Origin: Diplolepis rosae
Taxonomy: Eukaryota; Arthropoda; Insecta; Hymenoptera; Diplolepididae
Assembly (NCBI GenBank): GCA_030998225.1
Contig: JAPYXD010000678.1
Location: forward strand, 4,064,501-4,128,500
DNA length: 64,000 nucleotides
Reading direction: 5' to 3'
The position numbers and the translations under genes are program-made. Shown piece by piece: positions 1-64,000 of the stretch. Position 1 is the first letter of the stretch; every line of letters begins with the position of its first letter. Under the pieces are notes generated by a model. It was not told the DNA's origin and searched no databases. It saw only the letters and a program-made list of their open reading frames with translations.

Positions 1-36
1 ACTCAGAAAAAAACGGTTTTTACGAAAGTGTCTGCA

Positions 37-411
37 CTGAGAAAAAATATTTGATTGAATCAAAAAAATTATTTGTTTAAAACACTTTCTTTAATGTAAA
101 GAAATGTTTTGTTTTAATGAAACAAAATTATTTTGATTCAAACAAAATATCTTTGGATCAAATAAATATTGATTCGAATCAAATAAATTTCTGCCTTAAA
201 TCAAACAAATTATATCTTTGACCATATATCAATGTATTAATTTCTTTGTTTTGAAGAAAAATTAATTTGATTCAAACAAATATTTATTTGGTTCAAAGAT
301 ATTTTGTTTGAATGAAAAAAATTTTATTTCATTTAAACAAATCATTTCTTTAAATCAATGAAAGTTGTTCAAACTAATCATTTTATTTGATTAATCAAAT
401 CTTTTTTCTGA
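37..411. repeat. palindromic MITE, AT-rich
   Basis: The ends read ACTGAGAAAAAATATTTGAT and, inverted, ATCAAATCTTTTTTCTGAGT. The inside is a run of short words such as TTTGATTCAAA and ATCAAATAAA in both orientations, so the whole unit can fold on itself. No coding potential is visible. The flanking bases 1-36 and 412-1006 are AT-rich DNA in which I see no gene. Confidence 0.5.
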
Positions 412-1006
412 GTCTGCCTGTCGTAACATTTTTTTATAAAATGTATATTTATAATTTTTAATTTAAAAAAGACTATTGAAAATCGAAAACTAAATTTTTC
501 AACTATAATATATGAAATACAAAACAAACGTACGAATGCAAATTTGTTTGTTTTAATTGCAGAAACAATATCAAAAATAAAATATTCTATTTTGCACTAA
601 ATCTATGCGAAATTTGAAAAAAATATGTATTTGGAGAGAAAATTGTTCGTTTGAAGATCTACAAATCGCGCTCAAATCTGCGACCTGGAGCAGATTTTTT
701 TCAAAATTAATTTTTATTATTTGACCGATAGTTGAATCATTACATAATTTTAAAATTTTAATTTTTCTTTAAAGGGGTAATTATTTAATAAATTATTCCA
801 GAGGTTACTCAACATTTCAAAACCTACCATGCGTGAATTCCCGCTTTCTAACGATAGAAGTTTAAAAATAACTGCTATCGAATGTTATTATTCATATATT
901 AATCTATTATAACTATTAGATAATAAATTATAACTGGTTATTTCCTGAAAAATGCATAAATAATGTATTTTTAATGTAGGTCAAGCAAACGAAAATGACT
1001 TAATTA

Positions 1007-1286
1007 CACGGAGAAACTTTTTATATCAATTTTTACTATAGTATTTTTCAATTTAGGGAAAAACGTATCACTTTGAGAATTTTTGTTAGTAAAAATACTA
1101 AACTTTGTAATAATGATATGAAACTTTAATATGAACTATAGTAAAATTTGCTATGGACTATGCTGAAGTTTGATATCATTATTATAAAAGTTTAGTATTT
1201 TTACTAACAAAAATTCTCAAAGTGATACGTTTTACCCTAAATTGGAAAATACTATAGTAAAAATTGATATAAAAAGTTTCTCCGTG
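1007..1286. mobile_element. palindromic MITE flanked by TA
   Basis: The ends are CACGGAGAAACTTTTTATAT and its inverse, each next to a TA dinucleotide, as expected for a Tc1/mariner-type target duplication. Almost the full 280 bp is one imperfect inverted repeat. There is no transposase. The terminal CACGGA resembles the element at 60065-61202, so both may use the same transposase source. Confidence 0.65.
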
Positions 1287-1764
1287 TATGTTTCAAACTG
1301 GCAAGAAGGCATGTCTTCAAAAATGCAAAGATAGGGTTTAATTTTTCTTATAACCACAATTCTGTAAAAAGGATATTGTGACTGATAATAATGATCTCTT
1401 GAATTTGTCATGGAGTAATGGAGTATCTGACTATAAATATATCTTGACACCGAGTACTGAAATGCTTACACCGCGTAACGTAAACGTAATTCACAACGAC
1501 GTTATAAGAGCACACGGTGGAAAATTAAGTGACTGTCCCAGGTTCAGTGACCATAAGGACAAAAGCTACCTCTTACTTTTATTTTAATATGAAATGAACG
1601 GATTCAGACTCCAAAAGTGCTCACGGGAGGCAAATTAAGGGTCTGGGTATTCATGCAAATCGAGCAGCTGTTTGAACCTTATAAACTTGACATTAATTAA
1701 ATTTCATTATTAACCTTATAACAAGAGTAAAAAAAAAGGTCTGTTGGATATTAATTTTAAAAAA
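1287..1764. other. no gene seen
   Basis: Unique-looking AT-rich DNA with one short + strand open frame (1378-1587). That frame matches no family I recognise and lacks splice or promoter support, so I treat it as chance. Confidence 0.4.
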
Positions 1765-2056
1765 TTCGCCGGCGAAAGTTAAGGAAAAAAATTCATTCCG
1801 AAATCTGTTTCCGAATCATTCCGTAAAACCTTTTTGAATCTCGTTCAAAGTAAATTGGTTGAAAATCAACCCAATTAATTCTGATTCATTCCGAATTAAT
1901 TCGAATTAAGCCAAATTAATCTGAGTACGAGTTGAAACGGAATGAATCGGATTGAATGATCGAATGAGACTCAAAAAGTTTTTTGTATGTGTTCGGAATG
2001 AATCGGAATAACTCTGATTCGCTCGGATCGAATTGCAATCCGAAAATTCTACCAGG
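1765..2056. repeat. degenerate copy of the CCCTGGCG MITE family
   Basis: The body has the family words ATTCATTCCGAA, AATCCGA and GAATGAATCGGA in both orientations and ends with CTACCAGGG. It is more diverged than the copies at 32410-32851 and 52475-52849. No open frame. Confidence 0.5.
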
Positions 2057-2659
2057 GTTATTGTTTGTATTATTCATGTACGCTATTTATTTGCGCATAG
2101 ATAATTCTCCGAAAAAGGGCGTTTTTTATGAAAGTACATTTTTTTAATACTTGAAAAATGGTTTTTTTTATCACGAATTGAACACAGAAAAAACCAGGTG
2201 TTGTATTCACCTGGTTTCTGGATAGAATCTCAAATACCTTTTACCCGAGAACTCGATTAATATTACACTGGATTCTAGTGTAGAGTCTAAGCTCTACACC
2301 AGACTCCGTGTGAATATAACGCATATTTTGCTGAATATTCGCACTGGGAAAATTAATCGTTTAAGGCCATGAGCCATGCAGGTCACGTGACCAATTCAGT
2401 TACTAGATATCCATTTTTTCTCCATATATAAAATTTCAAATCAAAATAAATCGGTCAAAATTTAGGAAATTATAAATAATAGCATATGGAAGGAATAGGG
2501 GAAGGCATAGTGCATTGAATACAAATTTTTAACATTTTTTTATTAATAGTACCAACTGATTGTCTTGAATTTTGCTGCACTGGTCTAACACTGTCGGTAA
2601 TATACTATGCAAATTTGCTAAAATTACTTATTTTTATCAAAATTTTTTTATATTATTAG
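2057..2659. other. no gene seen
   Basis: AT-rich DNA. Around 2365-2395 there is a fragment of the repeat family that begins AAGGCCATG and contains CACGTGA, also seen near 30390, 34965, 48250 and 55150. Nothing else is recognisable. Confidence 0.4.
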
Positions 2660-2899
2660 TGCCACTAGGCGATATAAGGAGGTCTTCCTGTGGAGAAGGA
2701 GATGTTGGACTCCTATGTAGCTCATTGGTTAGAGCAGTCGACCGGTAATCGAAAGACCTGGGTTCGAATCCCAGCGCAGTCGAAAGCGTCTTTTTTGCCA
2801 CAGAAAGATTTTAAAATTCTTTAAAATTTGAATTTATTTGCGATATAAGAATTTGAAATTGTCTACGAGGACACCTGTCGACAACGTATCCTATCTGAT
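2660..2899 (+). mobile_element. tRNA-derived SINE
   Basis: The head holds a pol III A box (TAGCTCATTGG, 2718-2728) and B box (GGTTCGAATCC, 2761-2771) at tRNA-like spacing. The tRNA-unrelated body continues through CCACAGAAAGATTTT and ends at ACGTATCCTATCTGAT. The same body and end point recur at 18237-18386 inside the LTR element, and a fragment lies at 7696-7772, so this is a dispersed family and not a functional tRNA. No long poly(A) tail is seen. Confidence 0.75.
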
Positions 2900-4178
2900 T
2901 ATTTGGTGAAACTTTACTCGACTGAGTTGAGGAAAACGGGGACATAAGGACATTTGAATGGATTTTCACCTACAGTTGAGTAAAATAAATTCTGTTAATC
3001 TTTAATAGACATTGAGATTTTTTTAACCAAAAAAAGTGAGAATTTAAGGTACAATCTTATTAAAAGTAATTGAACTGATGGCGAAAATTTATCTCACAGT
3101 TGAGTAAAACGAAAGCTACAATGGAATGAAGTTTAATAGAATAGAAACATTAGAAAACGTACTCAAAAATAGATTAATGTATCATCGACGTGTGACTGAA
3201 AGTTTACGCCAAAGTTGAGTAAATCGTAAGCTACTGTTGTGGAAACTTTGAATCAGTGAGAGCAAAAAAAGAAAACAATCTCGACCTTGAAAACTCTGCG
3301 ACATATTCAAATGGGACGTCCATAGTGTGGTTCGCACACACATGGTCACACATATAACCCGTTCGATTATAGGAGGAAAAATATACTATATATAAACATA
3401 TATATTACATTATACACGATTATACTAACACAACGAATACATAAATCTAATACTTATAATAATACGTTGCTACGTGTCTAAATATCGCTCGCTTCTCGCT
3501 GGGTCGAAAGGTTCGAACTGTCCTTATATACTAACTGGGAAAATATATTAGCGCTTGTGAGAAATTCATAGCGGCTCAAGTATTGTAGGTGCCCCGAAGA
3601 CTGCCAGTGACGGATCCAAATTTTGAAGGCCCCTGAGGAAATTCAAATCTAATAACTATCGTCTAAGATACAATTTCTTCCATTGAAAAATTAAATAAAT
3701 TATTTGAAAACTGAATTGAAATGCCTGAAAGTTTTTAATAATCTAATTTTTATAATTTGTACTTTCATAAAGAAATAACTTATGCGCAAATAAATCGTAC
3801 ATTAATTTTAAACATTTTATAAGGAAAACAGAATTTTGTTTATTAAAATATGGTTAAAATATTAAGTGCTAAATATTTTAGTAAAACTTAATTACTCAAA
3901 GTTTTAGCTCGATATCTCAATTAATGTGAAGGCGCGAAGGTCGAAAAAAGTGTCGGTAAGGTAGGGATCGGATAAGTAAAATTTCAGGTTAAGATCAATC
4001 AACTACTTACAATTGGTGCCTTCACCCTATATAGCTCCAAATTCAAAGTTTTTTATAGCAAAATCAACATTTTTAAATCTCCAATTCAATTGGTTGCCAA
4101 ATGTAGAGAAGTAGTTCTTGAAAATTATTAAAATGAAAAACCAATCTTTCTTATTCAATTTAACAATCATGTTTATTT
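2900..4178. other. no gene seen
   Basis: AT-rich DNA without a recognisable coding exon. The stretch 3580-3660 contains words such as GTGACGGATCC that look like transposon debris, but I cannot assign it. Confidence 0.4.
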
Positions 4179-4425
4179 ACTCTCTAAATCTGAATCAGTC
4201 AAATTTTCACTGATTGAATCAGTGAATTGTCTTATCACTGATTCACCAGTGAAAAAAATATTCTTCACTGTTAAATCATTTATATTTCACTGATTAATCA
4301 GTGTAAACAATATTTTCCATTGTTAAATCAGTTACTTTTCACTAAAGTAATCAATGAAATTTCACTGATTCACAGTAACCTCTTTTTAGCTATTTGAATC
4401 GGTCAAATTTCTCCGATATTTCTCC
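4179..4425. repeat. MITE of the CTCTCTAAATCTGAATCAGT family
   Basis: Starts with ACTCTCTAAATCTGAATCAG and is filled with ACTGATT and AATCAGT words in both orientations. The right end is worn. Better preserved copies lie at 27213-27526, 31812-32034, 33069-33365 and 54936-55008. Confidence 0.6.
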
Positions 4426-5999
4426 GTATTGTAAGGAATTTTAATATGAACAATTTTTGCTGTAAAAAAAATAAATAATTAAGAAAAAATAATGATAATA
4501 AAATTAGAGCAAAAAATAATGTCTTATGTAATATTTCAAATTCTGTAAATTTGAATTGATTTATTTATTATGTGAATTTGTAAAAAAGAAAACTCATGAT
4601 TTTTATTGCTATTTTAACTTGCATGGAATAGTTGATCAGAAACAAAATATTGGATATTTTAGTTAATAATAAGTAAATCAATAATACATAAGGCACAAAT
4701 TTTTCACTTCCATTTATTTAATTATTATTTTTAATTATGACAATACTATAAAAAGTTATTAGCTTTTTTGAAACATCAGTCGGAAATTGTTATTTGAATC
4801 ATTTAATTTTATTATAGCAAAAAATGTTCAAAGTTATATTTCTCTGTAATAAAGAAATTTGATGCTTAAATTTAATATTCAAAAAGGAGCTCTTTGTGAG
4901 AGAGTATATTTAAAATATCTTGTTAGATGGTTGAGATCGAAATTTTTGCAACTATATTTCAAATTCTTTAAATTTATATCTAAAATCTCAAATGAATTTG
5001 GCATTATATCTGATAACAAATGAACGCCAACAACGAATCCCTGACTTTTGATTGGCGAAAATTTCTATTGCACGAGTTAATATTTTTTAATGAATACTCA
5101 ATAATTATATAATATACAATTTATTGTGTTCATCGTCTAGATTCAAAGAGAAGGATTCACTTTTTATTCTAGTAGATTTTTAGGTATACTTTTCTATATA
5201 TTTGGCGATAAATTGAATTATTGAAGATTCAAAAATCTTAATTTTCCTATAAAAATCCGTGTGGAAATTTGTATTGCCTTTGTAACGTACACTGTTGAAA
5301 ATATATTTTTTTATATTTATATATTTTTTTATTTATATTTTTATATATTTATATTAATTATTATTAATTTTTTAATTGAATTATATTTTTTATTTTTTTT
5401 TAAATTATATTTTTTTTATTTTTAGATGAATATCTAAATCTACAGAAATTGATGTGATACGCAAAACCTGACATTTTAGTGGTCTTCAAAAGATTCCCGC
5501 AAATGATTCGAAAAAGAAATTCTTAAACTTCCTAGTGTCTACCAAAATAAAACTAAGATTTTAATTTTAAGCGAATGAATTGTCTCAAAAAACTTGATTT
5601 TGTCAAGATTTAATTTATGGTCATGACCATTCGAAAATAGAATATGTGTCATTCTAACCGGTTCTTTTGTTACATATTTGTATAAATTCAAATAAATATT
5701 TTGTTGAATCTACAAATTTTGTGTTCATTCAACCATAGTTTTTTGTTGTTATACGGACAACAAAATGTTTGATTGATATAACAAAATTATTTTATGGACT
5801 CAGCTAAATTCTTTGATTTTAGTAAAATTTGCTTGACAAAATCAAGAATGTTGTTCCAACAAGATATTTTAATTACTTTCAAGAAATTTCTGATATTAAT
5901 TAGATTCAACCAAAAAATATTATCGAGTCAATTAAATGCTTTCTGAACACAAAACAACAATTTTGTTTAATGAGAAACAGTTTTTTCTTAATGTATATA
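4426..5999. other. no gene seen
   Basis: Very AT-rich DNA with simple T- and A-rich runs (for example 5290-5420). The part 5640-5990 holds short palindromic words (ACAAAATT, AATTTTGT) like those in other MITEs here. No exon or RNA gene recognised. Confidence 0.4.
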
Positions 6000-6835
6000 G
6001 ATTATACTGTTCCCTAAATCCGAAACTGTGAAAAACCATTGTTTGGAATGTTATAATTATATTATAATTTAACTGTTGGCCAATATATTTCACTGATTAA
6101 CTAATGAGTGTCCCTGGTGGAACCATGTAAATTCCACTGGTTTTTATGTGGAAGACTTATAACATTCGAAACAATGGTTTTTTACTGTGAATCGGTAAGA
6201 ACATACACACACACACACACACATGAGTGTTTTTACTGATTTACTGTGAAAAACCACTGTTTGTAATGTTATAATTATATTATAATTTCACTGTTGACCA
6301 ATATATTTCACTGATTAACTAATGAGTGTCCCTGGTGGAATCATGTAAATTCCACTAGTTTTTATGTGGAAGACTTATAACATTCGAAACAATGGTTTTT
6401 CGTTGTGAATCAGTAAAAACACACACACAGATCAATATTTTTACTGATTCACAGTGAAAAACCACTGTTTTGAATGTTATAAGTCTTCCGCATAAAAATC
6501 AGTGGAATTTACCTGATTCCACCAGGGATGCTCATTGGTTAATCAGTGAATTTCACTATTGACCAGCATATTTCACCAAGTAGCTAGTGAGTTTCCTTGG
6601 TGGACTCAGTTTTCTCAGGTGGACTGATTTCTATAAGGAAGACTTAAAACATTCAAAACAGTGGTTTTTCACTGTGAATCAGTAAAAACACTGATCTGTG
6701 TGTGTGTTTTTACTGATTCACAATGAAAAACCACTGTTTCTATGTGGAATACTTATCCACATTCGAATCAGTGGTTTTTCACTGTGAATCAATGTGTTTT
6801 TACTGATTAAGACTTAGAGAGTGTTAATAATCCAG
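6000..6835. repeat. rearranged, multiplied MITE cluster with an AC microsatellite
   Basis: A block with GTGAAAAACCACTGTTT and its inverse recurs at least five times, with TCCCTGGTGGAA and ATGTTATAAGTCTTC words between. An (AC)n run sits at about 6203-6222. The module belongs to the ACTGATT/AATCAGT MITE family at 4179-4425, here amplified in head-to-tail and inverted order. Confidence 0.55.
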
Positions 6836-7690
6836 ATAACTTTCCCATAGTTATTCGACCAGGATATTAAATTTCATAATTCTTTTTTCTCAGTGTGATA
6901 CCAATTTTTATGTTATCACATACAATAAAGTAACGACGCGTGTCTCCCAGTTCCTACATTTCATCGTCAGTCCCACCTGCTACTTCCGGCTTCCCCTGAC
7001 TCTCAATTCCATCGTTTCTACGCGCTGTTTTTGTCCCTTTGTCGCTTATAAGTATAGGGCAATAGTTATATGTAAACATACATAAATACGTGCTAGTCTT
7101 CATTTATATTTGACTGGCACCGGACTCACTTCCGGGGAGTCGATTTTGATTTCCGTCGTATATCTCAACACATTTTTTACCTAATTTTGTTGAAGCGGAA
7201 ATCAGACAAAATGTATTCGCGAATCTCGATGAAACCGAAACTATAAAACAATTCCTCTTAGTGTTTCAATTATCTAGATCATTAAAATTCAATACATAAT
7301 TATTGAAAACGTTGGAATTAGTTTTTCTTTTCTTTTGCACTAAAAATTAATATCTAAATTGTAAATATGTATGATTCCGCCCAAGGTTTACATTTAAAAA
7401 ATTTTTTGCGTTCTTCGGTCGAATATATTCGACACCTATTTTTTGTATTAATATTTTCTAAATCAGAAACAGTCAAAACTCACTGATTCAGAGTGAAAAA
7501 CGACTGTTTCGGATGTTATAAGTCTTACACATAGAAATCAATACGAAAAAAATTACTACCAAATTTGAAAAAAGTCTATTTGTTTATATAATGGATCATT
7601 TTTTTATTAATAAAAAATTTGTCCGCTTCACAGGCACAATCTCGTTTCGCTTCGCGCTCGGTCTTGTATTCTTCGAATACATGGAAGTTT
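6836..7690. other. no gene seen
   Basis: The stretch 6900-7200 is less AT-rich, with words like GACTCTCAATTCCATCG and GCACCGGACTCACTTCC, and could be an old exon or unique regulatory DNA. I find no supported open frame or splice pair. Confidence 0.35.
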
Positions 7691-7695
7691 TTGAA

Positions 7696-7772
7696 GGACC
7701 CGGGCTCAAATCCCGGCACAGTTGGATGTGTCTCTTTTTCCACAGAAAGATTTCAAATCCTTTAAAATTTAT
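7696..7772 (+). mobile_element. SINE fragment
   Basis: Contains a diverged B box (GGGCTCAAATCCC) followed by CCACAGAAAGATTTC and TTTAAAATTT, the junction of tRNA part and body of the SINE at 2660-2899. The A box is lost. Confidence 0.55.
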
Positions 7773-7799
7773 TTCTTTTGATTTCATATTTTCTTAAAT

Positions 7800-9069
7800 C
7801 ATATTTTCTTGCGTTTTATTTTTAAATTCTGTTCATTTATCTTATAAATAATTTTTAAAAATATGTGAATACAAATTTTTCAAACTTATTTAAGCAAAAA
7901 ATTTCCCATTATGACTTTTTTTTATATATTCCGAGTATTTTGGTTAAAAAATAGCATTTTTGATTTTGAATAGTATTTTTAAAAATTAAGACGAAAAATA
8001 TGCACCTTATCAAAAAAGATGTGGATGAAAATTTGTAGAACTTATTTTAGCAAAAAATTTTCCATTATAACGTCTTTTCCATATCTCGCAAATTTTTGTG
8101 AAAAAATCGAATTATTTTCAAGTGTTTTTTTTTTAATTAAAAGAAAAAATATATTATCAAAAAATATGTGGATACAAATTTTTTTAACTTAATTGAGCAA
8201 ACAATTTCGGATTCCAACGTTTCCTCTATATCTCGCGTATTTTGGTTAAAAAATCGAATTTACTATTTTTAAAAGTGTTTTTTTTTAAATTAAAACAAAA
8301 AATATTTATCTTATCAAAAATATACGTTTGCAAATTTGTAGAACTTATTTGAGCAAACAATTTCGCATTCTAACGTGTTTTCTATATCATGTATATTCTG
8401 GTTAGGAAACCGAAAGAAAAATATACATCTTATTAAAAAAAGCGCAAGTGAAAATTTGTAGGACTATTTTTACTAAACAATCTTGTATAATAACGTTTTT
8501 TGTATCCTGTATAGTTTAACTGTAAAATGGATTTTTATTCTTGATTTTTATATTAGAGATGAAACGAGTTCGTTAACGAGCTATTTTTGACCAATGTTTC
8601 TGGTTTTATCCATAAAAATGTTTTTAAACAAATAAAAAATTTAGTTTTCCCGACAAAATATACGAGATAGTGCAAAAATTTTAAGAAACAAAGATCTTTA
8701 TTTCAAAGAGATCTACAAATTTTCTGATGACTATTTTTTCACAGAAGTTATATCTTTTATTTATTAATGAAAATGCTATTAAAAATAAAAACTTTTAGTT
8801 TCCAAAAAAACTATACGATACGAAAAAAATTTTACGCATCAAATTGTTCATATTAAGAAGATATACAAATTTACTTCAGGCTTTTTGTTGATCGGACACG
8901 TAGTTTTCGTTTTAATTGTAAAAAACAAAAATAAAAAATTCTATTTTGCACAAAATCTATGCGAGATTCGAAAAAAATGTTAGAAGAGAAAATTGTTCTT
9001 TTAAAAAATATATAAAAATTAGCTTCTGACTATTTTTTCATCAGAGTTATATATTTCCATTTATTCATT
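7800..9069. repeat. degenerate tandem repeat field, about 165 bp per unit
   Basis: Words such as CTATATCTCGCGTATTTTGGT, AACAATTT and AATTTGTAGAAC recur every roughly 165 bp up to about 8560. From about 8600 to 9069 the same words occur as reverse complement (ATACGAGATA, GATCTACAAATTT). The LTR element at 9070-27029 inserted inside this field, which resumes at 27030. The same units form part of the foldback arms at 28707-34926. Confidence 0.55.
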
Positions 9070-9831
9070 TGTTACGTCACAAGTACGTAAATACTTACTT
9101 TGATCGAAGATTCCTCGTTTTAAGTTAGGATCGAATGATCCTCTCTTAGGGATGAGGATAAGTCAATGAAAAGTACACAATGATTAGTAAAGTAATACAA
9201 ATTGAATTTATTTAAATTAACACTGATATAAACAAGGTTAAAATTTTACAATGATTCAAACAATGGCACAGGGAATAGGTAAAGAATAGAGAGAATTTTC
9301 GGTACCTTTGTTGAGTTGTGAATAGTCCCTTTTTTATGAATGATCCTCACAGGTGTGAGGGAGAGAGAAAGATTCTTCCACTGGTGCGACGAAGACAGCA
9401 ATAGGTATCCCACTGGTGTGAGGAAGACAGAAACAAATATCCCACTGGTGTGAGGAGGACAAGAATAGTTATTTCACTCTACACTGACTCTAAGATCCTT
9501 TCAAAGATTGAAAGTACAATCAGAGAATTTACGACACGTTTCTTCGGAAAACTGAACTAAACACGTATCTCACGCTGTGAATCCTTTTAAGATTTTAGAA
9601 ATTTCCCGCACTTAATTTTGCTCACAAGACTAGTTTTCCCTTGGCGGCGTGTCCTTTTTATATTATATTTTTTGGTGACGTCACGCGTTGCGCAGTCTCC
9701 CGCTGCGTGTGACGTAGTTATACCTCTCTTTTCAATAGGTGGTTTTCTCTCTCTTTTAGTAATTTCCCCAGATTTCTCTCTAGACCTAGCCTATGCCTAT
9801 AGTACATTCTAATGCGTCGCGGGACGTGACA
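9070..9831 (-). repeat. 3' LTR
   Basis: 762 bp with TG..CA ends (TGTTACGTC at one end, GACGTGACA at the other, imperfect inverted repeats). It matches the copy at 26268-27029 at a constant offset of 17,198 and I saw no difference by eye. On the transcribed strand it has a TATA-like box (9654-9662), a CRE palindrome (9676-9683) and an AATAAA signal (9207-9212). A row of degenerate repeats of about 32 bp with the core CCACTGGTGTGAGGA lies at 9343-9470. Confidence 0.93.
9207..9212 (-). terminator. AATAAA polyadenylation signal in the 3' LTR
   Basis: AATAAA reads on the transcribed strand, about 440 bp downstream of the TATA-like box and 138 bp from the LTR end, a plausible position for the 3' end of R. 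The copy in the 5' LTR is at 26405-26410. Confidence 0.5.
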
Positions 9832-9842
9832 CCTCCCCCCCT
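9832..9842 (-). other. polypurine tract
   Basis: On the transcribed strand AGGGGGGGAGG directly abuts the 3' LTR. A G-rich purine run at this place is the primer for plus-strand DNA synthesis in LTR retroelements. The next 420 bases upstream in transcription (9843-10261) form a non-coding 3' region. Confidence 0.88.
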
Positions 9843-10261
9843 AGTTCGAGCGCGGGGGTGAAGCATCCGCGATCGAATCTTCGGAAGAAGAATACATTCG
9901 TTAATGTTTTTGAAGATACATTGAATTTCTATTTCTGACGTAATAACCAACATTCATTTCGGCGTCTCTTTTACAATTTGTATTTTTTGCATTTGACTAT
10001 TTGATTCCAATATCGATTTTTTTTTTTTTGATGTCATAAAAATTTATATTATCTAAATATTATAATTTTTTTGTTATAAATAATTACATAGTTTTTTTTT
10101 GAAATAGTATGAACTTAACATAAGGTTACATATGATTTTTTCTTATATAACTAAATACATCAATAATTTTTATTTCATATTCGTAAATTATAAATATCAT
10201 TTAATATAAAATAATAATATATAAAACTGTAATATAAAACGTAATTTCATAATGTAGATTT

Positions 10262-10712
10262 TTAAGAATTATTTTTATATTTTCTATTACGTAAAGGGTT
10301 GCGGCAGTTATGAGCTAAATGCCCTCTTTGAAAACACCTTTCACAAGAGTTGGTCCATTTTGGCAAGGTTTCTTTACTGATTTCATCATTTATTTTGAAA
10401 ATTCTCGTTTCTGGGATTAAGCTTTTTTCTTTCATTTCTTCTAAAAATACATATCTTGTGGAAAGCATTTCCAAGAGTTTAGATGCTGCATTTTGCTTTG
10501 CAGACTTTTTTTTGAGGGGCTGGTTCCCCAATACAAGAAAAAGTTATTTTATTTTTAAAAATTTCGCAAGTCGCTTGGAACGGTGGCAGTTCTTGGTGTT
10601 TTCCAAGCGATTTTACAGTATATGAGGGTTCGGAGAAATCATACTCAATGCTTATCTCGTTTAAAACTTGTACAGCAGTGCCTTTCGATAGGTCTCTTGT
10701 CTGCAAGGCCAT
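10262..10712 (-). pseudogene. third dsRBD plus CCHC-knuckle gene, interrupted by a +1 frame change
   Basis: The ATG at 10712-10710 opens a frame to 10479 that encodes the N-terminal two thirds of a double-stranded RNA binding domain (helix 1 with VLNEIS, then the beta strands with SYTVKSLG and FQATCEIF). The frame changes by +1 at an 8-A run (10506-10513 on the + strand). The other frame, to 10262, carries the end of the domain (KKKSAKQNAASKLLEML, the usual basic helix 2) and a CX2CX4HX4C knuckle (CERCFQRGHLAHNC). The layout matches the intact gene at 14232-14816, so the two are probably paralogues. A 3' splice site lies at 10722-10724, 9 nt before the ATG. Whether the break is real, a homopolymer error or a recoding site cannot be told here. 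Confidence 0.75.
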
Positions 10713-10721
10713 TGTTTTTAT

Positions 10722-10724
10722 CTG
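10722..10724 (-). promoter_or_regulatory. 3' splice site before the third dsRBD gene
   Basis: On the - strand TTCTTTTGCAG precedes the ATG at 10712 by 9 nt. The pyrimidine run and CAG fit an acceptor for a spliced subgenomic RNA. Confidence 0.5.
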
Positions 10725-11075
10725 CAAAAGAATTACCTATTTGAGTTGATGATTGAATTTATTGAAATTCTAAAGTTAGTTAGTTTTTTTTTTGTAATAA
10801 TTTTGTGTTTGTTGATATATTCACTTTTCGCGTTTCCTAACTCAAAGAGATATTTCATGCAGAGAAAACAGTGGTCTGTTTTTAAGAACATTTTAATTTA
10901 TTAAGGTTTGTTGTTACATTATGGTGGTTAAGGAAGAAGTAGTGGTGTATATGAAATATGATTTTAAACAACGAATAAAAAATTAAAAGCGAAAATTTTT
11001 TAACAAAAGTTAGTAATAGATATTGTTTATATTTAGAAGAAAGAATAATAAAAAATATGTTTTGATTTATTATTT
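10725..11075 (-). other. intergenic part of the LTR element
   Basis: About 350 nt between two accessory genes, AT-rich, with no open frame that I can support. It would hold the branch point of the acceptor at 10722. Confidence 0.4.
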
Positions 11076-11507
11076 TTATTCGTCGTTGTTATAAATAATA
11101 GTCGATGCTTCGGAATCGACGTCGTTATACAGTGCTTCTTGTTGGTATAAATGAATTACACGTTCGGCACAAGTTACACATAAATCTGCTCTTTGCCGCA
11201 TGTAAAAAATTTGTGTATTGCAAATGGAGCAGTCGAGGCTAGATAGTTTTAACGTACAATATAAGTCTTTAGTAACTATGTGGTCTATTCGGACGGGTAA
11301 TGTTACTTCGGTTTCGAAAAAGCTGAGTTCTGTCATCCAACAATCTTCGCAAACAAGTTTTTTTTCGAGAACATTCATGTAAAAATTCTCGACCAGGGTT
11401 GTGCAGCAGTATTCTGACCATAATTGATTTTCAAAATACGGCTGAACATCCTGCTCGCTTGCTCGAACTTCTTCTGCTTCGATTGTTTCGATTTCTTGGG
11501 GCAGCAT
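11076..11507 (-). CDS. Cys-rich zinc-ribbon-like accessory protein (second paralogue)
   Basis: 143 aa from the ATG at 11507-11505. The frame is open further upstream, but this ATG lies 3 nt after a good 3' splice site (CCCCAACAG, 11511-11513) and its paralogue starts the same way. The C-terminal half has CSIC, 13 residues, then CVTC (CX2CX13CX2C), with Arg-Ala before the second pair; another CX2C (CEDC) lies upstream, and an acidic stretch (about residues 4-20) precedes it. The gene at 11646-12053 has the same CX2CX13CX2C spacing and the same Arg-Ala. Zinc binding is a safe guess; the family is unknown to me and no function can be given. No signal peptide or membrane segment. Confidence 0.7.
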   Translation of the reverse strand: MLPQEIETIEAEEVRASEQDVQPYFENQLWSEYCCTTLVENFYMNVLEKKLVCEDCWMTELSFFETEVTLPVRIDHIVTKDLYCTLKLSSLDCSICNTQIFYMRQRADLCVTCAERVIHLYQQEALYNDVDSEASTIIYNNDE

Positions 11508-11510
11508 TTT

Positions 11511-11513
11511 CTG
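11511..11513 (-). promoter_or_regulatory. 3' splice site before the second Cys-rich gene
   Basis: On the - strand the acceptor reads AAATTTCCCCAACAG followed by AAAATG, so the exon would begin three bases before the start codon. The paralogue at 12057 has the same AAAATG arrangement after its acceptor. Confidence 0.6.
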
Positions 11514-11645
11514 TTGGGGAAATTTACAATATTTAAGGAATTTGAAATATTTGCAAAATTTAAAATTTTTTAGTATTAAGGATTTTATTAAATTTAACAA
11601 AATTTTTCATGCGTGATTACATGCGTGGAAGGTAGATACGTATAA

Positions 11646-12053
11646 TCATGCAGGGGTATTTTCTACTAGAACTTCGTTTCCTTGACTAATTTCGAATTTA
11701 TAATTTAAATATTGTTCGATACATTCTCTACAATCAGCTGCTCTTTTTCGCGGAGTAATTAATAGTTCTTGACAACCGTAACAATTCATATATATGCATT
11801 CCAATTTACAAATGGAATGCCATGATGTAAAAAATTCACAGTTATTTTGAGTTTCCTCATCTAATTTCTCGAAACAGAATTGGCAATATCTTTTTGTGGT
11901 TTGGTGATTATAATATAAAAACAATGTTGAAGGTTCTAATTCGAAGCAATAACTCTATAATAAGTGCGCGTATGCTATCGGATAGTCTTGCGGACATACA
12001 CCGTCTACTGGTCCAAGATGGTTAACAATAGGTTCACTTGGAGTTGGTATCAT
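11646..12053 (-). pseudogene. Cys-rich zinc-ribbon-like accessory gene with an in-frame TAG (first paralogue)
   Basis: The ATG at 12053-12051 follows a splice acceptor by 3 nt. The frame reads 32 codons, meets TAG at 11957-11955, and continues open to the stop at 11646. Downstream it holds CQFC, a Cys-rich middle, then CYGC, 13 residues, CREC, the same CX2CX13CX2C as the gene at 11076-11507. At the place of the TAG the paralogue has Trp (TGG) in a matching context, so a single G-to-A change explains the stop. No other ATG gives the Cys-rich part, so it is either a fresh loss or made by read-through. Family not recognised; zinc binding inferred from the Cys pairs. Confidence 0.65.
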
Positions 12054-12056
12054 TTT

Positions 12057-12059
12057 CTA
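12057..12059 (-). promoter_or_regulatory. 3' splice site before the first Cys-rich gene
   Basis: On the - strand TCTATTCTAACAATTTGTAG is followed by AAAATG. CTAAC is a near-ideal branch-point word about 10 nt before the TAG acceptor, somewhat close but plausible. Confidence 0.55.
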
Positions 12060-12390
12060 CAAATTGTTAGAATAGATTTATTTTATTAAGGTCTGATAAG
12101 GAGATTGAAAAATAACTTTTTTGAATATATTTTCTAATCATGCAAGGTAAAAGATTTTGCTAAAGGTATTTTACTTTCCGTCAGAAAAACAACTTTTATA
12201 TTACAGTTTGTTTTTCCTTTAGTAAGAAACATTAAAGACGTGGGTACAAAAACTGTCCTTCTGACGGTATAGGACGTTCATGCACGTGGTTTTGAGAAAG
12301 GTAAGGACGGAATGTACCTGTATCTGAAAATTTTGTGAATTGACTTTAAGTCTATTAAAGAAAAGGGTGAAAGATGGAATAAAGGAAAGG
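12060..12390 (-). other. intergenic part of the LTR element
   Basis: About 330 nt between the F-like glycoprotein gene and the first Cys-rich gene. No open frame with family signal. It supplies the pyrimidine tract of the acceptor at 12057. Confidence 0.4.
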
Positions 12391-14172
12391 TCAAAAGTTA
12401 AACGTTAAGTCGGTCAGTAAAGGTTTTGTCACTGAGCTTAAAGGAGTTTTTTGTATAAGTTCTATACGTGTTGGCGTTTTGTTTATTTTTTTAGATATTT
12501 TTTGAATTTTCAATAGTAATAATCCTAAAATTGTAATCATAAGTAAAGTGATAAAGATTAGTGCTAATGTTAATTTATGTGCACTAGAAATAAAAATTGA
12601 TGGAATGATTTTTTGAATGTTTGCATATTTTGTAAGGATAAAGACATGGTTTTCGAAGATTGATAATGGCATGTCTTCTTTTTGCTGAAGAAGAAGTAAT
12701 ACCTTTTTTAGTAAGTGAGGCTCTTGAATGGAAATATTATATAAAAATGGTGAAATTATAGCAAGGGAAGTAGTTGATTTGCTGACTGGAATTGAATTAT
12801 CCATTATATTCAAATGGTTTTGAAGATGGTAATATGGAGTTGATGAATCTAGATTGCAACCTGATTTTGTTTGCAAAATTCCTATTCCTTGGAGTGTGAT
12901 TAAGGTCTTAGAGTTTTTTCGACATGATAAGAAAATTTGTCGGGGGAAAATTGTTGAGTATAGCCATCCATGATGAAATTGCAATGGTGTTAGAAAGGGA
13001 TATTCACTAAAACTGATGAATATTTTACACTTGTATGGTTCTGAATTTAGAAACATTGATGTTTCACAAATAGGATTGTTATCGATGTTAGATATAGATC
13101 TTGGTGGGTGACAAAATGTTTGGAATCCATTTTGATAACATGCATTGAGGAAATTTTCATTTGTTATAAAGTATGATTGGTTATTTGAAGAAATAGCGAG
13201 ATAAGAATTTTGAGGTTTTATGTAAATAGAGGAAATTACGTCAGTATTAAAATCGAGATGTATTGGAATTGGATGTGGTTTAAATAATTGAAATTCTTCA
13301 GCAGATGGGATTGGTATAGTCATAATAAAAATCAAGTACTTATCGAATAAGAAGTATTGTATTTTAGAAAATGGAAGGACCATAGAAAAAAGGGATGTTG
13401 AAAGGTGTGGGTCTTTTTTGTTGGATTTGAAGTCTAAGAAGGTATCAGGAAGTAGCATAGGGTGCCATAAATTAGTTGCGGCATGAGTAATAGCTTCTGT
13501 AAGTTGGTCAAGGAGTAAAAGAAAAGATTGAGAAATTTCATGCAGGTCTTTAAGCCAATTTGCTGCTAATATTCGATATAGGTGAATATTTGGATCTTTT
13601 TGAGAATTATGCCATTTTTTGTAGGTCATAATGTTGTCAAGTTTTGAAGAAAGATTTGCAACTTTTTGGAAAAATGGATTAGGAAGTAGAAATAAATTTT
13701 CTTTGGGCCAGTAAAGGGAGGTTTCATTTCTCATTCTTAATTCTAAAAGTACTTTTTGTATCTGTTGCAAGAATGGATCATTAGTGTTAGAAATATTCGT
13801 GATATTACGAGCTTGTCTAGATATAAATGATATTTCTTCAAGAAAATAGTTGATGCGTTGTTCTATAAAATCAAGTTGTGTCTGATGATCGTATAAATTA
13901 CAATTATTGGCAATATTTGAGAGTATGCAATATTCATATAATTTATGTGAGAAATCTATTATTTTGTATTTAAGTACGTCTGGCTGAAAGATATCGATAT
14001 AAGATATAAAATGATATTTTTCAGAAAAAAGACGAACTTTTGAAATTGGTTCAAAATAAATCCCTGAAGAATGAGAAAATTGTGAGTCTATGAAGTATTT
14101 TTCTGCTTTGGAGAAAAGGAGTGGAATTAAAATTAAATACACTCTGGATGCTAGTTGATTAAGGAAATTCAT
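12391..14172 (-). CDS. env2: second envelope glycoprotein, baculovirus-F / errantivirus-Env-like
   Basis: 593 aa. A hydrophobic signal peptide (residues 9-21, LASRVYLILIPLL) is followed by an ectodomain with the Baculo_F-type opening GIYFEPISKVRLFSEKYHFI, long predicted helices with many Leu/Ile (about 60-240), several NxS/T sites, and a Cys-rich end including LITLQGIGILQTKSGC, the Cys-bearing strand typical of insect errantivirus Env proteins. A membrane anchor (about 546-568, LALIFITLLMITILGLLLL) and a short cytoplasmic tail follow. In this family the protein is a class I fusion glycoprotein. I do not see a clear furin site. The ATG lies 16 nt after a strong 3' splice site. It is open and apparently complete; family assignment is from conserved motifs and topology. 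Confidence 0.82.
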   Translation of the reverse strand: MNFLNQLASRVYLILIPLLFSKAEKYFIDSQFSHSSGIYFEPISKVRLFSEKYHFISYIDIFQPDVLKYKIIDFSHKLYEYCILSNIANNCNLYDHQTQLDFIEQRINYFLEEISFISRQARNITNISNTNDPFLQQIQKVLLELRMRNETSLYWPKENLFLLPNPFFQKVANLSSKLDNIMTYKKWHNSQKDPNIHLYRILAANWLKDLHEISQSFLLLLDQLTEAITHAATNLWHPMLLPDTFLDFKSNKKDPHLSTSLFSMVLPFSKIQYFLFDKYLIFIMTIPIPSAEEFQLFKPHPIPIHLDFNTDVISSIYIKPQNSYLAISSNNQSYFITNENFLNACYQNGFQTFCHPPRSISNIDNNPICETSMFLNSEPYKCKIFISFSEYPFLTPLQFHHGWLYSTIFPRQIFLSCRKNSKTLITLQGIGILQTKSGCNLDSSTPYYHLQNHLNIMDNSIPVSKSTTSLAIISPFLYNISIQEPHLLKKVLLLLQQKEDMPLSIFENHVFILTKYANIQKIIPSIFISSAHKLTLALIFITLLMITILGLLLLKIQKISKKINKTPTRIELIQKTPLSSVTKPLLTDLTFNF

Positions 14173-14188
14173 TAGGCTTCTCGGAAGG

Positions 14189-14191
14189 CTG
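14189..14191 (-). promoter_or_regulatory. strong 3' splice site before the F-like glycoprotein gene
   Basis: On the - strand TACTTTTCTTTTTCAG, a near-perfect pyrimidine tract plus CAG, with TAATC just upstream as a possible branch point. It lies 16 nt before the ATG. Gypsy-type elements are known to make env mRNA by splicing. Confidence 0.7.
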
Positions 14192-14231
14192 AAAAAGAAA
14201 AGTAGGATTAATATTGGATAAAATAGGATGT

Positions 14232-14816
14232 TTACATATGGTTTGATTTAGGTCTAGAAGTTTTTTGGAGAAAAGGGGAAAAAAGTCTACTAAATGTTGA
14301 GGAGTTTCTTGGTGGAACTGGAGGGGGGAATTGGGTTGATTTGTCTACCTTAAAAATATTTCGTCTACGGCACTCTTTTGTAGCATGCATTTGAGTGTTA
14401 CAAAATCTACAGGAATTTTCCCAAGGTATTAATTTTGGTCTTGGATCGGTTTGAATACTTTGATTTTTGGTTTTTTGCCTTTTTTTATCATCATTATTAT
14501 AAAATTTTTCGTCGCAGAGATCGTATGATCTTATTAGTAGCAATAATAATTTTAAAGCTGCTCTATTTTCTGCTAATTCACTAGTAGGGCCGGCTTGTAT
14601 AACGAAATGTTCATTTATATTAATTTGTGCGAGAAAAAATGAGTTTGTTTTCGAATTCGGATCAGGATAGACTGTATATTGCGGTAACGGCAGTCCATAT
14701 TTTATCGTGAAGTTTCTTAAAATTTCTACATGATTTAAAAATCCCATGGAGTCTGTTCTGTATTTCTTTTTTGGGTAACTTGGTACGTGTGTAGGCTCGT
14801 CGTAGTAATGCTCCAT
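14232..14816 (-). CDS. dsRBD plus CCHC-knuckle accessory protein, intact
   Basis: 194 aa from the ATG at 14816. Residues 24-95 form a dsRBD: helix 1 FLNHVEILRNFTIKYG, strands around PLPQYTVY and FFLAQININEH, loop QAGPTSE and helix 2 LAENRAALKLLLLL. The basic KKxAK part of helix 2 is replaced by ELAEN, so RNA affinity may be reduced or altered. Residues 136-149 are a CX2CX4HX4C knuckle (CRFCNTQMHATKEC). A Pro-rich stretch (PPPVPPR, 164-170) could bind SH3-like partners. No signal peptide. Dicistrovirus and other insect-virus suppressors of RNAi also use dsRBDs, so binding dsRNA against Dicer is a reasonable inference; packaging or RNA chaperone work is an alternative. It is one of three such genes in this element. 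A weak acceptor (14830-14832) precedes it. Confidence 0.8.
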   Translation of the reverse strand: MEHYYDEPTHVPSYPKKKYRTDSMGFLNHVEILRNFTIKYGLPLPQYTVYPDPNSKTNSFFLAQININEHFVIQAGPTSELAENRAALKLLLLLIRSYDLCDEKFYNNDDKKRQKTKNQSIQTDPRPKLIPWENSCRFCNTQMHATKECRRRNIFKVDKSTQFPPPVPPRNSSTFSRLFSPFLQKTSRPKSNHM

Positions 14817-14853
14817 TGCAGTTGATTCCCTGAATCGGTATGGAATGTTTATA

Positions 14854-15592
14854 TTAGAATTTATTGTACTGGTTGGGAGGTCTATATCCGCATTTAAAAC
14901 ATTTTTTAAAGCTTTTCGTAGAGAAAGATGATGCAGTATGATTATTATTTGTTTTCATTTTATATGAATTTGTATTTTTATCACGATTGTTATTTGAAGT
15001 AATAGGTTTTGTTATTTGGCTACTCGTTGAAGGTTTTGGATCGTTTATAGATGATTCTTGAATTGTTACATGCAAATGTTCTAGTGAGTTTATCAAACGT
15101 AGTTCACATTTCTCGTCTTTATGCGAAAGAGAATTAATAACTTTTATGGCAGCAAAATCCTTAGCTGTTTTTATTGAGTTTGCTATTCCTATTTGTTTAA
15201 TGTTATTAATGAAACAAATTGCTATGTATGTTGAGTCTTTTGATGAGGTTTTTATTCGTAATACTGTATATTTTGGATACTCAAATTTATTTTCAGTGCA
15301 AATTTCGTTTAATTTTTTGCAATTTTTACTAATAGAGTTTGGTTGGACGTTTTGATTTGTTTCCTTTGATTCATTAATTAAGGCATTATATAAATTTTGT
15401 GCTACCTTTTTGCTTTACATTTTCTTTATCTTTGCCACTATTCATTATTATAAAATTTTTATATTGTAAATTAACGTGAAATAGACATTCATTATTATTG
15501 GTTTGTTCAATGAGTATCTCATAAATCAGGGGTGGATCTCCTCTTTGTTGAATAATTTTGTTTAGTAAGGTTGTAAAAGGAACATGCGACAT
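14854..15592 (-). pseudogene. tandem-dsRBD accessory gene, interrupted by a +1 frame change
   Basis: The ATG at 15592-15590 overlaps no other gene and lies one base after an acceptor. Its frame, to 15386, encodes most of a first dsRBD (helix 1 FTTLLNKIIQQRG, strands IYEILIEQ and LFHVNLQYKNF). The frame changes by +1 near a 5-A run (15407-15411 on the + strand), between TAA at 15417-15415 in the second frame and TAA at 15388-15386 in the first. The second frame then stays open to 14854 and carries the end of helix 2, a complete second dsRBD (around EYPKYTVLRI, then FINNIKQIGIA and KTAKDFAAIKVINSL), a Ser/Thr/Asn-rich linker, and half a zinc knuckle (CFKC) without the following His and Cys. The break sits in the same helix as the break of the gene at 10262-10712. 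Confidence 0.72.
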
Positions 15593-15593
15593 T

Positions 15594-15596
15594 CTG
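15594..15596 (-). promoter_or_regulatory. 3' splice site before the tandem-dsRBD gene
   Basis: On the - strand AAATCTAACATCTTCAG is followed by AATG, with CTAAC as branch-point word. It lies just inside the 3' end of the upstream glycoprotein gene (stop at 15603). Confidence 0.6.
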
Positions 15597-15602
15597 AAGA
15601 TG

Positions 15603-17633
15603 TTAGATTTGGATAGAGTAGTGGGTTCTACTAAGTTCTTCTTTTAATTCAGAGTGAGGATAAAGAGTTGTGTTTGTATTATTGTGATCTTTACCTGAAG
15701 TAGTGTTTGCGTAATACGATGGACTTTTAGGTGCCTCTTTCGAGCTTTGTGGTGCTGAAGCTGTTAGCAGTTCTTGATGACTCTCAGCAGGAGGTCCAGA
15801 AGGTCGATGGGTACCTAAGTGTAATAAGAGGTTAGTGACCGAATCCCAGAAGGCGCCTAGTAGATGGAGAGACCATCCAAATAATCTGTGTAGCGCATAT
15901 CCATGAATAATGGTATCAGCTATCAATTTAATCCCTCTAATTATTATTATTAATCCAATTAGGCCTGCACTAGTAGTTCCAAAACTTGTAAAAATTGTCC
16001 AAAATCTACCCCATGCGGATTCAGCAATTTTATCAATTACATCTTCATTAAATAAATTCGTTAATGATATTCCTTGATTAATAGTTGGATGTCCTGTTAT
16101 TTCTCTAGCTAAAGAATTTAGAATCATTGGTTTTTCTGCTGGAAACATAATATGATCTCGCAGTTTATCAAGATCAGATTGAGAATAAATGCCACTTGTT
16201 GCTAAGGATGAAGGATTTGTGTATTTCCAGGTTGCTTTTGTGAGAGGTTTAACTATAGTTGGTGCTATGGATTCGACAGGATTTGGAAGTAATTTGTACC
16301 AGGTTTCTCCAAAAAGGTACATTGGTGGAAGGAAAGAATTGCAATTTGTTTGGATACCTGATTTTGTTAATATATGAGTTCGTGGAGAAAGGAAAAAGGA
16401 TTGATTTCCTCTAAATATTGGTAGTTGTAGATAACATTCTTCAGTTTTGCGATATTTTACTTCAACCGGTATACATTTTACGATATGTACTACTTCTCCT
16501 GCAATTACTGACATATATCCTGGGCCTTTCATTAAATGATATGCAAATTCGTCTGGTGATTGGGTTGCTAAGGTTAATGTATTTCTAAAAACTTGCTGTT
16601 CAAGTATGCATCGTTGAGTAAGAACATCGTGATAAAGTCTATTTACTTCAGTGCGTATGTGTCGTTCTACATATATAAATTTAGAATTGACGTATGTGAA
16701 AATGTCCATATTTTGAACTTCTAAATGTTTATTTTCTAAAAATGAATTCCCAGGTCTGGTTTCAAAAATTAATAATTTTGGATGTTCGGTTTGTATTAAA
16801 ACGTAACTGCAAACTGGTTTTCTTGTTTTTTCAGCTAGTACGAAAGTTATATCCTCAGTCGTTAAAGAATAAAAGGTTTCAGAATTGTCTGTCGTGTTGT
16901 CATAGGTCTTATTTGCTGGTCCTTCATAAATAATTTCATATTTGTTAAAATTACATACGTCATTAGGTAATGTATCCCAGAATGTTTGTCCATATTCTAC
17001 GTCAGTACAGAATGTGTCTGAAAGTGTGCATATTATTCCAGATCCTAATTGAATTTTATTTGAATTTAAATGAATAGTCGCGTAATGTTCTTGTAAAGTT
17101 ATTTTGAATATTGCTTGGACTACGACATTATTCCATGTTCCGTATGGGTCAGAAAATTGTGTACCAGTACAGTCTCCATTAGGTGTTACAGAACCTGCTA
17201 AAGTAACGCTATGAAATGAAGTTTCATTTACTTTTAACTTTGATATCTGAAGAGAAGGGGTTACTAAAAATGTTCCTATTGTGTGCATTTGATTACATTG
17301 ATCTCGTGTAACATCATGTATATATTCACTGTGGCCATTTGCTACTATGGAACTGTGAGAATGCATACCACAATGAGAGATGGCGCGTCGAATTTCTATT
17401 TTGCATTGTATTACTTTTGTATTTGAAAATCCAGTTAATTGTAAAAGTTGTATATAAGTTCTTTCAACATGTACTTGAGATCGAGGTAGATCACATTCTC
17501 CTACCTCTAGTAAAGATAATGTCGTAATATTTGATTGATTTGAACCGCAATCGAATCCTATGATGGCGTAGACTGTTGTTATATAGTTGAAGTTGCAAGT
17601 GAGCAGTGCCAAAAGGAAGCCTCGTAATCCCAT
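15603..17633 (-). CDS. env1: first envelope glycoprotein, chuvirus-type (class III-like)
   Basis: 676 aa from the ATG at 17633-17631. The frame is open for 90 codons further upstream, but the upstream part overlaps the CARD gene, is basic and unlike a glycoprotein, and the ATG at 17633 directly follows a strong acceptor and starts a signal peptide (MGLRGFLLALLTCNF). The mature part opens with AIIGFDCGSNQSNITTLSLL, as in glycoproteins of Chuviridae and of chuvirus-derived env genes in insect BEL/Pao elements. Further on are a Cys-rich ectodomain, a conserved DKLRDHIMFPAEKP block, a stretch FGTTSAGLIGLIIIIRGIKL, then DTIIHGYALHRLFGWSLHLL and a Pro/Ser-rich tail. The family is related to gB/VSV-G-type fusion proteins. 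Open and complete. Having it in a gypsy-type element next to a second, unrelated glycoprotein is unusual. Confidence 0.85.
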   Translation of the reverse strand: MGLRGFLLALLTCNFNYITTVYAIIGFDCGSNQSNITTLSLLEVGECDLPRSQVHVERTYIQLLQLTGFSNTKVIQCKIEIRRAISHCGMHSHSSIVANGHSEYIHDVTRDQCNQMHTIGTFLVTPSLQISKLKVNETSFHSVTLAGSVTPNGDCTGTQFSDPYGTWNNVVVQAIFKITLQEHYATIHLNSNKIQLGSGIICTLSDTFCTDVEYGQTFWDTLPNDVCNFNKYEIIYEGPANKTYDNTTDNSETFYSLTTEDITFVLAEKTRKPVCSYVLIQTEHPKLLIFETRPGNSFLENKHLEVQNMDIFTYVNSKFIYVERHIRTEVNRLYHDVLTQRCILEQQVFRNTLTLATQSPDEFAYHLMKGPGYMSVIAGEVVHIVKCIPVEVKYRKTEECYLQLPIFRGNQSFFLSPRTHILTKSGIQTNCNSFLPPMYLFGETWYKLLPNPVESIAPTIVKPLTKATWKYTNPSSLATSGIYSQSDLDKLRDHIMFPAEKPMILNSLAREITGHPTINQGISLTNLFNEDVIDKIAESAWGRFWTIFTSFGTTSAGLIGLIIIIRGIKLIADTIIHGYALHRLFGWSLHLLGAFWDSVTNLLLHLGTHRPSGPPAESHQELLTASAPQSSKEAPKSPSYYANTTSGKDHNNTNTTLYPHSELKEELSRTHYSIQI

Positions 17634-17635
17634 CT

Positions 17636-17638
17636 CTG
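17636..17638 (-). promoter_or_regulatory. 3' splice site before the chuvirus-type glycoprotein
   Basis: On the - strand GGAACCTCCTTTTTCCAG is followed by AGATGG; GCTAATT about 20 nt upstream is a good branch-point word. It places the exon two bases before the start codon and supports the start at 17633 over the longer frame. Confidence 0.68.
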
Positions 17639-17752
17639 GAAAAAGGAGGTTCCAATTAGCAGCTTGCTTTGTAATATAAGAATAGGAAAATGTTTTATCA
17701 TTAAATATGTATATTTTTGAAGTTATTGATTTACTTTTTGTATTTTGCGTTC

Positions 17753-18034
17753 CTAGTTCATTATATCCAACATGTCGGCTATGACAATGTGATTTGATAG
17801 CCGTAAACTGAGAATTAAATTTTTGTATGCGTCCGGTCCTCTTGTTTTGATTGTTGAAAAAATGTCTTTTATTATTTCTGGATTGTTTAGATTTCTGTTC
17901 CATGTGGAGATATTGCAGTCGTCTTTCTTAAAAATTCCAGTTTGAATTAAGTATGGCCAGAGAGCTACCATGTCGATAAAACAGGGAACTATTTCAATGA
18001 GATCATCTATGCGTTTGCGATGAATTTGTTCCAT
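17753..18034 (-). CDS. CARD-only protein
   Basis: 93 aa, ATG at 18034. The whole chain looks like one caspase recruitment domain of six helices: helix 1 RKRIDDLIEIV, helix 2-3 WPYLIQTGIFKKDD with the usual L..xGIF..D pattern, helix 4 about PEIIKDIFSTI, then TRGPDAYKNLILSL, the RG-x-A/Y signature of CARDs in initiator caspases and apoptosome adaptors (Dronc, Dark, Apaf-1, caspase-9), and helix 6 VIADMLD. No caspase or NB-ARC domain follows. CARD-only proteins usually act by competing for CARD-CARD contacts, so a role in blocking or steering apoptosis or immune signalling is plausible; this is inference. It lies between pol and the first glycoprotein gene, with an acceptor (18040-18042) 5 nt before the ATG. 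Origin by capture of a host gene would explain it. Confidence 0.78.
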   Translation of the reverse strand: MEQIHRKRIDDLIEIVPCFIDMVALWPYLIQTGIFKKDDCNISTWNRNLNNPEIIKDIFSTIKTRGPDAYKNLILSLRLSNHIVIADMLDIMN

Positions 18035-18039
18035 TATAT

Positions 18040-18042
18040 CTG
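18040..18042 (-). promoter_or_regulatory. 3' splice site before the CARD gene
   Basis: On the - strand ACACATTATTCCAG is followed by ATATAATG. A moderate pyrimidine tract and CAG, five bases before the start codon. Confidence 0.5.
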
Positions 18043-18140
18043 GAATAATGTGTTATGTCTGAAAATTCATTTTTATTTTGTTTTATATATATTTTTTATT
18101 TTATATATAAAACATATATTTTCATAACCAAAAAAAAAAA

Positions 18141-18305
18141 TATTTTAAAGAATTTGAAAATCTTTCTGTGGAAAAAATGACGCTTTCGACTGCGCTGGGA
18201 TTCGAGCCCAGGTCTTTCGATTGCCGGTCGACTTTCGGGCTCGAATCCCAGCGCAGTCGAAAGCGTCATTTTTTCCACAGAAAGATTTTCAAATTCTTTA
18301 AAATA
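18141..18305. repeat. 69-bp perfect inverted repeat made of SINE sequence
   Basis: Arms 18141-18209 and 18237-18305 are exact reverse complements as far as I can read, with a 27-nt spacer that still holds tRNA-like words (TCTTTCGATTGCCGGTCG). Each arm covers the B box end of the SINE family of 2660-2899 and its CCACAGAAAGATTTTC body. In the RNA of the LTR element this would be a long perfect hairpin between pol and the CARD gene. Confidence 0.8.
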
Positions 18306-18386
18306 TTAAATTTATTTGCATTATTTGCGATATAAGAGTTTGCAATTGTCTACGAGGACACCTGTCGACAACGTATCCTATCTGAT
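18237..18386 (+). mobile_element. 5'-truncated SINE nested in the LTR element
   Basis: Begins in the tRNA part (GGGCTCGAATCCCAGCGCAG) and ends at the same TATCCTATCTGAT as the copy at 2660-2899. It is in the opposite orientation to the LTR element. The region 18387-18610 after it is AT-rich and ends near a TA microsatellite (18528-18560) just beyond the pol stop. Confidence 0.7.
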
Positions 18387-18532
18387 ACGCGACTAGTGAT
18401 CCTCCGATAATGTAGGCAGTGACAAAAATTTCAAACTCAACTAATTAATTCAAAATTAAAAAATTTTATTTTTTATACTTTTACTATTTATCGACAAAAT
18501 AAAATTTCTATATCTTATTTAAGTTGTATATG

Positions 18533-18563
<31 letters not shown>

Positions 18564-18610
18564 TTTTTTTATAATTAAGGTACAGATATTTTGTTTCTAT
18601 TTTTATTTAT

Positions 18611-21600
18611 TTACTTTTGTACTTGCACATGTGAGCGTTTTAGTCTATTAATGTGGACAACAGTAGGTTTGCCTTTATAGCTTATTTTGACATTCCCGTT
18701 TCCTAACACTTCCAATATTTCATAAGGCCCTGTATAATGGCTGTCAAGTTTTTTAATTTTTCCTCCTTTTAATAAAAACACGTAATCTCCAATTTTTACT
18801 TCTAAAGGACTTATTTTTTTGTCATAATATAATTTCGATTTTTCTTTTGCTGAAATAAGATTTTCTCTTGCTTGTGTTCGCATTTCATGTAGTTGTGTTA
18901 CGAAATTAATTAAATAATCGTCATATGTTTGTAATTTTTCTTGTTGTGATAAAGGTTCACTGGAAGGTTCACGAGCTAGTTTACCAAAAACCAATTCATA
19001 GGGTGTGCATTTTGTGCCTTCATGTACACTAGTATTATATGAGAACATTGCTAGTTCAAGCCAATCATCCCATTCTGAATTTTTTGCAACAAATTGTTTG
19101 AGATATTCTCCTAAAACATGATGTGAACGTTCTAATGACCCGTTTGATTGAGGGTGAAATGCTGTGGTACGAAATTGTTTAATTCTAAAACGTTTTGCCA
19201 ATCTTTTTAATAAATTACTTAAAAAATCTCTGCCTTGGTCAGTAAGTACTCCTTTCGGTGATCCAAATATGCAAATAAATTTTTTCACGAAAGCATCTGC
19301 TATCGTACTAGCTTGGTGATTAGGAAGAGGTATTGCTAAAGAATATTTGGTAAAATTGTCTTGTATCGTTAGAATATATAAGTTACCAGATTTTGTTTCA
19401 GGTAGTGGACCAACAATGTCCATTGATATTTTTTCAAAAGCAGTAGTGGGTGTGTCAGTGATTACCATAGGGTTTTTTGTTTTGACTCTGATTAATTTTT
19501 TCAGTTGACATTGTAAACAGCCTTGAATATATTTTTGAATGTCTACTTTCATATTTTCCCAAAAAAATTTTTGGCGAATTCGGCTATAAGTTTTTGTAAC
19601 GCCTTTATGGCCTCCTAATGCTGAGGAGTGAGCTTCTTCAATTAAATGAGTTCGTTGTTCCTTTGTTGGATATTGCGTTATTCCATTGCAAACTATAATT
19701 TTTGTAGTTGAATTTGAAAAAATTGAATCGAAAATTGATTTCACTTCTTCCCAAGGTATATGATTAATTCTGGAAGTTTTTGATATACTAATAGATCGTA
19801 ATTTAAATTTTTGAGATAATTCATGTAATGAATGAATTGATAATTTTATATTATTTAAAGTTTCAGATAAATTATCTTTAGTTTCTTCTTCAATTGGAAG
19901 TGCAAAATGGTAGTAGTTTCCTTTTTTAATCTCTTTTGCTATCCCCTTTTGTAAATTTTTAAATTTTGGTAAAGTTTCACGTTTTTCTAAAATTTTTGAT
20001 CCGTTGTCGCGAGGAGTTCCATTTGTTGTAACAAAATATGCATAATTATCTTTTCGCATAGTTAATTGATCGCGACATTCAACTAAATTTTTCTTTGTTA
20101 TAATTTTTTCTGTTTGAGAGTTTATAGGAGGAGGTTCTGGGGGTGGACGATTATAATTATCATGATCTTTATCGATTTTTTCACAATTTATTTGAGATCT
20201 TCGGTTTAATCTCAAATTTTCTTCAAAATAAGGCTCTTCAAATTCTTCTTCCAATTTTTCTTCTTGGTTTTCTTCAAACTTCTCATCAAAATTTTCCTCA
20301 AGATTGTCTTCAAAATTTTCTTCAAAATTCTGTTCGAAATTCTTTTCAAAATCGTCTTCAAGATCATCTTCAAAATTCTCTTCCCAATTTTCTTCATAAT
20401 TTTCTCCATCATTTCCTTCGTGTGAGGTTTCAATGTCGTTGATTTCATCTTCTGAGGTTGAAAAATAATTCTCACTTTCTTCACTTTCAAATTCATTAAT
20501 ATTTTTTGGCTTCTTGGCATTCTTCTTCTTTTTATTTTTGGCTTGAGTTTGTTTCAAATAATCTAAATAATCAGGATCAGAGTCGGAATCTGATTCTACT
20601 TTTGTTCGGCTTCCCTTTTGCACATTTATTTCTGGTAATTCGTTTTCAAACATTTGTTTTCTTGGCCTACCTCTCTTTCTTTTTGTTTGAGAGGGAATAT
20701 TTTTCAAATTTTTTCTTGGCCTACCTCGTGGTTTTTTCATAAGAGGTTTAGAAGAAAAATTTTCGTCTAATTTTTCTTGAGTTTCGTTTCGATTCAAATT
20801 TTTTGCTTTTTCTTGCTCTATTCTCTTTTGAGCTCTCGTAGTAATAGTTTTCCATGATAAATTTTCGTATTTTTTGGAAAACACTGGACTTAATAAAAAT
20901 ATTGTCATAAAAATAAGTCTTGAAGCCATATTTTTGAATAAATTTGTGTATTTTAAAATATTCTTACCAATCTCACTAAATAATTCTTCACTAAGAAATT
21001 CCTGGAAATATTCTGGGATTTTTGAGTCGATATTTAATATTTGGGCTTCCGAAATTTCGCTAAAACGATCTACGTCGTCTGGTACGATTTCTGGATTCAA
21101 GTTTCTTCGTTTTGAAGGTCTTACCTCATTTTTAGAGTTTTCTTGTTTTTTTCTTGTAAAAGTTTTCTTTGAAAACATTTTTTCTTGGGAAGTCATAAAA
21201 GTATCATTGGCGTCAACTTGTAAATATCTTGATTTCTCTTTGTTATCATCAATAGGGTTTCTTGAGAGAGCGTCTGCATTTACATTCATTTTTCCTGCTT
21301 TGTAAATTACATCAAAATCATATTCTGCGAGTTTCAGTCTCCAACGTGAAACTCGTGAACAAGGGTCTTTAGAATTTTGAAACCAAACTAGAGGTTTGTG
21401 ATCAGTCACTAAAGTAAATTTTCTCCCATACAAATAAGGACGAAAATGAGTTACACAAAATATTATAGCAAGAGCTTCTTTCTCATATGTATCATATTTT
21501 TTCTCAGTATCACTTAGACTACGTGAAGCATATGCTATTGGCTTATCTTTACCTATTTTACCTTGTGATAAAATACCTCCTATTGCAAATCCTGAGGCAT

Positions 21601-23368
21601 CTGTTGTGAGTATAAAAGGTTGAGAAAAATCAGGTCGTTGTAAAAGTGGTTCTTCACATAATTTTGCTTTTAAAATTTCGAAAGCTGCTTGTTGTTTTTC
21701 TGTCCAATTAAAATGTGTATCTTTTTTCAGAAGTTGATTTAAAGGACTTGCAATTTTTGAAAATCCATCAATAAATCGTCTATAATATCCTGCTAAGCCT
21801 AAAAATTGTTTAACATTTTTCTGTGTTTTTGGGACTGGAAAGTTTTTTACAGCTATTATCTTTTTTGGATCTGGACGTACTCCATTTTTATCAATTATAT
21901 GACCTAAATATCCTACTTCAGGTCGTAAAAATTCGCATTTGTCTGGTTGTAAGTGAAGATTTGCTTTTCTAAGTCTTTCTGCTAAATTGTTAAATTTAAT
22001 TTCGTGCTCTTCTAGAGTATTTGCATATATAACTATGTCATCGAGATATACAAAAAGTTCCGTTCCTATTAATCCAGTTAATGTTAAATCCATTAATCTT
22101 TGAAATGTGGCAGGTGCAGTTTTTAAACCGAAAGGCATTCTATCGAATTCGTAATGACCGTGAGGTGTAGAAAACGCGGTTTTATGCGAGTCTTTTGGAT
22201 CCATTTTTATATGGTGAAAACCGGTAGCTAAATCAAACACTGAAAAATATTTTGCTGATCCTAGAGAATCAAGTATATCGTTTATATTAGGTAAAGGATA
22301 CGAATCGCCAATTGTTTTTTCATTTAATTTACGAAAATCAAGAACCATTCTCCATTTTATTTTTCCTTGAGAATCAGGTTTTTTAGGAACTATCCACACT
22401 GGAGTGTTATATGGTGATTGTGAGGGCTTGATTATTTTATTTTTTAATAATTCATCGACTTGTCTTGTAATTTCTTCCTTGTGAACTGGGGGAAATCTAT
22501 ATTGTCTTGAAAAAATTGGAGCGTCATCTACAGTTGGAATTGAATGTTGTAATACATTAGTAGCTTCAAGTGGTTCTCCTGGGATTTGAAATCTGTCTGC
22601 ATTATTTTTAATTAATTTTTCTACATGTTCATATTCATCTTGATTTAAATGGTCTAATCGAAGAAGTTTTTTAATACATTCTACTCTGTCTTCGTCTGTT
22701 ACATTATAAAATTTGCATGAGTTAATTAGAGAATTGTCAGTTTTTAAAAAGTTATTTAATATTTTACTTGATAAATCTTCGTTATTTGTTTGTTTGAAAT
22801 TAATTAAATTTTCAATTTGTTTATAGCATTCTTGTTCTTCAAAGTCTTCTAAATTAACTAATGGGACGGATAATGTAATTGGGATTTCATTTGTGTTTGC
22901 AAATTTTAAATAAGCTTTTCCTCTGTGATTTTTTACAACTGCGTCACCTACGTAGACGCCATCTTGGATATGTAATCGAGGTACATACCCTTCACTCTTT
23001 TCTGTATTTTTTATATTAACATAAAATGTTGTAACTGTTCGAGCTGGAATAGTAAATGTATTGGTAGATTTAAAAGGGTAACAGTGGTTCTCAATTTCTA
23101 AGCATTTTGAAGTATAGTTTATATTCACTCTGTTATCTTGAAAAAATTCTGATCCCAATACTCCATCTTCTTCTACTGGGACTTCATTCGGAATAATGTT
23201 AAATATTGTTGGGTAACCAAAAATGTTTATTTTTACTTGTCCTAATGTGTAAAGTGGTAAATCATTAATTCCTGTAAGTTTTAATACGTTTTGGCTATTT
23301 ATTGGTACTTCAGGGTTGAGAACCTTTTGTTTAATTAAATTTCGAGCAGCACCAGTATCAATCATCAT
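18611..23368 (-). CDS. pol: Pol polyprotein: protease, reverse transcriptase, RNase H, integrase, with a large charged insert
   Basis: 1585 aa counted from the first Met. The frame is open upstream past the gag stop and lies in the -1 frame to gag, so it is probably made by -1 ribosomal frameshifting. Aspartic protease DTGA is at 4-7; RT has RMVLDFRKLN, FDRMPFGLK and YLDD (441-444); RNase H has TTDAS (about 587) and VTDHKPL. An insert of about 500 residues follows: a hydrophobic segment (814-831), two AT-hook motifs (GRPRK, about 880-905), an acidic Glu/Asp/Phe/Asn-rich run (about 960-1070) and PPPEPPP. Integrase has the zinc H..H..CLQC part (about 1235-1287), the D, D and E in MDIVGP, LTDQGRDF and GSLERS (about 1315, 1377, 1412), and a GPYEI (GPY/F) motif near 1546. 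It copies RNA into DNA and integrates it. All catalytic residues are present. Confidence 0.95.
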   Translation of the reverse strand: MMIDTGAARNLIKQKVLNPEVPINSQNVLKLTGINDLPLYTLGQVKINIFGYPTIFNIIPNEVPVEEDGVLGSEFFQDNRVNINYTSKCLEIENHCYPFKSTNTFTIPARTVTTFYVNIKNTEKSEGYVPRLHIQDGVYVGDAVVKNHRGKAYLKFANTNEIPITLSVPLVNLEDFEEQECYKQIENLINFKQTNNEDLSSKILNNFLKTDNSLINSCKFYNVTDEDRVECIKKLLRLDHLNQDEYEHVEKLIKNNADRFQIPGEPLEATNVLQHSIPTVDDAPIFSRQYRFPPVHKEEITRQVDELLKNKIIKPSQSPYNTPVWIVPKKPDSQGKIKWRMVLDFRKLNEKTIGDSYPLPNINDILDSLGSAKYFSVFDLATGFHHIKMDPKDSHKTAFSTPHGHYEFDRMPFGLKTAPATFQRLMDLTLTGLIGTELFVYLDDIVIYANTLEEHEIKFNNLAERLRKANLHLQPDKCEFLRPEVGYLGHIIDKNGVRPDPKKIIAVKNFPVPKTQKNVKQFLGLAGYYRRFIDGFSKIASPLNQLLKKDTHFNWTEKQQAAFEILKAKLCEEPLLQRPDFSQPFILTTDASGFAIGGILSQGKIGKDKPIAYASRSLSDTEKKYDTYEKEALAIIFCVTHFRPYLYGRKFTLVTDHKPLVWFQNSKDPCSRVSRWRLKLAEYDFDVIYKAGKMNVNADALSRNPIDDNKEKSRYLQVDANDTFMTSQEKMFSKKTFTRKKQENSKNEVRPSKRRNLNPEIVPDDVDRFSEISEAQILNIDSKIPEYFQEFLSEELFSEIGKNILKYTNLFKNMASRLIFMTIFLLSPVFSKKYENLSWKTITTRAQKRIEQEKAKNLNRNETQEKLDENFSSKPLMKKPRGRPRKNLKNIPSQTKRKRGRPRKQMFENELPEINVQKGSRTKVESDSDSDPDYLDYLKQTQAKNKKKKNAKKPKNINEFESEESENYFSTSEDEINDIETSHEGNDGENYEENWEENFEDDLEDDFEKNFEQNFEENFEDNLEENFDEKFEENQEEKLEEEFEEPYFEENLRLNRRSQINCEKIDKDHDNYNRPPPEPPPINSQTEKIITKKNLVECRDQLTMRKDNYAYFVTTNGTPRDNGSKILEKRETLPKFKNLQKGIAKEIKKGNYYHFALPIEEETKDNLSETLNNIKLSIHSLHELSQKFKLRSISISKTSRINHIPWEEVKSIFDSIFSNSTTKIIVCNGITQYPTKEQRTHLIEEAHSSALGGHKGVTKTYSRIRQKFFWENMKVDIQKYIQGCLQCQLKKLIRVKTKNPMVITDTPTTAFEKISMDIVGPLPETKSGNLYILTIQDNFTKYSLAIPLPNHQASTIADAFVKKFICIFGSPKGVLTDQGRDFLSNLLKRLAKRFRIKQFRTTAFHPQSNGSLERSHHVLGEYLKQFVAKNSEWDDWLELAMFSYNTSVHEGTKCTPYELVFGKLAREPSSEPLSQQEKLQTYDDYLINFVTQLHEMRTQARENLISAKEKSKLYYDKKISPLEVKIGDYVFLLKGGKIKKLDSHYTGPYEILEVLGNGNVKISYKGKPTVVHINRLKRSHVQVQK
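20961..20970 (-). promoter_or_regulatory. candidate 5' splice site inside pol
   Basis: On the - strand ATTGGTAAGAAT matches the donor consensus well. It lies shortly before the hydrophobic segment of the Pol insert. If used, a spliced RNA would still carry gag and most of pol. No direct support; listed because a donor must exist for the downstream acceptors. Another candidate is TTGGTAAAG in the leader (25683-25690). Confidence 0.25.
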
Positions 23369-23487
23369 GTGTGTTGGGTTTTTTAAACCTTCCGTTGATA
23401 TTATAATTGATGGAATTGAAGTGGACTTTGAAATATTTATTGTTGTTGTTGTATGATCGTTAGAATTGGATGCCAGTGGTTCTCGAT

Positions 23488-25353
23488 TTATGCTTTCCTC
23501 AGTGCACCCGTGCTGGGGAGAGCTTTGGAGTTTTCCTGATGAGCTGTTTGTGATTGGCTATTTGGTCGTATCTTGCAGTCTCGTACTAAATGACCGGGTT
23601 TTTTACAATAATTGCAAACTACTTCAGTATAATTTGAATTTTGTTGATTATTATTATTTTGTAAAAACCTATATTCATATGGTTTATTTCGATTTTGAGA
23701 CTGTCCTAAGTTAAAGTTTTGATACTGTCCTGGATTCCATTGTCTATTATTATTATTAACATTATTGTTATTATTGTAAAAATTTCTAGGAAAATTGTTA
23801 TTATTGTTGTGTCTTTGTTGTAAAACATTATTATTATTGTTTTTATAATTATTATTTCTATTTTGCAAATTATTATTGTTATTGTTATTAAAATTATGAT
23901 TTTTATTTCTTAAAAAATTGTTATTCGAAAAATTATTGTAATTGTTTCTTGCAAAATTATTATTATTATTACTTCTTTGACCATTGAAATTACTATATCC
24001 TTGTTGGTTAGGACGCAACAAAAAATTTTTTTGTTTATTATTAAAAACTGCATCTTGAGCTTTACTTAAATGAAAACATTTTTCAGTTGTGTGACCTGGT
24101 TTTTTACAAATTAAACAAATAGTTTTGTTTTCAAGTGCTACGTTAAATCGGGTTGTTTTGTTATTTTTATTATTAGATGATTCGTCACTTTTTGAATAAT
24201 CCATATTTTTATTTCTTCGTAGTGCGGAATTTGCAGCTAATCTTCGTTCTATATCAATACTGTCGCTAATAACTTCTTTAAAAGTATCCTTTTCTTCAAC
24301 ACGAATTTCTAACTCAGGACGCAAACCGCGTATAAAACATTGAATTACGTCTTTTTCAAGGTTTACTTTAAAATTATTATCTACCTGACCATTATTATTG
24401 AGCCTGTGAGCATCTTCGATTTTGTCGGCAATTTCTTTTATCCTAGCAGCATAGGAAAGTACATTTTCTCTTTCCCACATAAATGTATTACCTAATTCTC
24501 CCTGTAACTGGTACACGCTTTTCGCAGGGGCATATACTCTTTTCAATTTTTCTATCAATTCTTCTATTGTTGTATAAGTAGAACCAAAAATGCATTTTCT
24601 GGCTTCTCCAGTTAATTTACCTCTTAATAGCCTTGCGAGGTTTTCTTGAGCTGCAGGTGTCGGTAGCATTGCCTTTGCCTCCATGCAACCCTCAATAAAA
24701 TGTGACAATGGGAGGTTACTTCCGTCAAACAATGGGACCACCTCTAGCGCGTCGCGTAAGGATACCTGCTGGCTGTTGGGTATGACCACGGCCATCTCTT
24801 CGTTATTTACTCTTACGGGATTATCCTGATTTATGGCTTCTGTGTCGCTTTTGTCGTCGTCGCTATCGTTGTTACTAATTATAGATTCGCGTGCCAATGA
24901 GGTTTCCAATCTTTCTTTCAAAGTTTTATTATCTACTGTTATTACTGTTGAGCTTAGCAAATTGAATTCGTCAAAATAAGATAATTCATTCGTTAGAGTT
25001 TGATCTTGATTACTGGATCCTGTTACAATGCTTAAATCTGGACAGAAACTTGAATGAAAGCCGCTAGTTTTTTCTGAATTTTCACGTGATATATTTTGAT
25101 TATTAATTAGAGTCTTGTCTAAACTTGAATCATCTAACTTAAGAGTGTTATCTAATTCTTGTTCTGTAGGGATTGGATCAGGGATATTTTGGCATTTATT
25201 ATCAGTTGAATATTCTCTATTTCTAATTGGTTTTATTTTTAAATTACCCTTTTGATTCAAATCTACTATTTTTGCAAGCTGACTATCGTGTTTAGCTTGA
25301 CTACGTGTTATAACTTTCGGGGTAGATTCTAAAGGGATATTTGGTTTTGACAT
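23488..25353 (-). CDS. gag: Gag polyprotein with two zinc knuckles
   Basis: 621 aa, ATG at 25353. The N-terminal 185 residues are polar and acidic. Residues about 200-330 show the Ty3/gypsy Gag (retrotrans_gag) capsid pattern, with LRGKLTGEARKCIFG, EELIEKLKRVYAP and ELGNTFMWERENVLSYAARI. Two CX2CX4HX4C knuckles follow: CLICKKPGHTTEKC (about 412) and CNYCKKPGHLVRDC (about 578), separated by a long Asn-rich, low-complexity region. Gag forms the particle and packs the RNA; knuckles bind nucleic acid. The stop at 23488 lies inside the open pol frame, 120 nt before the first Pol Met. I did not find a textbook slippery heptamer at the overlap. Confidence 0.94.
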   Translation of the reverse strand: MSKPNIPLESTPKVITRSQAKHDSQLAKIVDLNQKGNLKIKPIRNREYSTDNKCQNIPDPIPTEQELDNTLKLDDSSLDKTLINNQNISRENSEKTSGFHSSFCPDLSIVTGSSNQDQTLTNELSYFDEFNLLSSTVITVDNKTLKERLETSLARESIISNNDSDDDKSDTEAINQDNPVRVNNEEMAVVIPNSQQVSLRDALEVVPLFDGSNLPLSHFIEGCMEAKAMLPTPAAQENLARLLRGKLTGEARKCIFGSTYTTIEELIEKLKRVYAPAKSVYQLQGELGNTFMWERENVLSYAARIKEIADKIEDAHRLNNNGQVDNNFKVNLEKDVIQCFIRGLRPELEIRVEEKDTFKEVISDSIDIERRLAANSALRRNKNMDYSKSDESSNNKNNKTTRFNVALENKTICLICKKPGHTTEKCFHLSKAQDAVFNNKQKNFLLRPNQQGYSNFNGQRSNNNNNFARNNYNNFSNNNFLRNKNHNFNNNNNNNLQNRNNNYKNNNNNVLQQRHNNNNNFPRNFYNNNNNVNNNNRQWNPGQYQNFNLGQSQNRNKPYEYRFLQNNNNQQNSNYTEVVCNYCKKPGHLVRDCKIRPNSQSQTAHQENSKALPSTGALRKA

Positions 25354-26235
25354 TGAGTCATTATAAATTTACAATATTTTGTATTGAGCGTTGATTGTTT
25401 ATTGTTATTTTAAATTTGTTTATAACAATAAAAAAAAACTATACATAAAATTTGTTTTTTTAAGAAAAATAAAATGAGATTAGTAAAATTTATTTTTAAT
25501 TTGTTTATTTATTTTTAATAACAATATAATTTGAAATGAAATTTGTATTTCGTCATTTGAAAATAAAATAATGATATAAAAATATAATTATTTCAAATAT
25601 TCAAATTAAATAAATAATCGCTCAATTGTTTGTAAATTTATAATTTTTAATAATAAATTTCTTAAAATAATAAAATATTTTTCTTTACCAACTGCATGTG
25701 CCCTTTATGTAAAATTAAAATAATTTATTTTATTTATTTATAAATTGTTTATAACAATTAAACAAATTTGTTTATAATAATGATCATTAGAAATATTCAT
25801 AAATTATTTTTATTATATTGGAAAAGTTAACTTAAGTGCAAATCTTTGGACAAAAAATTTTTTTTGCAAATAAAAATATTCTGTTTTTTTTTATGTTTGT
25901 TTTAACTTAAATCAAAACTTGGTTAACAAATTAGAATATCTTTTTAAATAAGATAAGTTACTTAATCACTTAGGTTAGCCTCAAGGTCAGATCTCTGCGT
26001 GATTTTTCAAACTTATTTTATTTTTTAAACAATTTATATAAATTATAAAATTTCAAAGAAATGATCTGATTATTAAATCATTAAGGTTAGCCTCAAGGTC
26101 AAATCCCTTTGTGATCTAACAAATCTATTTTATTGAAATTTTAAGTTTTAAAGTTGAAATAATATTTCATAATCATTTATTTATTTATTTATTTATTATT
26201 AAGAACCAATGTGTTCAATTTCAATTGACTTGTGT
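25354..26235 (-). other. leader (5' untranslated region) of the LTR element
   Basis: About 880 nt between the primer site and the gag ATG. Very AT-rich, no open frame. The words TTAGGTTAGCCTCAAGGTCA (25972-25991) and a close repeat (26083-26102) occur twice, about 111 nt apart, as part of a longer direct duplication ending in GTGATTT or GTGATCT. The leader should hold the packaging signal and the major splice donor; TTGGTAAAG at 25683-25690 is a candidate. Confidence 0.5.
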
Positions 26236-26253
26236 TTCCCGGCCGATGCACCA
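26236..26253 (-). other. primer binding site for tRNA-Gly (GCC)
   Basis: On the transcribed strand TGGTGCATCGGCCGGGAA is the exact complement of the last 18 nt, CCA included, of animal tRNA-Gly(GCC), whose acceptor stem is GCATCGG/CCGATGC. It starts 14 nt inside the element from the 5' LTR. Well known errantiviruses use tRNA-Lys or tRNA-Ser, so Gly is unusual. Confidence 0.85.
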
Positions 26254-26851
26254 GAATAAAGGAAGTATGTTACGTCACAAGTACGTAAATACTTACTTTG
26301 ATCGAAGATTCCTCGTTTTAAGTTAGGATCGAATGATCCTCTCTTAGGGATGAGGATAAGTCAATGAAAAGTACACAATGATTAGTAAAGTAATACAAAT
26401 TGAATTTATTTAAATTAACACTGATATAAACAAGGTTAAAATTTTACAATGATTCAAACAATGGCACAGGGAATAGGTAAAGAATAGAGAGAATTTTCGG
26501 TACCTTTGTTGAGTTGTGAATAGTCCCTTTTTTATGAATGATCCTCACAGGTGTGAGGGAGAGAGAAAGATTCTTCCACTGGTGCGACGAAGACAGCAAT
26601 AGGTATCCCACTGGTGTGAGGAAGACAGAAACAAATATCCCACTGGTGTGAGGAGGACAAGAATAGTTATTTCACTCTACACTGACTCTAAGATCCTTTC
26701 AAAGATTGAAAGTACAATCAGAGAATTTACGACACGTTTCTTCGGAAAACTGAACTAAACACGTATCTCACGCTGTGAATCCTTTTAAGATTTTAGAAAT
26801 TTCCCGCACTTAATTTTGCTCACAAGACTAGTTTTCCCTTGGCGGCGTGTC

Positions 26852-26860
26852 CTTTTTATA
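26852..26860 (-). promoter_or_regulatory. TATA-like box of the 5' LTR
   Basis: TATAAAAAG on the transcribed strand, about 170 nt inside the LTR. Transcription would start some 25-30 nt downstream, around 26825, giving a U3 of about 200 bp. Confidence 0.5.
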
Positions 26861-26873
26861 TTATATTTTTTGG

Positions 26874-26881
26874 TGACGTCA
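26874..26881 (-). promoter_or_regulatory. CRE/ATF palindrome in the LTR
   Basis: TGACGTCA, the full CREB/ATF site, lies 14 nt upstream of the TATA-like box. CREB/ATF factors answer stress, cAMP or immune signals; whether this controls the element is inference. The same site in the 3' LTR is at 9676-9683. Confidence 0.5.
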
Positions 26882-27029
26882 CGCGTTGCGCAGTCTCCCG
26901 CTGCGTGTGACGTAGTTATACCTCTCTTTTCAATAGGTGGTTTTCTCTCTCTTTTAGTAATTTCCCCAGATTTCTCTCTAGACCTAGCCTATGCCTATAG
27001 TACATTCTAATGCGTCGCGGGACGTGACA

Positions 27030-28150
27030 CATTAAAAACGTTTTTATGAAAATCAAAAATTCAATTTTCCCGTCAAAATATACGAGATACGGGATTAATG
27101 CTACGAAACAAAATTCTTTATTTTAAAGACATCTACAACTTTTGTCTGAAACATTTTTTTATAGGAGTTATATTTTTTGTATATTAATGAAAAATGTTAT
27201 TAAAAGTAGAAACTCTCTAAACCTGAATCAGTGAACGGCCACTGATTCGCAGTAACTATTCACTGATGGCCGCAGCTATAAGTCTTTCACTCGTTTATTT
27301 TAGGCTAAATAACACTAAAACGAAATTACGTAATTATTATTATTTTTAAGGGACGATAAATCAGTAAAGTATAGATGAAAGTTTTGAATTCACGAATTCA
27401 AAAGTTATGTTTACGTGACTAGTTCACTGATTCCTCAGTGAAATCAAAGTAGGGCACTGATTCATCAGTTGATATATTTTCACTGATATAATCAGTGACT
27501 ATTCCACTGATTCAGGTTTAGAGAGAACCTTTGATTCCCAAAAAAACTATATAAGTTATAGGAAATTTTCCAGATGAAATGGTTTATCTCAAGAAGATAT
27601 ACAAATTTATTTCAGAGTACTTTTTGATCGGACACGTAGTTTTCGTTTTAATTGTAAAAAACGTTATCAAAAATGAAAGATTCAACTTTGCACCAAATTT
27701 ATGCGAGATGCGAAAAAAATGTTAGAAGAGAAACTTGTTCGTTTGAAGATCTACAAATAAGCTTCTGACTAGTTTTTCATAATAGTGATATCTTTTCATT
27801 TATTCATAAAAAACGTTTTAATGAAAAACAAAAATTCAATTTTCTCGCCGAAATATACGAGATACGGAAAAAATCTTACGAAACAAAATTGTTTATTTCA
27901 AAAAGATCTACAACTTTGGCATTAAACATTTTTTCATATGAGCTATATCTTTTGTTTATTAATGAAAAATGTTACTATAAAAGCTTTTGGTTTCCAAAAA
28001 AACTATACGATATGCAAAAAACATCAAACTATAAGTGCAGGATTGAAAAAACCTTTAGTTCGGTTTCAAAAAATCATGAAACGCGGAAATTCGTTTAAAA
28101 AAGTGGGGGTCAAATTTTACACAAATATAAATCCTTCTCATACGTGATGA
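27030..28150. repeat. continuation of the 165-bp degenerate repeat field
   Basis: After the target duplication CATT the words of the field interrupted at 9069 resume (AAAAACGTTTTTATGAAAAT, AAATATACGAGATACG, GATCTACAAATT). The MITE at 27213-27526 is nested in it. Confidence 0.55.
27213..27526. mobile_element. MITE of the CTCTCTAAACCTGAATCAGT family
   Basis: Terminal inverted words CTCTCTAAACCTGAATCAGT and ACTGATTCAGGTTTAGAGAG bound 314 bp that contain several internal ACTGATT/AATCAGT words. No coding frame. Confidence 0.7.
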
Positions 28151-28706
28151 GAATGTTAAAATATGTGTTGAATATTTTCGATCAAAGAATGCAAAAAAAA
28201 AAACCTTTATGTAAATCTTGGTTAGAATGACCTCTTTATTACAATCTTAGATGTAACGCCCAGCAGAAACAAAAGTGAAATTGGTAAAGCGTATCAATTT
28301 TATGTTCATAGTTGCTGAAATGAAAACGAAAGTCCATGATGCCTCCACTATACGTATTCACTGGTGGCTTTCGAGAAATCGGAATCCTGCAGCGCGAAAA
28401 TTGAGTGAAAGCCGAGAAAATGTTACTTTTGGTTTATCGTTAAACATGCAATCCAATTGTTACCATATCAGACAAATTTTATTTTTTATTAAATAGCAAT
28501 AAATTTTAATCGTATTTAAAAAATAAAAATAAATCATTTGTATATATTGACCAAATAACAATTTTTTGAATTTATTATAAATAAATTTTATTCCTATGAT
28601 CAAGAAATTTATATACTTCAAATATCAAGTTTATTTGTGCCGGATAAACTTTGTATTTAATCCTAATGAAATTTTTATAAAATATAATTTTTAATTTATT
28701 TATATC
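28151..28706. other. no gene seen
   Basis: The piece 28255-28495 has a short + strand open frame (28275-28496) of less AT-rich base use (GAAATGAAAACGAAAGTCCA) that might be an old exon, but I recognise no family. The rest is AT-rich. Confidence 0.3.
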
Positions 28707-30976
28707 ACTTTTTACATTTTCATCATGGATGAGAAGGTATTGGGTTTATGTGAAAAATGACTTTCGATATTTTCATCAAATCTTTACGTTTTGAGACCCC
28801 CTGAGTCATAAAAAAGGGTTTTTACGAAAGTGTCTGTCTGTCTGTCTGTCTGTAGGTCGTGTGCGGCATAACTCTCGATAGAATTATCAGATTGAATTGA
28901 GCTTTGGTACACTTTATCGGAGCCGAAAAAGTAAGAACAAGTTCGTTAACCAGCCACATCCAATCAAAATTGAGGGGTTGAGCACCACTTTTGTGTTTTT
29001 GAAAATAATTTTTTGAAAAAATCAAAAATTTCAATACTGGTTTTACATAGTGCTCATAAATCTCTAAAAATTATCCTGATAACATTTTTCGATTAAATCA
29101 AAATTAGAAATGTCACAGCATATTCAAATTCGAAAAAAGTCAATATCAAAATTCCATTTTCCAGTTAAATTATACGAGATACGAAAAAACGTTATGATAC
29201 AATATTATTTTCTACATAAAGACCTACAAATTTGAATTGTAACATTTTTTCATAAGATGCATATATGTGAGATACGAAATAAGCGTTGTTCTGCAAAATC
29301 GTTTCCTTAAATAAATTCTACGATTGTTTTTCCTTTTTGAGAGATTTGGAAGAAAATAAATTATTTTAATCATGTAATTTATTAAAAAGTTACTGAAATG
29401 TATACAGAAAATCGAGCGCGAAGCGCGAGTGTCATGATGAGAATGTGTTCCTTAAGGCCGATAGAGCCTTAAGTAAATTGAATTTCCTGTTTCACTTAAT
29501 TTCAAAAAGAAATTGAGTGACTTCGAGGAAATGTGTAATTCACATCATCTGTAATATTATTATAAAATTGGTTTGAGCTTCATTATCAAATTATAATAAA
29601 TAAACTTGAATGTATGTGAAGAGCACAAGACCGAGCGCGAAGCGCGAGGTCCAGAAAAAACGGAGCGCGAAGCGCGACGTTCAAAAATTACGGAGCGCAA
29701 AGCGCGATGATCAAATCGCGCGCCCTAGGCGCGCTCAAACTTGCGAGCTGCGCTCGAAGCGCGCGATGAGAATGTGCCCGCGAAGCGGGCAGATTTTTTT
29801 TATTAAGAATATTTTTTTATCGACTTTGTTTCATAGAAAGTGTGGAAATTTTCATCTCGAATCAAATGAACCATGAAAAGTATGAATAATATGATTCCAC
29901 AAATAAAAAAGTTTGGAATTTTTATTTTACTTGTTTTATTCGAGATAAAATTTTTCAAATTTCACTGAAAAAAAGGAACTCGCAAAAAACAAATTTAAAA
30001 TAAAAAAAAACTAATAAAATAGTCAGTTCGAGCAACTTTTTTCCGACTGTCTGTCCAATTCTTCCTTAAGGCATTGTACAAATGTCTTCGTGAAGACAAG
30101 ACTTTCAGTTAAAAGGAATTTTAATACTGCTTATCATGATAAATTATCACGATAATAAAAGTCGTATTAAAACCAAATGATTCATATCAAGATAATATGC
30201 CAGGTTGACGTAAATTCCTTTATCACAGTCTGCGTACACATCAGCTGAATATGAACATATGTACATATAAAAATAACATATTACTATCTAATAATCTATG
30301 CCTTGATAATATATCACAGTAGTTTTGTGTTCCTTTGGAAATTTTGTATATTAAAAAAAGTTTAAAATTTTTAGTAAAATGAATCAATCGGATCACGTGA
30401 TTAAATTATACATTTATTCGTTCATATAAGTTAACTTTTTTAATTTACAAAGTATTTTTCTGAAAATTCAAGAAACAACAAAAGACAATAAAACACGTCT
30501 GTTAACTTCCTTTCAGTAAACATTTTGAAATAAATTTGAAAACTTATCGATAATTACAGTTACCTGTAAAATTTTTTGCAAAATTTTCACTCAAACGAAG
30601 TTGACAGACGTTTTCTATCGTGTTCTGTAGTATTTTCCAAAATTCTATTACTGGTTTCTGATAGTTCTCATAAATCTCTACAAATATCCTCATAACATTT
30701 TTCGATTAAACTAAAATTAGGAAAGTTATAGTATGTTAAAACTTGAAAAAAATTAATATCTACATTGCATCATTTTTTAGTAAAATTATACGAAACAGAA
30801 AAAAAAGTTATGATACAAACTTGCTTACTACATAAATATCTACAAGTTTGAATCGCAACATTTTTCCATAAGATGTATATTTTTCTTTCTAAATTAAAAA
30901 AAATACGATTGAAAATCCAAAATTCAATTTTTTAACAATAATATGTAAAATTCGAAAAAACGCAAGTTTAAAAAAT

Positions 30977-31773
30977 TGAGGAGTTATATTCAATAAGGCG
31001 ACAGGCGCTCGAAAACCTGTAAAAGTATTGTCCGCCCCGTGATGTCATAGTCAAAGATTGAAAATCGAAATTCGAAAAAACCAAAAACATGGTTTTATAG
31101 CTCGTGAAAAAGGAATGTTAGTTTCCTCTTACAGTTTTTTTATAACGTTGCAAATTTTCGAGTAAATCAATAAAAAGTGTGTTGGTTTTAAAGCATAGAA
31201 ACCATGTTTTATTTCAATCCACTCGCCTCGAAAAATTCATTAATTAACGGATTGCGAAGTTTTTTTTTGCGTTCTACTCGTGAATCTCTGGCGGAGGCGA
31301 CAGTGCTTGCAAAAAATTTTTTTGTTCATTGTTAACTGGTTTTTTTTTAATCCGAAGAAAAAACTATGTTTTTCGAGCTTCGGACCGAAAAAGTGAGCGA
31401 GGAATTTTGAGCTACAGTAAACTTCCCGTGAACAAGTTGATCATTAGTATATGGAGCAACTTTTTGGAAAATATCAACTCAATTGAACAATTACTTTCGA
31501 AAATACGGGTTGAACGCAAATGCGAATTAGGTTTTGACGCGATTTTACCGGTTTTGTAACAATGCAAGCGCGCCGATGAAAATTTGCAACGTTATAAAAA
31601 AACTGTAAGAGGAAACTAACATTCATTTTTCACGAGCTATAAAACCATGTTTTTGGTTTTTTCGAATTTCGATTTTCAATTTTTGACTATGACATCACGA
31701 GGCGGACAATACTTTTACAGGTTTTCGAGCGCCTGTCGCCTTATTGAATATAACTCCTCAATTGTTTGTTTCA
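30977..31773. mobile_element. MITE with about 190-bp terminal inverted repeats
   Basis: Ends GAGGAGTTATATTCAATAAG and inverse. The arms 30977-31180 and 31570-31773 match over most of their length (GCGACAGGCGCTCGAAAACC, GTCCGCC, AACATGGTTTTATAGC). The 390-bp middle has one chance open frame (31329-31559). Nested in the foldback structure. Confidence 0.7.
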
Positions 31774-31811
31774 ATAAGCCCTATTGTCTGACACAATTTC
31801 TGATAAAACGT

Positions 31812-32034
31812 ACTCTCTGAATCTGAATCAGTCAAATTTTCACTAATTAAATCAGTGATTTGTATTTTCACTGATTCAGCAGTGAAAAAGACATTTTTCA
31901 CTGTTAAATCAGTTAATTTTTACAAAAGTAATCAGTGAAATTTAACTGATTTACTGTAACCTTCTTTTGGCTACTTGAATTAGTGAAATTTCACCTATAA
32001 TCAGTAGATTTTGACTGATTCAGGCTAAGAGAGT
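31812..32034. mobile_element. MITE of the CTCTCTAAATCTGAATCAGT family
   Basis: Begins ACTCTCTGAATCTGAATCAG and ends ACTGATTCAGGCTAAGAGAG, with ACTGATT/AATCAGT words between. Nested in the foldback structure. Confidence 0.65.
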
Positions 32035-32409
32035 AGATTTTTCATTTTAATTTAAAAAAATACGATTAAAATTTTAAAATTTCATTATTTAAACAAAATA
32101 TGTGACATACGAAAAAAACGTTGAGATGCTAAATTGTTGGCCTAAATGAGGTCTACAAATCCTATGTATGACATTTTTTGACAAGATATATTTATGTTTT
32201 GATTTTAAATATTAAAAATAAAAAATTCCATTTTTTTACCAAAATATGCGAGATACAAAATAAGCGTTGAAACAAAAAATTGTTTGCTTAAAAACAGTCT
32301 ACGAATTTTTTCCTTGTTTAGATATTTGGAAGAAAATAGATTTTTTTAAACCATGTAAATGATTAGAAAGTTAGAAAATTGTATACAGAAAATCGAGCGG
32401 GGAGCGCGA

Positions 32410-32851
32410 CCCTGGCGAAAGAATCGGATTAAAATTAATTCCGAGTCAATCAGAATTATTCCGATTCATTCCGATATCTGTATCCGAACCAATTCGAATC
32501 ATTCCGAACCAATCCGAAAAACTTTTTGTATCTCGTTTGATGAAAAATGGTTAAAAATCTATCTGACATAATCCGATTAATTCCAAGACATCAATCCGAA
32601 ACCAAGTTTTCAGTCCAGATTAATCTGAGTCAATCCGAATAAATACAAGGTCGGAATGATTTGGATTGATTCTGATTGATAATTCGGTTTGGATAAATCC
32701 AATGTCGAATTGATTTGGATTGATCTGGATTGAAAACTTGGTTTCGGATTGGTTCGGAATGATTCGAATTGGCTCGGATACAGATATCGGAATGAATCGG
32801 AATAGTTCTGATTGACTCGGAATGAATTTCAATACGATACTTTCGCCAGGG
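32410..32851. mobile_element. CCCTGGCG-type MITE, intact copy
   Basis: Terminal inverted repeats CCCTGGCGAAAG and CTTTCGCCAGGG. The flanks are GA on both sides, and removing the element restores the GCGCGAGTGTCATG of the foldback arm at 29425, so the target duplication is 2 bp. The body is a palindrome of ATTCATTCCGA and TCGGAATGAAT words. Confidence 0.75.
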
Positions 32852-33068
32852 GAGTGTCATGATGCGTGAATATGTTCCTTAAGGCTGATAGAGCCTTAAG
32901 TAAATTTAATTTCCGTTCTCATTTGAAATCAAAAACAAATTAAGTAATTTTGAGAAAAAGTAATTCACATCTACAATATTATAAAATTTACTTTGAGCTT
33001 CAATATCAAATTACAATAAATAAACTTACGTGTATGTGCGAAGAACATAAGACAGAGCGCGAAGCGTG

Positions 33069-33365
33069 CTCTCTAAATATGAATCAGTCAAATTTTCACT
33101 GATTAAATCAGTGATTCGCCTTTTCACTGATTTACCAGTGAAAAAATATTTTTCACTGTTAAATAAGTTAATTTTCACTGTTCGAATCAGTTATAAAAAT
33201 ATATTTTACTGTTAAATCACTTAATTTTCACTGAATTAATCACATAATTTTCACTGAATTAATCAGTTAAATTTGACTGATTAACAGTAATTTCTTTTTA
33301 GCTATTTGAATCAATAAAATTTCACTGATAATCAGTAGATTTTAACTGATTTAGATTTAGATAGT
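33069..33365. mobile_element. MITE of the CTCTCTAAATATGAATCAGT family
   Basis: Ends CTCTCTAAATATGAATCAGT and ACTGATTTAGATTTAGATAG, interrupting a GAGCGCGAAGCG word of the foldback structure. Internal ACTGATT/AATCAGT words. Confidence 0.65.
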
Positions 33366-34926
33366 AATATCCAAACAGAACAGAGCGCGAAGCACGACGA
33401 TCGAATTTTTACTAAATAGAAATTAACAGACATACTTAATTGCCTTTTTTTACGTTTCCCAAATTTTGAGGAAAATACTTAGTAAATTTAAAAAGTTATC
33501 TTTTATAAACGAATAAATGTATAATTTGAAAATTTTTCAATCAAACTAAGTTGACAGACGTTCTTAATCGTTCTTGCACGCGATTTGATCGTCGCGCTTC
33601 GCGCTCCGTTCTTTCTGGACCTCGCGCTTCGCGCTCGGTCTTGTGCTCTTCGCATACATTTAAGTTTATTTATTATAATTTGATACTGAAGCTCAAACCA
33701 ATTTTATAATAATATTACAGATGATGTGAATTACACATTTTCTCAAAGTCACTCAATTTATTTTTGAATTTAAGTGAAACAGGAAATTCAATTTACTTAA
33801 GGCTCTATCAGCCTTAAGGAACACATTCTCATCATGGCGCTCGCGCTTCGCGCTCGATTTTCTGTATACATTTCAGTAACTTTTTAATAAATTACATGAT
33901 TAAAATAATTTATTTTCTTCCAAATCTCTCAAAAAGAAAAAACAATCGTAGACTTTATTTTAGGAAACGATTTTGCAGAACAACGCTTATTTCGTATCTC
34001 ACATATTTTGGTGAAAAAAATCGAATTTTTTTAATATTAAAAATCAAAACATAAAATATGCATTCGGTCCCGAAATGTTTTAATGAGAATTTGTAGACCT
34101 CATTTAGGCAAACAATTTTCCATCTAAACGTTTTTTTTTTGTATCTCACATATTTTGTCTGAAAAATGGAATTTTTAAATTTTAATCGTATTTTTTGGAA
34201 TTGAAACGAAAAATATATGTTTCATCAGAAACTGTGTCGGACAAAATTTGTAGATCTTTTTGAAACGAACAACTTTGTATTCTTACGTTTTTTTCGTATT
34301 TCGAATATTATTGTTAAAAAATTGAATTTTGGATTTTCAATAGTTTTTTTTTTTAATTAAAAAGAAAAATATGCATCTTATGAAAAAATGTTACAATTCA
34401 AATTTGTAGGACTTTATGTAGAAAATAATATTGTATCATAACGTTTTTTCGTATCTCGTATAATTTAACTGGAAAATGGAATTTTGATATTGACTTTTTT
34501 CGAATTTGAATATGCTGTGACATTTCTAATTTTGATTTAATCGAAAAATGTTATCAGGATAATTTTTAGAGATTTATGAGCACTATCTAAAACCAGTATT
34601 GAAATTTTTGATTTTTTCAAAAAGTTAATTTCAAAAACACAAAAGTAGTGCTCAATCCCTCAATTTTGATTGGATGTGGCTGGTTAACGAACTTGTCCTT
34701 ACTTTTTCGGCTCCGATAAAGTGTACCAAAGCTCAATTCAATCTGATAATTCTGTCGAGAGTTATGCCGCACACGACCTACAGACAGACAGACAGACAGA
34801 CACTTTCGTAAAAACCCTTTTTTCGGACTCAGGGGGTCTCAAAACGTAAAGATTTGATGAAATTTTCGAAAGTCATTTTTCACATAAAACCAATACTTTC
34901 TCATCCATGATGAGAATGTAAAAAGT

Positions 34927-36897
34927 TATCTTACACGAACTTTTACAAGAATTTGGTCACGTGATCTGGTTGATCCATTGCCTTAAAACTGACAGCAAAA
35001 AGTTTGCGTTATCAATTTGCTTGTCGAGATAAATGATAAAGATTTAAACTTTTGAAGTTTTTTCAAAGTTTCAGTGAAGTTGAGAATAAATTCTGAGACA
35101 AAGGAACCTTTAAAATTGAGAATAGAGAATATGAAGACAGATCTGAGCTCCCACATTTATTGTAAGCATCCCGTTATACTAGAGATCTCGCAACGGTAAA
35201 GGTGAGAGAGTTCCTTGCAACGATCTTTAGATCTTGATCACTGCTTGTTCGTTTCTGCATTCAGAGTAAAACAAATAAGTTCACTGTCCTGATTTCCCCC
35301 GAATGAGTATATAAATAAACAATTTTATTCTATATTTCGTTAAATTTTTTAATCTTGATAACTATAGGTAATTTGAAATGTTTTACATGATTATTTGAAG
35401 ATTAAAATTTTCCAAAAAGACTTTTGGCGTTTTAATGAAATGCTATTTTAATTTTCGAAGAAAAGAAAATATTTATTTTTTTATACATTCAAAATCTGCG
35501 ATCTATTTCCAAATTTGGTAAACTGCTGTTTTAAAAATATAAAATATTATTTAAATTATTGAAAATGTTTTTATTAGAGAGCTTTGAATAATTGTTGGGG
35601 AGAAGTAAATAAGAAAAAGATTGTACTATCTGCCTTTAATGAATGGGAAAATTAATTTAAAATCGTTGCATTCGGTTCATTCACCTTGTTCTCGATCTGG
35701 ACCAGCTGTTAAACACGACGGTTTTCTTTCTGTTAAGAGTCAGGTAGAGAAAGAAGGGACGAAAAACAGTGAGAGACGAAGGCGGGCCATTTATACCATT
35801 TAAAACTTATCTATCGGAAATGCACTTTCGGCGTCTATATAAAGTATTTTGACTCCAAAAATAAATTATTTGATTCTATTACCAAATGGTTTGAAAGTTT
35901 TTGCTATTAAGACTAAATTTTAATTAAAAATTTTTATTAAAATACTATAATGTTTTGCAAATATTATTAAGAGTAGGGGCCATTGAAATTTGAATAAACT
36001 GAAACATATGCATGACATTGTTGACATTTTTCGCAACTTTTTATATTTATCTCGTCACTATGTAGAAATATCGTGAAGTCAACCCAAATATTGTTTGAAA
36101 ACAAAAAGTGCCTATAGAAAAAGTTATTGAATTTAGTATATATACTCATACAAATATTTTGTTCATTGGGCAAAAGCGATTTTCTGTATACATTTCTCTA
36201 ACTTTCTAATAATTTACATGATTAAAAAAAATCGATTTTCTTCCAAATATCTAAAAAAGGATAAAATATTGTAGACTGTTTTTAAGCAAACAATTTTTTG
36301 TTTTAACTCTTATTTTGTATCACATATTTTGGTAAAAAAATGGAATTTTTGATTTTTAATAATTAAAATCAAAACATAAATATATCTTGTCAAAAAATGT
36401 CATACAGAGGATTTGTAGACATCATTTAGGCAAATAATTTTTCATCTCAACGTTTTTTTCGTATGTCTCATATTTTGTTTAAATATTGAAATTTTAAAAT
36501 TTTAATCGTATTTTTTAAAATTAAAATGAAAAATCTACGTTTTATCAGAAACTATGTTAGACGAAAAATGGGGGGCTTATTATAACGAACAATTTTTTTA
36601 TACTTGCATTTTTTCGTATTTTACATATTATTGTTAAAAATTAAATTTTGGATTTTCAATAGTATTTTTTTTTTATGTTAAAACGACAGTTACAGTGAAT
36701 TAAGCACATTTTTTGATTGAATCTAATAAATTCTTGAAATTAATTAAAGTTACTCAAATATTTGTTTAGATCAAAAAAATTTTTGGTGCAATCAACCAAA
36801 TTTTACTAACCAAAGAATTTTGTGTCCGTATAACAAAATACCATAGTAGAACCAAAACAAAATTTGTCGATTTAACAAAATTTTGTTCTGTGTGTAA

Positions 36898-36940
<43 letters not shown>

Positions 36941-37227
36941 TATATATATATATGTATTATTTATATATAATAATATAATAAATATATACAAATTTATTAT
37001 AAAATTTTCATAACTGGAAATAAGTCGTATATGCTTTTTCTCTAAGGAGAATTGCAAATGATGCTCCGTTAGCTTGAAAGAAGCAACAAAAGTGCGAGAT
37101 TGTGAAGCGGTCGATGAAGCTTCTATGTGTTGCTAATTTACGAAGGACGCCAAAACTTTCGTTCTTTTCAAATAATTTATTCTATGGAAATTTTTGTAAT
37201 GACAAAAAATTATTTTAATTTTTTCAG
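34927..37227. other. region upstream of myosin VI
   Basis: No coding exon found. 35100-35330 is less AT-rich (GAGATCTCGCAACGGTAAAG, a donor-like GGTAAAGG) and could hold an untranslated first exon of myosin VI. 36180-36680 repeats the 165-bp field units. A MITE-like block with TTTTGATTGAATC lies at 36700-36890, followed by a TA microsatellite (36904-36955). The acceptor TTTTTTCAG at 37219-37227 opens the first coding exon. Confidence 0.4.
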
Positions 37228-37239
37228 TCGATCGGAGCG

Positions 37240-40200
37240 ATGGAGAATCAGCAGGTCTGGGTGAGAGATCCCCAGGAGGGATTCATTATCAGTAAGTTTA
37301 CTGACATGATCGATGGTGATGCCCTTATCGTTCCTCTGGATTCCAAGTACCCTCAACGCACTTGTCCTCTGGACGAAGTTTACCCTGCTGGCGAATACAC
37401 CAAAGATGTTGAAGACAATTGTAAGCAAAAGAAAAATGATCACGCAATTGATTGCATTAATTTCAGAATTAAATTATACATTTTGAAAATCATCAGTTAA
37501 TTTAGATGATCTTAAAATTGAAATGATAAAATTGTCTTATTTTTGTAATAGGTGCCTTGATGTACCTGAATGAAGCCACCCTTCTAAATAATATACGTAC
37601 TCGTTATTTCAAAGATAGAATATACGTAAGTATCAAAAATCCTAGTACTTGAATAATTATTAAATAATTTTTTGAATTACTTTGAAATATCTTCTAATTA
37701 ACTTTTCTAAAATAAGCAAAGCATTTTTAAACGCTTGAGAAAATAGATTAGAAAATGAAAGAAGTATGTTAATTTTAGACATACGTCGCCAATATCTTAA
37801 TTGCCGTGAATCCTTACTACGAGGTGAAAGAACTTTACTCACCTCGAACCATCAAGGCCTATCAGGGAAAATCTTTGGGAGAAACTCCTCCTCACGTTTT
37901 TGCGATTGGTAAGTATTTTCTGAAGAAAAGGAACTTCACTACCATAAAGAATCGTTCGTCATTAAAAGCAAAGACCTGTATTATTACTAAACGTTTCCAC
38001 TTTTCTTCCAGCCGACAAAGCATTCAGGGACATGAAAGTGTTGAAGCAATCGCAAAGTATAATAGTTTCGGGCGAGTCAGGCGCTGGAAAAACTGAATCC
38101 ACGAAATATCTTCTCCGATACTTGTGTGATCTTTGGGGATCAACGGCTGGTCCAGTTGAGCAAAAAATTCTAGATGGTAATGATCAGTCATCTTTTTATT
38201 CCTTCTTCAAAAATGCATTTTAAATATCTTGAATTGTTCAATTTTCATTTTGATGACTCTGACCGAATTTCATTGTTACAGCCACTCCTGTACTGGAAGC
38301 CTTTGGAAATGCAAAAACTAAACGAAATAACAATAGTTCTCGCTTTGGCAAGTTCATGGAAGTACATTTCGATGCCAAGTGCCAAGTCGTAGGTGGTTAC
38401 ATTTCACACTATCTCTTGGAAAAATCTAGAGTCTGTCTCCAGAGTTCTGACGAGAGAAATTATCACGTCTTCTATATGATGTGTGCTGGAGCTCCTCCTG
38501 CGCTTCGTACCAAACTTGGTATCACCAAACCTGATGATTATCATTACCTCAAGAATGGTTGTACTCAATATTTCTGTAATAGCGCATCAGGGAAGAAATT
38601 AAATAATGTACAAAACAGTCAGGATCAAAAAAGTAAAGGGAGTCTTCATGATCCAATTCTTGATGATGTCGAAGGATTTGCTGCGATGGATCAGGTAGGA
38701 TGAAATTAATTTTATACAAACCAGAAGCGTTAGATATATATTAAAGAGAACAAAATATTTTTATAGGCATTAAGTCGACTTGGTTTTTCTGATGCTGAAA
38801 AAATGGAAATTTACACGATGGTCGCAGCAGTTCTTCATCTTGGCAACATCACCTTTGAAGATAATCCAGAAGATACTAAAGGTGGTTCCAGAATAACTGG
38901 GAACTCAGAGAAGGCAGTTTTGATGACAGCTAAATTATTATCTGTCGATCCTGAAGAACTTCGACAATCGCTCGTTTCTAAAGTCATGCAAACGAGTCGC
39001 GGAGGCATCAAGGGAACTGTAATTATGTATGTAAAAAAGGAGGATAGCTCAAAGTAGAAAGTGAGTTTAACTCACTAGAAAATATGTCTTTTACAAACAG
39101 AAACTAATTTGAGTAATTATGTTTAACAACAGGGTACCTTTGAAAGTTTACGAAGCAAACAATGCTAGAGATGCCCTTGCCAAAGCTATTTACAGTAAAC
39201 TTTTTGATCACATTGTGGCTCGGATCAACAAAAGTATTCCCTTCAAAGCTTCCAGTTACTATATTGGTGTTCTTGATATTGCTGGATTTGGTAAATAACT
39301 TTATTTTATTTCAATTATTCTGCAAGTGAAATGATTGAATATTGAAATTAATTTAATTTAATTTAGAATACTTCAAGGTGAATAGCTTCGAACAATTTTG
39401 TATAAATTATTGTAACGAGAAACTGCAGCAGTTTTTTAATGAAAGAATCCTAAAGTACGAGCAAGAACTATATGCTAAAGAATCACTTAATGTTCCAAAG
39501 ATCTCGTACGTGGACAATCAGGACTGTATTGGTTGGTAACTTTAAGATGATCAGTTTAATTTCAAGTAGTAGCAGTTTTTATATTCATGTTCGATGTTTC
39601 AGATCTCATTGAATCCAAAAATACTGGTATCTTTAGTTTACTTGATGAAGAATCAAGGCTCCCAACCCACAGCTTCGCCCACTTCACTAGTGAAGTTCAT
39701 CGAACCTGGAATGGCCACTTTAGAATTACTTTGCCTCGGACTTCAAAGTTAAAGGCGCATCGAGAACTTCGAGATGACGAGGGATTTGTGATTCGACACT
39801 TTGCTGGCGGAGTTTGCTATCAAACAGTAAATATTTGACTTTATTTGGAAACTATATAAAGTTGAATGCTGGGAAGCTTTCTTTGAAAGGACAAAAATGC
39901 ACCAGAGTGAAATTGAAATAAGCAATTTTCCGTAATTTATTTTTATATTCTAGAATCAATTTATTGAAAAAAACAACGATGCTCTTCACGCCTCATTAGA
40001 AGGTCTAATCCAGGAAAGTGGCAACATGTTCCTTCGTACCCAATTCGCCAATCACTCTAGTCAAAAGGGGAAGCTGACATTCATCAGCGTCGGTAGCAAA
40101 TTCAAAACACAATTAGGCGAGTTGATGGATAAACTTAAAAGTAATGTAAGTTGCTATTTAGATATCGTTGATTTAAAATAATATCTACTTTTGATTCATT

Positions 40201-43200
40201 TAAAATTACTGTGTTAATTAGGGAACGAATTTCATTCGTTGCATTAAACCCAATAACGAAATGGTTGATCATCGCTTCGACGGAAACAGCATTCTAGGAC
40301 AACTACGCTGTTCCGGAATGACTTCCGTTTTGGAATTGATGGAACATGGCTATCCAAGCAGAGTTCCGTTTCAGGAACTTTATAATATGTACAAAACTTA
40401 CTTGCCTCCAGAATTAGCAAAGCTTGATCCCAGATTCTTTTGTGAGGTGAATAAAGCTTTGAAATTCTTATTTCTAATTACATAATTATTAAGGTAGTTC
40501 ATCCACGAAAATTGGACCTTAGGCGAAAATAAATAATTTTGCTTTTAAGAATAGCGATATTATGATTGAAGGGCTAATTTGAAAGAGAAAAGATTATTTT
40601 CCATGAAAAAAATTTGAAATACAGAAAATTAACGTATTTAACAAATTTTATTTTTGCCCCAACTTTTTTTCTTATCGCTTCTTACCAAATTTTAAAAAAT
40701 TATGCGTTTCTAATAAATCACGAATCATTTTTTCAGAGAAAAGATTCTCCACAACTTCACCGTTTCCAATTTTTCAAAATAAATTCTTTAATGGCTGAAA
40801 CTATTAAAAATCAATTTTCCAAAACGAAATTTTTATAAACAAATTGCTGAATTTGATAATAATTGATTCATTTTCAAAAATTGGAAATGGTTAAGTTGTA
40901 GAGAATCTTTTCTTTGAAAAAGTGATTCGTAATTTTTTAGAATCGCATAATTTTTTTAAATTTGGTAAGAAGCGATAACAATAAAAGTTGGGGCAAAAAT
41001 TAAATTTATTAATAAAATTAGTTTTCTGTGTTTCAAATTTTTTTCATGGAAAATAATATTTTCTTTTTCAAATTAGCCCTTCAATAATAATATTGTTATT
41101 CTTTAAAGCAAAATTATCTATTTTTGCCTGAGGTCTAATTTTCGTGGATGAACTACCTTAATAGACTCAATTTCACTTTTAGAGCAATAAGAATAATTGA
41201 AACTTTACTTTTTTCAAGGCTTTACTCCATAGTTTGAAACTGAATAAGAAAGACTTCAAATTTGGGATAACAAGGGTCTTCTTCAAACCTGGAAAGTTTG
41301 CTGAATTTGACAACATTATGAAGTCAGATCCAGAAAATTTGCAGAAACTTGTAGCTAATGTGAAAAAGTGGCTTGTAAAGTCAAGGTGGAACAAAATGCA
41401 GTTCTGCGCTCTAACTGTGATAAAACGTAAGACCATATTTTATTTATTAGGTTTTTATTATGATCATATTGTTTAATTGTTTAATTTATTTTCGCAGTAA
41501 AAAACAAGATCATCTATCGCCGCAATCATTTAATCGTTATTCAGAAAACAGCACGGATGTATATCGCTAAAAAGCAACATCAACCGCGAATAAAAGGCAT
41601 TGTACAAATCAAGAACCTTAAGAGTCAACTTGACAGAATGGAGGGAACTAGCAATCAGTTGAAAACTGCCAAGGATAAATGCGTAAATGATATCAAAAAG
41701 TTGCAGGTGGAATTGGACGATGCAGTACAAAAAATTAAGGTATTTAATCAATTTTTGCAAGATTGTTTCATAACATGTTTATTAATATACTATAGTAACA
41801 CCTTCTATTAGTTTCTCTTAAAGATAGATTTTTTATTGAAATTTCATTTTCAGAGGAATCCAAAGATTAAAGCAGCAGAAATTAATGCAATCACATCAAA
41901 CTTAATAAACCAGGTCAATAAACAAATGGCTTCTCTCCAAGATATGGTCAAACAACAGAAAATTGCTGAAGAGCAGGAGAGATTAAGAAAGATTCAACAG
42001 GAAATGGAAAAAGAGAAGCGAAGAAAATATGAAGAGGAACAGAAAAAGAGAGAAGAAGAAGAAAATAGGAGAAAGAAGCATGAAATTGAGAACAGAAGAA
42101 AAATTGAAGAACAAGAGAGACGAAGACAGGAAGAGGAAGATCTGAAAACTGCAGCTGCTCTACAGGTAAATATATTTCATATTTCTAAAATTTGTTTTAC
42201 AAATAGTTAAGAAAATAGTTTCTTCTCTTAATTATATTTTTTAAATCAAAATAAAGGCACAATTGGAGAAAGAAGCGATTGAAGAAAACCATTTCCGTGA
42301 GATCCTCGAGCAAGAAAGAAGAGACCATGAATTGGCATTAAGACTTGCTCAGGAATCCAATGGACAAGTCGAAGATTCTCCTCCTCTGGCACGAAGGTAA
42401 TTTATCATTTTTATAATAATTAAACACAACTATTAGGGAAAAAGAATTTACATAATAGCTTGTGAAAAGCTTCACAGCGCAAAAATTCCAAAGCTGATTT
42501 CAATTTCAATTAAGACTAATAATTTTTTTTTTATATTTAAAATTATTATTTTAAAAATTAAATATTAAGCTTATTTTCTGTTGGTATTGACAGCGGTCCT
42601 GACGCACGAGTAACAACAACAAGCAACAATAGACTGATAAGGTATTCAAAATTTCAGGGAATTGGCATGCGATATTATTTTTCTTTTCCTATTTCATTTG
42701 CTTGACTATTTTAACTAGCACAGAATCTTCACTATTGGTAGACGGTCTGCACGATTTCTGAAGATTAATTATATATGCATGGATGATTTGCACTTATGTA
42801 GTGTGATTATGAATTGATGTTTTACTCACTCTTAAAACATTTCCATTAAACATTCAATTTATTGATTAATCAAGAATAATCTTACTGTATAAATGCAGAA
42901 TGCATTCTGTATACTGCAAAAATTTTCAACTCTAATCTCTCTGTTTTAACACTAATTCTGATCTCATAATAAAATTCACGTATGTTTCAACTTTTCCTTA
43001 TTAATTTCTTTTAATTTTATGTATTCTTCTGTTAACACATTATTATTATCAAATTTGGTTTATGTACTGCATGTGAATTTACATTCAAATATTGTCTATA
43101 GTGGTACCGGTTTTTCTTTAGTATTTTATCTTCAATTTTCTAACACTTATTTTTTCTCAGGTCGGAGCAAGTTCGTAATCATCAGGCAGCAATTTCGAAT

Positions 43201-44270
43201 ACAAAATACGACCTATCAAAATGGAAGTATTCAGAATTACGAGATGCCATTAATACATCATGCGATATTGAATTACTAGAGGTAGGAAAAAAGCTTTACT
43301 TATTCCTAAGATATCTATTGTTCTAGAAATTTGGGAAATACTTCAAATTTATATGAAAAGTTACATATAAAGTTTTATTATCTTTTATTAATAATTTAGG
43401 CATGTCGACACGAGTTTCATCGCAGATTGAAAGTATATCACGCATGGAAAGCAAGAAATAGAAAACGGACGACAATGGATGAAAACGAAAGAGCACCAAA
43501 ATCAATTATGGAAGCAGGTGATAAACTTAAATTTTCTAATATTTAATTTTCTTCAAATAAAATATCCTTGGATAAACTAATTTTTGAAAATAATTACTTT
43601 TATATCATAATTACAGCATCAAGAGCTCCACACACACCTTTGAAACAGCCGATTACGGAATCCTCACAGAGGTTCTTCAGAATTCCGTTTGTTCGTCCTG
43701 CTGCATCTGGCCAATCGGATAATCCGAATACTGGAGGGAAAAGAGGCTGGTGGTATGCTCATTTCGATGGCCAGTATGTTGCAAGACAAATGGAATTACA
43801 TCCTGATAAACCACCAATTTTATTAGTTGCTGGTACGTATTTAAGTTGTTTTCTCTATTTCCACAATGAAATTTGCAATTGAAAACCTAAAACATTGAAA
43901 TATTTCACGGATAAGAACCAATTTCGGCTATATTTTTATTTTTTAAATGACACGATAAAACTAAAATTATATCTGGTCATTTTTTCGGCCAAACATAGTT
44001 ATTACCAACCTGTATTTAAAAGATCAATTATGAGCTACAGAAATAGATTTCTCCTTGATATGTCATTCATTGTTTGTATATCTTTTTCACGCCTCTGTTC
44101 TTTATGCTCTGAAAACAGGCATTGACGATATGCAAATGTGTGAGCTGAGTCTGGACGAGACTGGTTTAACAAGGAAACGTGGAGCTGAAATCTTGGAGCA
44201 TGAATTTAATCGTGAATGGGAACGTCATGGTGGCAAGCCTTACATTATACCTGGAGATCGCAAGAAATGA
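37240..44270 (+). CDS. jar: unconventional myosin VI (jaguar orthologue)
   Basis: Twenty coding exons give 1247 aa: 37240-37420, 37552-37625, 37779-37908, 38012-38176, 38282-38694, 38767-39026, 39133-39290, 39367-39531, 39603-39826, 39954-40145, 40222-40446, 41219-41426, 41498-41739, 41854-42165, 42257-42396, 42594-42641, 43161-43281, 43400-43517, 43617-43832, 44119-44270. Phases agree throughout. The motor has the P-loop GESGAGKT (exon 4), switch [11 protein letters not shown] (exon 5), switch II DIAGFE (exons 7-8) and FIRCIKPN (exon 11). The class VI converter region and IQ segment are in exons 12-13, a Glu/Arg/Lys-rich single helix in exons 14-15, and the globular cargo tail ends with [20 protein letters not shown]. 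It is the minus-end-directed actin motor used in endocytosis, sperm individualisation and cell migration. Exon 16 (48 nt) may be optional. The donor of exon 8 (GGTTGG) and acceptor of exon 15 (AAATAAAG) are weak. A MITE sits in intron 11. Confidence 0.95.
40493..41157. mobile_element. TTAA-flanked palindromic MITE in myosin VI intron 11
   Basis: TTAA at 40489-40492 and 41158-41161 flanks ends GGTAGTTCATCCACGAAAAT and inverse. The 665 bp form one long imperfect inverted repeat. TTAA duplication suggests piggyBac-like mobilisation. A truncated relative lies at 56814-57365. Confidence 0.7.
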
Positions 44271-44960
44271 ATTTCATTCATGAAATGCGATTGAATTGTA
44301 ATTGATACTTCTGTTATCAGGAATAGATTCATGAGCCACATTAATAACGTACACAAAAAATCACTCCACTTTTTTACAGACTCTTCTACAATTCATATTC
44401 TTGATATATGACAGATACAATTTTTCCCTTATTTTTGGTTTCTCTATCTGGACTAATTCAGCGTTAAGTCTTTTCTGTTCATACTGTTTATTTTTATCAA
44501 TGGTGGTTCTAAAATCGTCCTGAATAATTATATTTCTTTTTGTGATTTATCAGTCGAAAAATTCTTTTTTTTCAGTACTGAAGACTAAGTTCGTATGTAT
44601 TTAATTACTTTCCAGTAAAAACATTCCTGGGATATTTAAAAGTATTTAAGTATTTATGCTAACACGATAAATACATAATATATTTAAGTTTATGATCTAT
44701 CATAGTATATATTATATATACAGATATAATATTTATTTTATTATATTGTATTATTTTTTCTTTTTGACGTTTACAATTGAAAAGGTAGACAATAATGAGA
44801 AGAAGAAAATAATAATGCTGAAGAATTATGAAATAGAAACGCTTTTCTTTGCTTTGGTAAAATGTTTACTTAAATTATAAATAATCTATAATCCTTATAT
44901 TGTATGAAAATATTATTAAGGCTTAATTTTCGTGAATCTTGATGGATTTTTCACTTATCA
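44271..44960. other. 3' untranslated region and spacer between two convergent genes
   Basis: Follows the myosin VI stop and precedes (in the opposite strand) the amidase stop. AT-rich, with TATA runs near 44700 and possible AATAAA-like words (AATAATG near 44810, ATAAATAATC near 44878). No open frame of note. Confidence 0.5.
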
Positions 44961-47900
44961 TTATCTAGGTGGTATCCAACCACCAAAACCTTTTTCTAAC
45001 TGTTTTGCAACTGCCAGACATAATCTGTCTTGATTTCTAGCAGCAACCACCTGTAAATAAAAGTTTGAAAAATATTAATAAAATAAAGTGCGGTTTGCTC
45101 ATTTAGACATTTTACAGAAGTCTATAACATTTTGGTTAAATATAGTTTAGTTTTAAATTGACCTGAAATCCAATTGGAAGGCCTTCTTTGTTTAATCCCA
45201 TAGGAACTTGAGTTGATGGAAAGCCAAAAATGTTAAATAATAAAGTGTAGCTTCCTCCAGTAAATCTCAGAAAAGATTCATTATGCAAAAGAGCTGGGCT
45301 AGTGAATGACGGAAATAATAATACTCCGTCATTTCCAAGTAAATTCTGAAAAGAATTTACATTTATATTTTGTAATTGAATTTGTTTAGTATTTTTTTAA
45401 TCATTAACCGCTTGATTACCTCATATTGGGTTTGTAATTCTTGAGACTTTCTTTCATAGTAGGATAACTTTGATTCCGGCAAGAATAACTGTGTATCCTT
45501 GAAGATTTTAATCATAATTGCATTTTTTGTATAGTTAGATAATCCGAAAAAAGCTTTTGCTATCTCGATCCAAGGATTTTTTTCATGCTATAAATAGAAA
45601 TTGTTAATCTTATTTCTTAAATATAAAAAATAATATGTGTTAATATATACCATAAACTCGAAAAATAATTAGAGTTTATGTAAAAAAAAAAAACACTAAC
45701 TTTTGGGTCATCAGGGTTCATTAATATTTGTGGCATATCCTCCATACAGAAGAACATTGATACTACTATTTCATAAACATCCTCTAAATCACTAATATTT
45801 GCCTGAAAATAAAAATATTCATTAATCATAACTGTAAAAAGAATTCAGGGATTTTTTGGAATTTCGGATTGAATTCTCATCGGCGGAGATTCGTTCTGAA
45901 CAATATTGCAGAATAGAACGAAGTGAAACGGATGTAGAAAATGTTCCATTCCTAATACACTGGAGAAAGCCTTGGAAAAGAATCCAGTACGATAGCTATT
46001 CTGAATTATTCTAAACCAATCCGAAAAACGATTTAAACCTCGTTCGATGCAAACCAGTTAAAAATCAATTCGATTCATTCCGTTTCAATCCGAGACTTCA
46101 CTTTAAATCAATCCAAACCAAGTTTTCAATCCTGAGCAATCTAAGTTCTGATAGGTCTAAACCGAATTTTCAATCCGAATCCGAGCCCTGATTGAATACG
46201 GATTAAGCCGGAATAAATCGGATTGATTTATTCGAATCAGTCCGAGCTTGGATTGTTCCAAACTGAATTTTCAATCAGAATCAATCCGAATGAATCCAAG
46301 GTCGGAATGATTCGAATCAATTCGGATTGAAAATTCGGCTTGGATCAATCTGAAATCGTATTGATTCGGATTGATTTGTATTGATGCCTCAGATTGAATC
46401 GGATTCAATCGGATTAATTTTTAACCGTTTTTCATCATACGAGATACAAATGCTTTTCGTATTGGTTCAGAATAACTCGGAATGGTTTGGAAACAAATTC
46501 CGGAATAGCTCGGAATAGCTCTGATTCGCTCAGAATGATATAAAAAATCACATAGGATTTTTAAAAAGGAATCTCTCACTTAGGATTTTACACAGGTCCC
46601 TATGTGGTGGTTTAATACGTAAATAAGGATAGAAAATAATCTGATTGGAAATTAGAATTCTCATGAATTAAAAAGCAACAACCGTGTAATAAATGAATTC
46701 GTATTAAAAAATTGAAGATAATTCGCAAAATGAATATTTATTAAAATTATAAAAAGAGACAATAGACTTACATGATCGACTGTAGCACCTTGACCTTGGA
46801 GGTACTGAGCAGCATTTTTGATACACTTTTTCAAATCATCGGCTACAGGTGTGGCTCCTATACTGTTGGTAAATTCGCCCATATAAAATACTTTGACTTT
46901 GTTGATGTCAACTGGTTCGTTTAATCGCAAGTTCTCTTTAGATGTTTTACTCATAATTTTCGTAGCCAATATAAGATCATCGACGTATCTAGTCATAGGA
47001 CCCACTACCAAATATTTTTGGAAAATAGGAGATTGTGATAATGGGAAGTGTCCTTTAATCGGAATAATTCCTAAAATCGAAAAATTCAAAAAGATTAAAA
47101 GAAATATTTTACATAAAAGTACACATATGATTAAAAAGGTACCTTGACGAAAATTTCGAAAAGGAATTCAATCTGAGCCATTCCGAACCTATCCGAGAAA
47201 TATTATGAATCACGTTAGATCCAAATCGGTGGAAAATTAATTCGAGACTTCAATCCGTATGAAACCGAGTTTGGAATAATCGGATTGGAAATTGGGTTTA
47301 GATTAATTGGAGCTCGGATTGATCCGAATAAATCTAATTCGCTCGGAATGAATTTCAATCAAAAATTTTCTATAGAGTAGATTTCTAAAAAATTTACCGG
47401 GTGAAGGTTTGTGTCCAAATATTCCATTAAATAGACATGGTACTCTTATGGAACCGGCTATATCAGAACCAACTCCAATCAGTGAGGCTCCTGCTCCAAG
47501 CAGTGCACCCTGCATGGACAATAAAAAATAATGGTTTTTTAGAATATTTAAATACAGCAAATCCTACTCTATAGTATCGGATTGAAATTCATTCCGAAGT
47601 CAATCAGAACTATTCCGATTCATTCCAATATCTGCATCCGAGCCAATGGGAATCATTCCGAATCATTCCGAACCAATCTGAAAAACGTTTTGTATCTCGT
47701 TTGATGAAAAAGGGTCAAAAATCAATCCGACTTAATCCGATTCAATCTGAGACATCAATACAAATGAATCCAAGCCAAGTTGTCAATCCTAATAAATCCG
47801 AGCTCGGATTGTTCCAAACCGAATTTTCAATCAGAATCAATCCAAATGAATCCGAGGCAGGAATGATTCAGATTAATTCGAATCGAAAATTCGGTTTGGA

Positions 47901-50900
47901 TCAATCTAAGCTCGGATTGATTCGGATTGAAAAGTAGATCTGGATTGATTCGTATTGCTGCCTCAGATTTCAATGGGTTAAGTTGGATTGATTTTTGACC
48001 GCTCTTTATCAAAAGGGATACGAAATGTTTCTTCGGTTGGTTCGGAAACAGATTCCGAAATGGCCCGGAATAGTTCTGATTCGCTCAGGATGAATTTCAA
48101 TCCGATACTTTCGCCAGGGTTGTGTTTAGTGAAACACGTATAACAACGATCATTTTCCGGTGTTCAAATATTTTTTTGCAAAATTGCTGGTAAAACTTAA
48201 TTTATAAAATAATGACTACCTTTTGATTGTCGTGTATTAATTGCATTAAGGCCATGGACCAACCGGATCGCGTGACGTGAATAGATTCCTACCTTACCAG
48301 AATTTTTAATTTGTGTAAGCCCATTTCTATAAAAAATAATACAAGTAATTGAAAATTTGTATAATAAAATATTGGATCTATAACTTAATTCGTGCGGTTT
48401 GCTAAGAGATGGCGTAACTTGATTATTATTCCATCGTTCCAATATTCCGAACATGCGTTGGAAAGCTACTGTCATTGTGTGTCTTTTTCAGTATATGTCA
48501 TTCATTTGAAGCGTAAACAACAATAATTTTTTTTCACTCAAATATGTCGAACTTTGTGCCTGAAAAAGTGTTTTCTTACTACCCTAGTCGAAAGTACGTG
48601 GTTTCGGCACCAAATTCACGGCAGAAAGTCTAACTTTCATGCATTGGTCAAGCTATATGCGCGCCCTCTATAATAGCGGAAGTAAAAACGTCGATAACCT
48701 CAAACGTCAAAATTTGTCCGCTCTCTGCTAATGTTTATTAGTGGCAATGAGTGGATATTATTTAGAATGTAATAGTAATGACTGAAGTGTAACAAAAATA
48801 AAAATAAAAAAATGAATGACATATCATCTGATGAATCGACAGATGAAGAAGAAATTAATAAAAACTTTGAAACTGAAGCTCAATTAATAATAGAAACTGA
48901 CACCTTACCCAAAAAGTCCGTTGACAGATGCATGCTAGTCTATGATAATTACCAAAGATGGAAACAAGGAAATAGAAATCTAAACCTTAATTTATAGATG
49001 TATTTGATGCCTGCCCCCCCGACCAGCAGCACTCGCTCCGCTCGTGCCGCAAATGTCGGGGCAGGCATCAATATATTCCAATGGACACATGCAATTATTT
49101 TCGTACTTTCGACCGGGTAGCAAGAAAAATGGTATACACTACATGGGCAGAAATTTGAGAGCCCTGAACTATTTTGCGGGGAGTTCTTCTTCATTACTTT
49201 AATATGAAGAAAACTGCTGCCGAAAGTCATCGTATGTTGGCGAAAGTTTATGGTGAACATGCTCTAGCTGAGCGAACGTGCCAAAAGTGGTTTTCATGAT
49301 TTAAAAGTGGTGATTTTGGCTTGGAAGACGAAGAACGTCCTGGGCAGCCAAAAAAAATTTGAAGATGAAGAACAGGAAGTATTACTCAATGAAGATTGTT
49401 GCCAAACACAAGAAGAGCTCGCAGAATCTTTGGAAGTCACTCAAGCACCCTAGCGGACCCGTGTGAGAGAACGGTCATAGAATACTCTGACCGTTCTCTG
49501 ACTGTTCTATGACCGTTCTATGACCTCGCATTATTACGGCTAAGATCGGTAAAAAAGACATTAAAAGCTTTGCTATTATGATTCTGTGGCGAAATTTGGA
49601 TTAGAAGGTGAAGCAATAAATATAATTATCTTATTTTTCAGCGATAAAAACTAGAAAAACATAATACCTGTCATTGAAGGCAGTGCTGAGGTTCACCATT
49701 TGCGGAACGTCTCCACCAATAGTAAACCTTCACCGTGGAGACGTTCCGCCAATTGTGAACCACTGCACTGCCTTCAATGACAGGTATTATGTTTTTCTAG
49801 TTTTTATCGCTGAAAAATAAGATAATTATATTTATTGCTTCACCTTCTAATCCAAATTTCGCCACAGAATCATAATAGCAAAGCTTTTAATGTCTTTTTT
49901 ACCGATCTTAGCCGTAATAATGCGAGGTCATAGAACGGTCATAGAACAGTCAGAGAACGGTCAGAGTATTCTATGACCGTTCTCTCACACGGGTCTGCTA
50001 GGGCAGCCATTTTAAAACGTTTAAAAGCAGCCGGATACATTCAAAAGCAAGGAAATTGGGTTCCACATGAACTTAAGCCGAGAGACGTTGAAAGGCGGTT
50101 TTGCATGTCCAAAATGCTGCTGGAACGCCACAAAAAGAAGTCATTTTTGCATCGGATTGTTACTGGTGATTAAAAATGGATCCATTACGACAACCCCGAA
50201 CGCAAAAAATCATATGTGAAACCCGGCCAACCAGCCAAGTCAACGGCAAAGCCGAATATCCATGGCGCGAAGGTAATCCCTAGCGGACCCGTGTGAGAGA
50301 ACGGTCATAGAATACTCTGACTGTTCTGTGACTGTTCTATGACCTTTCTATGACCTCGCATTATTACGGCTAAGATCGGTAAAAAAGACATTAAATGCTT
50401 TGCAATTATGATTCTGTGCGAAATTTGGATTAGAAGGTGAAGCAATCATTACAATTATCTTATTTTTCAGCGATAAAAACTAGAAAAACATAATACCTGT
50501 TACTATATACCTTACTATATAATACCTGTTTACTATAGGTGGAGACGTTCCGCGAATTGTGAACCACTGCACTGCCTTCAATGACAGGTATTATGTTTTT
50601 CTAGTTTTTATCGCTGAAAAATAAGATAATTGTATTGATTGCTTCACCTTCTAATCCAAATTTCGCCACAGAATCATAATTGCAAAGCTTTTAATGTCTT
50701 TTTTACCGATCTTAGCCGTAATAATGCGAGGTTATAGAACGGTCATAGAACAGTCAGAGAACGGTCAGAGTATTCTATGACCGTTCTCTCACACGGGTCT
50801 GCTAGGGATGCTCTGTATTTGGTGCGATCAGAAGGGTGAGCTGTATTATGAGCTGCTAAAACCGGGTGAAACCATCAATGGAGAACGCTACCGAAGACAA

Positions 50901-53900
50901 TTAATCCGTTTGAAGAGAGCAATAGCCGAAAAACGCCCGGAATATGCGACCAGACCGAGGCAATAATTTTTCATCATGACAATGCTCGGCCCTATGTTGC
51001 TATTCCGGTTAAGAACTATTTGGAAAACAGTGGATGGGAAGTTTTTTTGAAAAAAAACCGCACGAATTGAGTTATATATCCAATAAAAGGCACTAACATA
51101 GGTCTGTCTGGTCATAAATATTTATAATTATAAAAAAAAAATTTCTTTGAAAAAAAGTAATTTTATAATTATGAACATACATGACCAGACAGACCTGTCC
51201 TAGTGCAATTCATTTACTCTCACTAAGTTTCAACTTCTTATCTCATTTTTTATAGAAATGGGGTTACACAAATTGAAAATGCTGGTAAGGTAGGAATCTA
51301 GTCACGTGATTTGCTAGCATCATTTGCTAAAATAATATATATGAAATTTAATTTCTTCAATGGAAAATATATAGAAAGCAATTGAGGTTATGTTACACAG
51401 CTTTGCAGATTTACGATCTTTTAAAGTTCAAATAAAATTTGTTATGGAAATTTTGAATAAAAATAAAAACAATATTAAGAAGTAAATAAATTTAAGATCG
51501 TGTCAAAATTTTAATGCTTATTTTTTTAGGTCTAGTGTAAGAAATACGAAATGTCTAGTCAAGATCAGAGCAAAAAACCAGGTAAATGAAGTTCGTAACG
51601 TTGCTGTAGCAACGAAAAAGTAATTTTTGAGCATTTGGGGTTGAAGACGACAAACATTCCCGCTAGGTTTGGGGAAGAAAATTTTTTCCTAATTAATTGG
51701 AACTAAATGCTACAATATCCAGTCTTAAAATTTTAGGTATCGAGCATAGTTTGATTTTCCAAATTCTTCATTCATATTTTTGGGCATTTGGGGTTGAAAA
51801 CGACAAACATCCCCGCTAGGTTTAGGGATGAAAATTTTTTCCTAATTAATTGGCACTAAATGCTACAATATCCAGTTCTAAAATTTTAGGTACCGAGCTT
51901 AGTTCGGTTTTTTTACGTTTTCCGGTATTCAAGGAATAAAATGCATGCGGAAGGGTTGTTTTTGTGCTATATTGCCATTTAGACTTGATTAAAATAGATT
52001 TGAATAACTAGAACTTTTTTTTTTCCTAAACTTGGAATTTTACTTTTTCGTTGCTACAGCAACGTTGCGAACTTCATTTACCTAAAAAACCGGAGATGCC
52101 AATAGTGAAAGAACCAAAATGCAAACGAATAGGTTTTACTGTAATTAATATAATATTTATATACTTCTTAAATCTTACCTCTCCTCCAGATGAACCGCCA
52201 GCTATGTACCTAGTATCATACGGATTATTTGTAGTTCCATAAAGTAAATTCGAGGAATCAAAACCTGTACATATTTCTGGCGTGTTGGTAACACATAGAG
52301 GAATTGCCCCAGCAAGTTTTAATGATTCCACTGCAAAACCTTCTTCTGTTGCCTTTTCATTTCGACGTACTAAAGTACATCCTGTTTGACTCAATCCTGC
52401 AATTTTGTATTGGAAATTAAAATGAAGCATTTGATTTCGGGAATGGGTCGCAATTATTTCCATGTGAATGGTATCCCTGGCGAAAGTATCGGATTCGAAT
52501 TCATTCCGAGTGAATCAGAACTATTCCGAATTATTCCGAACCAATCCGAAAAACGTTTTGTATCTCGTTTAAAGTAAAAAGGTCAATAATCAATCCGACT
52601 TAATCCGATTAATTCCGAGACATCAATCCGAATGAATCCGAACAATCCGAAACCAAGTTTTCAATCCAGATCTCGGAATTAATCGGATTGATTTTTGATT
52701 GTTTTTCATCAAACGAGATACAAAATGTTTTTCAGATTGGTTCGGAATGATTCGGAATGATTCACATTGGCTCGGATACAGATATTGGAATGAATCGGAA
52801 TAGTTCTGATTGACTCGGAATGAATTTCAATCCGATGCTTTCGCCAGGGATGGATAATCCACACCCGAAAGCTTCCGGGTGCGTGAGGTTATACCTTGGC
52901 GGAAGTTTCGAATTTGAATTCAATTCGAGCGAATCAGAGCTATCCCGAAATATGTTTCCGAACCAATGCAAAGAAGGTTTTGAATTTCATTGGATCCAAG
53001 TCGGTTGAAAACAATCCGATTCATTCCGGCTTAATTCAAATTCGGATTGAACATCCGGTTTAGACCAATCGAAACTTATATTGCTCAGGATTGAAAACTT
53101 GGTTTGGATTGATTTGAAATGAAGTTTCCGATTAAGCCGGAATGAATCGAATGATTTTCAACCGGTTTGCATCGAACGGGATTAAAATCGTTTTTCAGAT
53201 TGGTTTAGCATAATTCAGAATGGCTATAGGACTAGATTCCTTTCCAAGGCTTTCTCCAGCGTATTAGGAATGGAATATTTTCTAGATCAGGTTCACTTCG
53301 TTCTATTCTGCAATATTTTTCAGAACGAATCTTCGCCGATGAGAATTCAATCCGAAATCTCAAAAAATCCCTGAATTCCGAAATGTGTTTCCGAACCAAT
53401 TCGAAAAACTTTTCGTATCTCGTTTGATGAAAAACGGTCATAAATCAATCCGATTCAATCAATCAGATTAATCCAAACCGAATTTTCAATTAGAATCATT
53501 CCGGATGAATCCGAGACCGGATTGATTAGGATTTGAAACACGGTTAGGGTTAATCAGAGCTCAGATTAATTTGAATTAGGTCGGATTGATTTTTGACTGT
53601 TTTTCATCAAACGAGATGCAAAACTTTTTTCGTATTGCCTCGGAATGACTCGAAATGTTGCGGAAACAGATTCCGGAATGGCTCGGAATAGCTCTGATTC
53701 GCTCGGAATTAATTTCAATTCGATACTTTCGCCAGGGAACTTATACATCTCAATCCGTCTCAAATCGAGTCAGATATATAATTTTAAACCGAATCAATCC
53801 GGTAGTAATTGTTTTGAATTCGCAATATCTTGAAAACGGTAAAAAATACGCCAAATCTAACAAATTTTGCGAGTTTCCTAAGAGTCGCCAACAAATCCCG

Positions 53901-56900
53901 TCAAGAAAACTTCTCAGAATCAAACTTTTTTCCAAAATTTAAAATAGGGCTTGAATAGATTCTGTTTGAATTTTTCTGGTATGCCTAGACTAAGATGAAT
54001 TGAAATACTGATTCTAAAACAGATTTATGCTTATTTAAGATTATAAATTTTCTCTCTGGCTTACAACTTTCTAAATTCTGTCAAAATACTTTAAAATCTA
54101 AAATTTACCTGAATTTGAATATCGTAATTATTTTCTCATTAATTCATAAATCAATATGCGTTGATGAATTATCATGATTCTGATTTATAGAAAATTTTGG
54201 AGAAAATTAAATTGTAATTAATTAGAATATATAGAACTTTAGAATGTTGAAAGAGTGATCACTCAAAAATAACTTCTATTCATATTTAAAAAATCGTTAG
54301 TTTATCTTCCTTTTCTTAATTCAAAATTAAAATTTTTTTTTGCTAGAAAAAATATGTTCAATTAAAAAAAATGATGAATTTGGATAGGATAAATTCTTTG
54401 TTGAAATAATTTCTTTGATTAAAAAATATATTATTTTGAAAAAAAAAAAAAAATTTTCCAACACATTTTTTCTTTTTAATTTAAAAAATCATTTTTCCAA
54501 ACACACTAAAAATTCATTTAATTTAAAAAAAGAGAGTCAATTAAGAAATATCATTTAATTAATAGAAAGTTTTTTTCACACCATAGCACTTCAGATTTAT
54601 TTAATTCAAAAAAATTTTGTTTGAATGTGAAAGAAGAAATTTTTAGTAATATTTTGAGAAATAAAGATTTTTGTATAATACTCGAAAATTACATAGTTAC
54701 GAGATAATGATTTGAGCAGATTTGAAAAAAAGTAGTTTATTCATTCGATGCCGTATTGACGCCATAGAACTGAATTAACAATTCTCAATTTACATTTTTG
54801 TCATTGAGTGACTTGCGTAATCAAGAATTCACACTGTCGGAAAATACTTGGGAATTTATGTATTTTTCTGATACAAGTGTAAATGAAACATTAGTTGTTC
54901 GACATCGAGAAGAAATTTCACACATGTTTCATACTTACTCTCTAAATCTGAATCAGTCAAAATCTACTGATTATCAGTGAAATTTTACTGATTCAGATTT
55001 AGAGAGTAAACTCAGCCATCTGCAAATCAAAATTAATTCCTGGAAATATTTTTTTTATTTTTAGTAAAGTTAAAATATGTTTAACGCATTTCCATAAAAA
55101 TATTGCAAAGTAATTGTTTCTAGAGAAATTTTTGTAAATAAAAGTTTTAAGGCCATGGATCAATCGGAGCACGTGACTAAATTAAACATTTATACGTTCA
55201 TGTAAGATAACTTTTTAAATTTACAAAGTTCTTTCTGAAAATTTGGGAAACGTAAAAAAAGACAATAAAGCACGTATGTTAACTTCTTTTTAGTAAAATC
55301 TTTGAAAAAGTTCTAAAATCGGCAATTACAGTTAACTGTAAAATTGTTTGCAAAATTTTCATTCAAACAGACATTCTTTACTTTTTTCTGTTGTATTTTC
55401 CAAATTTCAAGAAAGACAATTGGAAAGACAATTGTAAAGACCTGTTGTAAAATAAAAAAGTTATCTTACACGAACTTTTACAGGAATTTTTATCACGTGA
55501 TCTGGTTGATCTATGTTCTTAAGGGGATCTGCCACCTTTAATATTTGTATTTTTACTTTTTGAGTTTAGACCTTCCATATATAAGTTTTTTATGTTTAGT
55601 ACCTTTATTTAGAAAGATTTTGGGGTTTTTTTAAATTCCAGCACCTTTATGTATTTTTAAACTAAAAATTTTGAGTGTTTTGGGTATTTTTTCGACATTT
55701 TTTTATTTTGAATAACTTTTTTGTCTCTTAAATAATTGTCATGATTCTTTTTTTATTTTGTTCCTTACAATCTGTAGCAGCAATTTAGATATGAAAAGTA
55801 CTCCAGCTAAAAAAATAACCACAAAAAACTTATTTTTCATATATTTTGGGTTATTTTTATTTTATTTTATTTGTAACTTTTTTAAAGTCATGTTACCTTA
55901 TTTTTCACATCCACATAGTTGCTACACTTTGTAAAGAACAAAATGAAAAAATAATCATGACAATTGTTTAATAAACAAAAAAGTTATTCAAAATCAAAAA
56001 AATGTTTCAAAAACTTAAAATTTTTAGTTTAAAAATACATAAAGGTGCTAGAACGTTTAAAACAACCCCAAAAAGTTTCTAAATAAAGGTACTAAACATA
56101 AAAAAAAATTATATGGAAGGTCTAAACGCAAAAAATAAAAATAAAAATATTAAAGGTGGCTGATCCCCTTAAACTCTTTTTTTACACGCATAGTATTTGC
56201 CGGATTCCTGAAAAGAAAAGTAGAACGAGAGAAACGAAGAAACTAAACCACATTATTGGAAAAGCAAGATTCTCCTTTTAAGATGCATTCCAGACTTAAG
56301 AGCACATCTTAGATGTAATTATGTTTGCACGGGACTTAAAGAATTGCTGACAGTTATGGCATATCAAAGGCAGTATCAAAATAACCCAGCGAATACTCAC
56401 AGCTATTATGTAATTGTTACCTAAAGTTTTGTAAAAATTCTACATAAATGTCGCAATTATGGAACAAGAAATATTACACAATAGTTATAGAATAAATACA
56501 TAACAAATCTTATCTTAAATTAATTTAAATTAAATCAAATCTTATTCTTATACGGGTTTGAACTGATCAGCCGTTGGTGAGAGACAAATTTTAGTCTGCA
56601 CGGAAGAAAATCTATAGCTGAATTAGTAAAATATCGAAAAGGTGAACCAGAAAAATAATAAATATTTTTAAGGGACCATACCACTTTAGCCGGTTCAAAA
56701 AATGGATTTTTTGTTGCATTTTTAGAAAGTATATGCATTCAAAAATATTGTGCAGGCATCACTAATTAGGCGTAGGCAAGATTTTTTTACGATTTTTAGA
56801 AAAAAATCTTTAAGGTAGTTGATCCACAAAAATTAGACCTCAGGCAAAAATAAATAATTTTGCTTTCAAGAATAGCAATATTTTAGTTGTAGGGCTATTT

Positions 56901-59900
56901 TGGAAACGAAAAGATTAATTTCCATGAAAAAAATTTGAAATACAGAAAAATAATCTTATTAATAAATTTTATTTTTGCCCCAACTTTTTTTCTTATCGCT
57001 TCTTACCAGATTTTAAAAAATTATGCGATTTTAATAAATTACAAATCACTTTTTCAAGAAACAGATTCCCTATAACTTAACCATATCCAATTTTCGAAAA
57101 TGAATAAATTATTATCAAATTCAGCAATTTGTTTATAAAAATTTCGTTTTTTAAAATGTTTCTTAATGGTTTCAGTCATTGAAGAATTTATTTTTTAAAA
57201 ATCAGAAACGGTGAAGTTGTGGGAAATCTTTTCTCTGAAAAAATGGTTCATAATTTATTAGAATCGCATAATTTTTCAAAAGTTGGTAAGAAGCGATAAG
57301 AAAAAAATTTGGGTCAAAAATAAAATTTATTAATAAAATTATTGTTCTGTGTTTCAAATTTTTTTCCTGTATATATATATACTGAACACATTTCGTTGTT
57401 TTTTTTGTAATAACAATATAGTACATTTTTATAAACAATTGAATTTTTTTTTATTTGGAACTAATTTTTTTTCGATTTTTTTGTTTCTAAATTTTTGTTG
57501 AAGTTTTTTCAATATGCAGGACAAATTTTGGAATGGAAAAATAAAAACTGTAGGTGTAATTAATTTATAAAATCTGTCCCGCGCGTTGCAACGAGCGAGC
57601 TCGCACGCTGCAACTACGCTTCAGCTTGTTTAGGCATGCTCAGACTCGAAGCACGTGTGGCAGCGAATGCAGTGACCGCTGTTTTAGTTTTCTGTAAATA
57701 TTCCTCAAGTGTTCACCTATTTCAAATTAATACAGAAATGCCAAGCTCTCGATTTAAACATGTCTGCTGCAATCTATTTAATAAAAAAAATCATAGTAGA
57801 AAAAAGCAAAAAAAAATTTGCGTCTTAAGTGTATCATTTAGAGTAATTTTATCGTAAAACTTGACTCATCAATTCATCATTATAACTGATTATTCTTTTT
57901 TAATTAGTCTACGCAAATTTTTTAATGTACTTACAACAAAAATCTTCCATCTCCATTTCATTTGCTTTTATTCTGCATTGTGTACAAAAAACATCATCGG
58001 GTTTTAAAATTTTCAATTTTTCAAGTATCGAGGACAAAACGCGACGCACATTTTTTTTTGCTTTTTTCCACTATGATTTTTTTTTATTAAACGGATTGCA
58101 GCAGACATGTTTAAATCGAGAGCTTGGCATTTCTGTACTAATTTGAAATAGGTGAACACTTGAGGAACATTTACAGAAAACTAAAACAGCAGTCACTGCA
58201 ATCACTGCCACACGTGTTTTGAGTCCGAGCATGCCTAATCAAGCTTAAGCGTAGTTGCAGCGTGCGAGCTCTCTCGTTGCAACGCGCGGGACAGATTTGA
58301 TATATTAATTACACCTACAGTTTTCATTTTTCCATTCCGAAATTTCGCCTGCATATTGAAAAAACTTCGACAAAGATTTAGAAACAAAAGAATCGGAAAA
58401 AAATTAGTTCCAAATTTAAAAAAACTCAATTGTTTATAAAAATGTACTATATTGTTATTACAAAAAAACAACGAAATGTGTGCTATAACTTTTTTGAAAG
58501 CTTGTACTCTTTCGCGCATTTCAAGTGCAAGGGTTACATTTTATATTCAAAACTGCTTTTACAGTGAGCTCTTAAAAAAAAAAAATTTTCCCGAGTGCCG
58601 AATTTAAAAAAATTATATCTCGAAATTGTCAACTATCACATTGAAAAAAAAATACGCGTCGATTATTTTCGAAGTAAAAGGGCAAAAAAAATGTTTCGTT
58701 GAAAAAAAAAATTTTGACTGTAAATCTCCCATGAAATGTCCCATATGTAATGTGACTCACAGAAATATTTTCTTTTATTTAAAGAAAAAATTTTCTTCGT
58801 TGAAGGTTATAAAACTAAATAAATGATTTATTAATTTTTTTAAAAATATTTTTTTAAATCAAATAAATAATGTTAAAAGAATAATTTATATTATTTAAAA
58901 AAGGCTAGAAACATGATTTATTAAAGTCAAATTAATTTATATTTGTTATAAAGGTGTTTTTACTTCGAATTAAAAAAATTAAGTTAAAAAGCGATTTTTT
59001 AAATTTAAATAAAACTTTTTTCTGGGTGTATAAATTATTGTTGTCAGAAAAAAACCTAATACCTAAATAGAGATTTTATTTCAAATTTTGTTGATTAAAG
59101 GAAAATGTTATTATCATAAATTATGTATTTTTCAACACCATTGAATTTTTATAAGATTTACTTCAATTTACAATACCAAAAGTATTTCTGAAGCAGACAA
59201 TTTTGTATTTGAATTAAGGATTTGAGTATCTCTGAATGGTAAGTGAAAATTCATTTTATAATACAATATAAATATTAAATTCAGTTCAAATGGATTAAAT
59301 GTAGTTTCGTTTAGCAGAATTCGCAATACAAAAGAAGTAACGATGCAATCGCTCATCTTGGTTTCATTCATTTAATTTATGATTTACTTCAATTTACAAT
59401 ACCAAAAGTATTTCTGAAGCAGACAATTTTGTATTTGAATTAAGGATTTGAGTATCTCTGAATGGTAAGTGAAAATTCATTTTATAATACAATATAAATA
59501 TTAAATTCAGTTCAAATGGATTAAATGTAGTTTCGTTTAGCAGAATTCGCAATACAAAAGAAGTAACGATGCAATCGCTCATCTTGGTTTCATTCATTTA
59601 ATTTATCGTAATTGTAAATAAGGGGAATATTTCGTAACTGCCAATAAAATTAATCAAAATTGTATTACATTGATAAAAAAAATGCCAATGACGGATGATT
59701 TTTTGCGCAACGTGTATTAGAAAAGTGGAAATTCCATAGATTTAAATAAATAAATTTTGAAGGTTATAGAATGGTTTATCTTTTAACATTAATTCTATGA
59801 TTTCAATTTCAATGATATTATTTTAAATTAAATAATATTTTCTAATTTGACAATTTAAAAACAAAATATATATAAATTATGACAGTCTTTAATTAATTTT

Positions 59901-62900
59901 TATTTGAAATATAACTTGTAGCACCAATAAATATATTTTTAATAAATATTTCGCTTTTGCCATATTAATTTAGTTATTATATAATATAATAACCTATGAT
60001 CTGAAGCACCTATGATTTATTTTGATTTTTTTTATGGAATAATTTTCAGTCGTCATATTAGCTACACGGAAAAAATTTGTCGCTTAAAATTTAACCGACT
60101 ATTCGAAGAGTCGTGGACAGAAAGTAAAATCGGAGAAAGTCTTGTAAGGTTTCAATGACTTTTAGCAAATAGTAGAAAAAAGTGGAATAACTTTTAGAAA
60201 ACCAGGTCGAAGAAAAAAAGTCGCGTATTTACTATTATAAAAGTATTTTAAACACTAACTGATCTTTTCTAAGAAGTAATGAAAAGTTTCATAATCTTTG
60301 GATTCATTTGTCATAGATTTTAAAAGACTATCGAATAATTTGAAATGAAAGTAATTCAAACAAATAGTTTTGTAAATTGTATTCTAAAGTCCATCAGATT
60401 TTATACGCCGTCTTCTAAAATTTTCTCGACAGTGGCAAAAAGCGATGCGCAGAAACGTAATTCGTAGCATCGCACAGCAGACAATGCAGCTCAGCTTTAT
60501 GTTTTTGTAATAATTTTGGTTAGATTTTGAGATTACGTGTCGTTTGGTTTCGTTTGAATCTGGATTGAAGCGTACATTGAAGAATTAGTTCCGAGTAAGT
60601 ATATGTTTACCTTGTTAAAGTGTATTACGGCGAATTTGAAATTTATCTATTATTTTAGTTTTGCCTTCAAACTCTGAATGTGATCCAAATATTTTACACA
60701 AGTCTCCACGACATGTATCGGCTATGCGGGTTAAGGCGTGCGATTAGAATTGGGTTAGGATGCGTGCGTGCGTGCGAGCTTTCGATTCTCGGTGCTGCGA
60801 AGTGTTTATAAAAAATTGCGTTTCTGTAATGTTGTACAGTGTTAAATATAATGGTAAGATCATATTAGGATTATATAGGTAATGTAGAAGTGAAATATAA
60901 TTAACTATATAAGTGCAGGATCATATCACAGATAATAATATTTTCCTTTTTACGCTGTTCAACATTTTCGTCGACTGTCACTTAGACTTTCGATGCCTGG
61001 TTTAGAGAAAATGGAACCCAACCCACGGTGTTTTAAATTTTCCGCGACTGTCACTTAAACTTTCGAATTTACGTTTTACATTTTCAGCGATTATCTATCA
61101 TATTCTTCAATAAGGAGGTTCATAATATTTAGTCGACTTTCTAACCTATCCACGAGTATTATACAAAGTCGATGACTTTTTAGGCGACAAATTTTTTCCG
61201 TGTAAATACCCCATATAGTTAAATTTTGAATTTTAATATTTCAATTTCGTCCATTTTAAATATCTCTTTTGTGACTATAATAATACTTGGAGTAACTAAA
61301 ACATCAAATCTCTGATTCAAAGATTTGACAATATCCGTTTTTACTCCACGATAATAATTTCTACTGAACATGCATAGTTGTTACGTCATTGTTACACAAT
61401 TGTTCCTTCGAAATATCGAATCATAATCGATATAGTTACATACATCTTTATGTTATTTATATGCTACATAACTGTAACATAACGTTCCTTGTTTTGTAAA
61501 TACTATACATTTATGGGCGATATTGTTATAGAACTATTACGTAACAGCCATGAGTGTTCGTTACCCTATATAATAAGAAATTTACTACTCTATAAATTTT
61601 GAATTAGTGCGAATTTGTTCAGTCCCTAATTAGTAAAAAATATACTTATTTTTAGTAACATCTAATTGAAAAATAAATTCAACTAATTCATAGTAAAATT
61701 TCACTAATTCAGACTTAAGTTTGGACTAATTTTTAATTAACATTTCTTACTAATTGGGAGTGAATGAATTTACTCTAATTAATTAGCAAATTTGACGCTT
61801 AATTAGTTAATATTGACTCATTAAGAGTTAGAGACATGCGTAAGTACCTTTCAGGCCACACGATTCCTTAACAGTAAATGGGACGCCATAAAGTGGTTGT
61901 TCTTCTTCTAATTTGAAAATGTTGACTTCTCCTGCCTCTAACTTTTTGTCAATAGCTCTTGCGTCTCTAATTGCTGCCTCGAATCGATTTTCAATCACAG
62001 CATTTAATTGAGGATTCACTTCTTTTATACGTTCTATGTAAGCCTCTACCACAGCCTCGCTAGAAATCTTTTTTAAAATGCATACGATAATAAGTAATTA
62101 CATAAAACAATAAGGAAAAAACATTGCGTGCACTGCTAGAAATGTTCGGAAATTTACAAAAAATTTACGTCACCCTCGTAACATAAAAACAATGATAAAA
62201 GATACATTTTATGAAAATTTAGTTGTTTCATCATATTAAGAAAAATTTGAGAGAATTTAGTACATTTTTCGCAATTTTAAGATACCTTAACTCCAAATTT
62301 ATGATACAGTCGGGATTCGTTTATCGGGACGACCCCGAATCGAATGGGGCTCATTTATCGGAACGCGGTAGGGTTTCCCACCTGATAGAGCTCGTTTGAG
62401 GGGAAGCGTTTGATTGGTCCGTCGAGTCATCGCCATTGGTTGACGCGTCGCATGGCTTTTCAATAGTGGGGGTAAGGGGAACGATCGAGCGTCTCGTTAG
62501 ACGAGTCTCTAATGTACCGATAAACGAGTCTCGACTGTACCTTTACTCATAAAAATTGACGATATTCATGATGTTTTTGAGTAAAGGTACAGTCGAGACA
62601 CGCTTATCGGGACATTAGAGACTCGTCTAACAAGACGCTTGATCGTTCCCCTTACCCCCACTATTGAAAAGCCATGCGACACGTCAACCAATTGCGATGA
62701 CACAGCGGTGACCGCAGTTGACCCGATGGACCAATCAAACGTCCCCTCAAACGAGCCCCATTAGGTGGGAGCCCCTATCGCGTCCCGATAAACGAGTCCC
62801 GATTGTATCTTAAAGTTTGGAGTAAAGGTATCTTAAAATTGCGAAAAATGTACTGAATTTTCTGACATTTTTCTTCATATTATGGAACAACTAAATTCTC

Positions 62901-63265
62901 ATAAAAAATGTATCGTAATTGAATAAAACTGCAGTGACGAGTTTCGGGAAATGACGGTAGAAATTTTCAACAGTGTGAGAAATACATATAAAGTAATTGA
63001 GTTTTTTATTTACAATAAAAAATATGAAGGAAATATTAAAATGGCATTGTATTTAAAACAGGTGTGCATTGCGAATACTTGAATGTAATGTTACCTCTCT
63101 GTTTCTGATTTTCTTTGAAAGCTCTATAGCACTGAGAAACAGAAGTGGATTTTTTATAGGTGGAATATCTGGTGGTCGCTGGCGATTCAAAAACCAATAT
63201 ATAGGTTGCGCAATTATTGCTATATATTTCAACAATACCATGAAAAAACGTATAGCGAACTCCAT
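44961..63265 (-). CDS. fatty-acid amide hydrolase 2 type amidase
   Basis: Nine exons on the - strand give 520 aa with matching phases: 63095-63265, 61848-62067, 52179-52396, 47398-47509, 46772-47070, 45701-45802, 45420-45587, 45163-45345, 44961-45050. Exon 1 carries an N-terminal membrane segment (FFMVLLKYIAIIAQPIYWFL). The amidase-signature triad is present: Lys in PFTVKESCG (exon 2), Ser in AGGSSGGE (exon 3), Ser in GSDIAGSIR (exon 4). The protein ends GFGGWIPPR. Length fits FAAH2-like enzymes (about 530 aa), which cleave fatty-acid primary amides and ethanolamides at membranes. Introns 2 (9.5 kb) and 3 (4.7 kb) are swollen by transposons; the other introns of the 3' half are short. The insect literature often just calls these fatty-acid amide hydrolase 2-A or -B. 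I cannot decide orthology within the family. Confidence 0.92.
45843..46560. repeat. nested MITE remains in amidase intron 5
   Basis: The part 45843-46080 (CTGAATTATTCTAAACCAAT, TTCGATGCAAACC) is the reverse complement of 53125-53390. The rest is a palindromic field of AATCCGA and TCGGATT words of the CCCTGGCG family without clear ends. Confidence 0.5.
47140..47375. repeat. CCCTGGCG-family MITE fragment in amidase intron 4
   Basis: Words GAAAAGGAATTCAATCTGAG, AACCTATCCGAGAAA and, near the right end, GGAATGAATTTCAATC. Both ends are worn; no target duplication visible. It lies just beyond exon 4. Confidence 0.45.
47572..48119. mobile_element. CCCTGGCG-type MITE, left end truncated
   Basis: Starts in AGTATCGGATTGAAATTCAT, lacking CCCTGGCGAA, and ends with the complete terminus GATACTTTCGCCAGGG. 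The body is the usual palindrome. Lies in amidase intron 3. Confidence 0.65.
48812..48997 (+). CDS. short acidic ORF, perhaps the first exon of a Crypton-like/DUF3504 protein
   Basis: 61 aa with an acidic start (MNDISSDESTDEEE) and TLPKKSVDRCMLVYDNYQRW, which recalls the N-terminal core-binding helix of Crypton-derived recombinase-like proteins of arthropods. It stops shortly after; no catalytic domain follows. It lies in amidase intron 3 on the opposite strand. It could be a captured gene fragment. Not confidently identified. Confidence 0.35.
   Translation: MNDISSDESTDEEEINKNFETEAQLIIETDTLPKKSVDRCMLVYDNYQRWKQGNRNLNLNL
49016..49069. repeat. GC-rich short inverted repeat
   Basis: ATGCCTGCCCC and GGGGCAGGCAT face each other around CGCTCCGCTCGTGCCGC. 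It is strikingly GC-rich for this window and lies beside the mariner remnant. Function unknown. Confidence 0.45.
49448..50003. mobile_element. CCCTAGCGGAC-type MITE, copy 1
   Basis: Ends CCCTAGCGGACCCGTGTGAG and the inverse with CTGCTAGGG. Flanked by CA on both sides; taking it out with one CA rejoins the mariner reading (TCAAG-CA-GCCATTTT), so the target duplication is 2 bp. The body is a 556-bp palindrome with GAACGGTCATAGAA words. Confidence 0.8.
50278..50807. mobile_element. CCCTAGCGGAC-type MITE, copy 2
   Basis: Same ends and body as copy 1, 530 bp, slightly shortened in the loop, which has a local TTACTATA duplication. Flanked by AT on both sides; removing it rejoins AAGGTA-AT-GCTCTGTA of the mariner gene. 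Confidence 0.8.
51090..51206. mobile_element. 117-bp hairpin MITE
   Basis: GCACTAACATAGGTCTGTCT and AGACAGACCTGTCCTAGTGC face each other, with AT-rich inner arms (TTTATAATTAT). It lies right after the mariner remnant. Confidence 0.6.
51580..52083. mobile_element. non-autonomous hAT-like element with 8-bp target duplication
   Basis: Flanked by AAAAAACC on both sides (51572-51579, 52084-52091). Ends AGGTAAATGAAGTTCGTAAC and inverse; about 42 bp are inverted. Inside, a unit of about 160 bp (GCATTTGGGGTTGAA, CCCGCTAGGTTT, TAAATGCTACAATATCCAGT) occurs twice in direct order. 8 bp fits hAT, but the termini are not the usual CAGGG. Confidence 0.7.
52475..52849. mobile_element. CCCTGGCG-type MITE, intact copy
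   Basis: Ends CCCTGGCGAAAGTATCGGAT and inverse (GATGCTTTCGCCAGGG), flanked by AT on both sides (2-bp duplication). Palindromic body. In amidase intron 2, just beyond exon 3. Confidence 0.75.
52905..53737. repeat. nested CCCTGGCG-family copies
   Basis: Starts with a worn TTGGCGGAAG and ends with a full GATACTTTCGCCAGGG. At least two palindromic bodies overlap; 53125-53390 is the inverse of 45843-46080. Confidence 0.5.
53738..54935. other. amidase intron 2 DNA, no gene seen
   Basis: Unremarkable AT-rich intron sequence with A- and T-runs (54440-54460). No exon-like piece on either strand. Confidence 0.45.
54936..55008. mobile_element. minimal 73-bp MITE of the CTCTCTAAATCTGAATCAGT family
   Basis: Near-perfect palindrome: TACTCTCTAAATCTGAATCA to TGATTCAGATTTAGAGAGTA with only about 30 bp between. 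The smallest member seen. Confidence 0.7.
55149..55518. mobile_element. MITE with AAGGCCATGGATCAATCGGA ends
   Basis: Opens with AAGGCCATGGATCAATCGGA and GCACGTGA, and closes with TCACGTGATCTGGTTGATCT. Inverted partners of the same words flank 30380-34990 and 48243-51317. Internal AT-rich arms (AAGATAACTTTTT, AAAAAGTTATCTT). Confidence 0.55.
55523..56168. mobile_element. TTAA-flanked palindromic MITE
   Basis: TTAA at 55519-55522 and 56169-56172; ends GGGGATCTGCCACCTTTAAT and near inverse. The 646 bp are one long inverted repeat. piggyBac-like target choice. Confidence 0.7.
56814..57365. mobile_element. truncated copy of the TTAA-flanked MITE of myosin intron 11
   Basis: Starts after TTAA (56810-56813) with GGTAGTTGATCCACAAAAAT and follows the copy at 40493-41157 to about 57365, where it stops at a TA run without the right end. 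Confidence 0.6.
57386..58482. mobile_element. 1.1-kb element with about 450-bp inverted arms
   Basis: ACACATTTCGTTGTTTTTTT and its inverse bound two arms that match through GCGCGTTGCAACGAG, CAGTGACCGCTGTTTTAGTT and AATGCCAAGCTCTCGATTTA to a centre near 57930. No transposase frame. In amidase intron 2. Confidence 0.65.
58483..59156. other. amidase intron 2 DNA, no gene seen
   Basis: AT-rich. A short + strand frame (58626-58826) contains a CPIC..H pattern but nothing supports a gene. Confidence 0.4.
59157..59608. repeat. tandem duplication of a 226-bp unit
   Basis: The stretch starting GATTTACTTCAATTTACAAT occurs twice head to tail at an offset of 226 bp (about 59157-59382 and 59383-59608). 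The two copies look identical by eye. An open frame of 67 codons on the - strand is thereby duplicated but has no family signal. Probably a very recent slippage or assembly event. Confidence 0.85.
60065..61202. mobile_element. 1.1-kb non-autonomous DNA transposon, TA-flanked
   Basis: Exact 19-bp inverted ends CACGGAAAAAATTTGTCGC, each next to TA. Unlike the MITEs the interior is mostly unique and less AT-rich at 60430-60840, with GTGCGTGCGTGCGAGC. No long frame. The termini resemble CACGGAGAAAC of the MITE at 1007-1286. Confidence 0.72.
62169..62939. mobile_element. foldback element in amidase intron 1
   Basis: Arms of about 370 bp (62169-62545 and 62575-62939) are inverted copies around a 30-nt loop: GATACCTTAACTCC with its inverse, TACAGTCGGGATTCGTTTAT, TTGATTGGTCC, AGTGGGGGTAAGGGGAACGA. 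GTCAC/GTGAC words mark the ends. Moderately GC-rich for this window. Confidence 0.68.
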
Positions 63266-63929
63266 TCTGGAATAAAAGAAAAAATATTCGGTTATTCTTT
63301 ACCAATTATTATGAAACGATAATAAATGTCTTCCTTCATTTTTTGAGTTCTATCGAAAAAACGATAAATTTCTATATCAATAGTTTTCTTTTGATAGTAC
63401 ATGAATATTTCCCAAATTTTATATACTTCCTTAACTTTATATCACCGATATTCGTATGATCGAATTAGTATTTACCGTAATTTTCATCTTTATGAATCAA
63501 TATATGTATATTCATAATGTTTATAATTCGGAATCACCTTTTTATATATTTATAATTTCAAGTGACATGACGTTATGCCTCTTTTATTTCGTAAATTTAA
63601 ATTTAAGCTAATATGAAGAAAATTTTATTTTTTTTGAGTGTTTTAGTTTGAATTTGAAGGTTTTTTACATTTTTCGGAAAATATTTTTATGTGCCTCCGG
63701 CGCGTAAACTCGTTTCTACGCTATAGTTGAGAGTAGCGTAATGTTGTGTATTACGATACAGCGGAATGTAATATAAAAATTGAAGTGCGCAAGCGCCTAT
63801 TGCGGTACAGCGGAGCGTAATCTTCTTCTTCGTACAGCGTTTGCACCGTACTGACAGAGCCTTGTACATTTGAACTGCGCATGCGTTTATGACAATACGC
63901 TACTACTACACAAGATCGAGAAAATCAAA
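63266..63929. promoter_or_regulatory. putative bidirectional promoter region
   Basis: Lies between the divergent starts of the amidase (ATG at 63265, - strand) and a new + strand frame (63930). The part next to the + strand gene has two palindromes, GCGCAAGCGC (63787-63796) and TGCGCATGCG (63876-63885), close to NRF-1 type sites that are common near TATA-less housekeeping promoters. The remainder is AT-rich. Confidence 0.4.
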
Positions 63930-64000
63930 ATGGCCGGAAGTATTCGTGAAATATCAAGTGAGATGGCCGATAATTACGGCTTCGATCTCCTGCGAGCATT
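63930..64000 (+). CDS. N-terminus of an unidentified protein, cut by the window edge
   Basis: ATG at 63930 in a good context (AAAATCAAAATGG) opens 23 codons (MAGSIREISSEMADNYGFDL onward) to the window end with no stop. Base use is more GC-rich than the surroundings and NRF-1-like palindromes lie just upstream. I do not recognise the family. It may be a housekeeping gene whose body lies beyond the window. Confidence 0.45.
   Translation, partial: MAGSIREISSEMADNYGFDLLRA

What the first reader, a model, noticed from the sequence alone, without database searches (positions are those of the whole stretch)
9070..27029. An 18-kb insect gypsy-type element built like a complex retrovirus
Beyond gag and pol it carries about eight extra genes in one orientation between intact LTRs: CARD-only, two glycoproteins, three dsRBD genes, two Cys-rich genes. 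Known errantiviruses are 7-9 kb with one env. I know of no described insect retroelement with this set. LTRs, primer site, polypurine tract and CATT duplication show it is one mobile unit and not a chance cluster.
Basis: partly seen in the sequence, partly recalled or inferred. Interest (0 to 1): 0.97.

Follow-up and report, generated by a model that had tools for sequence, protein, structure and literature searches.

The report
Insect retrovirus carrying captured defence genes
A genome that is likely an insect's holds many near-identical copies of an 18-kb retrovirus-like element with two unrelated envelope-type genes and genes resembling RNA-interference and cell-death proteins, which are predicted to blunt the host's defences.

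Summary
Window 9070-27029 (minus strand) is one LTR-bounded Ty3/Gypsy provirus of 17,960 bp with identical 762-bp LTRs, a CATT duplication, a tRNA-Gly-like primer site and a polypurine tract. Downstream of gag-pol lie eight same-strand accessory genes: CARD-only, class-III-type (Monjiviricetes) glycoprotein, dsRBD-A, dsRBD-B, baculovirus-F-type glycoprotein, Cys-1, Cys-2, dsRBD-C.

The 14 LTR pairs taken from the 757.7-Mb genome all hold the cassette; two have large deletions, two small truncations. Three divergent families share IN-CARD-GP1; two of them keep the order on to dsRBD-C, without a detected Cys-2. CARD passes Pfam's cut-off in those families and is nearest Dronc in the PDB; the dsRBDs are nearest TARBP2, Loquacious and R2D2, partly weakly. 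Replacement changes are constrained between families. Accessory start codons tend to follow splice-acceptor-like sites.

The window's copy is damaged: three accessory frames are interrupted, and a ~311-nt hairpin-bearing insertion is not shared by the copies compared. Function, expression, infectivity and host name are untested; the closest paper (Chary & Hayashi, eLife 2025) was not readable. New variant of envelope-carrying gypsy elements, resembling complex retroviruses.

The parts
26268..27029 (-). 5' LTR (762 bp)
   Evidence: 0 mismatches to the 3' LTR; a 401-bp part of the LTR is identical to 40 of 40 scored places elsewhere
9070..9831 (-). 3' LTR (762 bp)
9066..9069 (.). target-site duplication CATT, left
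27030..27033 (.). target-site duplication CATT, right
26236..26253 (-). primer binding site TGGTGCATCGGCCGGGAA (tRNA-Gly-like, recalled)
   Evidence: same 18 bases in the family 2 and family 3 copies examined
9832..9842 (-). polypurine tract AGGGGGGGAGG
   Evidence: equivalent tract before the LTR-start motif in families 2-4
23488..25353 (-). gag, 621 aa with CCHC-type knuckle (zf-CCHC 20.6 bits, just below the cut-off of 20.8)
18611..23557 (-). pol (PR-RT-RNaseH-integrase), about 70-nt overlap with gag in another frame
19739..21271 (-). about 510-aa stretch between RNase H and integrase with two RGRPRK (AT-hook-like, recalled) motifs and an acidic tract
   Evidence: motif pair also in the family 2 and family 3 copies examined
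18140..18450 (-). about 311-nt insertion in this copy, holding a near-perfect hairpin (about 18139-18307)
   Evidence: hairpin absent from 14 of 14 other copies; insertion bounds from 5 of them; fold -129.2 kcal/mol, z -20
17753..18034 (-). CARD-only gene, 93 aa
   Evidence: Pfam CARD over cut-off in three sister families, below it in this copy; PDB profile best hit Dronc
15603..17633 (-). GP1, class-III-type glycoprotein (Monjiviricetes_fusion), 676 aa, TM-like segment about residues 546-575
14854..15592 (-). dsRBD-A, two dsRBDs; frame interrupted in this copy
   Evidence: 245 aa uninterrupted in 10 of 14 other copies
14232..14816 (-). dsRBD-B, 194 aa, dsRBD plus CCHC-type knuckle (by eye)
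12391..14172 (-). GP2, baculovirus-F-type glycoprotein, 593 aa, RQAR at residue 119, TM-like segment about residues 536-554
11646..12053 (-). Cys-1, Cys-rich gene; frame interrupted in this copy
11076..11507 (-). Cys-2, 143-aa Cys-rich gene, likely paralogue of Cys-1
   Evidence: no match in families 2-4
10262..10712 (-). dsRBD-C, dsRBD plus CCHC-type knuckle; frame interrupted in this copy

Best explanation
This is a 17.96-kb Ty3/Gypsy provirus, copied many times in its genome, whose eight-gene accessory cassette is predicted to make it work like a complex retrovirus in a host that is likely an insect. Likely mechanism: genomic RNA gives Gag and Gag-Pol, and alternatively spliced RNAs would give each accessory protein. 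GP1 (class-III type) and GP2 (baculovirus-F type) would serve membrane fusion and attachment in cell-to-cell spread, as env-F does in Drosophila errantiviruses. The dsRBD proteins, nearest to the Dicer partners TARBP2, Loquacious and R2D2, would bind or divert double-stranded RNA or Dicer complexes and so suppress RNA silencing. The CARD-only protein, nearest to Dronc, CED-3 and caspase-9 prodomains, would act as a decoy that blocks initiator-caspase recruitment. The Cys-rich proteins have no assigned role; zinc binding is a guess. Shown: one LTR-bounded unit, many copies at independent sites, conserved cassette order, constraint on the seven genes compared between families, domain matches, and an excess of acceptor-like sites ahead of start codons. 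Inferred: splicing, entry, RNAi suppression, caspase blocking.
For: Unit and copies: identical LTRs, TSD, PBS, PPT; 40 of 40 scored LTR places identical over 401 bp, 28 of them forming 14 pairs; cassette in 14 of 14 pairs, two with large deletions and two with small truncations; own TSDs at 3 of 3 pairs whose flanks were held, and at one solo LTR. Each accessory frame is full length in 6 to 12 of 15 copies. Deep conservation: IN-CARD-GP1 in three more families, order on through dsRBD-C, without a detected Cys-2, in families 2 and 3; the family 3 copy has 1227-bp LTRs, TSD ATAC and about 18.07 kb. Selection: pN/pS 0.21-0.78, upper bounds below 1 in 14 of 14 gene comparisons; among young copies 22 silent and 21 replacement codons in five accessory genes, p=1.5e-4. 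Domains: CARD 30.9, 30.3 and 29.4 bits against cut-off 23.9; dsrm 34.2 (family 2 dsRBD-A) and 34.9 (family 3 dsRBD-C) against 23. PDB: Dronc E=0.0034, then CED-3 0.029; 10 of 16 listed chains are initiator caspases; TARBP2 0.013, R2D2 0.009, TARBP2 4e-10 and Loquacious 1e-7 for a related 204-aa dsRBD family. Acceptors: rank-combined p=2.6e-4, 4.1e-4 and 0.016 in families 1-3.
Against: No expression, particle or functional data. The window's copy has three interrupted accessory frames, and many other copies have interruptions; assembly errors in homopolymers cannot be excluded. No convincing splice donor in family 1; no usable acceptor for dsRBD-A in family 2 or dsRBD-B in family 3, and weak ones for CARD and dsRBD-A in family 3. 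GP2 shows no constraint among young copies (16 replacement, 5 silent), and the family 2 GP2 has no Pfam match. The CARD and dsRBD-B of the window copy are below Pfam's cut-offs; dsRBD-C of family 2 is below it too (15.9 bits). 6 of 16 PDB matches of the CARD profile are unrelated proteins, and only Dronc is below E=0.01. AlphaFold models of CARD (pLDDT 58) and Cys-2 (35) are too weak to support a fold. The PDB matches of dsRBD-A and dsRBD-B are weak. The 14 pairs were picked because their LTRs match the window's. Decoy and RNAi-suppressor roles rest on resemblance alone.
Confidence: 0.6

Rival explanations
1. An ordinary envelope-carrying gypsy element that has passively picked up passenger genes: the cassette is mobile but most accessory genes do nothing.
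For: Many frames are interrupted in individual copies; GP2 looks unconstrained among young copies; Cys-2 was not matched in families 2-4.
Against: Order kept in divergent families and replacement changes constrained in the seven genes compared; pooled young-copy test p=1.5e-4.
Confidence: 0.12
2. The dsRBD proteins are structural or packaging cofactors (nucleocapsid-like, dsRBD plus CCHC) and not silencing suppressors, and the CARD protein assembles particles or signals instead of blocking caspases.
For: dsRBD-B and dsRBD-C carry CCHC-type knuckles like Gag nucleocapsid (dsRBD-C, below Pfam's cut-off; dsRBD-B by eye).
Against: Nearest solved relatives are RNAi loading cofactors and initiator caspases, though weak in part.
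Confidence: 0.25
3. A domesticated host or symbiont locus (for instance a virus-like particle cluster) that spreads its genes in LTR form.
For: Both glycoproteins stay open in a number of copies (GP1 in 62 of 68 places scored; GP2 full length in 7 of 15).
Against: Insertions with their own TSDs, a solo LTR and identical LTRs show retrotransposition; at least 68 GP1 places, not one locus.
Confidence: 0.03

Closest known systems
Insect errantiviruses / iERVs with env-F (gypsy, ZAM, Tirant; Senti et al. 2025, PMC12992720, passages read)
   Same: Ty3/Gypsy pol order, gag-pol overlap, F-type envelope related to baculovirus F, env described there as made from spliced RNA
   Different: Those passages describe one env as the third ORF; here 18 kb, a second unrelated glycoprotein, CARD, three dsRBD and two Cys-rich genes, tRNA-Gly-like PBS
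Anakin, BEL/Pao plus chuvirus glycoprotein in mosquitoes (Dezordi et al. 2020, PMC7642597, passages read)
   Same: LTR element carrying a Monjiviricetes/chuvirus-type glycoprotein
   Different: BEL/Pao, with the chuvirus glycoprotein as its envelope gene; here Gypsy. PMC10084718 (passages read) reports no clear evidence of such capture by Gypsy
Gypsy elements with type III fusion glycoproteins (Chary et al. 2026, PMC13172572, passages read; citing Chary & Hayashi eLife 2025, not readable)
   Same: Gypsy with class-III-type glycoprotein
   Different: The passages read mention no second env, CARD or dsRBD; the cited eLife paper may hold closer relatives
Complex retroviruses of vertebrates (HIV, HTLV, foamy viruses; recalled)
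   Same: Several accessory genes downstream of pol, likely reached by alternative splicing
   Different: Different gene set, Gypsy-type pol, no homology of accessory genes claimed

Membership tests
Ty3/Gypsy (Metaviridae) | LTRs, PR-RT-RNaseH-integrase order | tested here: met
   (the protease is placed by position and by conservation, not by a Pfam match)
Ty3/Gypsy (Metaviridae) | Placement in a named clade by RT phylogeny | not tested
   no named reference sequences were at hand
Errantivirus-type (env-carrying gypsy) | F-type envelope gene | tested here: met
   GP2 Baculo_F 81.7 bits, cut-off 24.1; 80.3 in family 3; no Pfam match in the family 2 GP2, which aligns at 26-27% in 6 of 6 copies (one copy also has a short piece at 32%)
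Errantivirus-type (env-carrying gypsy) | about 7-9 kb with one env (recalled) | tested here: not met
   17.96 kb, two glycoproteins, six other genes
Errantivirus-type (env-carrying gypsy) | tRNA-Ser or tRNA-Lys primer (recalled) | tested here: not met
   PBS reads as tRNA-Gly-like by recall; no tRNA gene of the host was compared
Errantivirus-type (env-carrying gypsy) | env translated from spliced RNA | tested here: inconclusive
   acceptor-like sites at start codons, no clear donor in family 1, no RNA data
Anakin-type (chuvirus glycoprotein in LTR element) | Monjiviricetes glycoprotein inside LTRs | tested here: met
   (GP1 full or nearly so in 13 of 14 pairs, a 126-nt piece in one)
Anakin-type (chuvirus glycoprotein in LTR element) | BEL/Pao backbone | tested here: not met
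   no BEL/Pao-specific model matched in the Pfam scan of pol; the matches are of the kind found in Gypsy pol (that reading is recalled)
CARD-only proteins | CARD as the sole domain | tested here: met
   three families over cut-off, 92-93 aa, no other Pfam family at E<=0.1; window copy below cut-off
CARD-only proteins | blocks caspase recruitment | not testable with these tools
   needs binding or apoptosis assay
dsRBD silencing suppressors | dsRBD by profile match over cut-off | tested here: met
   dsRBD-A second domain in the window (29.3 bits), dsRBD-A of family 2 and dsRBD-C of family 3; dsRBD-B only below cut-off
dsRBD silencing suppressors | suppresses RNAi | not testable with these tools
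   needs reporter assay

The most novel reading that the evidence does not exclude
A whole lineage of complex insect retroviruses exists: Gypsy proviruses of about 18-21 kb that pair two unrelated fusogens with host-derived mimics of the Dicer partners Loquacious/R2D2 and of the Dronc CARD, expressed by multiple splicing, and that defeat RNA silencing and apoptosis to invade the germline.
Probability: 0.4. Interest if true: 0.95.

Novelty: new variant of a known kind. Interest (0 to 1): 0.88.

Why it matters
Complex retroviruses are known from vertebrates (recalled). A Gypsy lineage that evolved the same plan separately, with genes resembling RNAi cofactors and initiator-caspase prodomains, would show that insect endogenous retroviruses can carry direct counter-defences against small-RNA silencing and cell death. 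It would also give a tractable case of two unrelated envelope proteins kept together in one provirus, and it bears on a published statement (PMC10084718, passages) that no clear capture of Jingchuvirales glycoproteins by Gypsy elements was found.

Tried and rejected
Relatives in IMG/VR: GP1 (5 pattern matches, none confirmed) and CARD alignment (29, none confirmed). AlphaFold for CARD (mean pLDDT 58.4) and Cys-2 (35.4): too weak, so no fold search was made. PDB by sequence: the single CARD gave one designed protein, GP2 none, the Cys-2 profile one GPCR fusion entry that I do not believe. NCBIfam: one weak unrelated match. Hairpin as a viral RNA element: rejected, absent from 14 of 14 other copies; four Rfam matches, none at its gathering score. 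LTR pair of the family 4 copy: not found. Splice donor: U5 GTAAGT in family 1 only; TGG|GTAAGG shared by the family 2 and 3 copies but missing in family 1; unresolved. The splice scores use base frequencies written from memory. In one search the 'within 20 nt, score above -2' count (8 of 8, 4 of 7, 3 of 6) used a threshold set after seeing family 1, so only the rank-combined values are leaned on. Rows dropped: copies with an indel or stop in the gene (3 to 12 of 15 aligned without indel, by gene) and codons with more than one change (1 in Cys-1, 2 in GP2). Host name: telomere and COX1 searches did not complete; not established. Paper searches for prior reports; Chary & Hayashi 2025 not held.
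Full report
What is there. Window 9070-27029 is a minus-strand provirus. The LTRs are 762 bp and identical, flanked by CATT on both sides. A PBS-like 18-mer follows the 5' LTR by 14 nt and a G-rich tract precedes the 3' LTR. gag (621 aa) and pol (1585 aa from the first ATG) overlap by about 70 nt in different frames. Pfam gives RVT_1, RNase H, integrase zinc and core domains. Between RNase H and integrase lies an unusual stretch of about 510 aa with two RGRPRK motifs and an acidic tract; the motif pair is also in the family 2 and family 3 copies examined.

The accessory cassette. In order from pol to the 3' LTR: CARD (93 aa); GP1 (676 aa, Monjiviricetes_fusion, E=7.7e-248, model positions 6-649 of 653); dsRBD-A (two dsRBDs); dsRBD-B (194 aa); GP2 (593 aa, Baculo_F, E=5.9e-23); Cys-1; Cys-2; dsRBD-C. 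dsRBD-B (by eye) and dsRBD-C carry a CCHC-type knuckle. Cys-1 and Cys-2 look like paralogues (28% over 36 residues, E=0.003 for the single comparison). GP1 and GP2 each have a TM-like segment in the C-terminal part, and GP2 has an RQAR site at residue 119.

The window's own copy is not whole. dsRBD-A, Cys-1 and dsRBD-C are interrupted here, while uninterrupted versions exist elsewhere. Full-length frames among 15 copies (14 plus the window): CARD 12, GP1 6 (one more is a residue short), dsRBD-A 10, dsRBD-B 7, GP2 7 (one more runs on longer), Cys-1 9 (one more is longer), Cys-2 9, dsRBD-C 7 (the window's CARD, GP1, dsRBD-B, GP2 and Cys-2 counted). An insertion of about 311 nt (18140-18450) holds a near-perfect hairpin (-129.2 kcal/mol, z -20). 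The hairpin is absent from 14 of 14 other copies; the insertion's bounds come from five of them. A related half-hairpin lies near 2740-2830, so it is likely a nested host repeat.

The own genome has 757.7 Mb in 428 contigs. An LTR query of 401 bp gave 40 scored places of 1014 candidates, all 40 identical; 28 form 14 pairs, 12 of them 16.4-16.9 kb apart, one 12.5 and one 29.1 kb, and 12 places are single. The window's own LTRs are not among the 40, so the list is a sample of ties. The accessory half was fetched for all 14 pairs. Eight genes were sought in 14 copies and matched at 96-100% identity. Exceptions: one copy lacks CARD, dsRBD-A and all but 126 nt of GP1; another lacks parts of Cys-1 and Cys-2; a third lacks the first 46 nt of CARD and a fourth the last 80 nt of GP2. 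Flanks held for three pairs show their own duplications (GTAG, ATTT, CAAG), and a solo LTR shows ATAT; the seven whole LTRs of 762 nt compared have 0 or 1 mismatch to the window's and an eighth is 761 nt long. This excludes a chance cluster or a single misassembly. The pairs were chosen by LTR identity, so they say nothing about older copies.

Divergent families. Pfam CARD against the genome gave 9 matches, all over cut-off (61 of 61 candidates scored). Eight lie beside GP1 and integrase of three other families (six copies of family 2, one each of families 3 and 4); one is a host gene (Dlg5-like by recall). CARD identity to the window's is 45-46%, 55% and 57% in families 2, 3 and 4. In the six family 2 copies and the family 3 copy the order CARD-GP1-dsRBD-A-[B]-GP2-Cys-1-dsRBD-C is kept; no Cys-2 match was found in families 2-4; family 4 is degraded and shows CARD, GP1 and dsRBD pieces but no GP2 or Cys-1 match. 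The six family 2 copies are near-identical and count as one line. dsRBD-B of family 2 was matched in one of six copies; an ORF at that place in another copy has only a weak dsrm match (E=0.08). The family 3 copy (C269) has LTRs 97.5% identical over 1227 bp, TSD ATAC, the same PBS and a span of about 18.07 kb. The family 2 copy C358 would be about 21.5 kb if its LTR is 1413 bp, which was not settled. No LTR pair was found for the family 4 copy. RT-RNase H is 85-90% identical to families 2 and 3, integrase 75-89% to families 2-4.

Scale. GP1 model search: 68 of 68 scored places (2274 candidates) score 823-844 bits and 62 of 68 have no stop. The dsrm model: 149 matches of 150 scored (1563 candidates); about 70 rows, counted by eye, have frames of exactly 204, 244 or 262 aa (24, 37 and 9), which marks repeated families. 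The one 244-aa frame read is close to dsRBD-A (80-97%). The 204-aa frame has a dsRBD plus knuckle; one relative of it sits in a long frame that also holds integrase at 53% identity, so another Gypsy lineage here likely carries a dsRBD gene too. Protein searches found 49, 37 and 52 clusters related to dsRBD-B, Cys-2 and CARD, all but one listed from ENA contigs without a name.

Selection. Between families 1 and 3, pN/pS is 0.21 (GP1) to 0.58 (GP2, dsRBD-A); between families 1 and 2, 0.33 to 0.78; all 14 bootstrap upper bounds lie below 1. Silent sites are close to saturation, so ratios and not rates are meant. Cys-2 was not compared. Among young copies with open, ungapped frames, five accessory genes show 22 silent and 21 replacement polymorphic codons against an expected replacement share of about 0.755 (p=1.5e-4); GP1 has 5 and 7, GP2 5 and 16, and the Cys-2 comparison had no variation in 3 copies. 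Gene by gene, one-sided p falls below 0.05 only for dsRBD-B and dsRBD-C.

Domain identity. CARDs of families 2-4 score 30.9, 30.3 and 29.4 bits against a cut-off of 23.9. A CARD profile against the PDB lists 16 chains at E up to 10: 10 are initiator caspases, led by Dronc (E=0.0034) and CED-3 (0.029); the other 6 are a xylanase and T4-lysozyme entries, which I take as chance. dsRBD-B is nearest TARBP2 (0.013), dsRBD-A's second domain nearest R2D2 (0.009), and the 204-aa family nearest TARBP2 (4e-10) and Loquacious (1e-7). AlphaFold gave no usable model.

Expression. Each of the eight start codons in the window has a YAG acceptor-like site 1-16 nt upstream. Against all 147 ATGs of the region the rank-combined p is 2.6e-4; in family 2 (seven genes) 4.1e-4, in family 3 (six genes) 0.016. 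Against this: no acceptor for dsRBD-A in family 2, none of YAG type for dsRBD-B in family 3, and weak scores for CARD and dsRBD-A in family 3. GP1, GP2 and dsRBD-C have acceptors in all three families, at 2-3, 16-21 and 9-23 nt. No donor is shared by all families. Spliced env RNAs are described for Drosophila iERVs, with upstream exons before or within gag (PMC12992720, passages).

How it likely works. The anatomy fits a retrovirus-like cycle with two glycoproteins for spread between cells, dsRBD proteins that resemble RNAi loading cofactors and could suppress silencing, and a CARD that resembles initiator-caspase prodomains and could block them. These roles are inferred. GP1 is the conserved glycoprotein and GP2 the fast-changing one, which would fit a fusogen plus an attachment protein; that is a guess.

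Comparison and novelty. Baculovirus-F envelopes are described for Drosophila gypsy ERVs (PMC12992720, passages). Chuvirus-type glycoproteins are reported in BEL/Pao Anakin (PMC7642597, passages). PMC10084718 (passages) found no clear capture by Gypsy, whereas PMC13172572 (passages) says that gypsy elements also have type III fusion glycoproteins and cites an eLife paper that I could not read. In ten paper searches no listed title or abstract start showed CARD or dsRBD genes in such elements; beyond the passages named I saw listings only, and of PMC12440569 (Troyka) the outline and abstract. I therefore call it a new variant of a known kind. The host being an insect is likely from the Dronc-like CARD and the glycoprotein types, but no call names it.

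Noticed in passing
18140-18450: Insertion with a near-perfect hairpin whose stem resembles a half copy near 2740-2830; likely a palindromic host repeat, possibly with a TA duplication.
   Followed up: partly
19739-21271: A stretch of about 510 aa with two RGRPRK AT-hook-like motifs and acidic repeats between RNase H and integrase; motif pair also in the family 2 and 3 copies examined. It could influence integration-site choice.
   Followed up: partly
L045, L047: A Gypsy relative (integrase 53% identical over 99 residues) in the same genome lies in one frame with a dsRBD-plus-knuckle gene close to TARBP2/Loquacious; 24 rows of the dsrm search have the same 204-aa frame length (counted by eye, two read).
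   Followed up: partly
L032-L035, L038, L039: Family 2 elements show the polypurine tract plus LTR-start motif twice, about 1.3 kb apart, in 6 of 6 copies; the LTR length is unsettled.
   Followed up: partly
46661-47089 and 52074-52463: Exon-like open frames that resemble a fatty-acid amide hydrolase (recalled) among palindromic repeats.
   Followed up: no
27030-64000: Dense inverted and direct repeats (for example arms 28704-29264 and 34369-34929, 97% complementary) around the element.
   Followed up: no
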